Below, piece after piece: positions 1-64,000 of a DNA stretch of 64,000 nucleotides (its first letter is position 1; each line of letters starts with the position of its first letter). The notes below the pieces were generated by a model, which saw only the letters and a program-made list of their open reading frames with translations, did no database searches and had not been told where the DNA came from. The DNA lies in assembly GCF_027497215.1 (NCBI RefSeq), contig NZ_CP114904.1:434001-498000 (forward strand). Reading direction: 5' to 3'. Position numbers and translations under genes: made by a program. Source of the stretch: Micromonospora sp. WMMD812 (GTDB lineage Bacteria > Actinomycetota > Actinomycetes > Mycobacteriales > Micromonosporaceae).

Positions 1-42
1 GCACCGCCGGCGTCGCGTGCGCCGGCCGAACCAGGAGGTCCG

Positions 43-405
43 ATGACCGACCAGGACGACCAGTCCGTCGGGTGGCTCACCGCCGGCCGGGACGCCGAAC
101 CGGACGACCCTGCCGCGGTGCCGTTGGCCGGCGCGGCGGCGCGTACCCGTGGCGCGCTCTTCACGGCGCTCGCCGACGCGCTCGCGCTGCCGGCCCACTT
201 CGGCCGCAACTGGGACGCGCTCGCCGACGTGCTCCGCGACCGGCTGGCCGCGGCGCCCCTCACCCTGCGCGTCGACGACGCCGGTCAACTGCTTGCCGAC
301 GAGCCCGCCGGCCAGTACGCCCGCTTCCTCGCCGTGTTCGGCGACGTCGCCGCCGACGCCCCCCACCCCCTGCAGGTCGTGCTGCGCGACCGCCCACACG
401 CCTGA
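43..405 (+). CDS. Barstar-family protein (ribonuclease inhibitor-like)
   Basis: This 120-residue protein resembles the barstar family, small cytoplasmic proteins that bind and block secreted guanyl-specific ribonucleases. The recognisable core is the segment around residues 35-65, where an alpha-helical stretch is followed by HFGRNWDALADVL; the Asn-Trp-Asp-Ala-Leu signature is typical of the family. The ATG at 43 follows an AGGAGGT ribosome site with good spacing. Barstar genes often follow their toxin gene, but only 42 bases precede it here. A second frame runs open from the left edge to a TGA at 44-46, overlapping this ATG as ATGA, so a coupled upstream gene may end here; its visible residues are too few to identify. 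Family assignment is fairly secure, the cognate ribonuclease is not. Confidence 0.8.
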   Translation: MTDQDDQSVGWLTAGRDAEPDDPAAVPLAGAAARTRGALFTALADALALPAHFGRNWDALADVLRDRLAAAPLTLRVDDAGQLLADEPAGQYARFLAVFGDVAADAPHPLQVVLRDRPHA

Positions 406-425
406 CCGGCGCCCGCGTGATTAGT

Positions 426-496
426 CGATCATGCAGTTGTGCTGGTGGACAGAAGGTGCATAGCGCCATGCGTCGGGCACCACATGTGCATGATCG
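426..496. repeat. Palindromic intergenic repeat element, copy 1
   Basis: Perfect 10-base inverted repeat arms, CGATCATGCA at 426-435 and TGCATGATCG at 487-496, enclose 51 bases with weaker internal pairing (TGGTG near 444-448 against CACCAC near 479-484). The size and arm motif (GATCnTGCA with TGCAnGATC) match the element at 43804-43880, suggesting one dispersed REP- or MITE-like family. It lies between the convergent barstar and HD-domain genes and could also act as a bidirectional terminator. Confidence 0.6.
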
Positions 497-518
497 CCGG
501 TAACCGTGACGATCCGGG

Positions 519-1247
519 TCAGTGGTGGTGGGCGGGTTGGTCCAGGATCGCCGCGAACCGCTCCTCGGCCAGGTCGAGCTGGGCCAGGATGTGCCGCTTC
601 ACCGGCGCCGAGAGCGGCGTGTCCGGCCGCGTGACCAGCTCCCGGAAGACCGGCACCAGCGGCCGGTACTTGCGGGCCGAGGACTCCACCTTCGGGCCGA
701 CGGTGTGGATCACGCCGACCCCGTTGTCGGTGAAGTCGGACACCTTGATCACCCGCGCCCAGGGCTCCCGGTCGAGGCTGACCGCCACGTGCTCGCGGTA
801 CTGCTCGTTGCGGTCGCGCGCCGGGTCGTAGCGCGGGTTGGTGACCGCGGCGACCAGGTGGGCGACCCGCGGGCCGAACCGCGCGGCGAGCGTGGCCAGC
901 GCCGCCGTGGTCGGGTCGTCGTCGGCGTCCGCCCCGGCCAGCTCGGCCGGGTGGTCCTCGACCGCGTCGTGCAGCAACCCGGCGACGATCACGTCCACGT
1001 CGCGCACCTGGTAGTGGTGCATCATCCGGATCGCCACCCGGAGCAGGTGGTTCAGGTACGGCTCGCGGACCCGCCGGTCGTCGCGGTGCAGCTCGGCGGC
1101 CAGGTCGAGCGCCGCGGTCAGCCGCTCCCGGGCCGGCTCGTCGAAGGACTGGATCTCCAGCCGGAAGCGCTCCAGCAGCCCCGCCTCGCCGTGGATCTCG
1201 GTGATCGCGTGCATCGGCATGGTGGCCAGGTACGGCGGGAAGTCCAT
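519..1247 (-). CDS. HD-domain metal-dependent phosphohydrolase
   Basis: The 242-residue protein has the HD-superfamily layout: an early histidine in the helix around residues 66-68 (NHLLRVA), the central HDAVED motif near residues 93-98, and a later aspartate in a helix around residue 170 (VIKVSDFTDN). This order resembles the (p)ppGpp-hydrolase part of RelA/SpoT and the MESH1-like enzymes, where His, His-Asp and Asp bind a divalent metal. No synthetase, TGS or ACT domain is present, so a bifunctional RelA is excluded. The natural substrate is not evident. It is a single gene, 101 bases beyond the end of the injection-system operon and on the same strand, and ends close to the palindromic repeat at 426-496. 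Confidence 0.75.
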   Translation of the reverse strand: MDFPPYLATMPMHAITEIHGEAGLLERFRLEIQSFDEPARERLTAALDLAAELHRDDRRVREPYLNHLLRVAIRMMHHYQVRDVDVIVAGLLHDAVEDHPAELAGADADDDPTTAALATLAARFGPRVAHLVAAVTNPRYDPARDRNEQYREHVAVSLDREPWARVIKVSDFTDNGVGVIHTVGPKVESSARKYRPLVPVFRELVTRPDTPLSAPVKRHILAQLDLAEERFAAILDQPAHHH

Positions 1248-1348
1248 GCGTCACTTATAGCCGATCTTCACAATCCGTTCCGCCCCGCGACTCGCCCGAC
1301 CCGTCGTGCGTTACCGGACCGCCGCGTGGCACGCCCGAGCGTCGCGCG

Positions 1349-2122
1349 TCACCGATCCGCCCCGCCGGCGCGGCTCGGCGGCGCGGCGGTCACCCGGACC
1401 GCCTTGACGATCGCCGGAATCGACCCGATCAGCAGCACGAGGCCCCAGATGATGGCGACCACCGCGAAGACCAGCGCGCCCACGTCGTCGAGGATGCTCA
1501 CCAGGATCACCGGCACGAGGCGGTGCAGGAACTCCAGCAGCACCGTGCCGAGCAGGGTGGTGAGGATCAGCAGGACGAGACCCTTGTTCTGCAGGAAGCG
1601 CGGCTGGGCCAGGATCAGCAGCGCCGCCCAGGCCAGCTTGAGCAGCAGCGCCAGCCCGAGCAGCAGCGTCGCGTCACCGACCGGGAAGAAGCCCCACAGC
1701 GCCAGGTACGCGATCGTGCCGAACGGCGTGGCCAGGAAGAGCGAGACCATGACGGACAGCTCGACGAACGCCACGACCAGCGTGATCAGCGAGATGACGA
1801 TCAGGATGATCGAGAAGATCAGGGTGGCGACGCCCTGCACCCGGCCCTGGACCCGGTCGGGCAAAACCAGGCTCAGGCAGTACAGCCCGGTGCTCCAGAC
1901 CGCGACCGCGTCGATCAGCGCCAGGTAGCCGGTGCCCCGACCGGACGGTTCGCTGACCCCGGCCACGTCGCTCAGCTCGACGTCGAGCGCGTCGGCGCTG
2001 TCCCGCAGCGCGGCGCCGGCGTCCCCGCCACCGGTGAGCAGCCCGGCGCCGAACTCCACGCCGATCGCCAGGACGATCGCGAGCATCGCCAGCAGCAGGA
2101 ACGGCTTGCGCAACTCACCCAC
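1349..2122 (-). CDS. Polytopic membrane protein, last gene of the injection-system operon
   Basis: The product (257 residues) starts with a hydrophobic segment at residues 8-28, continues with a polar stretch to about residue 65, and then has roughly five further membrane-spanning segments, ending in a short basic Pro/Ala-rich cytoplasmic tail. I recognise no family. It starts 19 bases after the preceding gene and on the same strand, so it probably belongs to the contractile-injection operon. A role in anchoring, release or immunity is possible but is speculation from position alone. It could also be an independent conserved membrane protein that happens to close the operon. Confidence 0.6.
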   Translation of the reverse strand: MGELRKPFLLLAMLAIVLAIGVEFGAGLLTGGGDAGAALRDSADALDVELSDVAGVSEPSGRGTGYLALIDAVAVWSTGLYCLSLVLPDRVQGRVQGVATLIFSIILIVISLITLVVAFVELSVMVSLFLATPFGTIAYLALWGFFPVGDATLLLGLALLLKLAWAALLILAQPRFLQNKGLVLLILTTLLGTVLLEFLHRLVPVILVSILDDVGALVFAVVAIIWGLVLLIGSIPAIVKAVRVTAAPPSRAGGADR

Positions 2123-2141
2123 GGCGGGCCTCCTCGGGCGC

Positions 2142-2603
2142 TCAGGACGGGACGACGGTGACCGCGCAGCCGCCGACGCCCGGACAGGTGAGGACGATGT
2201 CGGTGGCCCCGTCGACGGCGACCCGGGCCACCGCGCCGGTGCCGTCCGCGGCCGGCTCGACCTCGTCGCGGACCGTGAACTCGGCGTCGCCGGGCGCTGG
2301 CGCGGCCACCGTGAACGGCCCGGGGCTGCGCAGGATCAGCGTCCGCAGCCCGCCCGGGTCGGCGACGTGCAGCACGCAACCGCCGACGAAGACCAGCCGG
2401 CCGGTGCCGTCGGCGCACTCCGCGGCCACCGTGGCCGGGTCCACCGCGGACCGCTCGCCGCCCAGGCCGGCGAGCCGGTCGACCAGACCGGGCCGGCCGG
2501 CGGGGTCGCCCCGGTCGCCCCGGCCGGCGCCGACCGCGACCACGAACAGCGCCACCAGCAGGACGCCGAGCGTCGCCAGCAGCGCCTTCTGCCGTCCACT
2601 CAT
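2142..2603 (-). CDS. Small single-span exported or membrane-anchored protein
   Basis: This 153-residue product starts at ATG 2603, which overlaps the stop of the upstream gene as ATGA. A longer open frame reaches 2867 but lies inside the neighbour and is rejected. A basic N-terminus (SGRQK) is followed by one hydrophobic helix at about residues 6-26 and an extracytoplasmic domain with two cysteine-containing motifs (ECADGTG and GGCVLHV), then a beta-rich C-terminus ending in [12 protein letters not shown]. The four cysteines could form disulphides outside the membrane. No family is recognised. It belongs to the injection-system operon by overlap. Confidence 0.6.
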
Positions 2604-3526
2604 CGCACGGCCAGCGGGAGCACCTCGGTGAACCGGATCGTGTCCACCCCGGCGAAGTAGCGGTCGGTGCCCTGGGTCTTGCCGACCACCACCAGGGTGA
2701 CCCGGTGCTGGCCGGCGGTGAGCCGGACGCTGCCCACGTCGATCCAGTCGGTGCGGACCACCGTCGGGGTGAAGCCGAGGAACGCGCCGCCCACCTGCGT
2801 GCCGTCGATGGCCCAGACGGTGTTGGCGTAGTCGAACGAGGTCGTCCGGACGGTCGAGAACAGCCACGTCCCGTCGGCGGGGATGTCCACCGTCACGCTC
2901 ACCTGGTCGCCGATGGCCCGGCCCTGGAAGAACAGCTGGGTGTCCCCGGACCAGGTCACCCCGCAGCAGTTGCCCTGCTCCACGACGGTCGCCGCGCTGC
3001 CCCGGGGCGACTCCACCGCCGCCGCCGACACCAGGCTCTCCGCCTCGACGGTCACCACCCGGGGATCACCGGGCGGCGGGTCGTCGCCCCGCAGCAGCAG
3101 GACGGTCACCACCGTGCCGACCAGCAGCACCAGAGCCGCCGCCGCGGCGATCCACGGCCACGGCGTCCGCTTCGGCGCGGCGACCGCGCGTACCTCGTAG
3201 GTGACCCGGCCGCTGGAACGGGAGCTCTCCTCCGGCGCGGTGTTCGCCGAGTACGCGAACCCGGTCATGTCGTAGCGGCGCGGCGGCGTGCCCGCCGGGA
3301 CGGTCAACCGGACGAGGAACGTCACCGAGCCCTGCCCGGGCACCACCCGCTGCGGCTCGGTGACCGTGAACCAGGCGCGCTGCGAGCCCTCACCCGGCGC
3401 CACGTCGAACACCACCGTGTCCGGCGCCTCGCCGGGGTTGGACACGGTGAAGGTCAGCTCGCCGGCGTTGCGGGCATCCAGGGTGAACTGCTCGGCGGCG
3501 GCGACGACCGCCCACTCGGTGGTCAT
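2600..3526 (-). CDS. Membrane-spanning protein with Ig-like N-terminus and CBM6-like C-terminus
   Basis: This 308-residue protein has three parts. Residues 1-115 look like an immunoglobulin-like beta sandwich ([17 protein letters not shown] resembles NPCBM-associated or COG1470-type folds). Residues about 118-146 are one membrane helix followed by arginines. Residues 150-305 form a beta-rich domain that starts with VTVEAES and ends with FAGVDTIRF, the framing seen in carbohydrate-binding modules of family 6/35. The start overlaps the preceding stop as ATGA, which places it inside the injection-system operon. Carbohydrate binding is a family-based inference. Topology is unclear: there is no N-terminal signal peptide, so the Ig-like part is probably cytoplasmic and the CBM-like part outside. 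Confidence 0.65.
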
Positions 3527-4038
3527 GGCGACTCCTCTGCGACGACGATCTCGACGGTGGTCGACGCGGGCTTCTCCGCCTCGACGATTCGGGTGATCAC
3601 GACCAGCTGCCCGGCCGCCGCCGGTGGCACCGTCACCACCACGTGGAATGGCTTCTCGGCCGGCTCGTCCAGGCCGAAACCGCTCAACCCGGTAGCCACC
3701 TCGAGAGCTCTTCGCATGCCGTACGGGGTGCCGCGCCAGCGGGCCAGCAACGCGCCCTGCGCCACCAGGTCCCGCAGCCGGCCGACCGGCAGCGGCGGTG
3801 GCGCGTCCGGCCGGGGCGAGGCCACCACGTGGTCCATCGCCACCCAGCGGGTCAGGTGCGCGACCAGGCCGTCCGGCGCCCGGTACGGGTCGAAGAGCGC
3901 GTCCACCTCGGCCAGGATCGCCTCGTCCGGGGCGTGCAGCGCCTCCATGACCTCCAGCAGCGCCCAGAGGACGCTGCCGGGCACGCAGGCCCGCTGGTAC
4001 GCCGCGGGCAGCAGCCGCTCAATCGCCGTTCGACGCAT
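3523..4038 (-). CDS. Phage tail protein I-type baseplate component (Afp12-like)
   Basis: The 171-residue product resembles the P2 gpI / TIGR02242 family of contractile-tail baseplate proteins. Features are the N-terminal [17 protein letters not shown] segment, an acidic helix near residues 33-48 ([18 protein letters not shown]), and the conserved [19 protein letters not shown] motif near residues 102-120. In Afp- and PVC-type particles this protein sits at the baseplate periphery beside the gpJ-type protein. The gene overlaps the upstream baseplate gene by 20 bases and the next by ATGA, so all three are translationally coupled. No tail-fibre gene follows, which is the usual arrangement in phages. 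Confidence 0.85.
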
Positions 4039-6664
4039 CCTGCCGCACCACCTCGATGTCGTGCTCGCCGGAGCAGAGCAGCCAGGTGTCCGGGACGGTC
4101 ACCACGTCGGCGGTGGCCTGGTTGGCGCTGGCCGTCCAGTCGACCGCGTCCACGCTGCGGTGGACGCCGCGTTCCCCGGCGGCCAGGATCAGCCGCCCGA
4201 CCCCGCCGGCCGCGCCCGGGCCACCGGCCGGTCCGCCGGTCACGCCCGCGCCGGTGGCCGCCGCGACCGCGTCCACCGGCACGAACCGGGTGCGGTCCCG
4301 CAGCGGCAGACCGCAGTTGACACTCACCGACGTCCACTGCGGCTGGGTGGCCAGGGTGTCCAGCCGCAGCACGCCGCCGCTCTGCGTGGCGGCCAGCGCC
4401 AGCGGGCCGGCGAAGGCCAGGTCGCGGCAGGTGCCGCCGATCCAGCCGGACTGCACCGACTGCCACTTCACGTCCGACTCGAACAGCCGGGTGCGGTGAC
4501 AGCCCTGCCCGGGCTTCTTCGGGTCCGGCTCGCCCGCGCCGCTCCACAGCAGGGTGGCCGGTCCGTCGTACTGCACCGCGAGCACCCGGTTGTCCACGTT
4601 GGCCAGGCCGACGTGGGCGAAGGTGCCCGGCCGGCCACCGGCGGTGGAGAGGTAGACCCCGAACCCGGCCTGCGCCGCCACCGCCACCCCGGGAGCCCCG
4701 CGCTCGGAGACGAAGGCGCGCACCGCGTAGAAGCCGCGGTCCGCGTCGGCCGGGTCGACGAGGATCTGCAACGGCACCGCGCCGGGCAGCAGGGACACCT
4801 CGTACAGGCCGGTGTCGGTGGCGACCAGCAGCGCGCCCGCCCCGTCCCGGTCGATCCAGGCCAGGTCGGAGATCCGGGCGTCCAGGTCGGCGAGCAGCGA
4901 CCACGTCTCGCCGAGGTCGGTGCTCAGGTGCACCCGCGAGCCGCCGGACGCCCGCAGGGTCACCACGGCCACCGAGCCGGGCCGGGGCACGATGCCGGGC
5001 CGCACCGGCGCCGGGGCGGGCGTCACCCGCAGCACCGTCTCCCCGTCGGACCGGCCGGCCGGCTCCCAGCCGGCCCCCGCGTTGGTGGAGCGGAACAGCA
5101 CCGGACCACGCCCGGCGTACCAGGTCCGGGGCTGGTACTGGTCCACGGCCAGGGCCCGCACCTCGGCGTCCGGCGCCTCGTCCACCACGAACCGCACCGA
5201 CTCGACGTAACGCACGCCCGGCTCGGCGTGCTCGAGCAACCGGTACACGTTGGACGCCCGCAACGGCTCCCCGAACGCCCACCCGTTCGGGTTGAGCGCA
5301 GTGGGCAGTGGGCTCAGCGTCTGGTGCAGCCGCTCGTGGATGCGCCGGCGGACCGCGTCGGCGTCCTCCTCCCGGCGGACCACCACCCGGGCCCGGATCG
5401 AGACCGCCTTGTACCGGGCCCAGCTCGCGCGGCAACTGGTGCCCAGCGTCCGACGGCGGTCCAGATCCGCCTCCACCCGGCGCCGCGCCTCGGCGACCTC
5501 GTGCTCGCGCAGCACCGCCACCGGCAGCCGCCCGCCCGGCCGGGTCGCCGGCGGCACGTACGGCACGAGCACCACCTCCACCTCGCCGGGGCGGGCGAAG
5601 CTGTAGACCGCGGACCGGGTGAAGGCCCGGGCCCGGGCCACCGCGCCGGAGCCGGTGGCGAGCACCTCGAAGTCCCGCGCGGTGACGGCTCGCTGCTGGG
5701 CGAAGAACTCGTACGGGCCGCGCAGCAGCGCCGACTCCATCGACTCCATGTCCCGCCCGCCGGCCGCCGGAGCGGGGTTGTCCACCCGCACCCCGGGCAG
5801 CGGGTCGCGCAGGCTGGTCAGCGTCCCGGCGGCCACGTTGCCGGCCGGCCCGCCCCCGGCGCGGTACCAGAGCCGGATCTGCCGTCCGGCCGGCGGCACC
5901 GCGGCGACGGTCACCGGCCCGGCCGGCGCCGCGTCGTCGCCCGGGTCGCGCAGGTCCAGCGCCGGGCCGAAGGTGACCGTTCCGGAGCAGCGGTCGACCC
6001 GGTACACCTTGGCCTGTGGGCCGACGCCCGCGAAGCTGTCCACCGGCCGCCAGATCTCGAAGGTCCGGCCGCCGTGCTCCCGCGCGGCCGCGCCCAGCTC
6101 CACCGACCCGGCCGGCACCTCCACGCCGAGCAGCAGGTCCAGCGGCTCGGCGGTGTGCGCGAGCGGGGCCCGGGCGGCGCGGAGCACCTGGCCGGGCTGG
6201 CCCGTGCCGGTGCCGAGCAGCTCCGCCTCGACCGGTTCGCAGTGGTGCATCCGCACGGTCACCGCGGACTCCCCGGCGGGCAGCGCCGCCGGTTCGGTGG
6301 TGACGAACACGACCGGCCGCGGATCCGCGCCGCGCGCTGCGGCGACCCGGGTGCCGGCCGGGATCCAGACCGCGCCCCGCTCCGGCCCCGTCCGGGTGAA
6401 CCGCACGTCGGCCCAGGCCACCGAGGGCGCGTGGCGGGCCACCCCGAGCAGGTTCAGGAACGAGACGTACGCCTTCTCCGGCAGCTGGTTCAGCCGGTAG
6501 ATCATCACCTCGGTGAGGTGCGCGAACGCCTCGACCAACGCCATGCCGGGGTCGTGCGCGGACAGGTCGGTCCACGCCGGGCAGGACTGCCGGATCCGCT
6601 CGCGCGCCTCGGTGACCAGGTCGAGGAAGCCGCGGTCGTCCAGGTGCGGCACGGGCAGCGTCAT
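4019..6664 (-). CDS. gpJ-type baseplate protein fused to a beta-propeller (Afp11-like)
   Basis: This 881-residue protein begins at ATG 6664, overlapping the upstream stop; longer frames run back into the neighbour and are rejected. Residues 1 to about 430 match the putative baseplate assembly / gpJ family (TIGR02243, Afp11-like), with N-terminal PAWTDLSAHDPGMALVEAFA and MIYRLNQLPEKAYVSFLNLL segments. Residues about 500-880 add a second module with repeated exo-alpha-sialidase/BNR-like strands, for example FRSTNAGAGWEPAG near 521 and VHLSTDLGETW near 578, consistent with a VPS10/BNR-type beta-propeller. Baseplate J proteins normally stop after the first module. The propeller could serve as a peripheral ligand-binding or decorating domain; that role is inference. 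Confidence 0.88.
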   Translation of the reverse strand: MTLPVPHLDDRGFLDLVTEARERIRQSCPAWTDLSAHDPGMALVEAFAHLTEVMIYRLNQLPEKAYVSFLNLLGVARHAPSVAWADVRFTRTGPERGAVWIPAGTRVAAARGADPRPVVFVTTEPAALPAGESAVTVRMHHCEPVEAELLGTGTGQPGQVLRAARAPLAHTAEPLDLLLGVEVPAGSVELGAAAREHGGRTFEIWRPVDSFAGVGPQAKVYRVDRCSGTVTFGPALDLRDPGDDAAPAGPVTVAAVPPAGRQIRLWYRAGGGPAGNVAAGTLTSLRDPLPGVRVDNPAPAAGGRDMESMESALLRGPYEFFAQQRAVTARDFEVLATGSGAVARARAFTRSAVYSFARPGEVEVVLVPYVPPATRPGGRLPVAVLREHEVAEARRRVEADLDRRRTLGTSCRASWARYKAVSIRARVVVRREEDADAVRRRIHERLHQTLSPLPTALNPNGWAFGEPLRASNVYRLLEHAEPGVRYVESVRFVVDEAPDAEVRALAVDQYQPRTWYAGRGPVLFRSTNAGAGWEPAGRSDGETVLRVTPAPAPVRPGIVPRPGSVAVVTLRASGGSRVHLSTDLGETWSLLADLDARISDLAWIDRDGAGALLVATDTGLYEVSLLPGAVPLQILVDPADADRGFYAVRAFVSERGAPGVAVAAQAGFGVYLSTAGGRPGTFAHVGLANVDNRVLAVQYDGPATLLWSGAGEPDPKKPGQGCHRTRLFESDVKWQSVQSGWIGGTCRDLAFAGPLALAATQSGGVLRLDTLATQPQWTSVSVNCGLPLRDRTRFVPVDAVAAATGAGVTGGPAGGPGAAGGVGRLILAAGERGVHRSVDAVDWTASANQATADVVTVPDTWLLCSGEHDIEVVRQDASNGD

Positions 6665-7131
6665 CACTGGCCTCCCGGCGAGAGATCGGGGTCCGGCCCG
6701 CCGGCCGGCGGCGCGTCCGGCTCGTCGGTCGGCAGCAGGTCGACGGAGAACACCAGCTGGCCGGGCGTCAGGCTGACCCGCACCCGGTAGTCGAGGCGGA
6801 TCACCAGGCGCCACGGGTCGTCCGGGTCCGGGCCGGCGTCCACGTCGATCACCTCGACCCGCGGCTCCCACCGGGCGATTGCCTGGCGCACGTAGTGGAT
6901 GGCCAGCCCGGCGGTGGTGTCGTCGTTCGGGGCGAACACCAGGCGGTGCAGTCGCGACCCGTACCCGGGCCGCATCAGCCGCTCGCCCGGCATGGTCGAC
7001 AGCAGCAGGAACAGCGCCTGGCGTACGGTCTCGTCGCCGTCGGTCATGGCCAGCCCGCCGGCCGCGGTCAGCGCCAGCCCGCCGGTGCGACCCGCGTCGA
7101 ACCCGGCGCCGACGAACCGGAAGGCCCTCAC
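6664..7131 (-). CDS. GPW/gp25-family baseplate wedge protein (Afp9-like)
   Basis: The 155-residue product contains the gp25-like lysozyme-fold domain of contractile-tail baseplates. The diagnostic region lies near residues 35-70, where ETVRQALFLLLSTMPGERLM is followed by RPGYGSRLHRLVF; this is the conserved wedge-core signature. The start is GTG at 7131, overlapping the upstream stop as GTGA, which removes a spurious N-terminal extension. In assembled particles gp25 links the inner baseplate to the first sheath ring. The C-terminal Pro/Asp/Gly tail of roughly 25 residues is low complexity and probably disordered. Confidence 0.9.
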   Translation of the reverse strand: MRAFRFVGAGFDAGRTGGLALTAAGGLAMTDGDETVRQALFLLLSTMPGERLMRPGYGSRLHRLVFAPNDDTTAGLAIHYVRQAIARWEPRVEVIDVDAGPDPDDPWRLVIRLDYRVRVSLTPGQLVFSVDLLPTDEPDAPPAGGPDPDLSPGGQ

Positions 7132-7466
7132 CGGTCCGCCCCCAGGAACCCCTGCCGTGGGTCGCGCACCCGGTGGTGGACCAGGCCCGGCGGGGTGCCG
7201 TCGGTCAGCCCGTCGAGGTGGGACAGCACCACCCGCCGGCCGTCGACGCGCAGCCAGTCGCTGTAGCCGACCCGCACCGGCAGCGTCTTCGCGCACGGCT
7301 TCACCGTCGGCCCGTAGTTCGGGCAGGCGGTGATCTCCCGCCCCTCCGGGTCGTCGTCGACCAGCGCCGGCACGCCGCCGACCGTCACCCAGCGCTGGGA
7401 CGGGCGGTTCTCGACGCGCCCGTCGTGGTCGCAGGTGATCACGGAGTCGCGATGGATCCACCGCAT
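7128..7466 (-). CDS. Putative PAAR-like spike-tip protein (Afp10-like)
   Basis: This small protein (112 residues) lies exactly between the VgrG spike and the gp25 wedge genes, where Afp- and PVC-type clusters encode the spike tip. It is beta-rich, with a Cys-containing ITACPNYGPTVKPCAKTLPV segment at about residues 45-64 and a VRVDGRRVVLSHLDGLTDGTPPG-like strand-turn pattern after it, which recalls PAAR-like tip proteins. The histidines and cysteines (H14, C49, C57 and others) could bind a metal. It is joined to both neighbours by short overlaps. Similarity is by position and pattern rather than a clear PAAR motif, so the assignment is tentative. Confidence 0.55.
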   Translation of the reverse strand: MRWIHRDSVITCDHDGRVENRPSQRWVTVGGVPALVDDDPEGREITACPNYGPTVKPCAKTLPVRVGYSDWLRVDGRRVVLSHLDGLTDGTPPGLVHHRVRDPRQGFLGADR

Positions 7467-9061
7467 CAGCCGCCTCCTCGCTGCTGGTCGCGGACGAGCG
7501 CGCGGGCCTGCTCCGCGGCCGTCGCCGCGTCCTCGGCCGCCTCGGCGTGCCGGAAGTCGACGCTGCGGGCGCGCACGACCATCGCCCGGCCCGGCGCGGA
7601 GAGCACCAGGTCGGCCGCGGCGTGCAGGGTGACGAGGTCGGGGGTCAGCTCCAACCAGCTGCCACCGTCGGTGGCCAGCCGCAGGCTGCGCCCGGCGTCG
7701 TCGACCACGATCGACTGCCCCGTGCCGGTCCGCAGCGACCAGCGCCGGGCCCGCCCGTCGGCGATGCCCGCGTCGTACGGGGCCACCGCGCCGAAGAGCG
7801 AGCCGAGCACCACGCCGGACGCGGGCTCCCCGCCGGGCAGCGCCACCAGCACGGTGTCCTCCGGGTCGGGCAGCGCCACGATGCCCTTGTCCCGCCCGGC
7901 GCCCGGGCAGAGCACGGCGAGCCAGCCGGCGTCCAGGTCCCCGTACGCGGGCAGGGTCACCCGGACCCGACCCAGCCCGTCGGGGTCGGCGACGTCGGTG
8001 ACCGCGCCGAGGGTGACCGTCGCGCCCGCGCCGCCGCCGGCCGGCGGGCTCGGCGGCGGCGCGGTGCCGAACCGGGTCAGGTGCCCGTTGGCGTCGAGCG
8101 TGTGCACCACCTCGGTGAGCACGTACTCCCCGGCGACCGGCTCGGCCACACCGTCCAGCGTGATCCGCCGCCCCGGCCGCAGCGCCGGAACGCCCTCGGC
8201 CACCCCCTCGGCGGTGACCAGGGCGGCGGTACGCGTGTCCAGCCGGGCCTGGGCGATACCGGCCAACTCGTCGTCGCTGCGCCCCGGCTGGTCCACCGCG
8301 GTACGCAGGTCGTCCGCGCCCACGTCGGCCGGGTCCGGCCGGCGGTCGGCCGGGCGGGCGCAGCGCGCCTCGTCCGCCCGCTGGCTGATCGGCTCGGCCC
8401 GCTGCGGGTGCCAGCCCAGCGCGGCACTGCCGCCAGCGGCCCGGTCCAGGTTGGTCGACACCCGCAGCGCGTGCACGTCCCGCCCCAACCGCAGCACGAC
8501 CGGCTCACCATGGCCGGCGAGGCTGACCAGGCGGATCCGGTCGCCGTCGGCGGCCAGGTGCAGCCCGGCCCGGCCGGTCACCTCGGTCAGCAGCTCCAGG
8601 TCGCTGTGCCGGTGCTGGAGCAGCCGCTCCAGCCGGGGACCGTCGTCCTCCGCGTCGACGCTCAGCCCGACCTCGCCGCACAGATCCCGGGCCAGCTCGA
8701 CGGCGGTGACCGACTCGAACACCCGCAGCCGCTGCCGCTTGCGCAGCCGGTGCAGCGCGTCGTACGCGCGGAGCCGCAGCAGCGCCGAGCCGTCCGCCGC
8801 GTACTCCACCTCGACGCAGGTCACCTCGCCGGCGAAGAGCCCGTCCGGGTGGTCGACCAGCCGCACGTCGAGGGTCGCCCCGGTGCGCGCCCACGGGGCG
8901 AGCGCAGCCGGGCCCGGCTCGGCGGCGATCGCCACCTCGCACTGGGTGGGCTGGTCCAGCCGGGCGGCGACCCGCACCGAGCGGAGCCGGCGGAGCACGA
9001 GGTCGGGCAACGGCGCGCCGTCGACCCGCACCGCGAGCGCCCGCGGCGCGACGGCGTTCAC
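7466..9061 (-). CDS. VgrG / gpD-type spike protein (Afp8-like)
   Basis: The product is 531 residues and starts at GTG 9061, overlapping the previous stop as GTGA. The first ~340 residues correspond to the gp27-like part of VgrG (strand-rich, with RLRAYDALHRLRKRQRLRVFE and the VTAVELARDLCGEVGL segment). Around residues 365-450 is the gp5-type OB fold (GAVTDVADPDGLGRVRVTLP, DTVLVALPGGEPASGVVLGSL). The remaining ~80 residues form a short beta-prism-like needle and an alanine-rich helix. There is no long C-terminal effector extension, so the trimeric spike itself seems unarmed. It would carry the PAAR-like tip encoded by the next gene. Confidence 0.9.
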   Translation of the reverse strand: MNAVAPRALAVRVDGAPLPDLVLRRLRSVRVAARLDQPTQCEVAIAAEPGPAALAPWARTGATLDVRLVDHPDGLFAGEVTCVEVEYAADGSALLRLRAYDALHRLRKRQRLRVFESVTAVELARDLCGEVGLSVDAEDDGPRLERLLQHRHSDLELLTEVTGRAGLHLAADGDRIRLVSLAGHGEPVVLRLGRDVHALRVSTNLDRAAGGSAALGWHPQRAEPISQRADEARCARPADRRPDPADVGADDLRTAVDQPGRSDDELAGIAQARLDTRTAALVTAEGVAEGVPALRPGRRITLDGVAEPVAGEYVLTEVVHTLDANGHLTRFGTAPPPSPPAGGGAGATVTLGAVTDVADPDGLGRVRVTLPAYGDLDAGWLAVLCPGAGRDKGIVALPDPEDTVLVALPGGEPASGVVLGSLFGAVAPYDAGIADGRARRWSLRTGTGQSIVVDDAGRSLRLATDGGSWLELTPDLVTLHAAADLVLSAPGRAMVVRARSVDFRHAEAAEDAATAAEQARALVRDQQRGGG

Positions 9062-9873
9062 CGGGCACCGCCCGTTCCGGACGGCACGGTGCCGGTCGTC
9101 GTCGCACCGGCCCGGCCGGGCACCGGTTCGGCCGGGCCGGTCGGCGTCGGGGTGATCAGGCCGGCCACCGGCGGCACGGCCAGCGCCGTGCCCGGGGGCA
9201 CGCTCATCGGGTCGGTGACCCGGTTGTGCTCGGCGAGCAGCCGCCAGCGCAGCGGTGAGCCGAGCGCGTCGTGGGCGAGCAGGTCGAACCGGACGCCGGA
9301 GTAGCCGGGCGCCGCGGCGCCGTCCCCGGCGGCCACGACGGCGGCGCCCGGCGCGGCGGTCGGCGTGCTCGCGGCCGCCAACTCCTCCTCGAAGCCGGCC
9401 TGCGCCTGGTCGGCGCTCTCCGCCACCCGGACCAGCTTGAGTCGCAGCCAGGAGCGGCGCGGCGAGCCGGTGCCGGTGAACGCGTCGAACCGCTCCGCGA
9501 CCGCGACGATCACGCCGGGCACGTTCCACGCCTTGCCCCAGACCAGCCGGACCAGCGGCGGACGGAGCCAGCCGTGCTCGGCGGTCGAGTTCTCCGCAAG
9601 CATCCACAGGGGCCGGGTCAGCGCCCGGACGTCGTCCGGGCGGACCTGCGCCTCGACGAAGTCGACGTCGAAGAGCAGGTCCAGCACCAGTTCGGTGCGG
9701 CCGCCGCCGGTGAACACCAGCGTGTCGTCGGCCAGCCCGGCGCCGGTGAGCTGGCCGCCGGCCGCGGACCGGTGGCGTACCCCGGCGAGCCGGGTCACCT
9801 GCACCGTCTCCGGGTTGAGCAGGCAGTCCACCCGGGCGCCGCTGGCGTCGACGAGGAAGGCGACCCGTTCCAT
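9058..9873 (-). CDS. CIS tube/LysM protein linking tube and baseplate (Afp7-like)
   Basis: This 271-residue protein starts at ATG 9873, adjacent to the stop of the disordered-protein gene. Residues 1-150 fit the CIS_tube N-terminal domain (AFLVDASGARVDCLLNPETV, then VLDLLFDVDFVEAQ and LVRLVWGKAWNVPGVIVAV). After an alanine/proline linker, residues about 190-235 form a LysM-like domain (VRFDLLAHDALG, then WRLLAEHNRVTDPMSVPPGTALAVPP region). In Afp and PVC particles this protein tops the spike and starts the inner tube. The remaining C-terminus is Thr/Pro/Gly-rich and probably flexible. Confidence 0.88.
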   Translation of the reverse strand: MERVAFLVDASGARVDCLLNPETVQVTRLAGVRHRSAAGGQLTGAGLADDTLVFTGGGRTELVLDLLFDVDFVEAQVRPDDVRALTRPLWMLAENSTAEHGWLRPPLVRLVWGKAWNVPGVIVAVAERFDAFTGTGSPRRSWLRLKLVRVAESADQAQAGFEEELAAASTPTAAPGAAVVAAGDGAAAPGYSGVRFDLLAHDALGSPLRWRLLAEHNRVTDPMSVPPGTALAVPPVAGLITPTPTGPAEPVPGRAGATTTGTVPSGTGGAR

Positions 9874-11576
9874 CAGCCACCCGCCTGTTCCCGGTCCAGC
9901 CGGCCCGCGTGCCCGGCGGCCAGGGCGTCGCCCAGCGCGGTCCAGAGCGGACCGTCGTCCGGCAACTCGGGCCACGGGCCGCCCGTCGGGGTGGCCCGCC
10001 GTCCGCCGCGGGGCACGCCCCGGTCGGCGCCGCCGGGTCCGGCCGGGTCCGGCAGCGCCGGCCATCGGTCCTCGACGCCACGTGGCCCGGGAGCGCCGCC
10101 GCCGGCCGGCGCCGGCACGCCACCGACGTCCGGCACCCCGAGCGGTACGGTGCCCGGCCCCCACGGTGGGGCGTCGGTCCGGCGGACGTCGCCGCCCTCC
10201 TTCGTGCTCCGGACCACTGCCACGTCGCCCCGCCCGTCCGCGGTACGACCCGTCAGCCACCCGGAACCCCCGGCCGCCCGGCCCGGCCCGGCGACCGACG
10301 CCCGCGCGGCCGACCACCGCGTGCTCGGCCCGTGCGGGCCAGGCCAGCGCGTGCCGGGTCCCTGCGTGCCGGGTCCCGGCGTGCTTGGTCCCTGCGTGCT
10401 CGGTCCCTGCGTGCCCAGCCACTGTGTGCCCGGGTGCTGTGCGGCCGAGCGCTGTGCGGCCGGAAGCTGTGAGGTCGGGTGCTGTGCGGCCGGTCCTGCC
10501 GGACGGCCGGCGCGATCCCCACCCCAGCCGCTGTACTCGGCTTCACTACCGGCAACGTCCGACGTCCGCGGGCCGGACGGGGGGTCCTGACGTCGCGGAA
10601 GCGGGGCGAAGGCCGCGCTACCGGGGTGGGCGTCGGCCGGAGCCGAGCCGGTGACCACGGCGCGGGAGGCCCAGGCCGGGGTCCCGGAGCCGTCGGCGTG
10701 GTCCGTCCGGCCCGGGCCGGCGGTCCGGCTCGCGGTCCAGGGGCCGCCCTGACTCCCGCCCCGGCCGTCGTTCCCGCTCCCCATCGTGGCGGCGGACGGC
10801 GCCGCCAGCTGGCCGCCCGGCTCGGTGCGCGACGCGGGGTGTTCGCCGTACGCCTCCCGGGCCGACTCGACCCGGCCGACACCGCCCCGGCCGACACCGC
10901 CCCGGCCCGGACGCCGCCCCGCATTCCGGCGGCGCCGGCCCCAGCGGGCCAGGCCGGCCCGACCCCGGTCGCCGGCGTCGGTGTGACCGGGAGCCGTCAC
11001 ACCGGGCGCGGCTGCGAGCGGCGGCACCGCCGGGCGCACCGGTGGGGCGCCCCGGACGTCACCGGCGAACTCGTGGCCGTCGCCCTCTCGCTCGCCGTCG
11101 CCGAAACCGTGGTCGAAACCGACGCCGTGGCCGTAACCGTCGTGGCCCTGGCCGTGGCCGTGGTCGTGCCAGTCGCCCTGGCCGAGACGGTGGCCGAATC
11201 CGTCGCCGCCCTGGCCGGCGCCACCGCGATCGGTCGGGTCCGGCGCGGATCCCGCCGGGCCGACGGGCCCACCGGTGCGGGGCGCGCCCGCGGCCGGGTC
11301 GTCGCCCCAGGCCGGACCGGACCCGGGGTCGAGCGGCAGGCCGTCGAGCAGCCCGGGGGCGTGCGCGGCGACCATCCGCAGCCAGTGCTCGGGAGGCTGG
11401 CCCGGCCGCCGGGTCCCCGGGCCGGGGCCGCCGGCCCCGATGCGGCCCGGTCCGGCCGGCCCTCCAGCGGGTGCGCCGGAGCGTCCGGGCTCGGCCAGCC
11501 CGGCCAGCCGCTGCGCCGTCGAGGCCACCGACCGGAGCCCGCTGGCCAGCCAGCTACGCGGGCGTCGGCGCGGCAC
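9873..11576 (-). CDS. Large low-complexity, probably disordered protein of the injection-system operon
   Basis: The 567-residue product is dominated by Gly, Pro, Ala, Ser and Arg. Only three parts look ordered: an N-terminal amphipathic segment (residues 8-28, SWLASGLRSVASTAQRLAGL), a short stretch near 62-80 (PEHWLRMVAAHAPGLLDGLP), and a C-terminal Trp motif region with WPALPD and WPELPDDGPLWTALGDALA. A His/Gly/Asp-rich block lies at about residues 137-165, and twelve pentapeptide repeats lie at 363-422. The gene overlaps the tube gene by 23 bases and touches the LysM gene, so its expression is tied to the core of the particle. It could be an unusual tape-measure, scaffold or lumen protein; I recognise no family. 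Confidence 0.7.
   Translation of the reverse strand: MPRRRPRSWLASGLRSVASTAQRLAGLAEPGRSGAPAGGPAGPGRIGAGGPGPGTRRPGQPPEHWLRMVAAHAPGLLDGLPLDPGSGPAWGDDPAAGAPRTGGPVGPAGSAPDPTDRGGAGQGGDGFGHRLGQGDWHDHGHGQGHDGYGHGVGFDHGFGDGEREGDGHEFAGDVRGAPPVRPAVPPLAAAPGVTAPGHTDAGDRGRAGLARWGRRRRNAGRRPGRGGVGRGGVGRVESAREAYGEHPASRTEPGGQLAAPSAATMGSGNDGRGGSQGGPWTASRTAGPGRTDHADGSGTPAWASRAVVTGSAPADAHPGSAAFAPLPRRQDPPSGPRTSDVAGSEAEYSGWGGDRAGRPAGPAAQHPTSQLPAAQRSAAQHPGTQWLGTQGPSTQGPSTPGPGTQGPGTRWPGPHGPSTRWSAARASVAGPGRAAGGSGWLTGRTADGRGDVAVVRSTKEGGDVRRTDAPPWGPGTVPLGVPDVGGVPAPAGGGAPGPRGVEDRWPALPDPAGPGGADRGVPRGGRRATPTGGPWPELPDDGPLWTALGDALAAGHAGRLDREQAGG
10311..10490 (-). repeat. Twelve in-frame 15-base repeats encoding pentapeptides
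   Basis: These 180 bases inside the disordered-protein gene encode twelve pentapeptides in a row, such as AAQHP, GTQGP, STQGP and GTRWP, giving the pattern (small)(Thr/Ala)(Gln/Arg)x(Pro). The DNA itself is repetitive with a 15-base period, so the number of units can probably change by slippage without a frameshift. Confidence 0.8.
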
Positions 11577-12033
11577 CGCCGGTCTCCAGGTCCAGACCCT
11601 CGTACCGCAGGGTCAGCGCGGCGATGGCGATCTCCTGGCCGAGGGTGTTCAGCGCGGCACCACGCCACCCGGTCGGCCACGCGTTGATCAGGTTCCAGCG
11701 CAGCACCTCGGCCGTGCCCGCCGCGTCGAGCAGCACGATCGACACGTTGCGCCGGCTCACCACGCCCTTCGCCACCGCGTGCACCCAGTCCCACAGTTCC
11801 CGCGACGCGGTCAGTCCGAAGTGCAGGGTGACCGGCTCGTACTCCACCTGGCCCGGCACGATCCGGATCCGGTCGGTGCCGTGCTCCCGGTACGGGATCC
11901 CCGGAATGCTCATCGCCAGGCCGCTGACCTCGGTGAAGTGCCCGCTGGCCACGCCGTTGACGAGCAGACGGAAGTTGTACGCCCGGTACGGGTCGACCGG
12001 GGCGCCCGGTTGCGGGGTGGCCGTGGTCGGCAT
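11554..12033 (-). CDS. Tail tube protein (gp19/Afp1-like)
   Basis: This 159-residue protein matches the T4 gp19-like tube family used by contractile injection systems. Signature elements are PYRAYNFRLLVNGVASGHFTEVSGL-type sequence near residues 15-40, the central VEYEPVTLHFGLTASRELWDW strand-helix at about 63-83, and WNLINAWPTGWRGAALNTLG near 113-133. Only one tube gene is present, whereas Afp has two (Afp1, Afp5). It follows the sheath gene by one base and overlaps the next gene, so sheath and tube are made from one message. Confidence 0.92.
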   Translation of the reverse strand: MPTTATPQPGAPVDPYRAYNFRLLVNGVASGHFTEVSGLAMSIPGIPYREHGTDRIRIVPGQVEYEPVTLHFGLTASRELWDWVHAVAKGVVSRRNVSIVLLDAAGTAEVLRWNLINAWPTGWRGAALNTLGQEIAIAALTLRYEGLDLETGGAAPTPA

Positions 12034-12034
12034 G

Positions 12035-13282
12035 TCAGCCTCCGATCGTCTCGGTCTCGGTGCCGCCGGCCCACTGGCTCAGCTTGAACACCACGAACTC
12101 CGCGGGCTTCACCACCGCGATGCCGATGTGCGCCACCACCATCCCGGCGTCGCGTACCTCCGGCGGGTTGGTCTCCTCGTCGCACTTGACGAAGAACGCC
12201 TCCTCGGCCGTACGCCCCAGCAGCGCGCCGTCGCGCCACACCCGGGTGAGGAACGCGCCGATGTCGCGGCGGATCGAGCGCCAGAGGGAGAAGTCGTTCG
12301 GCTCGAACACCATCCACCGGGTGCCGTTGGCGATGGCCTGCTCGATGGCGATGGACAGCCGCCGGACGTTGAGGTAACGCCACTCGCTGGCCTCGGCGGC
12401 GAGCGTACGGGCGCCCCAGACACGAATGCCCTCGCCGGCGAAGTAGCGGATCACGTTGACGCCCTTGGGGTTGAGCACGTCGTGCTCCGGGCGGGTGACC
12501 AGGTACGCCAGGTCGACCGCGCCGCGTACCGGCTCGTTGGCCGGAGCCTTGTGCACCCCGCGCAGGCCGTCGGTGCGGGCCCAGATGCCGGCCATGTGCC
12601 CGCTCGGCGGGGTGAGCACCAGGTCGCCGCTGAGCGGGTCGCGCACGCGCAGCCACGGGTAGTAGAAGGCGCCGAAGTCGGACTGCCGTGGCCGGTACGC
12701 CGCCAGCCCCGCCTCGCCGGAGCCGCCGGAGCCCGAGCCGCCGGAGCCCGAGCCGCCCGAGCCCTCGGCCGGCTTCGGCGGCTTGCCGCTCGACGGGGTG
12801 GCGACCCGGGTCAGCGCGGAGACGTCGTCGATGTCGGGCGCGGGGTCGCAGATCGCGACCATCGTGCGCAGCCGCTCCGCCATGCTGAGCAGCGCGTCGT
12901 GGGAGACCGGGTCGTGGAAGCCGGGGGCGGCGAGGATGGAGATCTCGTCGACCGCCTCGAGGAGCTGGAGCCCGCCGCGCCGCTGCCCGGTGCCGGTGAT
13001 CGCGCCGCCCTCGCCGACGTTGACCACCCAGCACCGGGTGCCGCCGTTGTCCAGGAACCCGAACACCGCCCGGGCCAGCGGCGTGCTCTCCAGGTGCTCC
13101 CCGTCGGCGTAGAGGCGCAGGAAGTCCGACCAGTTGTTGACCGGCAGCGCCTTGCCCAGGTGGGCACCCGAATCCGGGGCGACGCCGACGAAGGCGGCGG
13201 TGCTGGTGCCGGCCGGGCCGATCGGTCTGGCGCCGCTCGGCACCTCCTCGACGTAGATGCCGGGGGAGAAGTAGCTGGGCAT
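12035..13282 (-). CDS. Contractile tail sheath protein (Afp2/3/4-like)
   Basis: The product (415 residues) begins with the typical sheath N-terminus PSYFSPGIYVEEVPSGARPI and shows the family regions TAAFVGVAP near 28-36, GGTRCWVVNV near 80-90, the long C-terminal fold with IRVWGARTLA and WMVFEPND, and AFFVKCDEETNPPE near 365-378. In the particle it forms the outer contractile cylinder driving the tube. An extra Gly-Ser run, about twenty residues of GSG-type sequence around residues 170-190, interrupts the middle domain at a position expected to face outward. One sheath gene is present, unlike the two or three of Afp/PVC. An ATG at 13282 with an upstream GGAGGA motif fits as the start. Confidence 0.93.
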   Translation of the reverse strand: MPSYFSPGIYVEEVPSGARPIGPAGTSTAAFVGVAPDSGAHLGKALPVNNWSDFLRLYADGEHLESTPLARAVFGFLDNGGTRCWVVNVGEGGAITGTGQRRGGLQLLEAVDEISILAAPGFHDPVSHDALLSMAERLRTMVAICDPAPDIDDVSALTRVATPSSGKPPKPAEGSGGSGSGGSGSGGSGEAGLAAYRPRQSDFGAFYYPWLRVRDPLSGDLVLTPPSGHMAGIWARTDGLRGVHKAPANEPVRGAVDLAYLVTRPEHDVLNPKGVNVIRYFAGEGIRVWGARTLAAEASEWRYLNVRRLSIAIEQAIANGTRWMVFEPNDFSLWRSIRRDIGAFLTRVWRDGALLGRTAEEAFFVKCDEETNPPEVRDAGMVVAHIGIAVVKPAEFVVFKLSQWAGGTETETIGG

Positions 13283-13297
13283 CGGTCCTCCTGGGGA

Positions 13298-13996
13298 TCA
13301 GCCGGGCCGTGGCGGGCAGACGATGACGATGTCGGGTTCGGTGGGGTCGACGTCGGCGGTGAGCACCCGGCCCCGGCCGGTCAGCCGCAGCCGCACCGGC
13401 CCCGGGTGCTCCGGGTCGTGCGGGACGCCGACCACCCGGAACCGGCCGCCGGCGTCGGTCGCCGTCACGTACGCCGTGCCGGGCACCTCGACCCGCATCG
13501 CGGCCAGTGGTTGGTCCTCCGGTCCGACCACCCGGCCGCCGAAGGTGAGCGACTCGAGCTGTCGGAGCCGGATCGGGTGGAGCACGGGCGGCGCCGCCGG
13601 CGTCGGGTGCGCGACCTGTGCCGGCACGTCGATGAGCAGCGCCGGGCGCGGGCCGGTGCCGAAGGCGTCCCAGAGCCGGGAGTCGCCTGCCTCCAGCAGC
13701 ACCGCGTAGCCGCCGTCGCGGGTGGCGGCGGCGAGCACCCGGTCCAACCCCGGCAGCCCCGCGGGGCCGTTGGCGCAGACCAGGTAACGAACCGTGAAGC
13801 GGTACGGCTCCCGCACCGCGCCGCTGCCGCGGGTCTGCCGGGCCGGGCAGAGCTCGAGCGGCCAGAGGGTCAGCTCGCCGGTGTCGTCGGCGGGCCGGGG
13901 CGGACCGACCGGGACGGGTGCGCCCGCCGCCGTGGCCAGCCAGGCGGCCAGCTCGGCGGTGGCCGTCTCGATCGGTCCGCGTCCGTCGCCGCTCAT
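13298..13996 (-). CDS. Tail-terminator-like protein with carboxypeptidase-regulatory-like C-terminal domain
   Basis: The 232-residue protein starts at ATG 13996, overlapping the previous stop as ATGA; a longer in-frame extension covers the neighbour and is rejected. Residues 1-150 resemble in length and pattern the DUF4255/Pvc16 N-terminal fold of cap proteins (LTLWPLELCPAR, then YRFTVRYLVC and LWDAFGTGPRPALLIDVP). Residues about 158-225 are a carboxypeptidase-regulatory-like beta sandwich (LTFGGRVVGPEDQPLAAMRVEV, TDAGGRFRVVGVP). Position directly upstream of the sheath gene agrees with a tube or sheath cap. The second domain is firmly patterned; the cap assignment is tentative. Confidence 0.6.
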   Translation of the reverse strand: MSGDGRGPIETATAELAAWLATAAGAPVPVGPPRPADDTGELTLWPLELCPARQTRGSGAVREPYRFTVRYLVCANGPAGLPGLDRVLAAATRDGGYAVLLEAGDSRLWDAFGTGPRPALLIDVPAQVAHPTPAAPPVLHPIRLRQLESLTFGGRVVGPEDQPLAAMRVEVPGTAYVTATDAGGRFRVVGVPHDPEHPGPVRLRLTGRGRVLTADVDPTEPDIVIVCPPRPG

Positions 13997-14601
13997 CGCG
14001 GGGGAGTCCCCTGGATCCGGTACGCGATGGCCTCGTTCCAGACGTGCGGGTAGACGCCGATCTCGAAGTACCGGGTGAACCGGTTGATCGGCGCGTTGCG
14101 GTGGTCGTGGTAGAGCAGCCACACCGGCGCGATGGTGAAGAGCACGTAGTTCGCGAGCACCAGCGGGATGTAGAGCGGCCCGAGCAGCCGGGCCTGGAGG
14201 ATGTGCACGTCCTCGTGCCGCTGGATGCCCGGGCCGGAGCCGGCGCAGACCGTGCCGATCGTGGTGGCGTACCGGGGTGAGACGCCCTCCACCACGTTCA
14301 CCCGGCAGCTGTGCTGCGAGGTGGCCCGGTCCAGCGAGTGACCGAAGACCAGGTGCGCGGCGAGGTAGACCGCGCCGACCACCGTGTTGAGCAGGCTCCA
14401 GGTGTGGTCGACGACGAAGAGGAACACGCCCCGGGCGTCCGGGTCGTACACCCGGGCGGAGGCGACCGCCCAGCCGAACGGCGCGCCGACCAGCACGCCC
14501 ACGACGGCACCGATCAGCAGGCCGGCCGGGCCGCCGGCCCAGACGCCGAACGCCGCGCCGAGCAGGACGTGCGCCGCCGCGCTGACGATTCCGTAGACCA
14601 T
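13993..14601 (-). CDS. Membrane protein with HExxH zinc-protease-like motif
   Basis: This 202-residue protein has two hydrophobic segments near residues 5-45, a third at about 64-86, then a polar central part and a further hydrophobic pair near 143-165. The central part carries H129-E130-D131-V132-H133 in the context QRHEDVHILQARLLGPLYIP. This matches a recurrent bacterial membrane-protein pattern where HExxH precedes a Gln-x-x-x-x-Gly-Pro-Leu-Tyr stretch, and a glutamate at 190 could be a third ligand. Proteolysis is therefore plausible but untested; the motif may only bind metal structurally. The ATG at 14601 follows GGGAGTC. Its end overlaps the cap-like gene as ATGA, so it is part of the injection operon. 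Confidence 0.65.
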   Translation of the reverse strand: MVYGIVSAAAHVLLGAAFGVWAGGPAGLLIGAVVGVLVGAPFGWAVASARVYDPDARGVFLFVVDHTWSLLNTVVGAVYLAAHLVFGHSLDRATSQHSCRVNVVEGVSPRYATTIGTVCAGSGPGIQRHEDVHILQARLLGPLYIPLVLANYVLFTIAPVWLLYHDHRNAPINRFTRYFEIGVYPHVWNEAIAYRIQGTPPR

Positions 14602-14611
14602 GACGACTCCC

Positions 14612-14956
14612 TCAGACCCAGGAGCGGATGATGCGGGGCTCGCGGCCCTGCGTGACCTGCGTCGGCGACGCCTGCGTCGCCTGCCGGTTGCCGGGCGGGA
14701 GCTGGTTGATGCCGAGGGCGGCGGAGAAGATGACCAGCCCGTTGAAGAACGCGATGATCCACTTCTCGGCACCGGCGTCGGTGGCGAACGCCGCCGTGAC
14801 GTAGGACAGGGCGAGCGCGATGCCTACCGCTATCCACTTGCGTGCCTTGTCGCCGCTCGGGCCGATCAGCCCGCCGATGACGTTGGTGGCCAGCAGCGTC
14901 GCGGCGCTGGCGCCGGTGAGGCTGCCGAGGGCGGCCCAGGTGAAGAGATCGTTCAC
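14612..14956 (-). CDS. Small holin-like membrane protein, first gene of the injection operon
   Basis: This 114-residue protein has about three hydrophobic segments (residues 6-30, 40-62 and 66-85) and ends in a polar Gln/Pro/Arg-rich tail. Size and topology resemble phage holins, although no specific holin family can be named. It starts at GTG 14956 with an upstream GGGGGGA purine run and ends 10 bases before the next gene. As first gene of a run of fourteen overlapping or adjacent genes it marks the likely 5' end of the operon; a promoter would lie in 14957-15065. A holin-like role in releasing or anchoring particles is inference. Confidence 0.6.
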   Translation of the reverse strand: MNDLFTWAALGSLTGASAATLLATNVIGGLIGPSGDKARKWIAVGIALALSYVTAAFATDAGAEKWIIAFFNGLVIFSAALGINQLPPGNRQATQASPTQVTQGREPRIIRSWV

Positions 14957-15065
14957 GGCGATCCCCCCTTCGGTTGTGCGGTGGTGCGACCGGGGTGAGG
15001 TGGTGCGGGCCGGCGCGTGGAGGTCGCCGGTGTCGGGTCGGCCCGTGGGTGGGCCGGCGGGCGTG

Positions 15066-15896
15066 TCAGCCGGACCGTGGCGGCTCGGCCAGCGGGGTGC
15101 CCGGTGCGGGCGGGCCGCCGGGCGGGGGCGCGGCGGGGCCGGACGGCTGTGCCGGAACCGCCGCGCCGGTGCCCGCCGGCGGCGTCGGGCGGGAGCGTCG
15201 CAGCAGGAGGACGACCACGACGGCGACCAGGAGCAGGATCACCGCCCCGCCGGCGGCCGGCAGCCACGGGAAGCCGCTCCCGTCGTTGGTGCCGGTCGCC
15301 GCCGACGCCGACGGACGCGGTGGGGCCTCGGCGAGCGCCCGCAACTCGATCGGCTTCTCCTGGTTCGCGTCGACCTTCCAGCTGACCGACCGACCGGTGA
15401 CCGTGCCGTTGGAGTCGAGCACCCGACCGGGGAACGTCACCGATATCTCGAACGACATCAACCGCAGGAAAGCCTGTTGGTTCTGCGGGTTCTGCTCGGC
15501 CAGTTTTCCGCCGTATTTCTGCGGATCGAGTGGCAGGGTGAACCGGTAGAGATCGCCGTCCCGGACCAGTTTCAGGCTCTCCCTGTTGAAATCGCTCAAC
15601 GGCGTCTTCCGGTAGGTGATCTGAGAACCGTACAGCTTCGCGTCCTCATACCGGCTCTCCTCGCCGGGCGGCAGCGCCGGGATGTTCTGCCGCAGCTCGG
15701 CGAAGCCGGCCTCGACGGTCATCTTCCGGGCGGTGAGCAGGGACTTCTGCGCCGTCAGGAGAAGTTGGCCGTCGACCGTGTCGTCGACGTTCACGGTGAG
15801 CCCGACATGGAGTTGCATGCAGCCGCTGAGTGCGGCGACCAACGCGAGACACACCGCGACGCGGAGTGCCCTGCCGCGGGTGAATCTCGTATTCAT
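15066..15896 (-). CDS. LppM-like lipoprotein (DUF3153 family)
   Basis: The 276-residue product is an exported lipoprotein. Residues 1-25 are a basic then hydrophobic signal ending in the lipobox LSGC, so acylation at Cys25 or thereabouts is expected. Residues 30-215 are beta-rich and follow the LppM/DUF3153 pattern (HVGLTVNVDDTVDGQLLL, PLSDFNRESLKLVRDGD). After a disordered stretch a C-terminal membrane helix (about 228-248) and a Pro-rich cytoplasmic tail follow, as in LppM of mycobacteria. ATG 15896 is chosen because it places the signal peptide at the very N-terminus. It lies 109 bases upstream of the injection operon on the same strand; whether it is co-transcribed is unclear. Confidence 0.8.
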   Translation of the reverse strand: MNTRFTRGRALRVAVCLALVAALSGCMQLHVGLTVNVDDTVDGQLLLTAQKSLLTARKMTVEAGFAELRQNIPALPPGEESRYEDAKLYGSQITYRKTPLSDFNRESLKLVRDGDLYRFTLPLDPQKYGGKLAEQNPQNQQAFLRLMSFEISVTFPGRVLDSNGTVTGRSVSWKVDANQEKPIELRALAEAPPRPSASAATGTNDGSGFPWLPAAGGAVILLLVAVVVVLLLRRSRPTPPAGTGAAVPAQPSGPAAPPPGGPPAPGTPLAEPPRSG

Positions 15897-15908
15897 GGAA
15901 CGAGTGTG

Positions 15909-15924
15909 TGTGATCGCTATCACC
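15909..15924. promoter_or_regulatory. Possible Crp/GlxR-type operator
   Basis: TGTGATCGCTATCACC fits the TGTGA-n6-TCACA consensus of cAMP-responsive Crp/GlxR regulators with one mismatch. It lies 12 bases upstream of the LppM-like start codon, so it would act within the leader or as a roadblock unless transcription starts nearby. A single match could be chance. Confidence 0.35.
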
Positions 15925-16153
15925 ACAGCAGTCGGTGATCAGTCACAACGCAGTCGCCGATCTTACCAGCGCGCTGTCACGTTCGGCCGAGGCCGAAAAT
16001 CAACGGAATGGATATCCTGAAGGGTTTGTCCATTCCGGACGTCCAACGTCGACCGGCGCCGCGATTGTCCGTGCCCGGCCGCGGCCCTGCCGCCACTCCC
16101 GCCCGGAGGCCGCCGCCACCCTCATCGTCGGCCGGCCTGGGTAGGCTGCGGCC

Positions 16154-16582
16154 ATGTTCTCGATCTCGTGCGTGCTGCTGGTGGACCGGGACGGACGGCT
16201 GCTCATGCAGCTGCGCGACGGCCACGCGGTGTACCACCCGAACCTGTGGGGACTGCCGGGTGGGCACGCCGAGCCGGGGGAGACCCCGGAGCAGACCGCC
16301 GAGCGGGAGCTGTGGGAGGAGACCGGCCTCCGGGCCGAGCAGGGCCTGCGTTTCTTCACCACCCAGGAGATGCCGGCGCTGGATCGGGTGTTTCACTACT
16401 TCTCCGGTCCGACGCGGGCCCGCCAGGAGGACGTGGTGCTCGGCGAGGGCGCGGCGATCGTGTTCCTGTCGGCGGCCGAGGTGCTCGACGGTCGGCCGTA
16501 CACACCGGGCACCGCCGAGGTGCTGACCCGGTTCCTCGCCTCGCCGGAGTACGCCCGGCTGGCCGCGGCCGCCACCGGCTGA
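16154..16582 (+). CDS. Nudix hydrolase
   Basis: A 142-residue protein with a complete Nudix box: G37, E43, R51, E52, E55, E56 and G58 follow the GX5EX7REUXEEXGU pattern exactly. The enzyme would cleave a nucleoside diphosphate linked to another group, using Mg2+ bound by the glutamates. The N-terminal strand VLLVDRDGRLLMQLRDGHA and the WGLPGGHAEPGE segment are standard. Nothing in the sequence tells the substrate. It is monocistronic, converges on the FAD monooxygenase gene, and uses ATG 16154. Confidence 0.9.
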   Translation: MFSISCVLLVDRDGRLLMQLRDGHAVYHPNLWGLPGGHAEPGETPEQTAERELWEETGLRAEQGLRFFTTQEMPALDRVFHYFSGPTRARQEDVVLGEGAAIVFLSAAEVLDGRPYTPGTAEVLTRFLASPEYARLAAAATG

Positions 16583-16626
16583 CCGGGCCCGGTTTGGCCG
16601 CCGTCCACCGCCGACCTCGACCGGGC

Positions 16627-17793
16627 TCAGGCGGAATCCGGGGGCTGCCAGTCGGCGTACCGGGCCATGCCCCGCAGCGCGGCGCGGGCCGGCGTCAGGC
16701 GCAGCAGCGCGTCGCGTGCCGCCACGGCCACCGGGTTGCGCAGCTGCTGGCCGTACCGGCCGGTCCGGTACGCGGCCCGGGCGATCGCCTGGCTGCGCGG
16801 GCGGCGCTGCCGGTCGTACGCCGCCAGCGCGGCCGGGAGCCCGTCGGCCCCGCCGGCGCAGGCGGCGCCGAGCACCACCGCGTCCTCGATCGCCTGGCAG
16901 GCGCCCTGGCCCAGGTTCGGGGTCATCGCGTGCGCGGCGTCGCCGAGCAGCGCCACCCGCCCCCGCACGTACGTCGGCAGCGGGATGGCCAGGTGGTGGA
17001 TGTCGTTGCGCAGCACCACCCCGGGCGGGGTGGCGGCGAGCAGCGCAGGGATCGGGTCGTGCCAGGAGCCGAAGCGTTCCCGGACGGCCGCGAGCTCGTC
17101 CGGGGCGTGCCCGCCGGGCGGGGCGTTGACCGCGCCGTACCAGTAGACCCGGCCGTCGCCGAGCGGCACCATGCCGAACTCGGCCCCCGGTCCCCAGGTG
17201 ATCGCCGCCGGCACCGGCGCCGGCCAGTCGATCGCCGCCCGCCAGGCGGTGGAGCCGGCGTAGACCGGCGGTGGCGACTCGGGCCAGAGCCGGGCGCGAA
17301 GCACGCTGTGCAGGCCGTCGGCGCCGACCACCAGGTCGGCGTCGACCGTCTCCGCCGTGCCGTCGTGCCGGTACCGGACCTCGGCGCGGGACGGATCGGT
17401 GTCCACGTCGACCACCTCGGCACCGGTGCGCAGCGCCTCGGCGGGCAGCGCGTCGCGCAGCAGTCGGTGCAGGGTGGCCCGGTGGATGCCGAGCGCCGTG
17501 GTGCCGAGCAGCCGGGTCAGCTCCGCGCCGTCCACCCGGGACAGCCAGCGTCCCGTCGAGGCGCGGATGCCACCCGGCGTCTCGGCGTGGCCGTCGCGGC
17601 GGACCGCCGGGCCGAGCCCGAGGACGTCCAGCCCGCGCAGCGCGTTCGCCATCAGGGTCAGCCCGGCGCCGACCTCGCGCAGTCGCGGAGCGCGTTCCAG
17701 CACGGTGACCCGCCAGCCGCGCCGGTGCAGGGCCAGCGCCGCGCTCAGCCCGCCGATGCCTCCGCCGACCACGACGGCGCGAGGGTCACCCAT
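16627..17793 (-). CDS. FAD-dependent aromatic-type monooxygenase
   Basis: This 388-residue protein is a class A flavoprotein monooxygenase. The N-terminal dinucleotide fold has GGGIGGLSAALALHRRGW with the acidic end in TVLER near residues 34-38, a DG motif is present in ADLVVGADGLHS near 145-156, and the second FAD motif GDAAHAMTPNLGQGACQAIED lies near 280-300. Salicylate hydroxylase-like enzymes share this layout and use NAD(P)H and O2 to hydroxylate aromatic rings. ATG 17793 has an AAGGAG site at the right spacing and is preferred over GTG 17802. The gene directly follows the AraC-type regulator, whose stop it nearly overlaps, so the two form a transcription unit. Substrate unknown. Confidence 0.85.
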   Translation of the reverse strand: MGDPRAVVVGGGIGGLSAALALHRRGWRVTVLERAPRLREVGAGLTLMANALRGLDVLGLGPAVRRDGHAETPGGIRASTGRWLSRVDGAELTRLLGTTALGIHRATLHRLLRDALPAEALRTGAEVVDVDTDPSRAEVRYRHDGTAETVDADLVVGADGLHSVLRARLWPESPPPVYAGSTAWRAAIDWPAPVPAAITWGPGAEFGMVPLGDGRVYWYGAVNAPPGGHAPDELAAVRERFGSWHDPIPALLAATPPGVVLRNDIHHLAIPLPTYVRGRVALLGDAAHAMTPNLGQGACQAIEDAVVLGAACAGGADGLPAALAAYDRQRRPRSQAIARAAYRTGRYGQQLRNPVAVAARDALLRLTPARAALRGMARYADWQPPDSA

Positions 17794-17798
17794 CCCGA

Positions 17799-18754
17799 TC
17801 ACTCCTTACCGGTTCCGTGACGCGGGCCGGTGGCGGCCCGGTACTCGCGAGGACTGACCCCGCGGACCCGCCGGAACGCGGCGCTCAACGCGAACGGGCT
17901 GCCGTAGCCCACCCGCCGGGCCACCGCGGCGAGCGTCGCGTCCGGTTCGCGCAGCAGGTCGGCGGCGAGCGTCAGCCGCCACCCGGTCAGGTAGCTCATC
18001 GGCGGCTCCCCGACCAGCTCGCTGAAGCGGCGGGCCAGCGCCGCCCGGGACACGCCGACCTCGGAGGCCAGCGCGGCGACCGTCCACGGCCGGGCCGGAT
18101 CGTCGCGCACCAGCCGCAGCGCCGGGCCCACCACCGGGTCGGCGGCGGCCCGGTACCAGCCGGGCGCGGCGCCCCGCCGGGCGAACCAGATCGGCAGCGC
18201 GCCGATGAGCAGCAGGTCGAGCAGCCGGTCCAGCACGGCTGCCTGGCCGGGCTCGTCCCGGGCGAGCTCCTCGGCGAGCAGGGGCGCGAGCGGGCTGCGC
18301 CACTCGTCGGCCGCCACCACGAGCACCGGCGGCAGCGCCGCCAGCAGGCCGCGGTTCACCTCGCCGGGCAGCTGGTACGTCCCGGTGAGCAGCACGGTCG
18401 ACCCGTCCGCCCCGGTGCCCCAGGTGCGGACGCCCATCGCCATCGACTCGGCCAGCGGCTCGCCGCGCAGCGTCGTGCAGCGCTGGCCCGGGTGGATGAC
18501 CACCTGCGGCGGGGCGGCCGGGTCGTCGGCCACCGTGTACGCGTCCGGGCCGCGCAGCACCGCCACGTCGCCGGGGTGCAGCGCCACCGGGTGACCGGCG
18601 TCCGGAACCACCCAGGCGACGCCGCGGACCAGCGTCGCGACGGTCAACGGGGCCCGATCCTCGATCCGCAGCGCGTACGGCGGGTCGAGCACCGACCGCA
18701 GCAGGAAGGCGCCCCGGGCCGGGGTCCGTCGAGCAGCCCGGTGAGCGGATCCAC
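17799..18754 (-). pseudogene. AraC-family regulator with cupin domain, frameshifted near its start
   Basis: The downstream frame encodes a cupin_6-type sensor domain (ARGAFLLRSVLDPPYALRIE, VVIHPGQRCTTLRGEPLA) and a C-terminal AraC HTH pair (WTVAALASEVGVSRAALARRF and VARRVGYGSPFALSAAFRRV), the full family architecture. The expected N-terminus VDPLTGLLDGPRARGAFLL is present but split: GTG 18754 to about 18724 reads VDPLTGLLDGPR in one frame and RGAFLL onwards continues in another. Restoring one C in the GC run at 18717-18724 would join the frames into a 318-residue protein. This is either a true inactivating deletion or an assembly error; translation could also start at a downstream GTG. The gene is upstream of and likely co-transcribed with the monooxygenase gene. 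Confidence 0.75.
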
Positions 18755-18807
18755 CGCCCGATGGTAGACGATCACGTATGGTCACAAGGGCCGGCGAGGA
18801 GGCGGCG

Positions 18808-19932
18808 ATGATCCGCTGGAGCTGGTTCCGGATTGCTGCCGGGCGGCTGCGCCAGGGGTGGCGTCCGGTGCTCGAGGCGACGCTGGCCGCGACCATCGCC
18901 TGGGTGTTGGCGGCGAAGGTGATCGGGCACCCGCAGCCGTTCTTCGCCCCGGCCGCCGCGCTCATCGTCCTCGGTCAGGCCCGGGGCCAGCGGCTGCGCC
19001 GGGCGGTCGAGGTGGTGCTCGGGGTGGCCGGCGGCGTACTGGTGGCCGACCTGGTGATCCAGGCCCTCGGCCGGGGCTCCACGTGGACCGTCTTCACCGT
19101 CATCCTGCTCACCGTCACCCTCGCCGCGGCGGTCGGCGCGACCGGCGTCACCCTGGTGCAGGCGGCCGTCTCCGCCCTCTACCTGGTGGTGGTCGCGCCG
19201 CCAACGGAGTCGCTGGTGCCGTTCCGCTTCGTCGACGCCCTGATCGGCGGCGCGATCGCGATCGCCGCCAGTCAACTGCTCGACGTCCGGCGGCCGCTGG
19301 CCCCGCTGGTCGCCGAGGTCCGGGCCACCTTCGACGCCCTTGCCGGGCTGCTCGCCGACATCGCCGACGCCTTGGACCGGCACGACGAACCGGCCGCGGT
19401 CGCCGCGCTGGAGCAGGCCCGCGGCATGGACGCCCGGGTGGACCGGCTGCGCGACGGGGTCCTCGCCGCCGGGGAGGCGCTCTGGCTGAACCTGCGCCGG
19501 CGCCGGCACATCGGCCGGCTGCGCTCGGTGGACACCGCCATCCGGCAGATCGACTACGTGGTCCGCAACGTCCGGGTGCTCGCCCGGGCCGGGGTGACGC
19601 TCAGCCGGCTGCCGGTGCCGGTGCCGACCGACCTCGGGGTGGCGCTGCGGGCGCTGGCCGAGGCGGTGCGCGCCGCCGGCGAGGCGCTCGCCGCCGACCT
19701 GGAGGGCCGCGACGAGGTCGCCGACGGGCACGCCGCGCGGGCCGACGAGGCGGCGCTGGCCGCGGTGCGTACCGCCGGTGGGCTCTTCACCCCCGGCCAG
19801 ACGCTGCCGCTCGTCATGATCATCGGGCAGGTGCGGGCGACCGCCATCGACCTGCTCCGTGGCGTCGGCGCCGACGACGACGCCACCGTCCTCGGCCGCG
19901 TCGACCAGGCCCTCGGGCTTCCCCCGGTCTGA
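18808..19932 (+). CDS. FUSC-family membrane protein
   Basis: The 374-residue product shows a FUSC/aromatic-acid-exporter-like arrangement: about six hydrophobic segments in residues 15-165, with TLAATIAWVLAAKVIGHPQPFFAPAAALIVL near 25-55, and a helical cytoplasmic C-terminal half of about 200 residues rich in Ala, Leu, Arg and Asp. Such proteins form efflux or surface-associated complexes, but the substrate is unknown here. ATG 18808 is preferred over 18778 because GAGGAGG lies five bases upstream. It is transcribed divergently from the AraC-type regulator, 53 bases away, and could be one of its targets. Confidence 0.75.
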   Translation: MIRWSWFRIAAGRLRQGWRPVLEATLAATIAWVLAAKVIGHPQPFFAPAAALIVLGQARGQRLRRAVEVVLGVAGGVLVADLVIQALGRGSTWTVFTVILLTVTLAAAVGATGVTLVQAAVSALYLVVVAPPTESLVPFRFVDALIGGAIAIAASQLLDVRRPLAPLVAEVRATFDALAGLLADIADALDRHDEPAAVAALEQARGMDARVDRLRDGVLAAGEALWLNLRRRRHIGRLRSVDTAIRQIDYVVRNVRVLARAGVTLSRLPVPVPTDLGVALRALAEAVRAAGEALAADLEGRDEVADGHAARADEAALAAVRTAGGLFTPGQTLPLVMIIGQVRATAIDLLRGVGADDDATVLGRVDQALGLPPV

Positions 19933-19955
19933 CCCGAGCCGCGGAGGCCCGGGTC
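19931..19955. terminator. Bidirectional terminator-like hairpin
   Basis: GACCCGAGCC pairs with GGCCCGGGTC across a 5-base loop with one mismatch, between the convergent FUSC and esterase genes; it overlaps the esterase stop codon. There is no T tract. Confidence 0.45.
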
Positions 19956-20676
19956 AGGGGACCGGTTCGGGGAGGGACGTGAGCCAGGTGACGGCGGCCT
20001 CGCGGATGTCCGTGTGGACCTCGTGGCCACCGGGGAACTCCTGGTAGCTCACCTCGTAGCCGAGGTCGTGCAGGCGCGGCACCAGCCGGCGGCTGCACAC
20101 GTCCACCGGCAGCACCCGGTCGTCGACGCCGTGCGAGACGAAGACCCGCGGCTGGCCGTGGGTCACCAGCGGCGCGGCGAAGCCGGGCGAGAAGGCCACC
20201 ACGCCGGCGACCAGATCGCCGTTGGTCAGGCCGAGCGAGAGGGCGTACGACGCGCCGTCGGAGAAGCCACCGAGCACCACGTCCCGGACCGGATACGCGG
20301 CGAAGATCAGGGACAGCAGGGCGTCGATGCGCCGCACGTCCACGCCGAACCCCTCGACGATCAGGTCCCAGCTGCTCGCCGCCGCCTGCGGCGCGGCCAG
20401 CAGCAGATGGTGCGCGTCGGCGAGCGGGAGCATCAGGTCCAGCGCCTGACGCGCCTCGCCGCCGGCCCCGTGCAGGAGCACCACCAGCCGGTACGGCCGC
20501 TCCGTGACCGGCTCCGGGGCGTACAGCAGGGCGAGCGGCCCGCCCTGGGGATCGGTGAGCGGCAGCAGACCGGCGGCGGCCGGGCCCACCGGCGCGACGG
20601 GCCGGGCGGTCAGCCGGCCGTGCCGGGCGTTCTCCTCCGGCTGCCGGTGCGGCGGCGCGGGTTCGGACACGATCAC
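19954..20676 (-). CDS. Alpha/beta-hydrolase, phospholipase/carboxylesterase type
   Basis: This 240-residue protein has the alpha/beta hydrolase core: an oxyanion loop LLHGAGG near residue 67, the nucleophile elbow GFSDGAS near 137-143, an acid in SHGVDDRVLP near 183, and a histidine in FPGGHEVH near 214. This layout corresponds to the phospholipase/carboxylesterase family of small cytoplasmic esterases. The first ~35 residues are Pro/Arg-rich and may be unstructured or not translated; internal starts exist. The gene converges on the FUSC gene and is followed upstream by a repeat-rich spacer. Substrate not evident. Confidence 0.85.
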   Translation of the reverse strand: MIVSEPAPPHRQPEENARHGRLTARPVAPVGPAAAGLLPLTDPQGGPLALLYAPEPVTERPYRLVVLLHGAGGEARQALDLMLPLADAHHLLLAAPQAAASSWDLIVEGFGVDVRRIDALLSLIFAAYPVRDVVLGGFSDGASYALSLGLTNGDLVAGVVAFSPGFAAPLVTHGQPRVFVSHGVDDRVLPVDVCSRRLVPRLHDLGYEVSYQEFPGGHEVHTDIREAAVTWLTSLPEPVP

Positions 20677-20832
20677 CGCTCCTCGCTGTCGGCGGGGTGT
20701 GCGCCGCGGTTACCCCACCCACCGCCGGTTAACCGCCGCTACCATCGCCTGCCGCCGTGCCCGCCCGCGGCCGCGCCGCCCGCCGCCACGCCGCCCGCCG
20801 CCGGCCCGGCCGCCGGGCCGCCGCGCCGGCGG

Positions 20833-20912
20833 CCTGCCCCGCTGCGAGCCTGCCCCGCTGCGAGCCTGCCCCGCTGCGAGCCTGCCCCGCTGCGAGCCTG
20901 CCCCGCTGCGAG
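20833..20912. repeat. Five perfect tandem copies of a 16-base unit
   Basis: CCTGCCCCGCTGCGAG is repeated five times without mismatch in the spacer between the esterase and LacI-type genes (20677-20938). The unit is not a multiple of three and no gene covers it, so it is noncoding. The flanking 20757-20832 is a CG-only low-complexity stretch. Variable copy number between strains is likely. Confidence 0.9.
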
Positions 20913-20938
20913 CCCGCGGCCGTCGCCCGGGGCCGGGC

Positions 20939-21928
20939 TCAGGCGCTGTCCCGCGCCACCAGGGCGGACGGGAAGAACGTCACCGGTGGGACCGCGCGAC
21001 GGTCGAGCACCGCCTGCGCCGCCGCGGTGGCGATCCGCCCGACCGGATGGCTGGCCGTGGTCAGCGCCGGGGTGCTCAGCTCGGCGAGCGGGATATCGTC
21101 GAAGCCGGCCACCGCCACGTCACCGGGCACCCGCACGCCGGTCTGGCGCAGACCGGCGATCACCCCGAGCGCGGTCGCGTCGCTGGCCGCGAAGACGGCG
21201 TCGGTGTCCGGCCACCGCTCCAGCACCTCGTGCGCCGCGGAGCGGCCGCGGGCCGCGGTGAAGTCCCCGCGTACCAGGCGGACGGGCAGCCCCGCCTCGC
21301 CGGCCATCCGCCGGTACGTGTGCACCGAACGCTCGGCGCAGACGAGCCACCGGGGACCGGTCACCATCGCGATCCGCCGCCGGCCGGTGGCGTGCAGATG
21401 GTGCAGCACCGCCTCGGCGCCGGCGCCGTTGTCGACGTCGAAGGCGGGCACCGCGGGTGAGCCGATGCCGATCGACGCGACCCGACCGCGCAACGACCGG
21501 GGCACCGCGTCCAGCACCGGGCTCGTGGTGTTGACGAGCACGACCCCGCAGATCCCCCGGTCGGCGACCAGCCGGCGCAGCGTCTCCGGGGCGTGTCGGG
21601 GCAGCCAGTGCAGGGTCACGCCGAGCCCCTGCGGACCGCACACCCGGGCGGCGGCGGCCACCACCCGGTCGATGTAGGGGTCGTCGAGGACCGCGTCGGT
21701 GCTGCCGGTGACCGCCACGGCCAGCCGGACGCCGGAGCCGCGCACCAGCGCCCGGGCGGCCTGGTTGGGCACGTAGCCGAGCTGCTTGGCCGCGGCGGCG
21801 ACGCGATCGCGCGTGGCGGGCGAGACCGAGCCGGTGCGGGCGAGCACCCGGGACGCCGTCGCCCGCGACACGCCGGCGACCCGGGCGACGTCCTCCAGGG
21901 TGGCGGGTCGCGCTGCGGACGTGGTCAT
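20939..21928 (-). CDS. LacI/GalR-family transcriptional regulator
   Basis: The 329-residue protein starts with a LacI-type HTH (ATLEDVARVAGVSRATASRVL at residues 8-28) and hinge helix (NQAARALVRG near 55-64), followed by a periplasmic-binding-like sensor domain of about 270 residues. Such regulators usually repress sugar uptake or catabolism until the sugar binds. A perfect palindrome matching the LacI-family operator core lies in the divergent promoter region at 22016-22029, and the MFS gene beyond it is the obvious target. Autoregulation through the same site is likely. The effector sugar cannot be told. Confidence 0.93.
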   Translation of the reverse strand: MTTSAARPATLEDVARVAGVSRATASRVLARTGSVSPATRDRVAAAAKQLGYVPNQAARALVRGSGVRLAVAVTGSTDAVLDDPYIDRVVAAAARVCGPQGLGVTLHWLPRHAPETLRRLVADRGICGVVLVNTTSPVLDAVPRSLRGRVASIGIGSPAVPAFDVDNGAGAEAVLHHLHATGRRRIAMVTGPRWLVCAERSVHTYRRMAGEAGLPVRLVRGDFTAARGRSAAHEVLERWPDTDAVFAASDATALGVIAGLRQTGVRVPGDVAVAGFDDIPLAELSTPALTTASHPVGRIATAAAQAVLDRRAVPPVTFFPSALVARDSA

Positions 21929-22015
21929 GGCGGTCCTCCCCGGGTGGCCGATGGTCCGATGCCGGCATCATCCCGCGCGGGTGTGACGAAGGACAGGGGT
22001 AGAACCGGGTTGTCG

Positions 22016-22029
22016 TGAGAGCGCTCTCA
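22016..22029. promoter_or_regulatory. LacI-family operator palindrome
   Basis: TGAGAGCGCTCTCA is a perfect 14-base palindrome containing GAGAGCGCTCTC, the usual core of actinobacterial LacI-family operators with the central CG pair. It lies between the divergent regulator (start 21928) and MFS (start 22078) genes, the expected place for shared control. The longer MFS reading frame that would start inside it is therefore rejected. Confidence 0.85.
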
Positions 22030-22077
22030 GGGGTGGGATCAGGTGGAGACACCGTCCGAGGAGAGGAACCGCCCCCC

Positions 22078-23313
22078 GTGAGCCCCGCCACCGCGCCCAC
22101 CGTCAACCCGGCGACCGCGCCGGCCGTACCCCGGGTGGTGCGGGCCGCCCGGAACGGCGTCGCCGTCGTGTTCACCCTCAACGGGCTCGCCGTGGCAACC
22201 TGGTTCTCCCGGGTGCCGGCGGCCCGTGAGGCGCTGGAACTCAGCGCCGGACGGCTCGGTCTGCTGCTGCTGGCCATCTCGGCCGGGGCGCTGCTCGCGA
22301 TGCCCACCGCCGGGCTGGTCAGCCAACGGCTCGGCGCGGCGCGTACGGTCCAGTTCTCCACCTGCCTGGTGGCTCTCGGCCTCACCGGCGCCGGGCTGGC
22401 TGCCGGTCTCGCCGGCTCGGTCGTCGGTGTTGCGCTCGGCCTGTTCGCGTTCGGCTACGGCTCCGGCAGCTGCGACGTGGCGATGAACGTCGAGGGCGCG
22501 GCGGTCGAGCGGCGCCTGGAGCGCACCGTCATGCCCCGCTTCCACGCGGCCTGGAGCCTCGGGTCGGTGGCCGGGGCGGGGCTCGGCGCCGGGGCGGCCC
22601 GGGTGGGTCTCCCGGTCGGCGTCCACCTCACCGCCGTGGCGGTGGTGGTGCTGGCCGGCACACTGGTCGCGGCGCGGTTCTTCCTGCCGCCGGCCACGAG
22701 CACGACGGCCACGCCGACCCCGGCCGGGCGACGGCGCGCCCTGCTCGCCGCCTGGCGCGAGCCGCGCACCCTGCTGATCGGCCTGCTGACGCTGGTGATG
22801 GCGTTCACCGAGGGCAGCGCCAACGACTGGCTGGCGGTGGCCTTCGTCGACGGTCACGGCCTCAGCGAGGCGGCCGGCGCCGCGGTGTTCGGCGTATTCG
22901 TGCTCGGCATGACCATCGGGCGTACCGCCGGCACCATCGCCCTGGACCGGTGGGGCCGGGTGCCCGTGCTGACCGGCACGATCCTGCTCGCCGCGGTCGG
23001 CGCCGCCCTGGCCGTCCTGGCCGGCTCGGGGCTGGTGGCCGTCGCCGGCGTCGCGCTCTGGGGGCTCGGCGCGTCGCTCGGCTTCCCGGTCGGAATGAGC
23101 GCGGCGGCGGACGACGAGGAGAAGGCGCACGTACGGGTCAGCGTCGTCGCGGTGATCGGCTACACCGCGTTCCTCGCCGGGCCGCCGCTGCTCGGCCTGC
23201 TCGGCGACCGGGTGGGCACGCTGCGCGCGCTGCTCGTGGTGCCGCTGCTGCTGGTGCCGACCCTGGCGCTGGTGCCGGTGCTCCGCGCGCCCCGCCCGGC
23301 CGGCTCCGAGTAG
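22078..23313 (+). CDS. Major facilitator superfamily transporter
   Basis: The 411-residue product has about twelve membrane segments with a central loop near residues 200-225 (rich in Thr/Pro/Arg), typical of MFS permeases. The first cytoplasmic loop after helix 2 contains SQRLGAARTVQF and the corresponding loop in the second half DRWGRVPV, both in the loop 2-3 position. Similarity looks closest to YbjJ/fucose-permease-like transporters. GTG 22078 is preferred because GGAGAGGAACC lies upstream and because the LacI-type operator occupies the alternative start. A sugar or sugar-like substrate is inferred from the neighbouring regulator only. Confidence 0.85.
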   Translation: MSPATAPTVNPATAPAVPRVVRAARNGVAVVFTLNGLAVATWFSRVPAAREALELSAGRLGLLLLAISAGALLAMPTAGLVSQRLGAARTVQFSTCLVALGLTGAGLAAGLAGSVVGVALGLFAFGYGSGSCDVAMNVEGAAVERRLERTVMPRFHAAWSLGSVAGAGLGAGAARVGLPVGVHLTAVAVVVLAGTLVAARFFLPPATSTTATPTPAGRRRALLAAWREPRTLLIGLLTLVMAFTEGSANDWLAVAFVDGHGLSEAAGAAVFGVFVLGMTIGRTAGTIALDRWGRVPVLTGTILLAAVGAALAVLAGSGLVAVAGVALWGLGASLGFPVGMSAAADDEEKAHVRVSVVAVIGYTAFLAGPPLLGLLGDRVGTLRALLVVPLLLVPTLALVPVLRAPRPAGSE

Positions 23314-23384
23314 CCGGGGCGCCGACGCGCACGCATCACGTCCAGTGCATCAAACCTAGCGGGGATCGGTGTTCCGCGGTATCG

Positions 23385-23411
23385 GGTGCGCGGCCGACTG
23401 CGCCGCGCACC
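23385..23411. other. GC-rich hairpin upstream of the aldo/keto reductase
   Basis: GGTGCGCGGC (23385-23394) pairs perfectly with GCCGCGCACC (23402-23411) around a 7-base loop, 21 bases ahead of the reductase start and 72 bases after the MFS stop. It may terminate the MFS transcript or lie in the reductase leader. No T tract follows. Confidence 0.4.
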
Positions 23412-23432
23412 GCCGCTGGTTAGGGTCGCCGG

Positions 23433-24329
23433 ATGCCAACCGACGAGATCACCGCGGCCGCCGCGGGCACCTGGACGCTGGGCGACCGGACCGTCAACCG
23501 GATGGGCTTCGGCTCGATGCGGATCACCGCCCACCCGGACCGGGAGCGCGCGGTCGCGGTGCTGCGCCGCGCGGTCGAGCTGGGCGTGAACCACATCGAC
23601 ACCGCCGCCTTCTACGTCTCGCCCGGCGGCACCCTGGATGTCGGGGATGGGCCCCCGCGGTTCGCCACCGAGCTGATCCGCGCGGCGTTCGCGCCGTATC
23701 CGGACGACCTGGTGATCGCGACCAAGGTCGGTCCCGGGTACGACCCGGAGGGCGGCTTCACCGAGGCGCTCACCCCGGAGCGGCTGCGCGCCCAGGTCGA
23801 GGAGAACCTGCGCCGGCTCGGCCGGGACCACCTCGACCTGGTCAACCTGAGGGCCTACAAGCGGCCCACGCCGGTTCCGTTGGCGGACCGCTTCGGGGCC
23901 CTGGCCGAACTGCGGGCGGCGGGGCTCATCCGCCACCTCGGGCTCTCCAACATCCGCCCGGAGCACCTCGACGAGGTCCGGGACATCGCGCCGGTGGTCT
24001 GCGTGCAGAACGCCTACGGGGTGGACGCCTACCGGGAGGACGACGCCTTCGTCCGCCTCTGCGGCGAGCGCGGGATCGCGTACGTGCCGTTCTTCGCGCT
24101 GGCCGGCACCCGGCGGGAGGCGGGCGCGTCGGCCGAGGCGAACGAGGCGGTGCTGGCCGTCGCCGACGCCCACGGGGTCACCCCGCACCAGGTGCGGCTG
24201 GCCTGGACCCTGCACCAGGGCCCGCACGTGCTGGCCATCCCCGGCACCGGAAACCCGGCGCACCTGGCGGCCAACGTCGCCGCCGGCGCGGTGCGGCTCA
24301 CCCCGGAGGACCTGGCCCGTCTCGGCTGA
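23433..24329 (+). CDS. Aldo/keto reductase, YdbC-like
   Basis: This 298-residue (beta/alpha)8 oxidoreductase has the aldo/keto reductase catalytic D56 (HIDTAAFY), Y61 and K98 (IATKVG), and the NADPH-binding C-terminal region VLAIPGTGNPAHLAANV near residues 268-284. The position where most family members have a catalytic histidine reads DLVNLR, as in the YdbC subgroup, so a pyridoxal- or small-aldehyde-reductase-like activity is possible. ATG 23433 lies 20 bases after a hairpin; the Shine-Dalgarno motif is weak. The gene stands alone on the plus strand. Confidence 0.88.
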   Translation: MPTDEITAAAAGTWTLGDRTVNRMGFGSMRITAHPDRERAVAVLRRAVELGVNHIDTAAFYVSPGGTLDVGDGPPRFATELIRAAFAPYPDDLVIATKVGPGYDPEGGFTEALTPERLRAQVEENLRRLGRDHLDLVNLRAYKRPTPVPLADRFGALAELRAAGLIRHLGLSNIRPEHLDEVRDIAPVVCVQNAYGVDAYREDDAFVRLCGERGIAYVPFFALAGTRREAGASAEANEAVLAVADAHGVTPHQVRLAWTLHQGPHVLAIPGTGNPAHLAANVAAGAVRLTPEDLARLG

Positions 24330-24367
24330 GCCCGCCGGCCAGGGCCGGCCCGCCCACCCGGCGATCC

Positions 24368-25114
24368 TCAGTCGCGCAGCCAGACCCGCAGCGGCCCGAC
24401 CCGGGCGAAGCCGACCCGTAGCGCCGGATCGAGGTCTGGCCCGGACTCGTAGCCGACCAGCGGCGCCCCGGGTCGGGTCGCGCAGATCCCGGCCCAGATC
24501 TCCGCCACGCCGTCGCCGACGGCGAAGACGTTGGAGACCCCGGTCGCCGGGCCGCTGCGGTGGAGCACGGCGCCGCCGGCGACCGACCCGTCGGGCGCGT
24601 ACCGGGCCAGCACGGTCACCCGGGGGTCGGCCAGCAACTCCGGGCGGAACAGCGCGCCGCCGCCGTGCGCGGCCGCCCAGGCGGCCAACCGGTCCGGGCT
24701 GGTCACCGGAGTCAGCGGCACGGCGCCGGGCCGCTGAGCGGCGGACCGCCCGGTCCCGGGCCGGCGAGCGGCGGGCGCGTCGGCGGCAGGCTCGCCCAGC
24801 GCCGGCGGGTCGGCGGGTGGCCGGTGGATCCAGTCGGCGGCGAAGAGCACGCGGAAGCCGTACGGTGCGAGGTCGAGGTCGGCGAAGCTGTCCTTCACCG
24901 ACGCGCCCGGGCCGTCGTCGATGCGGTTCAGCAGGACGGCGGCGCGGACCCCGGGCCGCAGCGTGACGGCGTCCGGGTACCAGGGCGGCGAGCGGCGCGG
25001 CACCGACCAGGCGTCCGCGTCGGTCCGCCCGGCCAGGCCGTGGCTGGCGCACACGCTGCCGCACCACTGAGCGTTGTCGGCGGCCGCCCGCACCGCCACC
25101 GTCACTCCGGCCAC
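24368..25114 (-). CDS. Hypothetical protein, possible GNAT-like C-terminal half
   Basis: A 248-residue protein of unknown function. It has an N-terminal segment with two cysteines (WCGSVCASHGLAGR), a central Ala/Pro/Arg-rich linker at about residues 105-135, and a C-terminal part with the acetyltransferase-like strands TVLARYAPDGSVAGGAVLHRSG and RVGFARVGPLRVW. The second pattern recalls the last strands of GNAT folds, but no acetyl-CoA loop is obvious. It has GC-rich codon use like its neighbours. No operon partner; it is convergent with the reductase gene. Confidence 0.6.
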   Translation of the reverse strand: MAGVTVAVRAAADNAQWCGSVCASHGLAGRTDADAWSVPRRSPPWYPDAVTLRPGVRAAVLLNRIDDGPGASVKDSFADLDLAPYGFRVLFAADWIHRPPADPPALGEPAADAPAARRPGTGRSAAQRPGAVPLTPVTSPDRLAAWAAAHGGGALFRPELLADPRVTVLARYAPDGSVAGGAVLHRSGPATGVSNVFAVGDGVAEIWAGICATRPGAPLVGYESGPDLDPALRVGFARVGPLRVWLRD

Positions 25115-25221
25115 GGCCCGACCCTACCGAGGTCGCCGGGGTCAGGTCGCTCCCATCCGGCTCGCAGCGGATTGACAGGAAACGGTGCTGCACTGGAGGA
25201 GCACCGAGGAGAGGAGGGGGC

Positions 25222-25557
25222 ATGGGCTGGTTCAACCGGCGGTCACGCGCCGCCCACGGGGCACCGACGAAGCTCGACCGGGAGGCGACCCGGGAGGACC
25301 TCGCCGCGCTGGAGGCGTTCGTCACCAGCCGGCAGGGTGTGGAGTTCTACCTGGAGCCGGAGACCACGGCGACCGACACCACGGTGGTGGCGATCGCCCA
25401 CGACGGCGAATGGATCCGTCGGCGCACCGGCTCGCCGCGGGCGGCGGCCGACATCGCCCGCCGCCGCGCCGTCCCGCTGTACGAGGCCGCCCGCACCGGC
25501 TACCCCGAGCGGATGCGCGCCTGGAACCGGGCCCACCCGGAGCGCCGGATGCGCTGA
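25222..25557 (+). CDS. Conserved small hypothetical protein
   Basis: A 111-residue protein with a basic N-terminus (GWFNRRSR), an acidic helix (REDLAALEAFVTSRQGVEFY) and a C-terminal basic tail ending in HPERRMR. Residues 30-75 form an alternating strand/helix region with the pattern EPETTATDTTVVAIAHDGEW. It has no membrane segment or recognisable domain. ATG 25222 has GAGGAGAGGAGGGGGC upstream, a strong ribosome site, supporting expression. Function unknown. Confidence 0.7.
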   Translation: MGWFNRRSRAAHGAPTKLDREATREDLAALEAFVTSRQGVEFYLEPETTATDTTVVAIAHDGEWIRRRTGSPRAAADIARRRAVPLYEAARTGYPERMRAWNRAHPERRMR

Positions 25558-25621
25558 CCGGTCCCGCGCCCCGCCGGCCGCCGGATGACGCGCGACCCGG
25601 GATGGGCGCCGGCGTGCCGGC

Positions 25622-26347
25622 TCAGGCGCCGTCGATCTCCGCCCGGGCCTGCTCCAGGGTCATCGCGTCGCCGTGGCTCGACACGTACCACCGGTAGTCC
25701 TCGTCGAGCAGCCGGCGGAGCAGCGCGACGTCGAGGCCGTCCGCGGGCTCGCGCAGGTGCGCGGGTGGCGGGTAGTAGCAGTCGCCGAGGAGCATGACGC
25801 CGGAGTCCGGCACCAGCACCACTGTCGAGTCCGGCGCGTGCGCGCCGCCGACGTGCCGCAGCCGTACGCCGACCGGCAGCTCCTCCTCGTCGGTGAAGGT
25901 GCGGGTGGGCGGCAGCACCGCGAAGTCGTCCCAGGAGTCCACCGCGAACGCCCGGGCCCGGAAGCTCGGGGCGAGCCGCGGATTGGCGCGGACCTGCTCG
26001 CGTAGGTAACGGTGGCTCCACGGCCGGGCCGCCTCGGCCCGCAGCAACTCGCCACCCGTGACGTGTCCCACGATCTCCACGCCGGGCCAGGCGCAGGCGC
26101 CCCAGACGTGGTCCCAGTGGTGGTGGGTGTAGACCAGCCAGCGCGGCGGCGGCAGCCCGGCGGCGTCCAGGGCGGCGCGGATCTCGCGGGCGTGCGCCGG
26201 GCTCTGCCCCGCGTCGATCAGCACACTGCCGCGTTCGTCGGCCACGACGGCGACGCCGGCCTGGACGGCCTCCGGGTCCGGATCGCCCGGGCAGAGCCAG
26301 ACGCGACCGGCGAGATGGTGGAACCGCATGGCGATGATGGCCGTCAT
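25622..26347 (-). CDS. Metallo-beta-lactamase-fold hydrolase
   Basis: This protein (241 residues) carries the metal-binding THHHWDHVWG motif at about residues 76-85 (HxHxDH variant), further ligands in GGAHAPDSTVVL near 167 and the terminal SSHGDAM near 224, and the strand LIDAGQSPAHA near 43. This is the glyoxalase-II/lactonase-like fold of Zn hydrolases. The substrate is not evident. ATG 26347 or ATG 26329 could start; neither has ideal ribosome-site spacing. It diverges from the cobalamin riboswitch, about 140 bases away. Confidence 0.85.
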   Translation of the reverse strand: MTAIIAMRFHHLAGRVWLCPGDPDPEAVQAGVAVVADERGSVLIDAGQSPAHAREIRAALDAAGLPPPRWLVYTHHHWDHVWGACAWPGVEIVGHVTGGELLRAEAARPWSHRYLREQVRANPRLAPSFRARAFAVDSWDDFAVLPPTRTFTDEEELPVGVRLRHVGGAHAPDSTVVLVPDSGVMLLGDCYYPPPAHLREPADGLDVALLRRLLDEDYRWYVSSHGDAMTLEQARAEIDGA

Positions 26348-26486
26348 CCTCCCCGTCGATCCGAGCCGGTCGCTCGTGCCGGCCCGATCCTATGCCCGGC
26401 CACCGTCCACACCGGGCGTTCCACTCCGACATCGTCATCAATCGATGGTTTGGGCGACGGTGACCAGCGGGGGCGGCGTTGACCGG

Positions 26487-26690
26487 CGTCGGACGGGTGT
26501 GGCAGCATTCGCGGCCTGACGGCAGTGAAGGAAGCCGGTGCGATTCCGGCGCGGTCCCGCCACTGTCACCGGGGAGCGATCCCCCCTCGTGAGCCACGGC
26601 CGTGCGTGCGCGGTTGGAAGGCCGGGGGTGAGCGTCGATCCGGGAGCCAGGATACTTCGGCCGTCGGGACGTACCCCAGGGCGTGGACAC
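26487..26690 (+). promoter_or_regulatory. Cobalamin (B12) riboswitch
   Basis: The leader contains the two hallmark elements of the cobalamin aptamer: the core segment at 26531-26566 (GAAGCCGGTGCGATTCCGGC, then GCGGTCCCGCCACTGT) and the B12 box AGCCAGGATA at 26645-26654, with paired arms between. The outer limits are estimated. It lies upstream of cobN on the same strand, so binding of adenosylcobalamin would lower expression of the corrin operon. Likely expression platforms are the GAGGAGGA ribosome site at 26693-26700 and the hairpin at 26831-26849. Confidence 0.92.
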
Positions 26691-26704
26691 CCGAGGAGGA
26701 CCCG

Positions 26705-26806
26705 ATGACGCACCGCGTCCGCAGCGCCGCCGGCGATCGCCGTGACCGGCCCGCATTCACCTCCGGCGGAGACGTCGGCCTCGCATCCGGCCGCGCCGGC
26801 CACTGA
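26705..26806 (+). CDS. Short leader ORF between the B12 riboswitch and cobN
   Basis: A 33-codon frame (start MTHRVRSAAGDRRDRPA) sits 4 bases after a strong GAGGAGGA site directly 3' of the aptamer. It ends 139 bases before cobN and is not in its frame. It may be a leader peptide whose translation is gated by the riboswitch, or a chance frame. CACCTCC at 26758-26764 inside it could base-pair with its own ribosome site. I recognise no homologue. Confidence 0.35.
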   Translation: MTHRVRSAAGDRRDRPAFTSGGDVGLASGRAGH

Positions 26807-26830
26807 CGTACGCCCCGCGCCGCCCGTCGG

Positions 26831-26849
26831 CGTCGGCCCGTGGCCGACG
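26831..26849 (+). terminator. Hairpin between riboswitch and cobN, possible attenuator
   Basis: CGTCGGCC pairs with GGCCGACG around the 3-base loop CGT. It lies about 96 bases before the cobN start. No T tract follows, so it is either a weak terminator or another secondary structure. Confidence 0.35.
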
Positions 26850-26945
26850 ACCCCGCCGGCGGCCCGACGCGGTCGCTGACCCCGCGCCCACCCGCCCGCC
26901 CGGCCGCCCACGCGGCGATCCGGGCGTCACTCTCCGGAGCTGTCC

Positions 26946-30610
<3,665 letters not shown>

Positions 30611-30614
<4 letters not shown>

Positions 30615-32740
30615 CCACGTTTCCGTTCAGCGCGGTGCTCGGCATGGACGACATGCGTCTCGCCCTGCTGCTCAACGCGGTCAGCCCGGCCATCGGCGGG
30701 GTCCTGGTCCGGGGCGAGAAGGGCACCGCGAAGTCCACCGCGGTGCGGGCCCTGGCCGCCCTGCTGCCCCCGGTCGACCACGTGACCGGCTGCCGCTTCG
30801 CGTGCGACCCGGCCGCACCCGACCCGGGCTGCCCGGACGGCCCGCACCCGACCGGCGTCGGCACCGAACGGCGCCCGGCCCGGCTGGTCGAGCTGCCGGT
30901 CGGCGCCGCCGAGGACCGGGTGGTCGGCTCGCTGGACCTGGAGAAGGCCCTCGCCGCCGGGGTACGCGCCTTCGAGCCGGGCCTGCTCGCCGCCGCCCAC
31001 CGCGGGGTGCTCTACGTCGACGAGGTCAACCTGCTCCACGACCACCTGGTGGACCTGCTGCTCGACGCGGCCGCCATGGGCCGCAGCCACGTCGAGCGGG
31101 AGGGCGTGTCGGTCAGCCACGCGTCCCGCTTCCTGCTGGTCGGCACGATGAACCCGGAGGAGGGGGAGCTGCGCCCGCAGCTGCTCGACCGGTTCGGGCT
31201 CACCGTCGAGGTGGGAGCCAGCCGGGACCCGGCCGTCCGGGTGGAGGTGGTCCGTCGCCGGCTCGCCGCCGACGCGGACCCGGCCGGCTTCGCCACCCGC
31301 TGGGCCGACGCCGACGCCGAGATCGCCCGGCGCGTCGCCGCCGCGCGCGACCGGCTCGACCGGGTGCTGCTGCCGGACGCCGCGCTGCGGCAGATCGCCG
31401 AGGTCTGCGCCGCGTTCGACGTGGACGGTATGCGCGCCGACATCGTCACCGCCCGCACGGCGATCGCCCACGCCGCCTGGCACGACCGCGACCGGGTCAC
31501 CGTGGACGACGTCCGGGTGGCCGCGCGGCTGGCCCTGCCGCATCGGCGCCGCCGCGACCCGTTCGACACGCCGGGGCTGGACGAGAAGCGGCTCGACGAG
31601 GCCCTGGACCGGGCCGGCGGCGACGATCCGGACGACGACCCACCCGGCGGCCCGTCGGGCGGTCCGCCCGACGACCCGGACGGCGGCCCGCAGCACCCGT
31701 CGGGTGGCCCGGGCGTGGACGGCCCGGACCCCGCCGACGGCGAACGAGGCTCGGACGGCCGGAATCGGGCCGCGGCCGGACGGGACGCCGACGACCGGGG
31801 TCGTTCCGACGCCGACCCGGCCGGCAGCCCGTCCGCCGGGGTAACCCCGGTGGCCGCACCGCGGGCCGGCCTGCGGGCCCGGCTGCTCACCGCGCCCGGC
31901 GTCGGCGACGGGGTACCCGGCCGGCGGTCCCGGGCCCGCACCGGCCGGGGCCGCACCAGCGGGGCGCGGGTTCCGAGCGGCGGGCGGGCCGGCGCGCTGC
32001 ACCTGCCCGCCACCGTCCGCGCCGCCGCTCCGCACCAGGTGGCCCGCGGCCGCAATGCCGGCCCGCTGCGGCTGCGCCCGGCCGACGTGCGCGAGGCGAT
32101 CCGCGAGGGGCGTGAGGGAAACTTGGTGCTCTTCCTGGTTGACGCGAGCGGGTCGATGAGCGCCCGCCAGCGGATGGCCGACGTCAAGGGCGCCGCGCTC
32201 GCCCTGCTCACCGACGCGTACCAGCGGCGGGACAAGGTGGCCGTGGTCGCCTTCCGGGGCGCCGGAGCGCAGACCTTGCTGCCGGCCACCTCGTCGGTGC
32301 TCGCCGCGTCGGCCCGGCTCGCCGAGCTGCCCACCGGCGGGCGTACACCGCTCGCCGAGGGCCTGCTCGCCGCCGTCGAGCTGCTGCGGGTGGAGCGGCT
32401 CCGCGACCCGCGCCGCCGCCCCCTGGTGCTGGTGCTCACCGACGGGCGGGCCACCGCCGGCGACCGTCCGCTGGAGCGGGCCGCCCACGCGGCCACCGTG
32501 CTCGCCGCCACCGGCGCCCCGTGCGTCGTCGTCGACTGCGAGTCCGGCCCGGTCCGCCTCCACCTGGCCGCCCGCCTGGCCGCGACCCTGAACGCCCCCC
32601 TCCACCCCCTCACCGCACTCACCCACCTCTCGCGATCGGGCACCCTCCGCTCCGGCGGACCGGACGAAGCCGGGCACGGAAGGGGCACAAACCGCACGAT
32701 CGCGAACGCCGAGGCCCAGCCGCGAAGGAGCGCCGCCTGA
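30611..32740 (+). CDS. ChlI/ChlD-fused AAA+ and VWA chelatase subunit
   Basis: The 709-residue protein combines an AAA+ ATPase module (residues 1-330, Walker [10 protein letters not shown] near 36-44, Walker [10 protein letters not shown] near 133, sensor region [20 protein letters not shown]), a long acidic and then Pro/Gly/Asp/Arg-rich linker (about 335-490), and a von Willebrand A domain with the metal site DASGS near 511-515. This is the BchI plus BchD fusion that supports CobN-type chelatases in actinobacteria, replacing CobS and CobT. It is translationally coupled to cobN and cobO. The partner assignment is from gene order and family knowledge. Confidence 0.92.
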
Positions 32741-33351
32741 TGCCGCAGGGGAAGCCGACCCACGTTCCCGCCGACGGACTCACCACCCGGCAGCGGCGCC
32801 ACCGTCCGCTGCTGCTCGTCCACACCGGACAGATGAAGGGGAAGTCGACCGCCGCGTTCGGGCTCGCGCTGCGCGCCTGGACCGCCGGCCTGCCCATCGG
32901 GGTGTTCCAGTTCGTGAAGAGCGCCAAGTGGCGGGTGGGGGAGGAGAACGCCTTCCGTGCGCTCGGCGAGGTGCACGAGCGCACCGGACAGGGCGCCCCG
33001 GTGGCCTGGCACAAGATGGGCGAAGGCTGGTCCTGGATCCAGCGCGGCGGCGAGGCCGACCACGCCGCGGACGCCCTGGAGGGCTGGCGACAGATCCAGC
33101 GGGACCTGGCCGCGCAGCGGTACGGGCTCTACGTGCTCGACGAGTTCACCTACCCGATGAAGTGGGGCTGGGTGGACGTGGACGAGGTGGTCGACACCCT
33201 CGCCGCCCGGCCGGGCTTCCAGCACGTCGTCATCACCGGCCGGGACGCCGACCGGCGCCTGGTCGAGGCCGCCGACCTGGTCGCCGAGCTGACCAAGGTC
33301 AAGCACCCGATGGACGCCGGCCAGAAGGGCCAGAAGGGCATCGAGTGGTGA
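32740..33351 (+). CDS. cobO: Corrinoid adenosyltransferase CobO
   Basis: A 203-residue CobO/CobA-type enzyme that transfers the adenosyl group from ATP to the cobalt of cob(I)yrinic acid a,c-diamide and related corrinoids. The P-loop reads HTGQMKGKSTAAFG near residues 27-40, the corrinoid-site segments VFQFVKSAKWRVGEENAF and LDEFTYPMKWGWVD are family specific, and the C-terminus KHPMDAGQKGQKGIEW is diagnostic. The start overlaps the chelatase stop as TGATG, with GAAGGAG upstream. The long in-frame extension back to 32521 lies inside the previous gene and is rejected. Confidence 0.95.
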   Translation: MPQGKPTHVPADGLTTRQRRHRPLLLVHTGQMKGKSTAAFGLALRAWTAGLPIGVFQFVKSAKWRVGEENAFRALGEVHERTGQGAPVAWHKMGEGWSWIQRGGEADHAADALEGWRQIQRDLAAQRYGLYVLDEFTYPMKWGWVDVDEVVDTLAARPGFQHVVITGRDADRRLVEAADLVAELTKVKHPMDAGQKGQKGIEW

Positions 33352-34751
33352 GCCCGCGATCCGACGAGGCCGCGACGCCGGGTCCGACACCGGGCCCGGC
33401 GGCGCCGTGGGCGCTGCCCCGGGTGGTGGTCGCCGCCCCGGCGAGCGGGCACGGCAAGACCACGATCGCCACCGGCCTGCTCGCCGCGCTGCGCCGGCGG
33501 GGCCTGACGGTCAGCCCGCACAAGGTCGGCCCCGACTACATCGACCCCGGCTACCACGCCCTCGCCGCCGGCCGGCCCGGCCGAAACCTCGACCCCTGGC
33601 TGGTCGGCGAGGAGCGGATCGCGCCGCTGCTGCGGCACGGCGCGAGCGCGCCCACACCGGCCGACATCGCCGTCGTCGAGGGCGTGATGGGCCTGCACGA
33701 CGGCGCGGTCGGCCGGCGCGGTCACGCCTCCACCGCGCACGTCGCCCGGCTCGTCGAGGCCCCGGTGCTGCTGGTGCTGGACACCACCGCCCAGGGCCGG
33801 TCGGCCGCCGCGCTGGCACTCGGCATGGCCGCCTTCGACCCCCGGGTGCGCCTCGGCGGGGTCATCCTCAACCGGGTCGGCTCGCCCCGGCACGAGACGC
33901 TGCTGCGCGACGCGCTCGCCGAGGTGGACGTACCGGTGCTCGGGGCGGTCACCCGGACGGCCGAGGTCGCCGCGCCCTCGCGACACCTCGGGCTGGTGCC
34001 GGTCGCCGAGCGGGCGCCGGAGTCCGTCGCCGTGGTGCGCGCCCTCGCGGACCTCGTCGAGTCCACCGTGGACCTCGACGCGGTGCTCGACCTGGCCCGT
34101 ACCGCCCCGTCGCTGACCGCGCCGGCCTGGGACCCGGTCGCCGCCGTCGGCGGCCCGGCGGGCGCCGGCCGCCCGGTCGTGGCGCTCGCCGGCGGCGCGG
34201 CCTTCACCTTCTCGTACGCGGAGACCGCCGAACTGCTCACCGCGGCGGGCGCGACCGTCGCCAGCGTCGACCCGCTGCGCGACTCCGCGCTGCCCGCCGG
34301 CACCCGCGCGGTGGTGATCGGCGGTGGCTTCCCCGAGGCGTACGCGGACCAGCTCGCCGCCAACACCGCGCTCCGCGCCGAGCTGGCCGACTTCGCCGGC
34401 CCGGTGGTCGCCGAGTGCGCCGGCCTGCTCTACCTCGGCCGCGCCCTGGACGGGGTGCCGATGTGCGGACGGCTCGACCTCACCGCCCGGATGACGGGCA
34501 GGCTCACCCTCGGCTACCGCGATGCCGTCGTCGCCAGCGACTCCCCGCTGCACCGGGCCGGCGAGCCGGTACGCGGGCACGAGTTTCACCGCACGGTCAC
34601 CGACCCGGGGCACGGCGACGCCCCGGCGTGGCGCTGGGACGGCCAGAACCGCGGCTTCGTCGCCGGCCGGGTGCACGCCTCCTACCTGCACACCCACTGG
34701 GCCGGCCACCCCGAGGCCGCCCGCCGCCTGGTCGAGGCGGCGGCCTCGTGA
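33348..34751 (+). CDS. cobB: Cobyrinate a,c-diamide synthase CobB
   Basis: The 467-residue protein is the glutamine-dependent CobB/CbiA amidotransferase that converts (hydrogeno)cobyrinic acid into its a,c-diamide. It has a dethiobiotin-synthetase-like N-terminal half with P-loop ASGHGKTTIATG near 32-43, KVGPDYIDPGYH and EGVMGLHDG motifs, and a C-terminal class I glutamine amidotransferase half with the active cysteine in VAECAGLLYLG near 362 and a histidine near the end (VRGHEFHRTV, HASYLHTHWAGHP). GTG 33348 overlaps the cobO stop. The N-terminus has a Pro-rich tail of about 20 residues. Confidence 0.95.
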   Translation: MSPRSDEAATPGPTPGPAAPWALPRVVVAAPASGHGKTTIATGLLAALRRRGLTVSPHKVGPDYIDPGYHALAAGRPGRNLDPWLVGEERIAPLLRHGASAPTPADIAVVEGVMGLHDGAVGRRGHASTAHVARLVEAPVLLVLDTTAQGRSAAALALGMAAFDPRVRLGGVILNRVGSPRHETLLRDALAEVDVPVLGAVTRTAEVAAPSRHLGLVPVAERAPESVAVVRALADLVESTVDLDAVLDLARTAPSLTAPAWDPVAAVGGPAGAGRPVVALAGGAAFTFSYAETAELLTAAGATVASVDPLRDSALPAGTRAVVIGGGFPEAYADQLAANTALRAELADFAGPVVAECAGLLYLGRALDGVPMCGRLDLTARMTGRLTLGYRDAVVASDSPLHRAGEPVRGHEFHRTVTDPGHGDAPAWRWDGQNRGFVAGRVHASYLHTHWAGHPEAARRLVEAAAS

Positions 34752-35512
34752 GCGCGTCGGACGGCGTGTCCACGCTGACCGGGGTGGGCGTCGGTCCGGG
34801 TGACCCGGAGCTGCTCACCGTCAAGGCGGTCCGGGTGCTGCGCGAGGCCGACGTGGTGTTCGTACCCGTGCTGGACCGGCTCGCCGCGGAGCGCGACGCG
34901 CCGCCCGGCCGGGCCGAGACCACCGTGCTCGCGCACGTGGCCGCGGCCCGACTGCGCCGGCTGCCGTTCGCCCTCGACGACCGGGGCGGGGTGACCGCCC
35001 GCCGGGAACGCGCCTGGAACCAGGCGGCCCGGACGGTCGTCGCCGCGATGGACGGCGGCGCCCGCGCGGTCGCCTTCGCCACCATCGGTGACCCCAACGT
35101 CTACTCCACCTTCGGCTACCTCGCCCAGGGCGTCCGGGCGCTGCGCCCGACGGTCGAGGTGCGCACCGTGCCCGGTGTCACCGCCATGCAGGACCTCGCG
35201 GCGCGCAGCGGCGTGCCGCTCTGCGAGGGACGCGAGCCGCTGACCCTGCTGCCGGCCACCGCCGGGCTGGCGCTGTTCGAGGACGCCCTGGCCGGCCCGG
35301 GGACCGTGGTCGCCTACAAGGGCTGGCGCCGCCACCCCGAGCTGGTCGCCGCGCTGCGTCGGCGCGACCGCCTCGACGACGCGGTGCTCGGCCGCGGCCT
35401 CGGACTGCCCGGCGAACGGATCGGCCCGGCCACCGAGCCCGACGACGACCTGCCGTACCTGTCGACGCTGCTGGTCCCGGCCCGCCGGGACCGCCGGGGA
35501 GGAAAGCTGTGA
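34748..35512 (+). CDS. cobI: Precorrin-2 C20-methyltransferase CobI
   Basis: The 254-residue protein is a SAM-dependent tetrapyrrole methylase of the CobI/CbiL type, adding the C20 methyl to (cobalt-)precorrin-2. The N-terminal LTGVGVGPGDPELLTVKAVRVL motif, the TIGDPNVYSTFGYL segment near 115-128 and VRTVPGVTAMQDLAARSGVPLCEGREPLTL near 138-167 are characteristic. GTG 34748 overlaps the cobB stop as GTGA. Length is typical. Confidence 0.95.
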   Translation: MSASDGVSTLTGVGVGPGDPELLTVKAVRVLREADVVFVPVLDRLAAERDAPPGRAETTVLAHVAAARLRRLPFALDDRGGVTARRERAWNQAARTVVAAMDGGARAVAFATIGDPNVYSTFGYLAQGVRALRPTVEVRTVPGVTAMQDLAARSGVPLCEGREPLTLLPATAGLALFEDALAGPGTVVAYKGWRRHPELVAALRRRDRLDDAVLGRGLGLPGERIGPATEPDDDLPYLSTLLVPARRDRRGGKL

Positions 35513-36351
35513 CCACCGACCACACTCCGGCGACGACGGGCACCGTGTGGTTCGTCGGCGCCGGCCCGGGTGCCGCGGACCTGCTGACCCTGCGCGCCGC
35601 CCGCGTGATCGGCGCCGCCGACATCGTGATCTGGGCGGCCAGCCTGGTCCACGCCGACGTGCTCCAGCACGCCCGGCCCGACGCCGAGATCGTCGACTCC
35701 GCGCGACTGCCGATCGAGGGCGTGCTGCCGCTCTACGAACGCGCCGCCGCCGAGGGGCTCACCGTGGCACGGATCCACTCCGGCGACCCGGCGCTGTGGG
35801 GCGCGGTGCAGGAACAACTCGACCTGTGCCGGGCGCTCGGCCTGGCGGTGGAGATCGTGCCCGGGGTGTCGTCGTTCACCGCGGTCGCGGCGATCGTCGG
35901 GCGGGAACTGACCATCCCCGAGGTCGCCCAGTCGGTCATCCTCACCCGCCTCGAAGGCGGCAAGACCCCGATGCCGCCGGGCGAGCGGGTACGCGAGTTC
36001 GCCCGGCACGGCACCACCATGGCGCTCTTCCTCTCCGCCGCCCGCTCCGGGCAGGTGCAGGCCGAGCTGCTGGCCGGCGGGTATCCGGCGGACACCCCGG
36101 CCGTGGTGGCGTACCAGGCGACCTGGCCCGACGAGCTGGTGGTGCGCTGCACGGTCGGCACCCTCGCCGCGAGGGTGAAGGAGCACCGGCTCTGGAAGCA
36201 CACGCTCTTCCTGGTCGGCCCGGCGCTCGCCGCCACCGGCACCCGCTCACACCTGTACCACCCCGGGCACTTCCACACGTTCCGCCGGGCCGAACCCGCC
36301 GCCCGGGCCGAGCTCCGCCAGGCGCGGCGGGCCGGCGGCGATCCGGCATGA
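35509..36351 (+). CDS. cobM: Precorrin-4 C11-methyltransferase CobM
   Basis: This 280-residue protein is a CobM/CbiF methylase. It carries the N-terminal VWFVGAGPGAADLLTLRAARVI motif, the IWAASLVHADVLQHARPDAEI block, HSGDPALWGAVQEQ near 88-102, and EIVPGVSSFTAVAAIVGRELTIPEVAQS near 111-140, all diagnostic. It methylates C11 of the corrin precursor. The C-terminal 25 residues are Arg/Ala-rich and may be accessory. GTG 35509 overlaps the previous stop. Confidence 0.95.
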   Translation: MTTDHTPATTGTVWFVGAGPGAADLLTLRAARVIGAADIVIWAASLVHADVLQHARPDAEIVDSARLPIEGVLPLYERAAAEGLTVARIHSGDPALWGAVQEQLDLCRALGLAVEIVPGVSSFTAVAAIVGRELTIPEVAQSVILTRLEGGKTPMPPGERVREFARHGTTMALFLSAARSGQVQAELLAGGYPADTPAVVAYQATWPDELVVRCTVGTLAARVKEHRLWKHTLFLVGPALAATGTRSHLYHPGHFHTFRRAEPAARAELRQARRAGGDPA

Positions 36352-37499
36352 CGTACGCCGAGCCGCCGCTGCGCGAGCCGGACCTGCCGCGTACCGCGAA
36401 GGCCCGGCCCACCGCGCTGCGCACCGGCTGGACCACCGGGGCGTGCGCCACGGCGGCGGCGAAGGCCGCGGTGACCGCGCTGGTCTCCGGGGTCCCGCAG
36501 GGGGAGGTCGAGATCGGGCTTCCCGCCGGCCGGCGGGTCACCTTCGAGGTGGCCCGCTGCGACCTGATCCCTGGCCCGCCCACCCGCGCCGAGGCGGTCG
36601 TGGTGAAGGACGCCGGCGACGACCCGGACGTCACCCACGGCGCGGAACTGACCGCGAGCGCGGACTGGCGGGCCGAGCCGGGCCTGCGCCTGGCCGGCGG
36701 ACCGGGCGTCGGCACCGTGACCAAGCCCGGGCTGGGTCTGCCGGTCGGCGGGCCGGCGATCAACGAGACTCCCCGCCGCATGATCACCGCCGCCGTCGGC
36801 GAGGTGGTCGACCTGACCCGGGTCGGCGTACGCGTGGTGATCAGCGTGCCGCGGGGCGAGATCATGGCGCGCAAGACCACCAACCGGCGCCTCGGCATCC
36901 TCGGCGGCATCTCGATCCTCGGCACCACCGGGATCGTCCGGCCGTTCTCCACCGCCTCCTGGCGGGCCAGCGTGGTGCAGGCCGTCCACGTGATGGCGGC
37001 CCAGGGGGAGCGGACCGTCGTGCTCTGCACCGGCGGGCGCACCGAGCGGGCGGCCCGGGCGCTGCTGCCGGAGCTGCCCGAGGTCTGCTTCGTCGAGGTC
37101 GGCGACTTCACCGGCGCGGCGGTCACCGCTGCCGTCGCCGACGGCCTGACCGGGGTGGTGTTCGTCGGGATGGCCGGCAAGCTGGCGAAGCTCGCCGCCG
37201 GCGTGCTGATGACCCACTACACCCGCTCCAAGGTGGACCTCTCCCTGCTCGGCGCGGTCACCGCCGAGGCCGGCGGCACACCCGAGGTGGCCGCGGCGGT
37301 GACCGCGGCGAACACCGGGCGGCACGCGTACGAGCTGTGGGAGGCCGCCGGACTGCTCGGCCCGGCCGGGGACCTGCTCTGCCGTCGCGTCCAGCAGGTG
37401 CTGCGCCGCTTCGCCGAGCACGCCGTCACGGTCGACGTGGCCATGGTGGACTTCGCCGGCTCTCGCCTGGTCGCCTCCTCGGGCCGGTGGGCCGCATGA
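36348..37499 (+). CDS. cbiD: Cobalt-precorrin-5B C1-methyltransferase CbiD
   Basis: The 383-residue protein is CbiD, the C1-methylase of the oxygen-independent corrin pathway. Signatures are RTGWTTGACATAAAKAAVTAL near residues 24-44, KDAGDDPDVTHGA near 85-97, GVGTVTKPGLGLPVGGPAIN-type sequence near 120-140, and GILGGISILGTTGIVRPFS near 183-201. It uses SAM but is unrelated to the other methylases. ATG 36348 overlaps cobM. Presence of CbiD rather than CobF indicates the anaerobic-type branch. Confidence 0.95.
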   Translation: MTYAEPPLREPDLPRTAKARPTALRTGWTTGACATAAAKAAVTALVSGVPQGEVEIGLPAGRRVTFEVARCDLIPGPPTRAEAVVVKDAGDDPDVTHGAELTASADWRAEPGLRLAGGPGVGTVTKPGLGLPVGGPAINETPRRMITAAVGEVVDLTRVGVRVVISVPRGEIMARKTTNRRLGILGGISILGTTGIVRPFSTASWRASVVQAVHVMAAQGERTVVLCTGGRTERAARALLPELPEVCFVEVGDFTGAAVTAAVADGLTGVVFVGMAGKLAKLAAGVLMTHYTRSKVDLSLLGAVTAEAGGTPEVAAAVTAANTGRHAYELWEAAGLLGPAGDLLCRRVQQVLRRFAEHAVTVDVAMVDFAGSRLVASSGRWAA

Positions 37500-37852
37500 C
37501 GCCCCCTCCGTGCCCGTCGCGGGACGCCGTGACGGGCGACCGTGGCCCGACACCGAGCGCTGACCCTGGCCCGGCACGGGGCGTCGTGACGCTGGGTGAC
37601 CTTGGCCCTGGGGTGTGTGCCTACGAGCGTTATGACTCTCCGGCATATTTATGGCGCAGAGTCATGACGCCCATCAGCGAAGTGCTCCCCGCCGGCCGAC
37701 ACGCCGAGCCGGGACGGACCGCAGCCGCCTCGGGCCTTTACGGGGCGGTGTCCGGCCGTCGCGCGGCAGTGCCCGGCCGCGAGGCCGCGTCTGGGCTTCG
37801 CGGGGCGTTCGGCCCCCGAGCGGTCGCCGCGACCGGGTGGTGGGCGGCGTGA
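37496..37852 (+). CDS. 118-codon ORF between cbiD and cobL, doubtful
   Basis: The frame is coupled to cbiD by ATGA and to cobL by GTGA, exactly like real genes in this operon, and has no internal stop. Against it, the third codon positions often carry A or T (TAT, TTA, AGA, GAA, TGT), unlike every neighbour, and it contains the palindromic repeat at 37627-37670 plus imperfect direct repeats. The predicted product is Arg/Gly/Ala/Pro-rich and matches no family I know. It may be a repeat insertion that kept the reading frame, or a noncoding spacer that happens to be open. Confidence 0.3.
   Translation: MTPPPCPSRDAVTGDRGPTPSADPGPARGVVTLGDLGPGVCAYERYDSPAYLWRRVMTPISEVLPAGRHAEPGRTAAASGLYGAVSGRRAAVPGREAASGLRGAFGPRAVAATGWWAA
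37627..37670. repeat. AT-rich-centred palindromic repeat inside the corrin operon
   Basis: GCGTTATGACTCT (37627-37639) pairs with AGAGTCATGACGC (37658-37670), one mismatch (G-U in RNA), around an 18-base centre containing CATATTTATG, an unusually AT-rich island in this genome. It differs from the 426/43804 family. Such elements can be mobile short palindromes or act as mRNA-stabilising or terminating hairpins within the operon. Confidence 0.65.
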
Positions 37853-39165
37853 CGAGCGAGCCGGCCACGGTGACCGTGGTCGGGATCGACGCCGCGGGCC
37901 GGCCACCGTACCCGGGACTCGAGGCGGCCGTGGTCGGCGCGGGCCTGGTGGTCGGCGCGGCCCGGCACCTGGCCGCGGTGCCGCTGCCGCCCGGCTGTGC
38001 CACCGTCACCCTGGGGCCGCTCGCCCCGGCGGTGGACCGGCTAGTCGCCGCCCGAGCCGCCGGGACCCCCGCCGTCGTGCTGGCCAGCGGTGACCCCGGT
38101 TTCTTCGGCATCGTGCGCCGGCTGCGCGCCGCCGGGCTGCGCCCGCGGGTCGTGCCGGCGGTGTCCAGCGTCGCCGCGGCGTTCGCCCGGTCCGGCCGGT
38201 CCTGGGACGACGCGACCGTGGTCAGCGCGCACGGGCGCGACCTCCACCCGGCGCTGAACGCCTGCCGGGCGCTGCCCGCGGTCGCGGTGCTCACCGCGCC
38301 CGGTGCCGGGGCGGCCGAGATCGGGGCAGGACTGGCCGGCTGGTCGCGCCGGCTCGTGGTGGCCGAGCACCTGGGCACCGACACCGAACGGGTCGTCGAG
38401 ACCACACCCGCCGGGGCCGCCGCGCGCACCTGGGGCGACCCGCACGTGGTGCTCTGCCTCGCCGAACCGGCCGACGACACCGTGCCAGCCGACAGCGACA
38501 CCGCGCCAGCCGACAGCGACACCGCGCCGGACGGCGCCGCACTCGCCGGCGGCGTGACGGTGGCCGCCGGAGTGGCCGGGATGCGGCGGGACAACCAGCC
38601 GGCCGCCGCTCCGGACGGCGGTTGGGCGCTGCCGGAGAGCGCCTACGCGCACCGTGACTCGATGATCACCAAAGCCGAGGTCCGCGCACTCGTGGTGGCC
38701 CGGCTGCGCCCCCGACTCGGCCGGCTGATCTGGGACGTCGGGGCGGGCAGCGGCTCGGTCGGTATCGAGTGCGCGCTGCTCGGCGCGGCCGTGGTCGCGG
38801 TGGAGCGCGACCCGGCCGCCGCGCCGCTGATCCGGCGCAACGCGGCGGCGCACCGAGTCGACGTCCGGGTGGTGACCGGGGCCGCCCCGCCGGCGCTGGC
38901 CTGGTTGCCGGAGCCGGACGCGGTCTTCGTCGGCGGCGGCGGGCCGGACGTGCTCGCGGCCGTCGCGGCGCGCCGTCCACCGCGGATCGTGGCCACCCTC
39001 GCCGCCGTCGACCGCATCGGTCCGGCCGTCGACCTGCTCCGGGCCGCCGGCTACGCGGTCGAGGGGGTCCAGCTCTCCGCCGCCCGCCTGGCCGATCTGC
39101 CCGGCGGCTCGATCCGACTCGCGGCCACCAACCCGGTGGTCGTCCTCACCGGGGAGCGCCCGTGA
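37849..39165 (+). CDS. cobL: Precorrin-6Y C5,15-methyltransferase (decarboxylating) CobL
   Basis: The 438-residue protein fuses a CbiE-type methylase (residues 1-215; VTVVGIDAAGRPPYPGLEAAV near 8, ASGDPGFFGIVRRL near 80) with a CbiT-type methylase (about 265-430; ITKAEVRALVVARLRPRLG, then DVGAGSGSVGIECALLGA with the SAM glycine loop). It methylates C5 and C15 and decarboxylates the C12 acetate chain. Between the two parts is a variable insertion at about 208-230 containing two copies of a PADSDTA-type repeat. GTG 37849 overlaps the doubtful preceding ORF. Confidence 0.93.
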   Translation: MTSEPATVTVVGIDAAGRPPYPGLEAAVVGAGLVVGAARHLAAVPLPPGCATVTLGPLAPAVDRLVAARAAGTPAVVLASGDPGFFGIVRRLRAAGLRPRVVPAVSSVAAAFARSGRSWDDATVVSAHGRDLHPALNACRALPAVAVLTAPGAGAAEIGAGLAGWSRRLVVAEHLGTDTERVVETTPAGAAARTWGDPHVVLCLAEPADDTVPADSDTAPADSDTAPDGAALAGGVTVAAGVAGMRRDNQPAAAPDGGWALPESAYAHRDSMITKAEVRALVVARLRPRLGRLIWDVGAGSGSVGIECALLGAAVVAVERDPAAAPLIRRNAAAHRVDVRVVTGAAPPALAWLPEPDAVFVGGGGPDVLAAVAARRPPRIVATLAAVDRIGPAVDLLRAAGYAVEGVQLSAARLADLPGGSIRLAATNPVVVLTGERP

Positions 39166-41066
39166 CCGACACCCCTACCTCGACGCCCGCCGCCGCGGAC
39201 CCCGCGACCGACCCGGGCTCCGTCGTCGGCCCGGCGACCCGTGCAGTCGCCGTCGCCAGCCCGGAGGACGGCACGTTCCGGGCGGACCCGGTCCGGATCG
39301 GGCTGGTCGCCGCCACCGCCGCCGGCCGCCGGCACGCGGCAGTGCTCGCCGACGCCTGGCCCGGGGCCCGGCTCGTGACGGGGCAGAGCGTCGCCGACGC
39401 GCTGCGGACCGCGTGGACGGGGTGCGACGCGGTCGTGGCGTTCCTGGCCACCGGGGCGGTGGTGCGCGTCCTCGCGCCGCTGCTCGGTGACAAGCGCACC
39501 GACCCGGCGGTGGTGGTGGTCGACGAGGCGGCCCGGCACGCGGTCGCGCTGCTCGGTGGGCACGCCGGCGGGGGCAACGCCCTCGCCGCCCGGGTGGCCG
39601 CGCTGCTCGACGCCGTCCCGGTGGTCACCACCGCCACCGATGCTGTCGGCCTGCCCGGGCTGGACACGCTCGGCTGGCCGGTCGAGGGCGCGGTCGCCGC
39701 CGTCTCGCGGGCCATCCTCGACGGCGAGCCGGTCCGGTTGGTCGCCGACGCCGTCTGGCCGCTGCCCGCAATGCCGGAGAATGTCCGTCCGGACCCGGTC
39801 GCGCCGCCGCGCCGCACTCACAGCGAGCCGCGCAGCAGCGCGCGGCACGACGACGCCACGCCAGCCCCGAGCCGGCCTGACGGTGAGTACCGGCTCCTGG
39901 TCACCGACCGGGTCGTGCCGCTCGACGGGCGGACCGCGGTGCTCCGGCCGCCGTCGCTGGTCGCCGGCGTCGGCGGCAGCCGGGGCGTACCGGGCGGCGA
40001 GGTTCGCGACCTGCTGCACCGGGTGCTCGCCGACGCCGGGCTCAGCCCGGCCAGCCTGCGCTGCCTGGCCAGCGCCGACGTCAAGGCCGACGAGGCCGGC
40101 ATCCGGGCGACCGCCGACGCGCTCGGCGTACGCCTGCTGACCCGGCCGGCGGCGGAGCTGGCGGCGGTCGACGTGCCGCACCCCAGCGAGGTGGTCCGCG
40201 CGGTGGTCGGCACGCCGAGCGTCGCGGAGGCCGCCGCGCTGCTCGGCGTGACCGGCCGGCCCGACGACGCGGAGCTGCTGGTGCCGAAGACCGCTTCGGC
40301 GATGGCCACCGTGGCGGTCGCCCGGCACGCCCCGCGCGGCCGGCTGGCCCTCGTGGGGCTCGGGCCCGGCGCGCCCGACCTGCGCACCCCGCGCGCGGTC
40401 GACGAGCTGCGCCGGGCCGCCGTGGTGGTCGGCCTCTACCAGTACGTCGACCAGGTGCGCGACCTGCTCCGCCCGGGCACCCGGGTCCTGACCAGCGGGC
40501 TCGGCGCGGAGCAGGCGCGGGCGCGGGCGGCGGTGGCCGAGGCCGCCGCCGGGCGGGCGGTGGCGCTGGTCGGCTCCGGTGACGCCGGGGTGTACGCGAT
40601 GGCGAGCCCCGCCCTGGAGTACGCCGACGCGCGCATCGACGTGGTCGGGGTGCCCGGGGTGACCGCCGCGCTCGCGGCCGGCGCGCTGCTCGGCGCCCCG
40701 CTCGGCCACGACCATGCCTACCTGAGCCTTTCGGACCTGCACACGCCGTGGGAGGTCATCGAGCGCCGCCTGGCCGCCGCCGCCGAGGGCGACTTCGTGG
40801 TGCTGATCTACAACCCGCGCAGCCGCGCCCGGGACTGGCAGCTCGGCGCCGCGCTGGCCATCCTCGGTCGGCACCGCCCACCGTCGACGCCGGTCGGCGT
40901 GGTGCGCAACGCCAGCCGCCCCGGTGAGCGGGTGCACCTCGCGACCCTGGCCGACCTCGACCCGGCCGTGGTCGACATGTACAGCGTCGTGGTGGTCGGC
41001 AACAGCGACACCCGGCTGGTCGCCGGCCGGATGGTCACGCCGCGGGGGTACCGGTGGCGGTCGTGA
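39162..41066 (+). CDS. cobJ: CbiG-CobJ fusion: cobalt-precorrin hydrolase / precorrin-3B C17-methyltransferase
   Basis: This protein of 634 residues fuses CbiG (about 40-345; FLATGAVVRVLAPLLGDKRTDPAV and ALLGGHAGGGNALAARVA, then a C-terminal CbiG part with ASADVKADEAGIRATADAL) with CobJ (about 390-634; LALVGLGPGAPDLRTPRAVDEL, GSGDAGVYAMASPALEY, VVGVPGVTAALAAGALLGAPLGHD). CbiG opens the lactone ring and CobJ/CbiH contracts the ring with C17 methylation in the anaerobic pathway. The fusion couples consecutive steps. A Pro/Ala-rich 35-residue N-terminus is probably disordered. Gene symbol follows the methylase half. Confidence 0.92.
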   Translation: MTDTPTSTPAAADPATDPGSVVGPATRAVAVASPEDGTFRADPVRIGLVAATAAGRRHAAVLADAWPGARLVTGQSVADALRTAWTGCDAVVAFLATGAVVRVLAPLLGDKRTDPAVVVVDEAARHAVALLGGHAGGGNALAARVAALLDAVPVVTTATDAVGLPGLDTLGWPVEGAVAAVSRAILDGEPVRLVADAVWPLPAMPENVRPDPVAPPRRTHSEPRSSARHDDATPAPSRPDGEYRLLVTDRVVPLDGRTAVLRPPSLVAGVGGSRGVPGGEVRDLLHRVLADAGLSPASLRCLASADVKADEAGIRATADALGVRLLTRPAAELAAVDVPHPSEVVRAVVGTPSVAEAAALLGVTGRPDDAELLVPKTASAMATVAVARHAPRGRLALVGLGPGAPDLRTPRAVDELRRAAVVVGLYQYVDQVRDLLRPGTRVLTSGLGAEQARARAAVAEAAAGRAVALVGSGDAGVYAMASPALEYADARIDVVGVPGVTAALAAGALLGAPLGHDHAYLSLSDLHTPWEVIERRLAAAAEGDFVVLIYNPRSRARDWQLGAALAILGRHRPPSTPVGVVRNASRPGERVHLATLADLDPAVVDMYSVVVVGNSDTRLVAGRMVTPRGYRWRS

Positions 41067-41251
41067 CCATCGGCCCCTGCCAGGGCTGCGGGGCGTGCCT
41101 GCTCACCTGCCCGACCCACGCGATCCGGCCGGTCCCCGGCGGCCTGACCGTACGCGACGACCGCTGCACCGGCTGCCTGGAATGCCTGGAGATCTGCCCC
41201 GTGGACGCCATCCGCGCCACCGACCCCGACCGTCCCGGAGGAGTCCGATGA
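41063..41251 (+). CDS. Two-[4Fe-4S] ferredoxin of the corrin operon
   Basis: A small iron-sulphur protein (62 residues from GTG 41063; GTG 41054 would add three) with two CxxCxxCxxxCP motifs: CQGCGACLLTCP and CTGCLECLEICP. Each ligates one [4Fe-4S] cluster; with eight cysteines both are complete. Start 41063 is favoured because it overlaps the previous stop as GTGA, the rule in this operon. It could donate electrons to a reduction step of the corrin pathway, for instance for cobalt or ring reduction, but the partner is not evident. Confidence 0.85.
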   Translation: MTIGPCQGCGACLLTCPTHAIRPVPGGLTVRDDRCTGCLECLEICPVDAIRATDPDRPGGVR

Positions 41252-41853
41252 GTACCGTCCCCGTCAGCCGGGTGGTGCACCCGATCGAGCAGCTGTCGTA
41301 CCGGATCCTGCGCTCCCGGGTCGACCTGAGCCACCTGCCGCCGCTGACCCGCGCGGTGACCGAGCGGGTGGTGCACGCCAGCGCGGACCTGGACTACGTC
41401 ACCGACCTGGTCTGCGACGAGGTGGCGCTGGAGGCCGGGGTGGCGGCCGTGCGCGGCGGCGCGCCGCTGGTGACCGACGTGGCGATGGTCGCGGCCGGGA
41501 TCACCGGCCGGGAGGCGGTCTGCCCGGTCGGCGAGCCGGCCGCCGCCGACCTGGCCCGGTCGGCCGGCATCACCCGCTCCGCCGCGGCGGTGCGGATCGC
41601 CCTGGACCGGGTCGGCCCCGGCGCGGTCTGGGTGGTGGGCTGCGCGCCCACCGCGCTGACCGAACTGATCACCCTGGACGCGCGCCCGGCGCTGGTCGTC
41701 GGCCTTCCGGTCGGCTTCGTCGGCGCCGCCGAGTCCAAGGCGGCGCTGCGGGACAGCGGCCTGCCGGCGGTGTCGAACCGGGGCGAGAAGGGCGGCTCGG
41801 CGGTCGCCGCCGCCGCCGTCAACGCCCTGCTCTACTGGGAGGAACAGGCATGA
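41248..41853 (+). CDS. cobH: Precorrin-8X methylmutase CobH
   Basis: This 201-residue protein is the CobH/CbiC methylmutase, moving the methyl from C11 to C12 to give hydrogenobyrinic or cobyrinic acid. The active histidine lies in RVVHASADLDYV near residue 43, and GFVGAAESKAALRDSGLPAVSNRGEKGGS near 160-185 is diagnostic. ATG 41248 overlaps the ferredoxin stop as ATGA and has GGAGGAG upstream. Confidence 0.95.
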   Translation: MSTVPVSRVVHPIEQLSYRILRSRVDLSHLPPLTRAVTERVVHASADLDYVTDLVCDEVALEAGVAAVRGGAPLVTDVAMVAAGITGREAVCPVGEPAAADLARSAGITRSAAAVRIALDRVGPGAVWVVGCAPTALTELITLDARPALVVGLPVGFVGAAESKAALRDSGLPAVSNRGEKGGSAVAAAAVNALLYWEEQA

Positions 41854-42848
41854 CCGCGCTGGTCATCGTCGGGCACGGCACGCGCAGCGCGGCCGGGGTC
41901 GACCAGTTCGCCGCTCTTGTCGACCGGGTCCGCGGCCGGGCCGCCGGCGCCGTCGCCGACGTCGAGGGCGGCTTCATCGAGCTGTCCCGCCCGCCGCTCA
42001 CCGACGCGGTCGGCGCCCTGGTCGGGCACGGTCACCGGGCGCTGGTCGCGCTGCCGCTGGTGCTGACCGCCGCCGGGCACGGCAAGGGCGACATCCCGGC
42101 CGCGTTGGCCCGGGAGCGGGCCCGTCACCCGGGGCTGACCTACGCGTACGGGCGGCCGCTCGGCCCGCACCCGCTGCTGCACGAGGTGCTGGAGCAGCGG
42201 ATCGACGCGGCCCTCGCCGGAACGGACCGGGCGGACACCTGGGTCGCGCTGATCGGGCGGGGCTCCACCGATCCCGACGCCAACGCGGAGGTGGCGAAGG
42301 TGGCCCGCCTGCTCTGGGAGGGGCGCGGCTACGCCGGCGTCGAGCCGGGCTTCATCTCGCTCGCGCAACCGTCGGTGCCGGCGGTCCTGGACCGGCTGCG
42401 CCGGCTCGGCGCCCGGCGGATCGTGGTGGCGCCGTACTTCCTGTTCGCCGGGGTGCTGCCGGACCGGATCGTGGCCCAGTCGGCCGCGTACGCCGCGGCG
42501 CACCCGGACCTCGACGTGCGGGTGGCCGACCTGATCGGCGACTGCGACCCGCTCGCCGACCTGGTGCTCGAGCGGTACGCCGAGGCGCTGCGCGGGGACA
42601 TCCGGATGAACTGCGACACCTGCGCGTACCGGGTGCTGATGCCCGGCTTCGCCGACAAGGTCGGGCGGCCGCAGACCCCGCACGACCACCCCGACGACCC
42701 GGTGGGCGGCCACCACCACCATCACCACGACCACGGGCCCGACCATCACGATCACCACGCCGGTCGCGGCGCGGTCGCCGCCGGGGCGCACGTCGGTCCG
42801 CCGGCCGTGGTCGGGGTCGGGGTCGCACGGCGCGAGCCGACCGGCTGA
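41850..42848 (+). CDS. cbiX: Sirohydrochlorin cobaltochelatase CbiX with His-rich tail
   Basis: The 332-residue protein is a two-module class II chelatase. It starts VIVGHGTRSAAGVDQF with the metal histidine near residue 8, has a second site in VLTAAGHGKGDIP near 75-87, and the second half has APYFLFAGVLPDRIV near 200-215. A MNCDTCAYR motif near residue 255 recalls the [Fe-S] or metal site of long CbiX proteins. Residues about 275-305 are His-rich (GGHHHHHHDHGPDHHDHHAG), a probable cobalt store or delivery tail. It inserts cobalt into sirohydrochlorin, an early-insertion step. Ends the corrin operon. Confidence 0.92.
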   Translation: MTALVIVGHGTRSAAGVDQFAALVDRVRGRAAGAVADVEGGFIELSRPPLTDAVGALVGHGHRALVALPLVLTAAGHGKGDIPAALARERARHPGLTYAYGRPLGPHPLLHEVLEQRIDAALAGTDRADTWVALIGRGSTDPDANAEVAKVARLLWEGRGYAGVEPGFISLAQPSVPAVLDRLRRLGARRIVVAPYFLFAGVLPDRIVAQSAAYAAAHPDLDVRVADLIGDCDPLADLVLERYAEALRGDIRMNCDTCAYRVLMPGFADKVGRPQTPHDHPDDPVGGHHHHHHDHGPDHHDHHAGRGAVAAGAHVGPPAVVGVGVARREPTG

Positions 42849-42904
42849 CGGCCGGGCCAGCCGGCGGGCGTGGGCGGTCCGGACGGCGGCGGTCGCCGGG
42901 CGGG

Positions 42905-43267
42905 TCAGCCGGCGAGGGCGTGGGCGAGGGCGTATCCGGCGGTGGCGGCGGCCAGCCCCGCGGCCACGCTGCCGAGCACGTTGGCCAGAGCGGGCAGCCG
43001 GTCGCCGGCTCGGGCCAGCCGGAGCGTCTCGTAGCTGAGGGTGGACCAGGTGGTGAGCGCGCCGCAGAAGCCGGTGCCGACCAGCGCGGTGACCGCCGGG
43101 CTGGTCGGCAGTCCCACCAGGACCCCGAGCAGCAGCGAGCCGGCCACGTTGACGGTCAGCGTGCCCCACGGGAAGGCCGACCCGAACCGGGCCTGCACGG
43201 CCCGGTCGGCGAGGTAGCGCAGCGGCGCCCCGACGGCCGCGCCGAGCGCGACGAGCAGCACGGTCAC
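42905..43267 (-). CDS. crcB: CrcB/Fluc fluoride channel, second copy
   Basis: The 120-residue protein has four membrane helices and the Fluc pattern, with FPWGTLTVNVAGSLLLGVLVG near residues 32-52 and GTGFCGALTTWSTLSYETL near 65-83. In typical Fluc proteins the corresponding motif reads TTFSTF; here it is TTWSTL, so the Na+/fluoride pore side may differ. GTG 43267 is chosen, with the alternative GTG two codons later. It lies 34 bases downstream of the other crcB gene, same strand; two-gene Fluc proteins usually form heterodimers. Confidence 0.85.
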   Translation of the reverse strand: MTVLLVALGAAVGAPLRYLADRAVQARFGSAFPWGTLTVNVAGSLLLGVLVGLPTSPAVTALVGTGFCGALTTWSTLSYETLRLARAGDRLPALANVLGSVAAGLAAATAGYALAHALAG

Positions 43268-43301
43268 CGGGCGCCCCGGTCCGCGGCCGGGTCGGCCGGT
43301 A

Positions 43302-43784
43302 TCACCGGACCCGCCGTTCCGCGCGGTCGAGCAGACGGCCGGTGAGGGCGTCGCCGGCCCACACCGCGAGCAGCGCCCCGACCAGGGTCGCCGCGAGGTA
43401 GGCCAGCGCCACCCCGGGTGCGCCGGCGGCGAGCGCCTGCCGCACGTCCACCGCATAGGTGGAGAAGGTGGTGTACCCGCCGAGCACTCCGACGCCGAGG
43501 AACGGCCGGGCCAGCGGCGGCCCGCCGCCGCGCCGCCGGAGGACCGCCATGAGCACGCCGATCAGCAGGCAGCCGCTGACGTTGACGGCGAAGGTGGCTC
43601 CCGGGAAGCCGGTCGGACCGTGCGGGAACGCCGCCTGGAGGCCGGCCCGGGCCAGCGCGCCGAGCACCCCGCCGGCGGCGATCGCGCCGAGCACCGCCGC
43701 CGGGTGGCCGGTCAACTCCGTCCGGTCCCGGGAGACGGCGAGGTCGACGTCGGGATCCACCCGCCGCCCCGATGGCTCGGTCAC
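43302..43784 (-). CDS. crcB: CrcB/Fluc fluoride channel, first copy
   Basis: The product has 160 residues with an N-terminal acidic tail and four membrane helices. Motifs are PGATFAVNVSGCLLIGVLMAV near 60-80 and GVGVLGGYTTFSTYAVDV near 97-114, the second being the canonical TTFSTY pore element. GTG 43784 follows GGGGAGGGCC. With the following crcB copy it probably forms a heterodimeric fluoride exporter. It is preceded by the palindromic repeat at 43804-43880. Confidence 0.88.
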   Translation of the reverse strand: MTEPSGRRVDPDVDLAVSRDRTELTGHPAAVLGAIAAGGVLGALARAGLQAAFPHGPTGFPGATFAVNVSGCLLIGVLMAVLRRRGGGPPLARPFLGVGVLGGYTTFSTYAVDVRQALAAGAPGVALAYLAATLVGALLAVWAGDALTGRLLDRAERRVR

Positions 43785-43803
43785 CGGCCCTCCCCGTACC
43801 CCA

Positions 43804-43880
43804 CCCGCGATCTTGCAGTCTCGGCCCCTGACTTGCGCCGGATGTCCGGAAGGCCGAGGCACCACGTGCAAGATCGCGGG
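43804..43880. repeat. Palindromic intergenic repeat element, copy 2
   Basis: Arms CCCGCGATCTTGCA (43804-43817) and TGCAAGATCGCGGG (43867-43880) are a perfect 14-base inverted repeat; internal arms CTCGGCC (43820-43826) and GGCCGAG (43853-43859) extend the fold. Length 77 bases, close to the 71-base element at 426-496 and sharing the GATCnTGCA arm pattern. It lies between a crcB gene and the methyltransferase, both on the minus strand. Confidence 0.65.
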
Positions 43881-43911
43881 AGGTCAGGATATGCCTGCCG
43901 TGGGGGCGGGG

Positions 43912-44670
43912 TCAGCGGAGTGCGACGACCGCGGCGTCCGCGCCGCCACGCCAGAGGGTGCCGACCTCGGTGAAGCCGGCGTCGGTCAGCGCGGCCAGGT
44001 GCCACGACACCGGGGGGTTCCACTCCGGACTGTGCCCGGTCGGGTAGATCGCGTGCCGGCGCTCGACGAGCGGGGCGAGGGCCGGGTCGGCGCCCGCCCG
44101 GTCCCACCAGTCCGACCAGGAGAGGACCGCGCCGGTCGCGTACCGGGCGGCGCGGCGGGACTGCGCGCGGGCGGTGAGCCGCTTGGTCAGCTCGGGGAGG
44201 CCGTCGTCGGGCATGTGGTCGGCGTTGGCCAAGATCCCGCCCGGGCGCAGCACGCCGCGGATCTCCGCGTAGAGCCGGGCGAGCCGGTCGGCGGGCAGCC
44301 AGTGCAGGGCGGTGGCGGTCAGCACCGCGTCGTACTCCTGGTGCGGGAGCGCCGTCACCCAGTCGGGGCGGCCCAGGTCGGCGGTGACCACGGTGGCGCG
44401 GTCGGCCAGCGACACCTCCGCGATGGCGAGCAGCGCCGGGTCCAGGTCGAGCAGGGTCACCTCGGCGCCGGGGAAGCGGGCGAGCGTGCGCAGCGAGATG
44501 GTGCCGGTGCCCCCGGCCAGGTCGAGCACCCGTGGCGGGGCGCCGTCGGTGACCGCGTCGACGGCGTCGAGCAGGGCCGTGAAGCGGTGCTCGCGGTCCG
44601 GCAGGTATGCCTCCTGCTGCCGGTCCCAGCTCTCCTGCCAGGCGGCCGCATCCGTGATGTAAGGACTCAT
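43912..44670 (-). CDS. SAM-dependent methyltransferase
   Basis: This 252-residue class I methyltransferase has motif I in RVLDLAGGTGTISLRTL near residues 47-63, motif II around LLDLDPALLAIAE near 72-84, and the motif IV/V region YDAVLTATALHWLPADRLARLYAEI near 112-136. The HWL and LRPGGILANADHM segments are typical of ubiquinone/tellurite-resistance-like methylases. ATG 44670 is chosen over the longer frame. Substrate unknown. The C-terminal part carries several tryptophans (WDRAGADP, WNPPVSW) likely for substrate binding. Confidence 0.85.
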   Translation of the reverse strand: MSPYITDAAAWQESWDRQQEAYLPDREHRFTALLDAVDAVTDGAPPRVLDLAGGTGTISLRTLARFPGAEVTLLDLDPALLAIAEVSLADRATVVTADLGRPDWVTALPHQEYDAVLTATALHWLPADRLARLYAEIRGVLRPGGILANADHMPDDGLPELTKRLTARAQSRRAARYATGAVLSWSDWWDRAGADPALAPLVERRHAIYPTGHSPEWNPPVSWHLAALTDAGFTEVGTLWRGGADAAVVALR

Positions 44671-44760
44671 GAACGACAGGCTAGTTACAGGGCAAGTCCG
44701 GTGTCCAGACTTGTTGCCAATGATATGCAACTAGGAGAAGATGGCAGGGCGATGATCGGC

Positions 44761-44793
44761 CGCGGGGCCCCGGACGCCGTCCGGGGCCCCGCG
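44761..44793. other. Perfect 15-bp hairpin in a divergent promoter region
   Basis: CGCGGGGCCCCGGAC pairs perfectly with GTCCGGGGCCCCGCG around GCC. The 44671-44917 spacer separates the divergent methyltransferase and MDR reductase genes. The hairpin lies 20 bases after a GTTGC-n9-GCAAC palindrome-bearing stretch and a tiny Met-Ala-Gly-Arg mini-frame with a TAGGAG site. It looks like a terminator without a T tract, possibly ending a short transcript. Confidence 0.5.
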
Positions 44794-44917
44794 TGTCAGC
44801 TCTGCCACCGGTCCGCCCGCTGACCGTCGGGCGAGCTACGTCACCGCGCGACCGGTTGACCTCAACCCCACTTCAGCGTCGAGGCTGGTCCTACCGACGA
44901 GCGAGGCGGAGGACGAC

Positions 44918-45883
44918 GTGCGGGTGATCGAGGTGGGGGCCTTCGGCGGCCCGGAGGTGCTGACGCTGGCCGAGGCGCCCGAGCCGGTGCCCGGGGCGGG
45001 CGAACTCCTGGTCGAGGTGGCCGCCGCGGACGTGCTCTGGGTCGAGACGGCCATCCGTCGCGGCGCGGGCGGCGACCACTTCCCGGTCGTCCCGCCTTAC
45101 CGGCCCGGGGTCGGCGTGGCCGGGACGGTCGGCGTGGTCGGCCCCGGCGTCGACCCGGCCTGGGTCGGGCGGCGGGTCGTCACCCGCACCGACGCGCGCG
45201 GCGGCTACCTGGAGCGCGCCGTGGCGGCGGTCGACGGGGTGCTGCCCGTACCCGAGGAGGTCGGCCTGGCGGACGCCGCCGCCCTGCTGCACGACGGGGT
45301 GACCGCGGCCGGGCTGCTCGACCTGGTGCCGGTGCGCGCCGGTGACCGGGTGCTCGTCACCGCGGCCGCCGGCGGACTGGGCGCCCTGCTCGTCCAGCAG
45401 GTACGCGCGGGCGGCGCGTACGTCGTCGCGGCGGCCCGCGGCGAGGCCAAGCGCGAGGCGCTCTACCGGCTCGGCGCGGACCTCGCGGTCGACTACGCCG
45501 AGCCGGACTGGACCGGCCGGGTCCGCGCCGCCACCGGCGGGCTGGACGTCGTCCTCGACGGTGCCGGTGGCGAGTACGGCCGGGCGGCGTTCGCGCTGGT
45601 CCACGACGGCGGTTGGTTCTCCGCCCACGGCACCCCGGCGGGCGCGTTCGCGGTGCCCGACGTCGACGCGGCCCGGTCGCGGGGCGTCCGCGTGGTCGGC
45701 ATCGCCGACGTCCAGTTCACCCCCGAGCGCCGGCGCCGCTACCTGCGCGCCACGCTCGACGCGGCCGCGGCGGGCCGGATCAGGCCCCTGATCGGGCAGA
45801 CGTTCCCCCTCGACCGGGCCGCGGACGCGCACCGGGCGATCGAGGACCGGTCGGCGATCGGCAAGACGCTCCTCACCGTCTGA
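44918..45883 (+). CDS. Zinc-less MDR quinone oxidoreductase-like protein
   Basis: A 321-residue medium-chain dehydrogenase/reductase without the zinc ligands, like quinone oxidoreductases. It has the N-terminal IEVGAFGGPEVLTLAEAPEP segment, the LLHDGVTAAGLL region near 122, the NADPH-binding VLVTAAAGGLGALLVQQV near 143-160 and a charged strand AAARGEAKREAL for cofactor selection. It would reduce quinones or enones with NADPH. GTG 44918 has GGAGGACG upstream. Monocistronic on the plus strand. Confidence 0.85.
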   Translation: MRVIEVGAFGGPEVLTLAEAPEPVPGAGELLVEVAAADVLWVETAIRRGAGGDHFPVVPPYRPGVGVAGTVGVVGPGVDPAWVGRRVVTRTDARGGYLERAVAAVDGVLPVPEEVGLADAAALLHDGVTAAGLLDLVPVRAGDRVLVTAAAGGLGALLVQQVRAGGAYVVAAARGEAKREALYRLGADLAVDYAEPDWTGRVRAATGGLDVVLDGAGGEYGRAAFALVHDGGWFSAHGTPAGAFAVPDVDAARSRGVRVVGIADVQFTPERRRRYLRATLDAAAAGRIRPLIGQTFPLDRAADAHRAIEDRSAIGKTLLTV

Positions 45884-46064
45884 CCGGCCGCCGCCGGCCC
45901 GGCACGGCTCACCCGTCCGCACGCTCCCGGCGCGCGGCGGCCCCCGGGGTCGTGGCGGGCGGCGGGCACCCCCCGATGGTTGCCGGCCCGGGTCGGCGTA
46001 CGGTACGCGGATCGGCGGGCGCGGGAGCCGAACGGCGCCCACCGTCGCCGTGCAGGAGGAACCG

Positions 46065-47372
46065 ATGCAGGAGCGGGCCCCCCGTCCCGAGGAGCTGGAA
46101 CCGATCGAGCGGGCCGGCGTCGACGAGCTGCGGTCGGTGCAGCGCGAGCGGCTGCGCTGGTCGCTGCGGCACGCGTACGACAACGTCCCGCACTATCGGC
46201 GCGCGTTCGACGACGCCGGGGCGCACCCCGACGACCTCCGCGACCTCGACGACCTGGCCCGGTTTCCGTTCACCGGCAAGGCCGAGCTGCGGGAGAACTA
46301 CCCGTTCGGCATGTTCGCCGTGCCCCGGGAGCAGGTCGCTCGGGTACACGCCTCCTCCGGCACCACCGGTCGGCCCACCGTGGTGGGCTACACGCGCGCG
46401 GACCTGACCACCTGGGCCCGGCTGATGGCCCGGTCCATCCGCGCCTCCGGCGGGCGGCCGGGCGACCGGGTGCACGTCGCGTACGGCTACGGCCTGTTCA
46501 CCGGCGGCCTGGGCGCGCACTACGGCGCGGAGGAGCTGGGCTGCACCGTCATCCCGGTCTCCGGCGGCATGACCGAGCGGCAGGTGATGCTGATCCGGGA
46601 CTTCGAGCCCGAGGTCATCATGGTCACCCCCAGCTACATGCTGGCGATCGTCGACGAGATGGAGCGCCAGGGTGTCGACCCGCGCGCCACCTCGCTGCAG
46701 GTCGGCATCTTCGGCGCGGAGCCGTGGACCGAGGACATGCGCCGGGAGATGGAGCAGCGCCTCGACATGCACGCCGTGGACATCTACGGGCTCTCCGAGG
46801 TGATGGGCCCCGGCGTCGCCAACGAGTGTGTCGAGACCAAGGACGGGCTGCACCTGTGGGAGGACCACTTCTACCCCGAGATCATCGACCCGGTCACGGG
46901 CGAGGTGCTGCCCGACGGTGAGCCGGGTGAGCTGGTGCTGACCTCGCTGACCAAGGAGGCGATGCCGGTCGTCCGCTACCGCACGCGGGACCTGACCCGC
47001 CTGCTGCCGGGCACCGCCCGGCCGATGCGGCGGATCGAGAAGATCACCGGGCGGACCGACGACATGATGATCGTCCGCGGGGTCAACGTCTTCCCGACCC
47101 AGATCGAGGAGCTGATCCTGCGTACCCCCGAACTGTCCCCGCACTTCCAGTGCGTGCTGGACCGGCATGGACGGATGGACACCCTGACCGTGCGGGTCGA
47201 GCGGCGGGCCGGGGTGGCGGTCGACGCCGCCGAGCGGGCCGGCGCGGTGCTGGTCGACCTGGTCAAGAACACCATCGGGGTGAGCGTGGCGGTCGAGGTG
47301 ACCGCCCCGGACGGCGTGGAGCGGTCGATGGGGAAGATGCGGCGGATCGTCGACCAGCGGCGGGGCCGCTGA
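46065..47372 (+). CDS. paaK: Phenylacetate-CoA ligase PaaK
   Basis: The 435-residue protein matches PaaK, which activates phenylacetate to phenylacetyl-CoA with ATP. Family signatures are the P-loop VHASSGTTGRPTVVGYTRAD near 95-114, AYGYGLFTGGLGAHYGAE near 143-160, YGLSEVMGPGVANEC near 242-256, and RTDDMMIVRGVNVFPTQIEE near 330-349. ATG 46065 has GGAGGA at ideal spacing; a GTG at 46050 is less likely. The thioesterase gene follows one base after the stop, as in paa clusters, but no paaABCDE ring-oxygenase genes are near. Confidence 0.93.
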   Translation: MQERAPRPEELEPIERAGVDELRSVQRERLRWSLRHAYDNVPHYRRAFDDAGAHPDDLRDLDDLARFPFTGKAELRENYPFGMFAVPREQVARVHASSGTTGRPTVVGYTRADLTTWARLMARSIRASGGRPGDRVHVAYGYGLFTGGLGAHYGAEELGCTVIPVSGGMTERQVMLIRDFEPEVIMVTPSYMLAIVDEMERQGVDPRATSLQVGIFGAEPWTEDMRREMEQRLDMHAVDIYGLSEVMGPGVANECVETKDGLHLWEDHFYPEIIDPVTGEVLPDGEPGELVLTSLTKEAMPVVRYRTRDLTRLLPGTARPMRRIEKITGRTDDMMIVRGVNVFPTQIEELILRTPELSPHFQCVLDRHGRMDTLTVRVERRAGVAVDAAERAGAVLVDLVKNTIGVSVAVEVTAPDGVERSMGKMRRIVDQRRGR

Positions 47373-47373
47373 C

Positions 47374-47823
47374 GTGGGGGAGGAGCGCAACGCCGCGTAC
47401 GACATGTTCGACGCCGACCTGGCCTCCCGCGGGCTCGGTATCGAACTGGTGGAGGCGGCCGACGGGGCGGCGGTCGCCCGGATGCGGGTCACCGGCACCA
47501 TGTTGAACGGGCACGCCATCGCCCACGGCGGCTTCGTCTTCCTGCTGGCCGACACCGCCTTCGCGCTCGCCTGCAACAGTTGGGGACCGGCCACCGTCGC
47601 GGCGGGCGGCGAGATCGCCTTCATCCGCCCGGTCCGCGCCGGCGACCTGCTGACCGCCCGCGCCACCGAGCGCACCCGGTACGGTCGCAGCGGCATCTAC
47701 GACGTCACGGTCACCCGCGGCGACGGCGAGGTGGTCGCCGAGTTCCGTGGGCGCAGCCGGACGCTCGCCGGTGACCGGCCGCGGCCGCCCGCCGACGGCG
47801 CCGTGCCGCCACCCGCGCCCTGA
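47374..47823 (+). CDS. paaI: PaaI-type hotdog-fold thioesterase
   Basis: This 149-residue hotdog-fold protein matches PaaI, with NGHAIAHGGFVFLLADTAFALACNS near 44-68 containing the catalytic Asn/His-Gly-Gly and Asp residues, and the strand AAGGEIAFIRPVRAGDLLTARA near 74-95. It would hydrolyse aryl-CoA esters and rescue stalled phenylacetyl-CoA intermediates. GTG 47374 starts one base after the paaK stop, so the two genes form a transcription unit. Its last 20 residues are Pro/Ala-rich. Confidence 0.9.
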   Translation: MGEERNAAYDMFDADLASRGLGIELVEAADGAAVARMRVTGTMLNGHAIAHGGFVFLLADTAFALACNSWGPATVAAGGEIAFIRPVRAGDLLTARATERTRYGRSGIYDVTVTRGDGEVVAEFRGRSRTLAGDRPRPPADGAVPPPAP

Positions 47824-47876
47824 TCCCGCCGTTTCGCGGGACCACCGGGCGCGCGGTGTCCGCATAGGATCGGCCC

Positions 47877-48986
47877 ATGCGTGTCCTGGTGGTCTCGGCA
47901 CCGTTGATCGGCCACGTCTTCCCGATGATTCCGCTCGCCGCCGCGCTGCGCGAGGCCGGGCACGAGGTGCTCGTCGCCACCGGCGGCGACGGCATGGCCG
48001 CCGCCCGGTCCGGGTTGCCGGTGCACGACGTCGCACCCGGGTTCGACCTCGGCCGGATCGCCCTCCGTGTGCTGCCCCGTCACCCGCTCGTCGCCCGGGC
48101 CGAGTTGGCCGGGACGGCCGGCACCCGGGGCGCCGGGCTGCTGTTCGGGGCACTCAACGACCGGCTGACCGACCCCGTGGTCGCGCTGGCCACCGAGTGG
48201 AAGCCCGACCTGGTCCTGCACGAGCCGTTCGCGGTGGCCGGCGCCGTCGCCGCCGCCCGGCTCGGCGTGCCGGCGGTACGCCAGGAGAACGCCCTCTTCG
48301 ACGGTCGGGAGCTGGGCCGGGCCACCATCGCCCGGCTGTCGGGCGCCCTGCGTCGACACGGCCTGGCCGAGCTGCCCCCACCGGCGGCCGCGATCGCCGT
48401 CGCCCCGCCCAGCGTGCTGCGGCAGGACGGCTGGCCGATGCGCTACGCGTCCTACGTCGGCGGCGGGGAGCTGCCGGACTGGTTGCGGGAGCCGGGCGAG
48501 CGCCCCCGCGTGCTGGTCAGCCGCAGCACCCTGACCGGGCCGGGCGGAGCCTGGCCGATGCCCGCCGTGGCGGCCGCCGCCGCCAGGGTCGACGCCGAGT
48601 TCGTGCTGGTCCGGCCCGACCCGCGCACCGCCCGCCGGCCGCTGCCCGGCAACGTGCGGACGGTCGACTGGATTCCGCTGCACGCCGCCCTGCCGGCGAG
48701 CGCCGCGCTGGTCCACCACGGCGGCGCGGGCAGTGTCTACAATGCCCTCACCGCCGGCGTGCCGCAGCTGGCCACGTTCGGGCCGGGTGACCGGCGGCAG
48801 AACGCGGAGCTGGTGGCGCGCCGGGGGGCCGGTCTCGCGGTCCCGCCCCGGGACATCACCGCCGAGACCCTCACCCGGCTGGTCACCGACCCGGCCCTGC
48901 GGGCGGCCGCGCGGGAGGTCAGCCGGGAGATCGCCGCGATGCCGCCGCCGGCCGACCTGGTCGCCCGGCTCGAAGACCTGCCCTGA
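47877..48986 (+). CDS. UDP-glycosyltransferase-family (GT1-like) protein
   Basis: The 369-residue protein has a GT-B fold: N-terminal VLVVSAPLIGHVFPMIPLAAALREAGHEV and a C-terminal sugar-nucleotide domain with VDWIPLHAALPASAALVHHGGAGSVYNAL near residues 260-290 and GDRRQNAELVARRGAGLAV. These are hallmarks of macrolide-type glycosyltransferases (family GT1). The acceptor is unknown; no polyketide or peptide synthetase genes are near. ATG 47877 is the natural start. Monocistronic or paired with the following hydrolase. Confidence 0.85.
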   Translation: MRVLVVSAPLIGHVFPMIPLAAALREAGHEVLVATGGDGMAAARSGLPVHDVAPGFDLGRIALRVLPRHPLVARAELAGTAGTRGAGLLFGALNDRLTDPVVALATEWKPDLVLHEPFAVAGAVAAARLGVPAVRQENALFDGRELGRATIARLSGALRRHGLAELPPPAAAIAVAPPSVLRQDGWPMRYASYVGGGELPDWLREPGERPRVLVSRSTLTGPGGAWPMPAVAAAAARVDAEFVLVRPDPRTARRPLPGNVRTVDWIPLHAALPASAALVHHGGAGSVYNALTAGVPQLATFGPGDRRQNAELVARRGAGLAVPPRDITAETLTRLVTDPALRAAAREVSREIAAMPPPADLVARLEDLP

Positions 48987-49035
48987 CCCGGCCCGGCGGC
49001 GCCGTGACGCGGCCCCGCTGCGGCAGGATGGGCGA

Positions 49036-49602
49036 ATGCCACACATCGTGCTGTTCCACTCGGTGTACGGGCTGCGGCCCGCCGTCCTGGCCGCCGCCGA
49101 CCGGTTGCGCGCCGCCGAGCATGAGGTGGTCGCCCCCGACCTGTACGGCGTTCCGGCCGCCGACACCGTCGAGGACGGGTTCGCCCTGCTGGAGAAGATC
49201 GGCCACGACGTGGTGCTCGACCGGGCCCGGGCGGCGGTCGCCGACCTGCCACCGGAGACGGTGCTCGCCGGCTTCTCGATGGGGGCCGGGATTGCCGGGG
49301 CGCTGCTCGCGGAGCGTCCGGCCGCGGCCGGCCTGCTGCTCCTGCACGGCTCCGGCGGCTCGCCCACGGCGGTCCGCCCGGGCCTGCCCGTGCAGCTGCA
49401 CCTCGCCGACCCCGACGAGTACGAACCGCCGGACGAGCTCGACGAGTGGCGCCGGGCGATGACGGCGGCCGGGGCGGCGCTGGAGGTGTTCCGCTACCCG
49501 AACGCCGGCCACCTCTTCACCGACCCGGACGTGCCCGACCACGACGCCGCGGCGGCCGAGGCGACCTGGGCCTGCGTCCTGTCCTTCCTCGACGCCCGTT
49601 GA
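49036..49602 (+). CDS. Dienelactone-hydrolase-family protein with Ser nucleophile
   Basis: This 188-residue alpha/beta hydrolase is of the dienelactone hydrolase type: IVLFHSVYGLRPAVLAAADRL, then APDLYG near 32-37, nucleophile elbow GFSMGAG near 79-85, acid in ADPDEYEPP near 129, and histidine in YPNAGHLF near 155-162. Classical dienelactone hydrolases use cysteine (GYCxGG); here serine replaces it, as in a number of actinobacterial relatives, so esterase activity is more likely than lactone hydrolysis. ATG 49036 follows CGGCAGGATGGGCGA, a weak site. Confidence 0.8.
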   Translation: MPHIVLFHSVYGLRPAVLAAADRLRAAEHEVVAPDLYGVPAADTVEDGFALLEKIGHDVVLDRARAAVADLPPETVLAGFSMGAGIAGALLAERPAAAGLLLLHGSGGSPTAVRPGLPVQLHLADPDEYEPPDELDEWRRAMTAAGAALEVFRYPNAGHLFTDPDVPDHDAAAAEATWACVLSFLDAR

Positions 49603-49757
49603 ACGCCCGACATCAGCCGGGCCCGACGGCGCGGCGCCCCGCGACGGCGCACCGGGGCCGACTCGAGGGCGCGGCACCATGCGCTGGCGGCGCCCGGGTT
49701 ACCCGGCGGCGCACCGCAGTCGCGTCGCCGGCGCGGGGCTGACCCGCGGGCGGGGGC

Positions 49758-52118
49758 TCAGGCGGCCGCCGACGCACGGACGGGGCCGGCCGGCAACCCG
49801 GGCGGCGCGGGCCGGCGCACGGGTGGGCCCGATTCCGCCGGCGGTCCCGGGAGCGCGCCGAGCGGCACCACGACGAGCCGGCGCTGCGCCGGATGGCCGT
49901 CCCGCGCCGCGCCGGGTCCCCGCCGTCGTACCGGGGGGACCGGCCCGGCATTCGGCGCCACCTCCGTCGGCGGCGCGACGGGCGCGTCCGAGCTGGCCCC
50001 CCGCGCCGGCGTCACCGTGGCCGGTGACCTGCCGGGCCGGCGCGGGCCGACCGAGGCGACCGCGGCCGGACCGGCCGGGCCGGCCGAGCCGACCGGGACC
50101 GCCGGGCCGATCGCGGCGCGCGGTGTTTCCGGCCCGACCACGCTGAGCGCGGCAGCCGGCCGGGCCGGATCAACCGGCCTGGGCGCGGCCTCGGGCCGAT
50201 CCGGGGAGCGACGACCGGACGGCGGGACGGTCGCGGGCCGTCCGGGGCGCGCCGCGCGCAGGGGCGCCGGCCGAACGGCGTCGGTCCGGTGCGGCGCCGG
50301 CGTGACGTGGCCGACCGCCTCGGCGCCCGCGGCGCGGCCGACCGGGTCGGCGCCCACGGCGCGGTGGGCGAACCGGGCCCGGACCCGGCGGGGGAGCCGG
50401 TCGGCGGCCACCTGGCGCAGCGCCGGGGTCTGGACCGCGTACGTGCCGGCCGGGCGGGTGACGACGAGGCCGGCCTCGACGAGGGCGTACAGCAGCGGCC
50501 GGGCGCGGCCGGGCGTCCAGCCGAGCAGCCGCTCCACGGCCGCGGGCGTGAACCGGGCACCGAGGGTCGCGGCGGCCATCATCACGGCGCGTCCGACGCC
50601 GTCGAGCCGGTCCAGCTCCGCACCGACCGCCCGGCGCACGTCGTCGGGCACGGGCGGCGCGACCGGGTCCGCCCCGTCCACCAGGGACCGCACGTACGCC
50701 TCGGCGTGGCCGGGCAGGCCACCGACCAGCGGCAGCAGGCGGTCGACCAGGCTCACCTGCTGGCCCGCCCGGGCCAGCAGATGGCGCAGCAGCCGGCCGG
50801 ACTGCACCGGGGCGAGCGGGCCCACCGACACCCGGCACCGCCGGTCCGGCGCCGCGGCCGGCGCGTCGGCGCGGTCCGATGCCACGGCCAGCGCGTCGGC
50901 GCGGTCCGGCGTGTGCAGCGCGACGACCACCAGCGGTAGTCCGCGGGCGGCCGCCGCGATGAACAGCCCGTGCAGGAAGCGGTCGACCGCCGGCGCGGCG
51001 CGGTCCAGGTCGTCGACGGCCACCACCACCGGCCCGCGCGCCGCGAGGCGCAGCAGCACCTCCTGGCACCAGCCAACCCCCTCCGCCGCGGCGGCGGTGC
51101 CGTCCGGCGCGGCGAGCAGTCGCTCCAGCGCCGGCCGCGCCGCCGCCAGCCGGGCCGGCGCGAGCAGGCCCGCCAGGACGGCGGCCAGCGGCTCACGTAC
51201 CGCCGGGAGGGGCTCTCCGGCGCCGGCGCGGGCGAGCCCGCGCACCAGGTCCGCCACCGGGGCCAGCGGCTGGTCCGGGTAGGGCGGGCAGGACGCCACG
51301 CACCAGCGCACCGGCGTCCCGTCCACCGTGCCGACCGCCCGGGTCAGCTCGTGCAGCAGCCGGCTGCGACCACTGCCGGAGGGCCCGACCAGCGACACCC
51401 AGCGGGGGCTGCGCTCGCGTACGGCGCGGACGATCTGGTCCCGGGCGGTGGCCAGTTCGCGGCGACGGCCGACCAGCGGGCCGTCGTGTCGACGGACCGG
51501 CGGGGTGGCCGGGCCGACCGCGTGCCAGACGCCCATCGGCGGCACCCGGTTGGGCACCGTCACCGGGGTGAGTCGGCGCTGCTTCACCAGCCCGGCGGTG
51601 GCCCGGTGGGTGGCCGCGCAGACGACGACCGCGGCCGGCGGGGCGTACTCCTGGAGCCGGGCCGCGGTGGTGATCACCGCGCCGCTGGCCGCGCCGTGAC
51701 CGCCGTCGCGGGCCGCCGCCAGGTCCACCACGGCCTCGCCCGTGGCCACGCCGACCCGGACCCGGATGGTGGTGCCGGCGACCAGCGGCCGCCGGTCGAG
51801 CGCCTGCTGGATCTCCAGCCCGGCCCGGACCGCCCGGTACGCGTCGAACCCGTCGGACTCGCGGGCGCCGAAGAGGGCCATGACCGCGTCGCCGATGTAC
51901 TTCTCCACCACCCCGTGCCACCGGCGCAGCACCCGGGCGACGGTGTCGAAGTACGCACGCTGCAGCTCGCGCACGTCCTCGGGGTCCAGCCGGTCGACCA
52001 GCGCGGTGGAGCCGACGATGTCGACGAACAGGACGGTGACGGTCCGTCTCTCCTCCGGCACCGGCCAGTGTCGCGCCGGGACCTGCGGCTCGGCGGCGAC
52101 GATCGTGGATTGGGGCAT
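49758..52118 (-). CDS. Class III nucleotidyl cyclase fused to a STAND-like ATPase regulator
   Basis: This 786-residue protein starts at ATG 52118 with GCAGG upstream. Residues about 20-190 are a class III adenylate/guanylate cyclase domain (TVLFVDIVGSTALVDRL metal site, then KYIGDAVMALFGA). Residues about 220-610 hold an AAA/STAND-type ATPase (LVGPSGSGRSRLLHEL Walker A, VVVAVDDLDRA Walker B-like). The last ~170 residues are Pro/Ala/Arg/Gly-rich and probably disordered. This architecture resembles actinobacterial cyclase-regulators of the LAL-related type. It could signal by cAMP or act only as a regulator; catalytic residues look intact. It is divergent from the LuxR regulator 188 bases away. 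Confidence 0.82.
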   Translation of the reverse strand: MPQSTIVAAEPQVPARHWPVPEERRTVTVLFVDIVGSTALVDRLDPEDVRELQRAYFDTVARVLRRWHGVVEKYIGDAVMALFGARESDGFDAYRAVRAGLEIQQALDRRPLVAGTTIRVRVGVATGEAVVDLAAARDGGHGAASGAVITTAARLQEYAPPAAVVVCAATHRATAGLVKQRRLTPVTVPNRVPPMGVWHAVGPATPPVRRHDGPLVGRRRELATARDQIVRAVRERSPRWVSLVGPSGSGRSRLLHELTRAVGTVDGTPVRWCVASCPPYPDQPLAPVADLVRGLARAGAGEPLPAVREPLAAVLAGLLAPARLAAARPALERLLAAPDGTAAAAEGVGWCQEVLLRLAARGPVVVAVDDLDRAAPAVDRFLHGLFIAAAARGLPLVVVALHTPDRADALAVASDRADAPAAAPDRRCRVSVGPLAPVQSGRLLRHLLARAGQQVSLVDRLLPLVGGLPGHAEAYVRSLVDGADPVAPPVPDDVRRAVGAELDRLDGVGRAVMMAAATLGARFTPAAVERLLGWTPGRARPLLYALVEAGLVVTRPAGTYAVQTPALRQVAADRLPRRVRARFAHRAVGADPVGRAAGAEAVGHVTPAPHRTDAVRPAPLRAARPGRPATVPPSGRRSPDRPEAAPRPVDPARPAAALSVVGPETPRAAIGPAVPVGSAGPAGPAAVASVGPRRPGRSPATVTPARGASSDAPVAPPTEVAPNAGPVPPVRRRGPGAARDGHPAQRRLVVVPLGALPGPPAESGPPVRRPAPPGLPAGPVRASAAA

Positions 52119-52306
52119 CGCACCTGCCCTTTCCCCGCTTGATGGCTGATGACCTCCGGAGATTCGCACTCCTGGGCCGACGGGGGATCGGTAGGACGAC
52201 GTATGTCGGCCCGCCGCAACCTTTGGTCGCAATGTCGACGCGAGGAGTACCACATGCGGGATGCGGCCGTAGAACAGTGCGGGGACGTGTGATTAGGCTG
52301 CTTGCC

Positions 52307-55210
52307 ATGGCCAGCGATGTGGACACCGCGCCGCTCGTCGGCAGGGCCGACCTGGTGCGGGAGATCCGGTCCGCGCTGCTCGACGACGTCGCGCAGGGGC
52401 ACACCGCAGCCGTCTTCCTCACCGGCGAGAGCGGAGTGGGCAAGACCCGGCTGCTGCGCGAGGCGGGTGCGCACCTGCGCGACGCCGGCGCGCTGGTGCT
52501 CACCGGCTCCTGCCTGGACATCGGCGACGCCTCGCCGCTGCATCCGTTGCTGCAGGCGCTGCGACGTTTCGACGCCGAGCTGTCCACCTCGCACGCCCGC
52601 ACGTCGTCGGCGGTCCGTGGCCTGCTGCAGATGTTCGCCGAGGAGACCGCCGGCCCGGACGGCGCGGGCGCGCTGCTGGAGCGGGTCTCCCGCGGGCTGC
52701 ACCTGATCGCCGAGGGCCGGCCGCTGGTGCTCGTCCTCGACGACCTGCAGTGGGTCGACCGGAGCACCCGCCAGCTGCTGCTCTACCTGCTCGCCGGGCT
52801 CGGCGACCTCCAGCTCTCGGTGCTCGCCGCCGTCCGGGCCGAGTCGCTGCAGGGCGCGCACCCGCTGCGCCGCGTCCTCACCGAGCTTCGGCGGCTGCGG
52901 TCGGTGCGGGTGCGCGACCTCGCCCCGCTGGACCGGGCCGACACCGAGCAGCTCGCCGCCGCGGTGGTCGGCGGCGTGCTGCCGACCGACGCCGCCGAGC
53001 AGATCTGGCGGCGCAGCGGCGGCAACCCGTTCGTCGTCGAGGAGCTGGCCCGCGACCTGCGCGACGGCCGCGACGGGCTCTCCGACACCCTGCGGGAGAT
53101 CTTCCTCGCCCGGGTGGACGCGTTGCCCCAGCACGCCCACGCGGTGGTCCATGCCGTCGCGGCCGGCGTGGAGCCGGTGGAGCACTGGCTGCTGGCCCAG
53201 GTGGTGCGGCTGCCGGAGCAGGAGGTGATCGAGGCGGTCCGAGCCGCCGTCGCACACCGGCTGCTGGTGAGCGCGGACGACGGCTACCGGCTGCGGCACC
53301 GGCTCGTCGCCGAGGTGCTGGAACACGAGTTGCTGCCGGCCGAGCGCTCCGCGCTGCACCGGCGCTACGCCGAGGCGCTCACCTCGGCCGAGGCGGAGCT
53401 GCACCAGGCGCGGCTGGCGCATCACTGGCGGCTGGCCGGTGAGCCGGCCCGGGCGCTGCCGGCGGCGATGGCCGCAGCACAGGAGGCGGAGCGGTTGCAC
53501 GGCTACGCCGAGGCGCACCGGCACTGGTCGGTCGCGCTGCAGCTGGCCGACACCCCGGCCGGTGGACCGTTCGCGGTCGACCGGTCCGACCTGCTCGGGC
53601 ACGCCGCCGAGGCCGCCCACCACAGCGGTGAGCACGCCCGGGCGCTGGCCCTGCTGGAGGAGCTGGCCAAGGTCGACGGCATGTCGTCCTGCGCGCTGCA
53701 CATCCGCCGGGCCCGCTATCTCGCCGCCGCCGGCCGGTCCGCGCTGGCGGAGGAGGAGTACGGGCGGGCGCTGGAGGCCGCCGACTGCACACCGCGGGAG
53801 CGGGCCACCGCCGCCGCCCACCTGGCGGAGCTGCTGCTGCACCTCGGCCGGTACGCCGACGCGGGCCAGCGGGCCCGGGAGGCGCTGGACCTGGCCGCGG
53901 CGGTGGACGGCTCCACCTCGGAGGTGGTGCTGGCCAGCGCGGCGCTGGGCTTCAGCGAGGCGTACCTGGAGGACCCGGACGCCGGCCTGGCGGTGATGCG
54001 CCGGGCGCTGGCGACGGCCGAGCGCGCGGGCCGGCCCGAGGACGTGGCGTGCGCGTACCTGCACCTGGCCGAGCTGCTCACCGGCCCGCTGAACATCCTC
54101 GAAGAGGGTGTCGTGGTCGCCCGCCGCGGCGCGGAGCGGGTCGCCGAGCTGGGCCTCGGCCGCACCTGGGAGACCCGGCTGCTGGCCATCGCCACCAACG
54201 GTCTGTTCCGGGTGGGGCAGTGGGCCGAGGCCGAGAAGGTGGTCGCGGCCGCGCTGCGGCACCGTCCGTCCGGCGCCGACGCGGTCGAGCTGCTGCTGGC
54301 CCGCTGCCGGCTGTCGGTCGGCTACGGCGACATCGACGCGGCCGACCGGGATCTCGACTCGGTGGCCACCGTGCTGGCGGGTGGCGGCGCCCGGCACGTG
54401 ATCCCGCTGCTCACCCTGCGCGCCGGCCTGGCCATGTGGCAGGGGCGCCACGACCTCGCCCGGCAGGCCGTGCAGCGTGGTCTCACCGAGATCCGCTCCG
54501 ACGACGTGGGGATCCTCGCCGCGCTGGTCTGGCACGGCCTGCGCGCCGAGGCCGAGGCGCACGCCAGCCGGACGGTCGCCGTCGACGAGACGGCGGTACG
54601 GCGGCTGCGCGACGTGGCCGAGCGGGTGTCCCGCAAGAGCGAGAAGGCCGCCCGGCCTGTCCGCGACGTGGTCGACGGCTTCCTCGCGCTGTGCGCCGCC
54701 GAGGTGAGCCGGCTCGACGGCAACGACCCGGAGCTGTGGGCCCGGTCGGTGGTCGAGTGGGATCGGCGCAACCACCCCTACCCGGCGGCGTACTCGCGAC
54801 TGCGGCAGGCCGAGGCGTTGCTGGCCCGGCGCAGTCGGGTGGCGACCGCCGGCAAGCTGCTGCGCGAGGCGTACCAGGTGGCGCAGGGGTTGGGCGCGGT
54901 GCCGATGACGTCGGAGATCAAGACGTTGGCCGCCCGGGCCCGGGTGTCGCTGGAGCAGCGTGAGCTGGCGCGCGGCGGCCGGGACGCGGCGGAGTCCGCG
55001 CCGGGCGACGACGAGCTGGCCGTGCTCACCGCGCGGGAGCGGGAGGTGCTCGCCGCGGTGGCCGAGGGGCTGACCAACAAGGAGATCGGTCAGCGGCTGT
55101 TCATCAGCGAGCGGACCATCGGGGTGCACGTGTCGCACATCTTCGACAAGCTCCAGGTCCGCACCCGCGTCCAGGCCAGCGCCATCTACCTGCGTAACGG
55201 TCGCGGGTGA
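52307..55210 (+). CDS. LAL-family LuxR-type transcriptional regulator
   Basis: A 967-residue LAL protein: N-terminal ATPase with Walker A LTGESGVGKTRLL near 39-51 and Walker B LVLVLDDLQWVD near 140-150, a long TPR-like helical middle (about 350-850), and a C-terminal LuxR HTH (LTAREREVLAAVAEGLTNKEIGQRLFISERTIGVHVSHIFDKL) near 905-947. Such large ATP-binding regulators activate secondary metabolism or transport genes. ATG 52307 is chosen as the first start giving the ATPase domain. Its target is unknown; the divergent cyclase gene and the following DUF5995 and transporter genes are candidates. Confidence 0.92.
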   Translation: MASDVDTAPLVGRADLVREIRSALLDDVAQGHTAAVFLTGESGVGKTRLLREAGAHLRDAGALVLTGSCLDIGDASPLHPLLQALRRFDAELSTSHARTSSAVRGLLQMFAEETAGPDGAGALLERVSRGLHLIAEGRPLVLVLDDLQWVDRSTRQLLLYLLAGLGDLQLSVLAAVRAESLQGAHPLRRVLTELRRLRSVRVRDLAPLDRADTEQLAAAVVGGVLPTDAAEQIWRRSGGNPFVVEELARDLRDGRDGLSDTLREIFLARVDALPQHAHAVVHAVAAGVEPVEHWLLAQVVRLPEQEVIEAVRAAVAHRLLVSADDGYRLRHRLVAEVLEHELLPAERSALHRRYAEALTSAEAELHQARLAHHWRLAGEPARALPAAMAAAQEAERLHGYAEAHRHWSVALQLADTPAGGPFAVDRSDLLGHAAEAAHHSGEHARALALLEELAKVDGMSSCALHIRRARYLAAAGRSALAEEEYGRALEAADCTPRERATAAAHLAELLLHLGRYADAGQRAREALDLAAAVDGSTSEVVLASAALGFSEAYLEDPDAGLAVMRRALATAERAGRPEDVACAYLHLAELLTGPLNILEEGVVVARRGAERVAELGLGRTWETRLLAIATNGLFRVGQWAEAEKVVAAALRHRPSGADAVELLLARCRLSVGYGDIDAADRDLDSVATVLAGGGARHVIPLLTLRAGLAMWQGRHDLARQAVQRGLTEIRSDDVGILAALVWHGLRAEAEAHASRTVAVDETAVRRLRDVAERVSRKSEKAARPVRDVVDGFLALCAAEVSRLDGNDPELWARSVVEWDRRNHPYPAAYSRLRQAEALLARRSRVATAGKLLREAYQVAQGLGAVPMTSEIKTLAARARVSLEQRELARGGRDAAESAPGDDELAVLTAREREVLAAVAEGLTNKEIGQRLFISERTIGVHVSHIFDKLQVRTRVQASAIYLRNGRG

Positions 55211-55359
55211 CCGACGCGCCCGCGGCGCCGCACGCGACGGACGCGTCCGAGGCGCATAGGTAATACGTCGTTCTACTGATCCGGCGGACAGGTATCGGCT
55301 GAAAGGCTGTGCCCTGTCGCCGGCGGTACCCAGGTGCCGTGGACCACTGTGGAGGAAAG

Positions 55360-56130
55360 ATGACCGAACCGGTCTGGGGGCCCGTGCATCGGGACATCGT
55401 CGACCTGCTCGCCGATCACCCCGCTGACGTGCCGGCGGTGGTCGATCACCTCACCAAGCTGCAGGACCTGCTGGTGCGGATGCCTCCGCTGCTCGACAGC
55501 TGCCCGCTGGCCGACTTCAACAAGCTCTACCTGACCATCACCACGACCGTGCTGGACGGGCTCTACGACGACCGTTTCGTCGACCCGGCCTTCCTCGCCC
55601 GGCTCGACGTGGAGTTCGCCGCCCGCTACTTCGACGCGATGCGGCTCTGGACCGACTCCAGCCCGGGCACCCCGAAGGCCTGGTCCTGCCTGTTCGAGCG
55701 GATGTTCGGCCCGGACGCCCGCCCGCTGCCCTCGGCGGCCGCCGGGGTGAACGCCCACATCAACTTCGACCTGCCGTTCGCGCTGGTCACCACGTTCGAC
55801 CACCTCGAGTCGGAGCCGGTCGACGGCAGTGACCAGCACCGCGACTACCTAGAGATCAACAACATCTTCGCGGAGAAGATCCCCGGGCTGCGCCGGGGAT
55901 ACCTGGAGCGGTGGCAGCTGCTCATCGACATGCTCAACGGCGACATCGACGACTGGTACCAGGGGGAGCTGGTCGAGTACACCCGCGATGTGGCCTGGCG
56001 CAACGCGCAGAAGATCTGGCGGTGCCGGCACGACCCGGCCGCCCACGAGTGCGAGCGTACGCGGCTGGACGACAACGCCGCCGCGCTCGGCCGGCTGCTG
56101 CTGTCGCCCCTCGGGGCGTTCCTGCAGTAG
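55360..56130 (+). CDS. DUF5995-family protein
   Basis: The 256-residue protein matches the DUF5995 pattern: mostly helical, with [35 protein letters not shown] near residues 108-143 and [11 protein letters not shown] near 210. The family is of unknown function but contains conserved His/Asp residues that could bind a metal ([18 protein letters not shown]). No membrane segment. ATG 55360 has GGAGGAAAG upstream. A strong hairpin terminator follows. Confidence 0.8.
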
Positions 56131-56142
56131 CCGGGACGGGGG

Positions 56143-56179
56143 GTCCCCGCGTTCCGTCCGGGGGGCGGAACGCGGGGAC
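56143..56179 (+). terminator. Strong hairpin terminator after the DUF5995 gene
   Basis: GTCCCCGCGTTCCG (56143-56156) pairs perfectly with CGGAACGCGGGGAC (56166-56179) around a 9-base loop, 12 bases after the stop codon. No T tract, as is common in high-GC actinobacteria. Confidence 0.75.
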
Positions 56180-56300
56180 GCGTCCGTGCCGACGCGACCG
56201 GCCCCGCGCTGGCCGGTCTTCGCGGCTTCCCCGGTTCCGGCGAGCGACGCCCGGGCTACCGCCTACCGTCGGGTCAGGAGCGGTGAGTCGGGACGGGGAC

Positions 56301-58391
56301 ATGGCTGACGAGCACGGGGGACAACCGGGTCGTGCGCGCCGTCGTCGGCAGCGTCCGACCGGCCCCGACCCGGCCCTGCGGGCGGCCCGCGACCCCAGCC
56401 GCGCCGAGCCCGGCGGCCGCCGGGTCACGATCCCGGAGCGGGTGCCGAGCCCGGTCCGTCCCGCGCCGCCGCCGGGTGCGCTGCGCGCGTGGCTGTTCCG
56501 GCACCGGGTGCCGCCGGTCGGCCCCGAGGCGACCGAGGGGCAGACGCGGTCGCACCCCTGGTGGCAGGTGATGTGCCTGACCGGCGTCGACTACTTCTCC
56601 ACGCTGTCCTACCTGCCCGGCATCGCCGCGGTGGCCGCCGGCGCGCTCTCCCCGGTCGCGACGCTGCTGATCGTCGCGCTCACCCTGTGCGGGATGCTCC
56701 CGATGTACCGCCGGGTGGCCCGGGAGAGCCCGCACGGGCAGGGGTCGGTCGCGATGCTGGAACGGCTGCTCCCGTTCTGGCGCGGCAAGATCTTCGTGCT
56801 GGTCCTGCTCGGCTTCGTGGCCACCTCGTGGATCATCACGATCACCCTCTCCTCCGCGGACGCCACCGTGCACCTGCTGGAGAACCCGTACCTGCCGGCC
56901 GGCGCCGACACCCAGGCGGCGGCCGTCGGGGTCACGGTCGTGCTGCTGCTGATCCTCGGCGGGGTGTTCCTGCTCGGCTTCCGTGAGGCGGTGGCGGTGG
57001 CCATCCCGCTGGTCGCCGCCTTCCTGCTGCTGAACGCGGTGATCGTCGCCGTCTCGATCGTCCGGATCGTCGACGACCCGGCCGTGCTGTCGGACTGGAC
57101 CGGCGCGCTCACCTCGTTCGATGGCCCGGTCGACCTCACGGTCACCGCCGTGCTGGCCTTCCCGCTGCTGGTGCTGGGGCTCTCCGGATTCGAGACCGGG
57201 GTGAGCATGATGCCACTGGTCTCGGCGACCGGGGCGGACACCGAGGCGAAGCTCGCGGCACGGATCCGCAACACCCGGAAGCTGCTCACCACCGCCGCGC
57301 TGATCATGTCGGTGTACCTGCTGCTGAGCACCTTCGTCACGATCACGCTGATCCCCGCCGACGAGTTCCGTCCCGGCGGGGCGGCCAACGGGCGGGCCCT
57401 GGCCTTCCTCGCGCACGCCCACCTCGGCGAGGGATTCGGCACCGTGTACGACATCAGCAGCGTGCTGATCCTCTGGTTCGCGGGCGCCTCGGCGATGGCC
57501 GGCCTGATCAACATCGTGCCGCGCTACCTGCCCTCGTACGGCATGGCGCCGGAGTGGGGGCGGGCGGTGCGCCCGGTCGTCCTGGTCTACACGCTGCTCA
57601 GCGTGGCGATCACGGTCGCCTTCCGGGCCGACGTCAACGCGCAGGCCGGCGCGTACGCCACCGGGATCCTGGCCATGATGGTCTCCGGCGCGATCGCGGT
57701 GACCATCTCCGCGGCCCGCCACCTCCAGCGCGCCGCCGCCATCGGCTTCACCGTGCTCACCCTGGTGTTGCTGTACGCGCTCGGCGAGAACGTCGTCGAG
57801 CACCCGGACGGGCTCGCGATCTCCGGCCTGTTCATCCTCGGCATCATCGCGGTCTCGCTGGTGTCCCGGGTGTCCCGGACCACCGAGCTGCGGGCGGAGC
57901 GGATCGAGTTCGACGAGCCGGCCCGCCGGTTCGTCGAGGAGTCCCTCGCGAATGACGGCCGGCTGCACCTGATCGCCAACAAGCGCGACAGCGGCGCGGT
58001 GAAGGAGTACACCGTCAAGGAGCGGGCCCAGCGCGGGATGAACCCAGTGCCCGGCGCGGCGGACGTGCTCTTCCTCGAGATCGACGTGATCGACCCGTCC
58101 GAGTTCAGCCAGGTGCTGCGGGTGCACGGGGTGGAGGTCGGTGGCTTCCGGGTGCTGCGGGCCAGCAGCCCGGCGGCCCCGAACGCCATCGCGGCGATCC
58201 TGCTGGCGCTGCGCGACGTCACCGGCGTCCGACCGCACGCCCACTTCGAGTGGTCGGAGGGGAGCCCGTTGGCGCACCTGCTGCGGTACCTGATCCTGGG
58301 CCGCGGCGACACCCCGCCCGTGGTCCGCGAGATCATCCGCCGCAGCGAGCCCGACCCCGCTCGCCGACCTGGCATCCACGTCGGCGGCTGA
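56301..58391 (+). CDS. APC-superfamily amino acid / cation transporter
   Basis: This 696-residue protein has a Pro/Arg-rich cytoplasmic N-terminus (about 85 residues), a membrane domain with roughly twelve helices (for example [22 protein letters not shown] near residue 95), and a cytoplasmic C-terminal region of about 155 residues. It resembles APC/KUP-type permeases; the conserved Gly-x-Asp-Tyr-Phe start of the first helix and [12 protein letters not shown] near 300 fit. Amino acid uptake is the usual role, but cation transport cannot be excluded. ATG 56301 is used; a GTG at 56283 is possible. Confidence 0.8.
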
Positions 58392-58596
58392 GCGCGGCGC
58401 CGCAGGCGCGCGTCCGGCCCTCGGCCGAGCCCGAACCACGTCGGCCGGCGCGAGCCGGAGATGAATCGCACCACTATTCACGTTCACGACCCGCTGTCCG
58501 TATTGCCCACCTATCGTGGCTTCTGGTGGGCTGACGGCCCGTCGCTCACCTCGCGCCCCATTCGGCGCGGTCGGGTCAGGCAGGCAGGGAGGAACG

Positions 58597-60255
58597 ATGT
58601 CCACGTACCAAGGGGGCCGGCGGGCAGCACGACCCAGGCGACGATCCCGGTGGTTCTTAGCCGGCGGACTGTTGGCGAGCAGCCTGGTCGTCGGGGCGGC
58701 CGGTGCCGGTGGGATCGCCGCCATGGCGGCCGACCACGAACTGCCGGATCTCGCCACACCGGCGAACGTCCGGCACGGCGACGACGCCGGCAAGCCGCCG
58801 GCCGAGACCGCCGACCCGACGGCTAGCGAGCCGGCCGGTGACGGCGCCGGGCGACCGGACGGCCGGGAGGGCGACGGGCGCGGTGAGCAGGACGGCCGCA
58901 GCGCTGACAACCGCCAGCCGGGCGACCGGCCCGCCGAGCGCCAGGACGGCGAGGGTCGGAACGGCGAGGGTCAGACCGGTGCGGGCCGCCACGGAAACGG
59001 TCCGGGGACCGGGCCCCACGAGGTGGTCTCGGTGCCCTGCGACGCGGCCAAGCTGGTGGCGGCGCTGGTGCAGGTCAACGCCGAGGGCGGTGGATCGCTG
59101 CGGCTCGCGTCGAGGTGCACGTACACCCTGAGCCAGGCGTTCCACCAGGCCGACGAGTACGACGGCGGGATCCGCGACGCCCGGGAGGCGGCCGACGCCG
59201 CCGAGACCCCGGGCGATGCCGAGGCGCCGCCGCGCAAGCCGGAGGACGACAAGGCCGGCCTACCGGTGATCTACCACCCGATCACCATCGACGGCGCGGG
59301 CGCCACCATCGCCCGCGACGCCCAGGCCGAGGCCTTCCGGTTCTTCACCGTGCGCGACGGTGGTGAGCTGTTCCTGCGTAACGTCACGCTGCACAACGGG
59401 CGCTCGGCCATCGAGGGCGGCGCCGTCCACGTCGTGCACGGCGCGACGGCCGTCATCGAACACACCACCGTCACGCAGAGCACCTCCCTGTCCAAGGAGG
59501 GCGGCGGTGGCGGCATCTTCAACGACGGCAACATGTTGGTCAGCGACAGCACCTTCGTCGGCAACAGCGCGGCCGGCGCCGCGGGCAAGGGCGGGGGCCT
59601 GCTCAACGGCGGCGTGCTGACGCTGCGGCGCTCGCAGTTCCACCACAACAGCGCCAACGCGTACGGCGGTGGACTCGGCAACTACCGTGGCGCGGCCGAC
59701 GTCGAGACCACCACCTTCGCGCAGAACAGCGCGGCCCAGGGCGGCGGGCTGGCCAGCTTCTCGGCCCGGACCAAGGTCTTCGACACCAAGGTGCTCGGCA
59801 ACGCCGCGCAGGTCGGTGGGGGCCTGGCCAACTCCGACGCGGTGCTCGTGCTGCGTAAGATGACGATCCGGGACAACAAGTCGACGGTCAACGGTGGCGG
59901 CATCTCGACGGTGAAGGGTCTGCTCCCGATCGACGACAGCGTCGTGGCCGGGAACACCACCCACGGGGCCGGCGGCGGCATCTTCGCCGACAAGTCCAAC
60001 CTGCTCGTCCGGGGTAGCGACGTGACCGGCAACGACGCGGCGGGTGCCGCGTCAAAGGGTGGCGGGATCCACGCCACGGCGGGGCAGGTGTCCGTCTACA
60101 CCAGCAGGGTCACCGGGAACAGCGCGACGGCGCAGCCGGGCGGCGTCTTCGCTCACCACACTCGGGTCCGGATCGACGACGAAAGCGTCATCGTCGAGAA
60201 CGAGCCCACGAACTGCGTGGGCAACGCCGCTCCGGTCGCTCACTGCTTCCGCTGA
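58597..60255 (+). CDS. Secreted right-handed beta-helix protein
   Basis: The product has 552 residues. A twin-arginine-like basic N-terminus (RRAARPRRRSR) and hydrophobic signal (WFLAGGLLASSLVVGAAGAGG) are followed by a charged Gly/Glu/Asp/Arg-rich linker (about residues 55-140) and a 380-residue domain made of about twelve turns with repeated GGGx, NNS and DSTFVGNSA-type segments, for instance GGGIFNDGNMLVSDSTFVGNS and GGGLASFSARTKVFDTKVLGN. That is the pectate-lyase-like or PMP-type right-handed beta-helix. A surface or wall-associated protein that binds or cleaves a polysaccharide is inferred. ATG 58597 follows GGGAGGAAC. Confidence 0.85.
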   Translation: MSTYQGGRRAARPRRRSRWFLAGGLLASSLVVGAAGAGGIAAMAADHELPDLATPANVRHGDDAGKPPAETADPTASEPAGDGAGRPDGREGDGRGEQDGRSADNRQPGDRPAERQDGEGRNGEGQTGAGRHGNGPGTGPHEVVSVPCDAAKLVAALVQVNAEGGGSLRLASRCTYTLSQAFHQADEYDGGIRDAREAADAAETPGDAEAPPRKPEDDKAGLPVIYHPITIDGAGATIARDAQAEAFRFFTVRDGGELFLRNVTLHNGRSAIEGGAVHVVHGATAVIEHTTVTQSTSLSKEGGGGGIFNDGNMLVSDSTFVGNSAAGAAGKGGGLLNGGVLTLRRSQFHHNSANAYGGGLGNYRGAADVETTTFAQNSAAQGGGLASFSARTKVFDTKVLGNAAQVGGGLANSDAVLVLRKMTIRDNKSTVNGGGISTVKGLLPIDDSVVAGNTTHGAGGGIFADKSNLLVRGSDVTGNDAAGAASKGGGIHATAGQVSVYTSRVTGNSATAQPGGVFAHHTRVRIDDESVIVENEPTNCVGNAAPVAHCFR

Positions 60256-60281
60256 CGTCGTACCCGCTCCGGGGCGCGCGC

Positions 60282-60317
60282 GCCGCCCGCGGTGATCTCC
60301 CGATCGCCGCGGGCGGC
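60282..60317. terminator. Bidirectional terminator hairpin
   Basis: GCCGCCCGCGGTGATC (60282-60297) pairs with GATCGCCGCGGGCGGC (60302-60317) with one G-T (G-U) pair around a 4-base loop, between the convergent beta-helix and LLM oxidoreductase genes. Confidence 0.8.
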
Positions 60318-60423
60318 CCGCGTGTGGTCGGCCGCGCTACGACCGGGGTCGGGCTGCGGGAATCACCGGCGCAGTCGCCCGGCGGGCCGGTTCGGATCAC
60401 GGCGGGCGGCCGCCTCGGGCCGG

Positions 60424-61384
60424 TCAGGCCAGGCCGCGCAGTCGTCCGGCGAGTTCGCCGGCGAAGAAGTCGAGGAATCCGTCCGGATCGGGACCGGCGT
60501 TCTGGAGCACGATGTGGTCGAAGCCGGCCTCGACGAAGGTACGCGCCTTCGCCACGTGCGGCTCCGGGTCCGGGCCCACCGAGAACAGCTGGCGGACGTG
60601 CTTCTCCTCCACGTGCGCGCTGACGGCGTCGAAGTTCGCCGGGTTGGGGAGCTCGCTCATCACCTTCCAGCCGGTGACCAGCCAGCGGCTGGTCTCCAGG
60701 ACGGCCTGCACCGCCTGCCGCTCATCCCTCGCCCAGGCGATCGGCACCTCGGCGTAGCGGGGGGCCCTGCCCACCGGCCGCCCGATACCGTTCCACGATC
60801 GCCGGCGCCGCCGCGGCGGCGAAGAGGCCGTCGCCCAGCTCGGCCGCCAGCTGTGCCGAGTCGTGCCCGCTGGCCGCCACCGCGATCACCGGCAACGCCT
60901 CCGGCAGGTCGAAGACGCGCGCGTCCTCCAGTTGGAGGTGCCGGCCCTCGTAGGACTGGTAGCCGCCCCGCCAGAGCAGCCGGATGATCTCCAGCGCCTC
61001 GCGCAGCCGCTCGTGCCGGCCCCGGACACTCGGGAAGCCCTGCCCGACGACGTGCTCGTTGAGCCGCTCACCCGCGCCGATGCCGAGAGTGAAGCGCCCG
61101 TCGGAGATCAGCGCCATGGTCGCGGCGGCCTGCGCGATGATCGCCGGGTGGTACCGGACGGTGGGGCAGGTGACCCCGGTGGCCAGGCCGAGCGTGGTGG
61201 TCCGCGCCGCGATCGACCCGAGCAGGCTCCACGTGAACGCCGAGTGCCCCTGGGCCTCGAGCCAGGGGTGGTAGTGGTCGCTCATCTCCACGAAGTCGAA
61301 CCCGACCTGCTCCGCGCGGACGGCCTGCCGGATGATCTCCTTCGGTCCGTAGCCCTCGGTGGCCAGCTTGTAGCCGATCTGCAT
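60424..61384 (-). pseudogene. LLM-class F420-dependent oxidoreductase, frameshifted
   Basis: The two frames together make a typical 319-residue luciferase-like F420-dependent oxidoreductase. The first (61384 to about 60765) has MQIGYKLATEGYGPKEIIRQAV, EMSDHYHPWLEAQGHSAF and GRFTLGIGAGERLNEHVVGQGFP; it ends in GGQG followed by out-of-frame residues. The second (60774 to 60424) resumes with PRYAEVPIAWA and carries RWLVTGWKVMSELPNPANFD and VEAGFDHIVLQNAGPDPDGFL. The break is at a run of six G (60759-60764 on the plus strand), one base longer than the intact frame needs. True pseudogene or a homopolymer sequencing error. Confidence 0.8.
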
Positions 61385-61525
61385 GCCGCTCGCTCCCTGT
61401 GCCGTGCCGGTGCCGGAGTAGGAGCCGTTCCCGCCCGATCACCCGACAAACGCCGCCCGACCCGACAACCCAGCCTCCTAGGACGCCCTACGCGATGTGT
61501 TGCCGGGATGGACCGGACATGAAAC

Positions 61526-61551
61526 GGCCCGCGCCGGGCAGGGCGCGGGCC
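61526..61551 (-). terminator. Terminator hairpin after the small membrane-protein gene
   Basis: GGCCCGCGCC pairs perfectly with GGCGCGGGCC around a 6-base loop, 17 bases beyond the stop at 61568 on the minus strand; GTTTCAT follows it in that direction. Confidence 0.7.
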
Positions 61552-61567
61552 GGGCGTGCAGTCTGTC

Positions 61568-61774
61568 CTACTTGGACGGCTCGGGCAGCTCGCAGTCGAC
61601 CTTGGGGTTGGCGCCGATGTAGTTCAGCGGCCCGGCGACGATCGTGACCAGGATGGTGCCGGCCTCCGCGCAGTTGGTGTCGTCGCCGCTGTAGTAGCCG
61701 CGCTGGCCGGCGGCGATCGCGCCGATGATCAGCCAGATGACGACGATGATTCCGAGTATCGAACTGCCACGCAT
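61568..61774 (-). CDS. Small single-span membrane protein
   Basis: A 68-residue protein with one membrane helix (SSILGIIVVIWLIIGAIAAGQ at about 4-24) followed by a Cys-containing extracytoplasmic part (GYYSGDDTNCAEAG and NPKVDCELPEPSK). The two cysteines may form a disulphide. ATG 61774 has CAGGAGGAAAG upstream at ideal spacing. No family is recognised, but similar small proteins are common in actinobacteria. It has its own terminator. Confidence 0.75.
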   Translation of the reverse strand: MRGSSILGIIVVIWLIIGAIAAGQRGYYSGDDTNCAEAGTILVTIVAGPLNYIGANPKVDCELPEPSK

Positions 61775-62026
61775 GGCTTTCCTCCTGAAGGGTTGTGGTG
61801 GGTCGAGGTGCAGGCGTTGTACCCAATCGCGTCGTACGGCTAACGGTCGGACGATCGGCGACCGGGCGTCGCCGTCCGGGTGGTCGCGGGCGATCCGGTG
61901 GTAGGGCGGGGGATCGGCCGGCCGCACCGGGTCGGGCCCGCCGACTATCGGATCGAGGACCGACCTCGGCGCGGCCCGCCGGCGTGGACGTAGAACTGGC
62001 CTCACGGCAACCGCCGAGGAGGAGCC

Positions 62027-62854
62027 ATGGACGTCCGGACACCGCACCTGTACATCGACCGTCCCGCGGACGTCGCGGTGGCGGCGCGCGCGCTGGCCGA
62101 CGGCGCGGTCGTCGCGGCGGCCTTCGCGAACTTCTACGTCATCGTCACCCGCCCGGACGCGCACACGGTGCGCCGGGTCAACCTGGCGAAGGGACGACCG
62201 GCCGACCAGGTGGGCAGCATCACCGCTGCCGCGCACCGGATCCCCGGCATGTTCGACTGGTCCCGCCTCGCCCCCCGGCTGCCCGAACGGCGGGTGCGGC
62301 AGCTGATGGACGCCCTCTACGGCGTCGGTCCGTTCGGCTTCCGGGGCCCGGCCACGGATCGGCTGCCCGACCACCTCACCCAGCACGACCGGGGGATTCG
62401 TACCACGCAGGTGATCGCGCCCGGGACGCGGTGCCCCTCGAACGCGTTCTTCGAGCGGGCAGCCGCCGAGGCGGGCGTGGACCACCTCTACATCACGTCG
62501 GCGAACCGGTCGCGGCACCTCACCGGAGCGGCCGAGGAACCGGCGCACTGGAAGGCCGACGGCATCGCGGCCGACTTCGCCCACCTGCCCGACCTGGTCG
62601 TGGTCGCGCACCGCGACGAGGCGGCCGCCCGCGCCGCGTACCCGGCCTACCTGCCGACGTCCGTCACGCTGCTCTCGTTCCACCTGCCGGAGGGTGAGTG
62701 GGAGGAGCCGCCGGTGCTCATCGTGGACCGGCACGGGTCGCTGCACGTCGACGAGGTACGCCGGGCGGCGGCCCCGCTCGGGCTCCAGGTGCGACTCGGC
62801 GGCACCGCCCGGCAGCGTCTGCGCGTACGGGGGTACGCCGGGGCGCTGGTGTGA
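62027..62854 (+). CDS. Sua5/YciO/YrdC-like domain protein
   Basis: The 275-residue protein resembles the Sua5/YrdC family, which bind ATP and threonyl intermediates for tRNA t6A synthesis. It has the alternating ALADGAVVAAAFANFYVIVTRPDA strand pattern near 25-45, KGRPADQVGSI near 54-64, PGTRCPSNAFFERAAAEAG near 127-146, and a YITSANRSRHLTGAAEE segment near 152-168. Residues 180-275 are a further domain with DLVVVAHRDEAAARAAYPAY and LLSFHLPEGEWEEPP. The fit is partial and function uncertain. ATG 62027 has GAGGAGGAGCC. The next gene starts at its stop (GTGA). Confidence 0.65.
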   Translation: MDVRTPHLYIDRPADVAVAARALADGAVVAAAFANFYVIVTRPDAHTVRRVNLAKGRPADQVGSITAAAHRIPGMFDWSRLAPRLPERRVRQLMDALYGVGPFGFRGPATDRLPDHLTQHDRGIRTTQVIAPGTRCPSNAFFERAAAEAGVDHLYITSANRSRHLTGAAEEPAHWKADGIAADFAHLPDLVVVAHRDEAAARAAYPAYLPTSVTLLSFHLPEGEWEEPPVLIVDRHGSLHVDEVRRAAAPLGLQVRLGGTARQRLRVRGYAGALV

Positions 62855-63603
62855 GCGGCTACCAGGTCGGCCTCGTGGTGCCGAGCTCGAACACCACGAT
62901 GGAGACGGAGATCCCGGCGATGCTGCGTCGGCGCGAGGCGGTCGATCCCGGGGTCACCTTCACCACCCACGCGAGCCGGGTGCGACTGCACCAGGTGACG
63001 GCGGTGGAGCTGGCGAGGATGAACCGGGCCAGCGGCCGGTGCGCCGCGGAGTTGGCCGACGCGCGGTGCGACGTGCTCGCGTACGCCTGTCTGGTGGCCG
63101 TGATGACCGAGGGCGCGGGGGCGCACGACCGGGCCGAGCGGCGGCTGGCCCGGGCGGCCGGGCGGGCCGGGCACCCCATGCCGGTGGTGACCAGCGCCGG
63201 CGCGCTGGTGGCCGGGCTGCGGGCGCTGGACGCGCGGCGCGTCGCCCTCATCGCGCCCTACCTGCCGCCGTTGACCGCCGCCGTCGTCGGGTACCTCGCC
63301 GGGTACGGGATCGACGTGGCCCGGGCGGTGAGCCTCGCCGAGCCGGACAACGTGGCGGTCGGCCGCATTCCGCCGCAGCGGCTGGCGGCCCTGGCCGACG
63401 CGCTCGACCCGACCGACGTGGACGCCGTCGTGCTGTCGGCCTGCGTGCAGATGCCGTCGCTGGCCGCCGTCCCGCGGGTGGAGGCGCGCCTCGGCCGTCC
63501 GGTGCTCACCGCGGCCACCGCCACGGTGCACCAGCTGCTCACCGGGCTGGGCCTGGACCCGTACGTGCCGGACGCGGGGCGGCTGTTGGCCGGGCGCGGC
63601 TGA
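62851..63603 (+). CDS. Asp/Glu racemase-superfamily protein (maleate isomerase/arylmalonate decarboxylase-like)
   Basis: A 250-residue protein of the Asp/Glu/hydantoin racemase superfamily. It has the N-terminal VGLVVPSSNTTMETEIPAML motif, where the Ser-Ser-Asn-Thr residues bind the substrate carboxylate, the AYACLVAVMTEGAG catalytic-cysteine region near residue 75 and VVLSACVQMPSLAAV near 196 with a second cysteine. This pattern fits maleate cis-trans isomerase and arylmalonate decarboxylase. GTG 62851 overlaps the upstream stop as GTGA, so both genes are co-translated. Confidence 0.82.
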   Translation: MSGYQVGLVVPSSNTTMETEIPAMLRRREAVDPGVTFTTHASRVRLHQVTAVELARMNRASGRCAAELADARCDVLAYACLVAVMTEGAGAHDRAERRLARAAGRAGHPMPVVTSAGALVAGLRALDARRVALIAPYLPPLTAAVVGYLAGYGIDVARAVSLAEPDNVAVGRIPPQRLAALADALDPTDVDAVVLSACVQMPSLAAVPRVEARLGRPVLTAATATVHQLLTGLGLDPYVPDAGRLLAGRG

Positions 63604-63620
63604 CCGCCGGGCAGTGGGCG

Positions 63621-63696
63621 GGTCCGGTGACGGCCGAAGCCGGGCGGTCAGTGCGGCGGGTCCGGTGACGGTCGGGGCCGGGCGGTCAGTGCGGCG
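63621..63696. repeat. 38-base tandem duplication spanning the ltrA stop codon
   Basis: 63621-63658 and 63659-63696 match at 35 of 38 bases. The second copy includes the stop and last codons of the minus-strand ltrA gene, so the duplication arose at that gene's 3' end. Confidence 0.85.
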
Positions 63697-64000
63697 GCGC
63701 CGGAGCCTCCGGTGGGCGACCCCAGCTGCGCCGGGCGTCGGCGACCGCGACGCCGGCCAGGACCAGCATGGCGCCGAACGAGGTGTACACCGGATGCAGG
63801 AACATCACGCCCGGGGCGATGGTGAGCAGGGCCAGCAGCCCACCCGGGCGGGAGGGCGAGACCCGGCTGAACACCTCGTACTCGAACGCGGCCCGGCCGA
63901 CCAGGAACAGCGCCGGGCCCCCGAGGATGACCGCGACCCAGGCCGGTGAGGTGCGCCCGGTCGTCTCGTGCAGGACCAGGTCGAAGCCGGCGGCGGTGGT
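63686..64000 (-). CDS. ltrA: Low temperature requirement protein A (LtrA), C-terminal part
   Basis: The frame stays open from the right window edge to the stop at 63686 and gives about 104 residues of the LtrA membrane protein. The sequence AFEYEVFSRVSPSRPGGLLALLTIAP and the preceding AWVAVILGGPALFLVGRA helix are typical of the C-terminal region of the family. Three membrane helices are visible. The start lies outside the window. The short annotated frame beginning at an internal Met is a truncation of this gene. The last codons lie in a tandem duplication. Confidence 0.75.
   Translation of the reverse strand, partial: TTAAGFDLVLHETTGRTSPAWVAVILGGPALFLVGRAAFEYEVFSRVSPSRPGGLLALLTIAPGVMFLHPVYTSFGAMLVLAGVAVADARRSWGRPPEAPAPPH

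Follow-up and report, generated by a model that had tools for sequence, protein, structure and literature searches.

A contractile injection system operon of Micromonosporaceae, commonly without an AAA+ ATPase and linked to membrane protein genes

Micromonospora sp. WMMD812, a soil bacterium, carries a contractile injection system (CIS) operon in the window analyzed here, a 64,000-nt stretch of contig NZ_CP114904.1 (434,001–498,000). By sequence, the system is akin to the Streptomyces CIS in its sheath and baseplate. Most genomes that bear this operon lack both a CIS-type AAA+ ATPase and the eCIS_core (DUF4157) domain, and the operon is linked to genes for membrane proteins. The best explanation, to which we assign a probability of about 0.55, is that an ATPase-free, DUF4157-poor CIS works inside its producer, docked to the producer's own membrane, and is fired at the producer's own envelope. 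The same figure jointly covers the proposal that the lineage is a vertically maintained Micromonosporaceae branch of eCIS-derived CISs. What is observed beneath this explanation is which genes the operon contains, how they are conserved and co-occur, their domain architecture, and the lack of AAA+ and eCIS_core.

The operon runs from 14956 to 1349 and comprises 15 closely packed genes, all on the minus strand. A sequence-only reading had described 14 adjacent or overlapping CIS genes; the tight same-strand arrangement is borne out, but the open reading frame at 9873–11576 had been overlooked. The genes are listed below in the direction of transcription, preceded by an upstream neighbor.

15066–15926, minus strand: LppM-domain lipoprotein-like gene (PF21946, 7.3e-30), upstream of the holin-like gene
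14612–14956, minus strand: holin-like small membrane protein, 114 aa, GTG start (Phage_holin_5_2, E = 0.014, below cut-off; no PHROG)
13993–14601, minus strand: HExxH membrane protein, 202 aa, facultative (no family above cut-off)
13298–13996, minus strand: Pvc16/Cis16-type cap (tail terminator) with a CarboxypepD_reg-like domain, 232 aa (matches below cut-off, and place)
12035–13282, minus strand: contractile sheath, 415 aa (PF04984, 7.7e-15; PF17482, 8.5e-15)
11554–12033, minus strand: tube, 159 aa, sole tube gene (PF06841, 2.7e-32; TIGR02241, 6.2e-33; matches Pvc1 and Afp1)
9873–11576, minus strand: low-complexity protein rich in Pro, Gly, Ala, and Thr, at most 567 aa (open frame; no family)
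9058–9873, minus strand: Cis7-type baseplate/LysM protein, 271 aa (CIS_tube PF19266, 1.9e-11; last part resembles 9gtp_P, E = 0.003)
7466–9061, minus strand: VgrG/Cis8 spike hub, 531 aa (PF04717, 6.9e-18; PF05954, 7.9e-17)
7128–7466, minus strand: 112-aa protein at the PAAR position, a tip by location alone (no family above cut-off)
6664–7131, minus strand: gp25/Cis9 baseplate wedge (PF04965, 1.5e-24)
4019–6673, minus strand: gpJ/Cis11 baseplate protein, 884 aa (PF04865; TIGR02243, 2.6e-83)
3523–4038, minus strand: gpI/Cis12 (Tail_P2_I), 171 aa (PF09684, 9.9e-6; TIGR02242, 2.2e-10, below cut-off)
2600–3526, minus strand: bitopic adaptor, 308 aa, predicted Ig-like domain (~1–115), helix span (123–145), and CBM-type ectodomain (~157–302)
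2142–2603, minus strand: small 153-aa protein with a single N-terminal span and four cysteines in its outer part (no family in Pfam, NCBIfam, or PHROGs)
1349–2122, minus strand: polytopic membrane protein, 257 aa (co-occurs with the operon sheath)

The features of an eCIS are set out by Vladimirov (2023) and Geller (2021), and reportedly by Chen (2019). In the window, the earlier sheath, tube, VgrG, gp25, gpJ, and gpI labels are all supported by families above curated cut-offs, and the LysM label agrees with CIS_tube above cut-off and with the LysM protein 9gtp_P. The claim of one sheath and one tube gene also holds, with one tube gene in the operon and one sheath_1C match in the organism's genome. 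VgrG (Afp8) and gpJ (Afp11), the pair present together in 98.7% of eCIS loci (PMC8213781), are both above cut-off. Two labels fared worse. The "PAAR-like tip" has no Pfam or NCBIfam match, so that its name reflects size and place only, although its position is conserved in all loci long enough to reach it. The "holin-like" protein scores 16.1 bits with Hol44 (E = 0.014), where the cut-off is 29.2, and at E ≤ 0.01 no operon protein reaches a PHROGs holin family. A look for promoter-like signals at the operon gave none.

The sheath is most similar to the solved structures 8bky (identical in sequence in 9gtp) and 8bl4 (9gts), and its 415 residues compare with 534 and 539 in solved type IId sheaths. 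The cap gene opens the core set in the window, as it does in all 28 other loci compared, and it has the right size and place for a tail terminator; its matches to CarboxypepD_reg (9.3e-6, 26.3 bits, cut-off 32.3) and Pvc16_N (E = 0.03) are both below cut-off, and BLAST aligns it at 30% identity over 38% of the query with the same-place gene beside the AAA+ gene in L046. The gap separating the tube gene from the LysM gene holds a single uninterrupted reading frame, both in the window and in each of 25 further operon-type loci that have the two flanking genes called. The encoded proteins share a WPxL ... EQxG end and are probably disordered; the window's copy matches no family in Pfam, NCBIfam, or PHROGs. 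The hub matches NF033848 below cut-off (3.6e-43) and the solved hubs 7aef_q and 9gtr_q, and gp25 may start at ATG 7047 (127 aa) or GTG 7131 (155 aa). The alignment of gpJ with S. coelicolor 9gtp_1K (1.3e-66) ends at residue 493, leaving a C-terminal extension of ~390 aa with Asp-box-like motifs. Such motifs number one or two in each of nine operon-type gpJ proteins and are absent from the one IId protein tested. Residues 612–769 match an F510_1955 glycosylhydrolase at 1.3e-7 (31.1 bits, far under the cut-off of 175), and the extension searched alone finds no solved relative. From these motifs, the extension is perhaps a β-propeller.

The gene order cap, sheath, tube, low-complexity, LysM, VgrG, PAAR, gp25, gpJ, gpI, adaptor, single-span, polytopic is retained across the operon-type loci read, except in short contigs (L060, L062, L063), variants (L069, L072), L071, which has a second adaptor gene, and L043, which has an inserted ORF. 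The operon occurs in seven genus codes of one family, Micromonosporaceae. The full-length Micromonospora loci read are complete, apart from the HExxH gene in L045, and outside L045 they share 72–96% identity with the window in sheath, tube, hub, and baseplate and 62–76% in the cap. Thirteen operon-type sheaths form a single clade of their own (100/99, 1 change), which joins the AAA+-bearing two-sheath systems L076/L079 at 84/82 only, in a tree that carries a long-branch warning.

Upstream of the core genes, conservation is narrower. Among the loci read, the holin-like and HExxH genes are confined to Micromonospora. The former is present in all 18 other Micromonospora operon loci read and absent from L064–L073. 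Of the 21 genomes of the genus that bear the operon, 20 carry the latter, as do 2 of the 16 that lack an operon sheath; in these two (G032 and G035), it is the sole operon remnant, at a site sharing neighbors with the window's. The LppM-domain gene, which stands ahead of the holin-like gene in 15 further Micromonospora loci as well, may be the first operon gene in this genus.

The closest characterized relative is the S. coelicolor CIS (CIS-Sc; type IId eCIS; Casu 2023/2025, Vladimirov 2023), which the window resembles in the C-terminal half of the sheath, the gpJ/Cis11 core, and part of the LysM protein. The sequence-only reading had stressed the lack of tape-measure and fibre genes. Indeed, none of the 15 operon proteins reaches such a family (Pfam, NCBIfam; PHROGs at E ≤ 0.01), in contrast to an R-type tailocin or prophage tail, whose cluster would carry both. 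This lack does not, however, mark out a special system; CIS-Sc likewise has no tape measure or conventional fibres (PMC10066040, PMC12237407), although another group calls one of its membrane-span proteins a putative fibre (PMC10020575). In both systems, a membrane-span protein (CisA in CIS-Sc) is encoded just 3′ of the baseplate genes, and the CIS-Sc cluster encodes one-span proteins with a lectin domain that recall the window's adaptor. Of the two, CIS-Sc alone has the Cis15 AAA+ ATPase (sco4259) and two inner-tube homologues, whereas the single tube gene, the gpJ extension, and the single-span and polytopic pair are found only in the window. The DUF4157/Sle-type pair of SLP, a close relative of CIS-Sc (PMC13277306), is missing from the window's operon. 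The S. davawensis CIS (PMC11126660), in whose main text the word ATPase does not occur, also has a big, mostly disordered protein, Tme, just upstream of the baseplate genes; Tme is far larger, with DUF4157 and endonuclease domains, whereas the window's counterpart lacks a Pfam match. A peptidoglycan-binding protein at the end of that cluster was proposed to provide envelope attachment.

Published work treats the ATPase as integral: eCIS regions "invariably" encode it according to PMC10020575, and it is a critical feature of eCIS clusters in PMC8910223. The earlier claim that no Afp15-type AAA+ ATPase is present holds for the operon and for the whole genome, in which the best AAA match scores 79.7 bits, as compared to 342–895 bits for the best match in each CIS-AAA+-positive genome. 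The eCIS_core domain is likewise absent from this genome. A CIS-type AAA+ is lacking in 42 of the 54 operon-bearing genomes tested, the window's own included, and 41 of these 42 also lack eCIS_core. The remaining 12 do have an AAA+. For 10 of them, the best match belongs to another CIS cluster or sits close to one: three share a cluster with another sheath, and, by coordinates, six are within ~7 kb of another sheath and one within ~20 kb. The other two are G488 and G621. The absence of AAA+ is a trait of the lineage. Across all 66 genomes tested, eCIS_core is present in 19 of 21 with a CIS AAA+ and absent in 41 of 45 without one. Given six exceptions (G581 and G590 with AAA+ and no eCIS_core; G474, G025, G050, and G525 with the reverse), the pairing is not a strict rule, but the pattern fits an ATPase that would act as a cargo loader, a role for which AAA+ is required in Photorhabdus (PMC11495950).

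The S. coelicolor sco4259 mutant forms normal-looking particles, and biological activity needs the ATPase (PMC10020575). ATPase-free assembly is plausible because these particles form normally; because activity needs the ATPase, AAA+ loss could mean a weakened machine. Nor is the loss unique to this lineage, since another CIS group also lacks the ATPase. The genomes of the actinomycete loci L047 (G050), L074 (G474), and L085 (G025) have no CIS AAA+ at E ≤ 1e-40, and for the related L052 of G012 the genome's only strong match sits at its other CIS locus. Unlike the window, these four loci have eCIS_core, which in L074, L052, and, by coordinates, L085 lies inside a large protein between tube genes; these three have at least two tube-like genes. 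The sheaths of L047, L052, and L074, together with that of L075, form a separate clade (97/93; L085 is not on the tree).

The polytopic protein is closely linked to the operon. All 45 sampled genomes that have a full-length operon sheath encode it, whereas the 155 others, the split variant G556 among them, do not, and it lies 9.8–11.4 kb from the sheath in the 40 genomes with both on one contig. Its structure model, of moderate quality, has no counterpart among known folds. In L065 and L070, the single-span place is occupied by a protein without a BLAST match to the window's, assigned by eye. The single-span and polytopic proteins are not indispensable to every relative: variants L069 and L072 lack both and retain the adaptor. 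The earlier suggestion of a membrane-associated or reduced system thus gains from the polytopic linkage and from the joint absence of AAA+ and eCIS_core in 41 of 54 genomes; the tape-measure and fibre argument, the facultative HExxH gene, and the Micromonospora-only holin-like gene do not contribute to it.

The adaptor was modeled with a mean pLDDT of 92.9 as an Ig domain, a helix, and a CBM. Its ectodomain resembles the xanthan-binding module 7ehg (profile, 1.5e-9; TM up to 0.84 on the target). Six relatives carry a PASTA ectodomain in its place with the Ig domain conserved, and the two copies in L071 have nearly the same N-termini and different C-termini. The adaptor is predicted to combine a conserved Ig domain and one span with a swapped outer domain, here a glycan-binding CBM. 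By hhalign, its N-domain matches the first Ig domain of a Streptomyces RICIN/"hydrolase" family at 94.3% probability (controls: ≤0.3% for five column shuffles, 0.1% for an unrelated profile). The full-length profile comparison instead aligns it to the second Ig domain plus span (85.5%; 33.8% for the isolated second domain), and pairwise BLAST with two CIS-linked Ig proteins is not significant. The 94% match may reflect fold type only, such Ig domains being common.

We infer the following mechanism. The tube−sheath−baseplate particle would assemble in the cytoplasm, and the membrane module would dock it to the producer's own cytoplasmic membrane, with the polytopic protein as the membrane seat. 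The adaptor's Ig domain, predicted to be cytoplasmic, would contact the baseplate, perhaps via the gpJ extension, and the CBM or PASTA domain outside would hold or sense surface glycan or the cell wall. Contraction, set off within the cell by wall damage or some other stress, would then breach the envelope and kill or open the cell, much as proposed for the CisA-dependent S. coelicolor CIS. The adaptor and CisA are alike in place, downstream of gpI, and in having a single span. The thylakoid CIS of Anabaena (PMC8894136) offers a precedent for anchoring within the producing cell and may contribute to cell death under stress; its anchor consists of a transmembrane helix of fibre-like Cis13 and a Cis12 extension rather than separate membrane genes. 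More tentatively, and at less than even odds, this would be a distinct CIS class that has dispensed with AAA+ and DUF4157 cargo and gained a dedicated membrane complex of the Ig-TM-CBM/PASTA adaptor, the four-cysteine single-span protein, and the polytopic seat, its wall-binding ectodomain acting as the trigger for firing at the producer's envelope.

The adaptor could instead be a payload, loaded in the tube lumen and put into the producer's membrane, where its outer domain would disturb the wall in ATPase-free self-killing. Its architecture, as seen in sequence and model, is that of Sco4256–4258, described as effectors: one span, a similar N-terminus, and a carbohydrate-binding C-terminus in two of the three. 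These proteins are needed for stress-induced death, and their deletion leaves most tubes empty (PMC10066040). One group found sco4256 and sco4242 in purified particles, the former in three of three purifications (PMC10020575), so the adaptor could also be a component of the particle rather than an anchor. The RICIN/hydrolase family is tied to Sco4256–4258 by names and cluster place only. A conserved N-terminus with swapped C-terminal domains, as in the two copies of L071, is typical of effectors, and eCIS_core is absent in the 41 operon genomes. Against this stands the location of the adaptor gene, directly 3′ of gpI in CisA's place and not between the sheath and ATPase genes, as does the requirement for loading in Photorhabdus of an AAA+, which this system lacks. 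We consider a payload role doubtful.

Somewhat less likely still is a T6SS-like system, anchored by the polytopic protein and adaptor and fired outward through the producer's wall into touching neighbors. Haloarchaeal CISs with a linked polytopic protein (six predicted spans), a proposed anchor, are contact-dependent T6SSs (PMC11566945), and the window's polytopic protein is similarly linked. The haloarchaeal anchor has a cytoplasmic domain of ~150 residues, unlike the window's, and those clade IIa systems possess all Cis homologues but cis6, cis14, and cis19, hence a fibre and an ATPase. The window's genome offers no eCIS_core effector, profile searches of the operon proteins yield no recognizable toxin family (Pfam/NCBIfam) and no TssJLM or ClpV family above cut-off, and an ectodomain that binds wall or glycan on the side of the producer would favor a self-directed role.

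A released eCIS or tailocin of the ordinary kind, with a target-binding part that went unrecognized, is improbable. The cap-place gene, sheath, tube, and baseplate set are present, the gpJ extension could bind glycan, and the holin-like gene could help release; but a soluble particle would not be expected to include three membrane proteins, the weakly matching holin-like gene is limited to Micromonospora among the loci read, and the closest characterized relative is cytoplasmic rather than released (PMC10066040). Least probable by far is a decaying relic that has lost its ATPase and effectors, as the split sheath and gpJ of G556 (L072) and the lone HExxH gene of G032 and G035 might suggest, given the complete full-length Micromonospora loci, their high identity, and seven genus codes.

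On the favored reading of a CIS docked to the producer's own membrane, the exchangeable glycan- or peptidoglycan-binding adaptor offers a testable answer to how Gram-positive cytoplasmic CISs might locate the membrane and detect stress on the wall. The lineage keeps a CIS without the ATPase that published work calls invariable, and it would escape surveys that rely on this ATPase as a marker. The AAA+-free operon genomes are natural test cases for the role of that ATPase.

The operon consists of 15 closely packed genes called in the window on the minus strand from 14956 to 1349. The sequence-only reading, which recognized a contractile injection system (CIS) here, counted 14 genes, having overlooked the low-complexity gene between the tube and LysM genes; the observation as a whole is confirmed with this and other corrections. 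Read from the 14956 end, and preceded by one further gene, the order is as follows.

Genes of the operon and its upstream neighbor, in order of transcription
15066-15926, minus strand: lipoprotein-like gene with an LppM domain, immediately preceding the holin-like gene
from 14956, minus strand, in this order: holin-like; HExxH; Pvc16-type cap; sheath; tube
9873-11576, minus strand: long low-complexity (disordered) protein
next, minus strand, in this order: LysM/Cis7; VgrG; protein in the PAAR place; gp25; gpJ; gpI
2600-3526, minus strand: bitopic adaptor with a carbohydrate-binding ectodomain
2142-2603, minus strand: small single-span protein
1349-2122, minus strand: polytopic membrane protein

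In family searches of the operon proteins, the sheath, tube, Cis7, VgrG, gp25, gpJ, and gpI exceed curated cut-offs, and PHROGs assigns the sheath, tube, VgrG, gp25, and gpJ to tail families. No tape-measure family was reached by either type of search, and the PHROGs fibre and holin families are likewise absent among the operon proteins. Three labels are less secure. The small gene called holin-like is present, but the label itself is weak in family searches, PHROGs included; the "PAAR-like" tip has no family support; and the cap is recognized mainly from its size and place, with two domain matches that both fall under the cut-off. The LppM-domain gene is kept at its place in 15 Micromonospora loci besides the window and shares a few bases with the holin-like gene in the locus of genome G013 (L045); it is a possible further membrane-linked member of the operon. 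Scans of the operon were uninformative, returning no promoter-like site and a single terminator-like site, which lies inside the HExxH gene. Some relatives carry additional genes. In L043 (G022), a TnpB-like ORF at 2412-3623, presumably of the IS200/605 type as judged by reading the sequence, sits between the gpI and adaptor genes, and the adaptor gene retains its own start. In two loci (L064:13983-16265 and L066:3316-5862), the cap gene is preceded on its own strand by a Pfam-checked TPR-CHAT (caspase-like protease) gene, beyond which L066 has a subtilase gene and a sigma-factor gene on the opposite strand; N-terminal sequences similar to these TPR-CHAT proteins occur in L067, L068, and L070.

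Passages of PMC10020575 state that eCIS regions invariably encode the AAA+ ATPase, and passages of PMC8910223 call its presence a critical feature of eCIS clusters. The sequence-only reading saw no such gene in the operon. A profile built from eight CIS AAA+ (Cis15/Afp15-type) proteins was searched against 20 and then 46 whole genomes, 54 with the operon and 12 without, with matches listed at E ≤ 1e-10 in the 20-genome run and at E ≤ 1e-40 only in the 46-genome run. These and the following eCIS_core counts omit four (G004, G014, G028, and G029) of the 58 operon-bearing genomes met. The absence is real: 42 of the 54 operon genomes lack a CIS AAA+. In the 20-genome run, AAA matches reach at most 138 bits in the 13 genomes that have the operon as their sole sheath and 618-781 bits in the seven with another CIS, "another sheath" meaning one over the thresholds used in the family searches of 61 relatives and 200 genomes. 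An Afp15-type ATPase elsewhere in the window's own genome was also looked for with this profile; the best match there is 79.7 bits, and supply of the ATPase in trans is rejected because no CIS AAA+ is present.

Where an operon genome does contain a CIS AAA+, the gene mostly lies near a different sheath. In G545, G630, and G590, its cluster contains another sheath, and the best match lies, by coordinates, within approximately 7 kb of a different sheath in G022, G033, G455, G506, G567, and G616 (only the best of three matches was placed in G567). In G581, it is clustered with gpJ- and gp25-like genes approximately 20 kb from a different sheath. In G488, it is on a separate contig from the operon, and no sheath was seen on that contig; in G621, an AAA+ gene is present and the operon is broken over short contigs. 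The clusters of G545:C2, G630:C2, and G590:C98 (L082, L083, and L084) are very different CIS clusters within the family with their own AAA+, and one of them has a sheath-like ORF of 987 aa.

The distribution of eCIS_core (DUF4157) is similar. This domain is missing from 41 of the 42 AAA-free operon genomes, the exception (G525) having one match of 26.6 bits. It is present in 10 of the 12 AAA+-bearing operon genomes and in every one of the 12 operon-free genomes, nine of which have AAA+. DUF4157 thus accompanies the ATPase in most genomes. Absence of the ATPase is not unique to this lineage, because G474, G025, and G050 (loci L074, L085, and L047) have eCIS_core and no CIS AAA+ at E ≤ 1e-40; therefore, at least one more ATPase-less CIS group exists. 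These three loci and L052 (G012) make up a second CIS group, in which L074 and L052 have the eCIS_core domain inside a large protein between tube genes.

Among 61 relatives searched, 21 of the genus's 37 genomes have the operon sheath, including the window's own and G013, whose match is in two pieces. At a threshold of 1e-60, the full-length sheath is present in 45 of 200 family genomes, drawn as even samples of the family (30 from the same genus and 15 from six other genus codes). Protein names show the genus to be Micromonospora and suggest Hamadaea for one of the others. In a class-wide draw of 394 genomes, the full-length sheath occurs in just two, both of the same genus, and the polytopic protein is found in the same two. 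In a sheath tree of 34 selected rows, the 13 operon-type rows form one clade (support 100/99; one change, in 100% of 200 bootstrap trees). Closest to it are rows from L076 and L079, two-sheath loci with an AAA+ ATPase, a placement that has support of 84/82 and a long-branch warning. Two divergent variants are known. G488 has a second operon (L069; G488:C1:344000-363900) that lacks the single-span and polytopic genes; an eCIS_core protein of 593 aa is encoded downstream of it and a lantibiotic dehydratase upstream. In G556, which is outside the 58 operon-bearing genomes, the sheath and gpJ of the variant L072 (G556:C3:378600-398500) are each split into two frames, reflecting either a dying locus or assembly errors; L072 was left out of the tree. 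A search of open-licence PMC papers returned nothing pairing CIS with Micromonosporaceae or with "PASTA domain".

Among the 200 family genomes, the polytopic protein tracks the sheath exactly: the 45 with a full-length operon sheath all have it, and it was not found in the other 155, which include G556, whose variant operon has adaptors and neither a single-span nor a polytopic gene. Sheath and polytopic genes are 9.8-11.4 kb apart in the 40 genomes in which they share a contig and are on different contigs in five. This co-occurrence is seen within a single family and partly reflects common descent, and the two variant operons (L069 and L072) do without the polytopic protein. Its fold was unhelpful in identifying it; the model is moderate, and no PDB match was found at E ≤ 0.001. 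The single-span proteins of L065 and L070 have no BLAST match to that of the window and were matched by eye.

The HExxH gene is facultative. It is present in 20 of the 21 operon-bearing genomes of the genus, but it was lost in G013 and was not found in the operon loci read from other genera; G032 and G035, in which no sheath was matched, retain it next to flanking genes shared with the window's site.

The adaptor model is of high confidence (mean pLDDT 92.9, pTM 0.55). Its N-terminal domain is Ig-like, a helix covers residues 123-145, and the outer part is a carbohydrate-binding module (CBM); among solved structures, a xanthan-binding module comes closest to this CBM, with a profile E of 1.5e-9 and, by fold, a TM of up to 0.84 on the target. 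Lysine and arginine residues lie before the span and acidic residues shortly after it, so by the positive-inside rule the Ig domain is predicted to be cytoplasmic. In six relatives (L064-L068 and L070), a PASTA ectodomain over the Pfam cut-off replaces the CBM. PASTA domains bind peptidoglycan and its precursors, such as lipid II. L071 (G485) has a tandem adaptor pair whose N-terminal halves are almost the same and whose ectodomains differ, which we read from the sequences as domain exchange by duplication, and L072 has an additional short adaptor that stops after the span. These observations indicate that the N-terminus is constant and the outer domain exchangeable.

The adaptor occupies the same place as CisA of the S. 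coelicolor CIS and has the architecture of Sco4256-4258. According to PMC10066040, the latter resemble each other at the N-terminus and have a single span each, and two of the three end in a carbohydrate-binding domain; when they are missing, most tubes look empty and stress death is lost. The adaptor N-domain aligns with the first Ig domain of a Streptomyces RICIN/"hydrolase" family with an hhalign probability of 94.3%, compared with 33.8% for the second Ig domain, at most 0.3% for five column shuffles, and 0.1% for an unrelated profile. The shuffles permute the columns of one alignment and so do not control for generic Ig-fold similarity, which is a possible source of the match. Unlike the isolated domain, the full-length profile (85.5%) aligned to the second Ig domain and span, and pairwise BLAST gave no significant match between the adaptor and two CIS-linked Ig proteins. 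The family was found with the CIS-linked L051 protein, and its member P0353 has a PASTA domain; names and cluster place suggest that it includes Sco4256-4258.

The low-complexity protein fills the gap, 871 to 1927 bases long, that separates the tube gene from the LysM gene. One frame is open throughout this gap in the window and 25 other operon-type loci, with the common ending WPxL ... EQxG. Relatives' genes come from a simple caller that uses codon bias learned from the 15 genes of the window, and the count covers loci with both flanking genes called. L063 was left out, as were L032 and L033 because their LysM gene was uncalled; BLAST recovered it in the latter two. The protein holds the place of Tme, the tape-measure-related effector of the S. 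davawensis CIS (passages of PMC11126660), so the lack of a tape measure is not certain; it could be a cargo or a length-control protein. Nor are missing tape-measure and fibre genes the distinguishing trait they first seemed, because the S. coelicolor CIS lacks both according to passages of PMC10066040 and PMC12237407. The proposal of a reduced, membrane-associated system is therefore partly supported, in its missing ATPase and its membrane module and not in these two absences.

The core proteins resemble those of solved particles to different degrees. The tube comes closest to Pvc1 and Afp1, and no solved relative was found for the cap or gpI. For the VgrG hub, 7aef_q, which we take to be from the Algoriphagus system, is the best match and the S. 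coelicolor hub 9gtr_q the next. The sheath's best solved relatives are 8bky (same sequence as 9gtp) and 8bl4 (9gts), with E values no higher than 1.7e-100 and alignments lying mainly in its C-terminal half; it has 415 aa, whereas two solved IId sheaths have 534 and 539. gpJ matches 9gtp_1K at 1.3e-66. According to the CisA paper, 9GTP, 9GTR, and 9GTS all come from the S. coelicolor CIS. gpJ also has approximately 390 extra residues carrying Asp-box-like motifs. Nine operon-type gpJ proteins have one or two each and the single IId protein tested has none; shuffles average fewer than 0.2 per protein, yet individual shuffles contain up to three. Part of the extension matches the NCBIfam F510_1955 glycosylhydrolase at 1.3e-7, far under the family cut-off, and the extension searched alone has no solved relatives; a beta-propeller is therefore only a guess.

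Beyond gene content and architecture, we infer the following working from the genes alone. The particle would assemble in the cytoplasm without an ATPase, which is feasible because, in passages of PMC10020575, an S. coelicolor ATPase mutant still forms normal-looking particles. The mutant does lose activity, and this need for the ATPase in S. coelicolor weakens the case. The adaptor and polytopic protein would together keep the baseplate on the cytoplasmic side of the producer's membrane, the adaptor's outer domain would rest on wall or surface glycan, and contraction would strike the envelope of the producer itself. In the main competing reading, the adaptor is payload rather than an anchor, for which the detection of sco4256 in purified S. 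coelicolor particles speaks (PMC10020575). An outward, T6SS-like mode is a further possibility; passages of PMC11566945 link haloarchaeal CIS clusters of that mode to a polytopic protein, as in the window's operon. What is new is a conserved CIS lineage that is ATPase-free, is nearly always eCIS_core-free, and has a linked membrane module.
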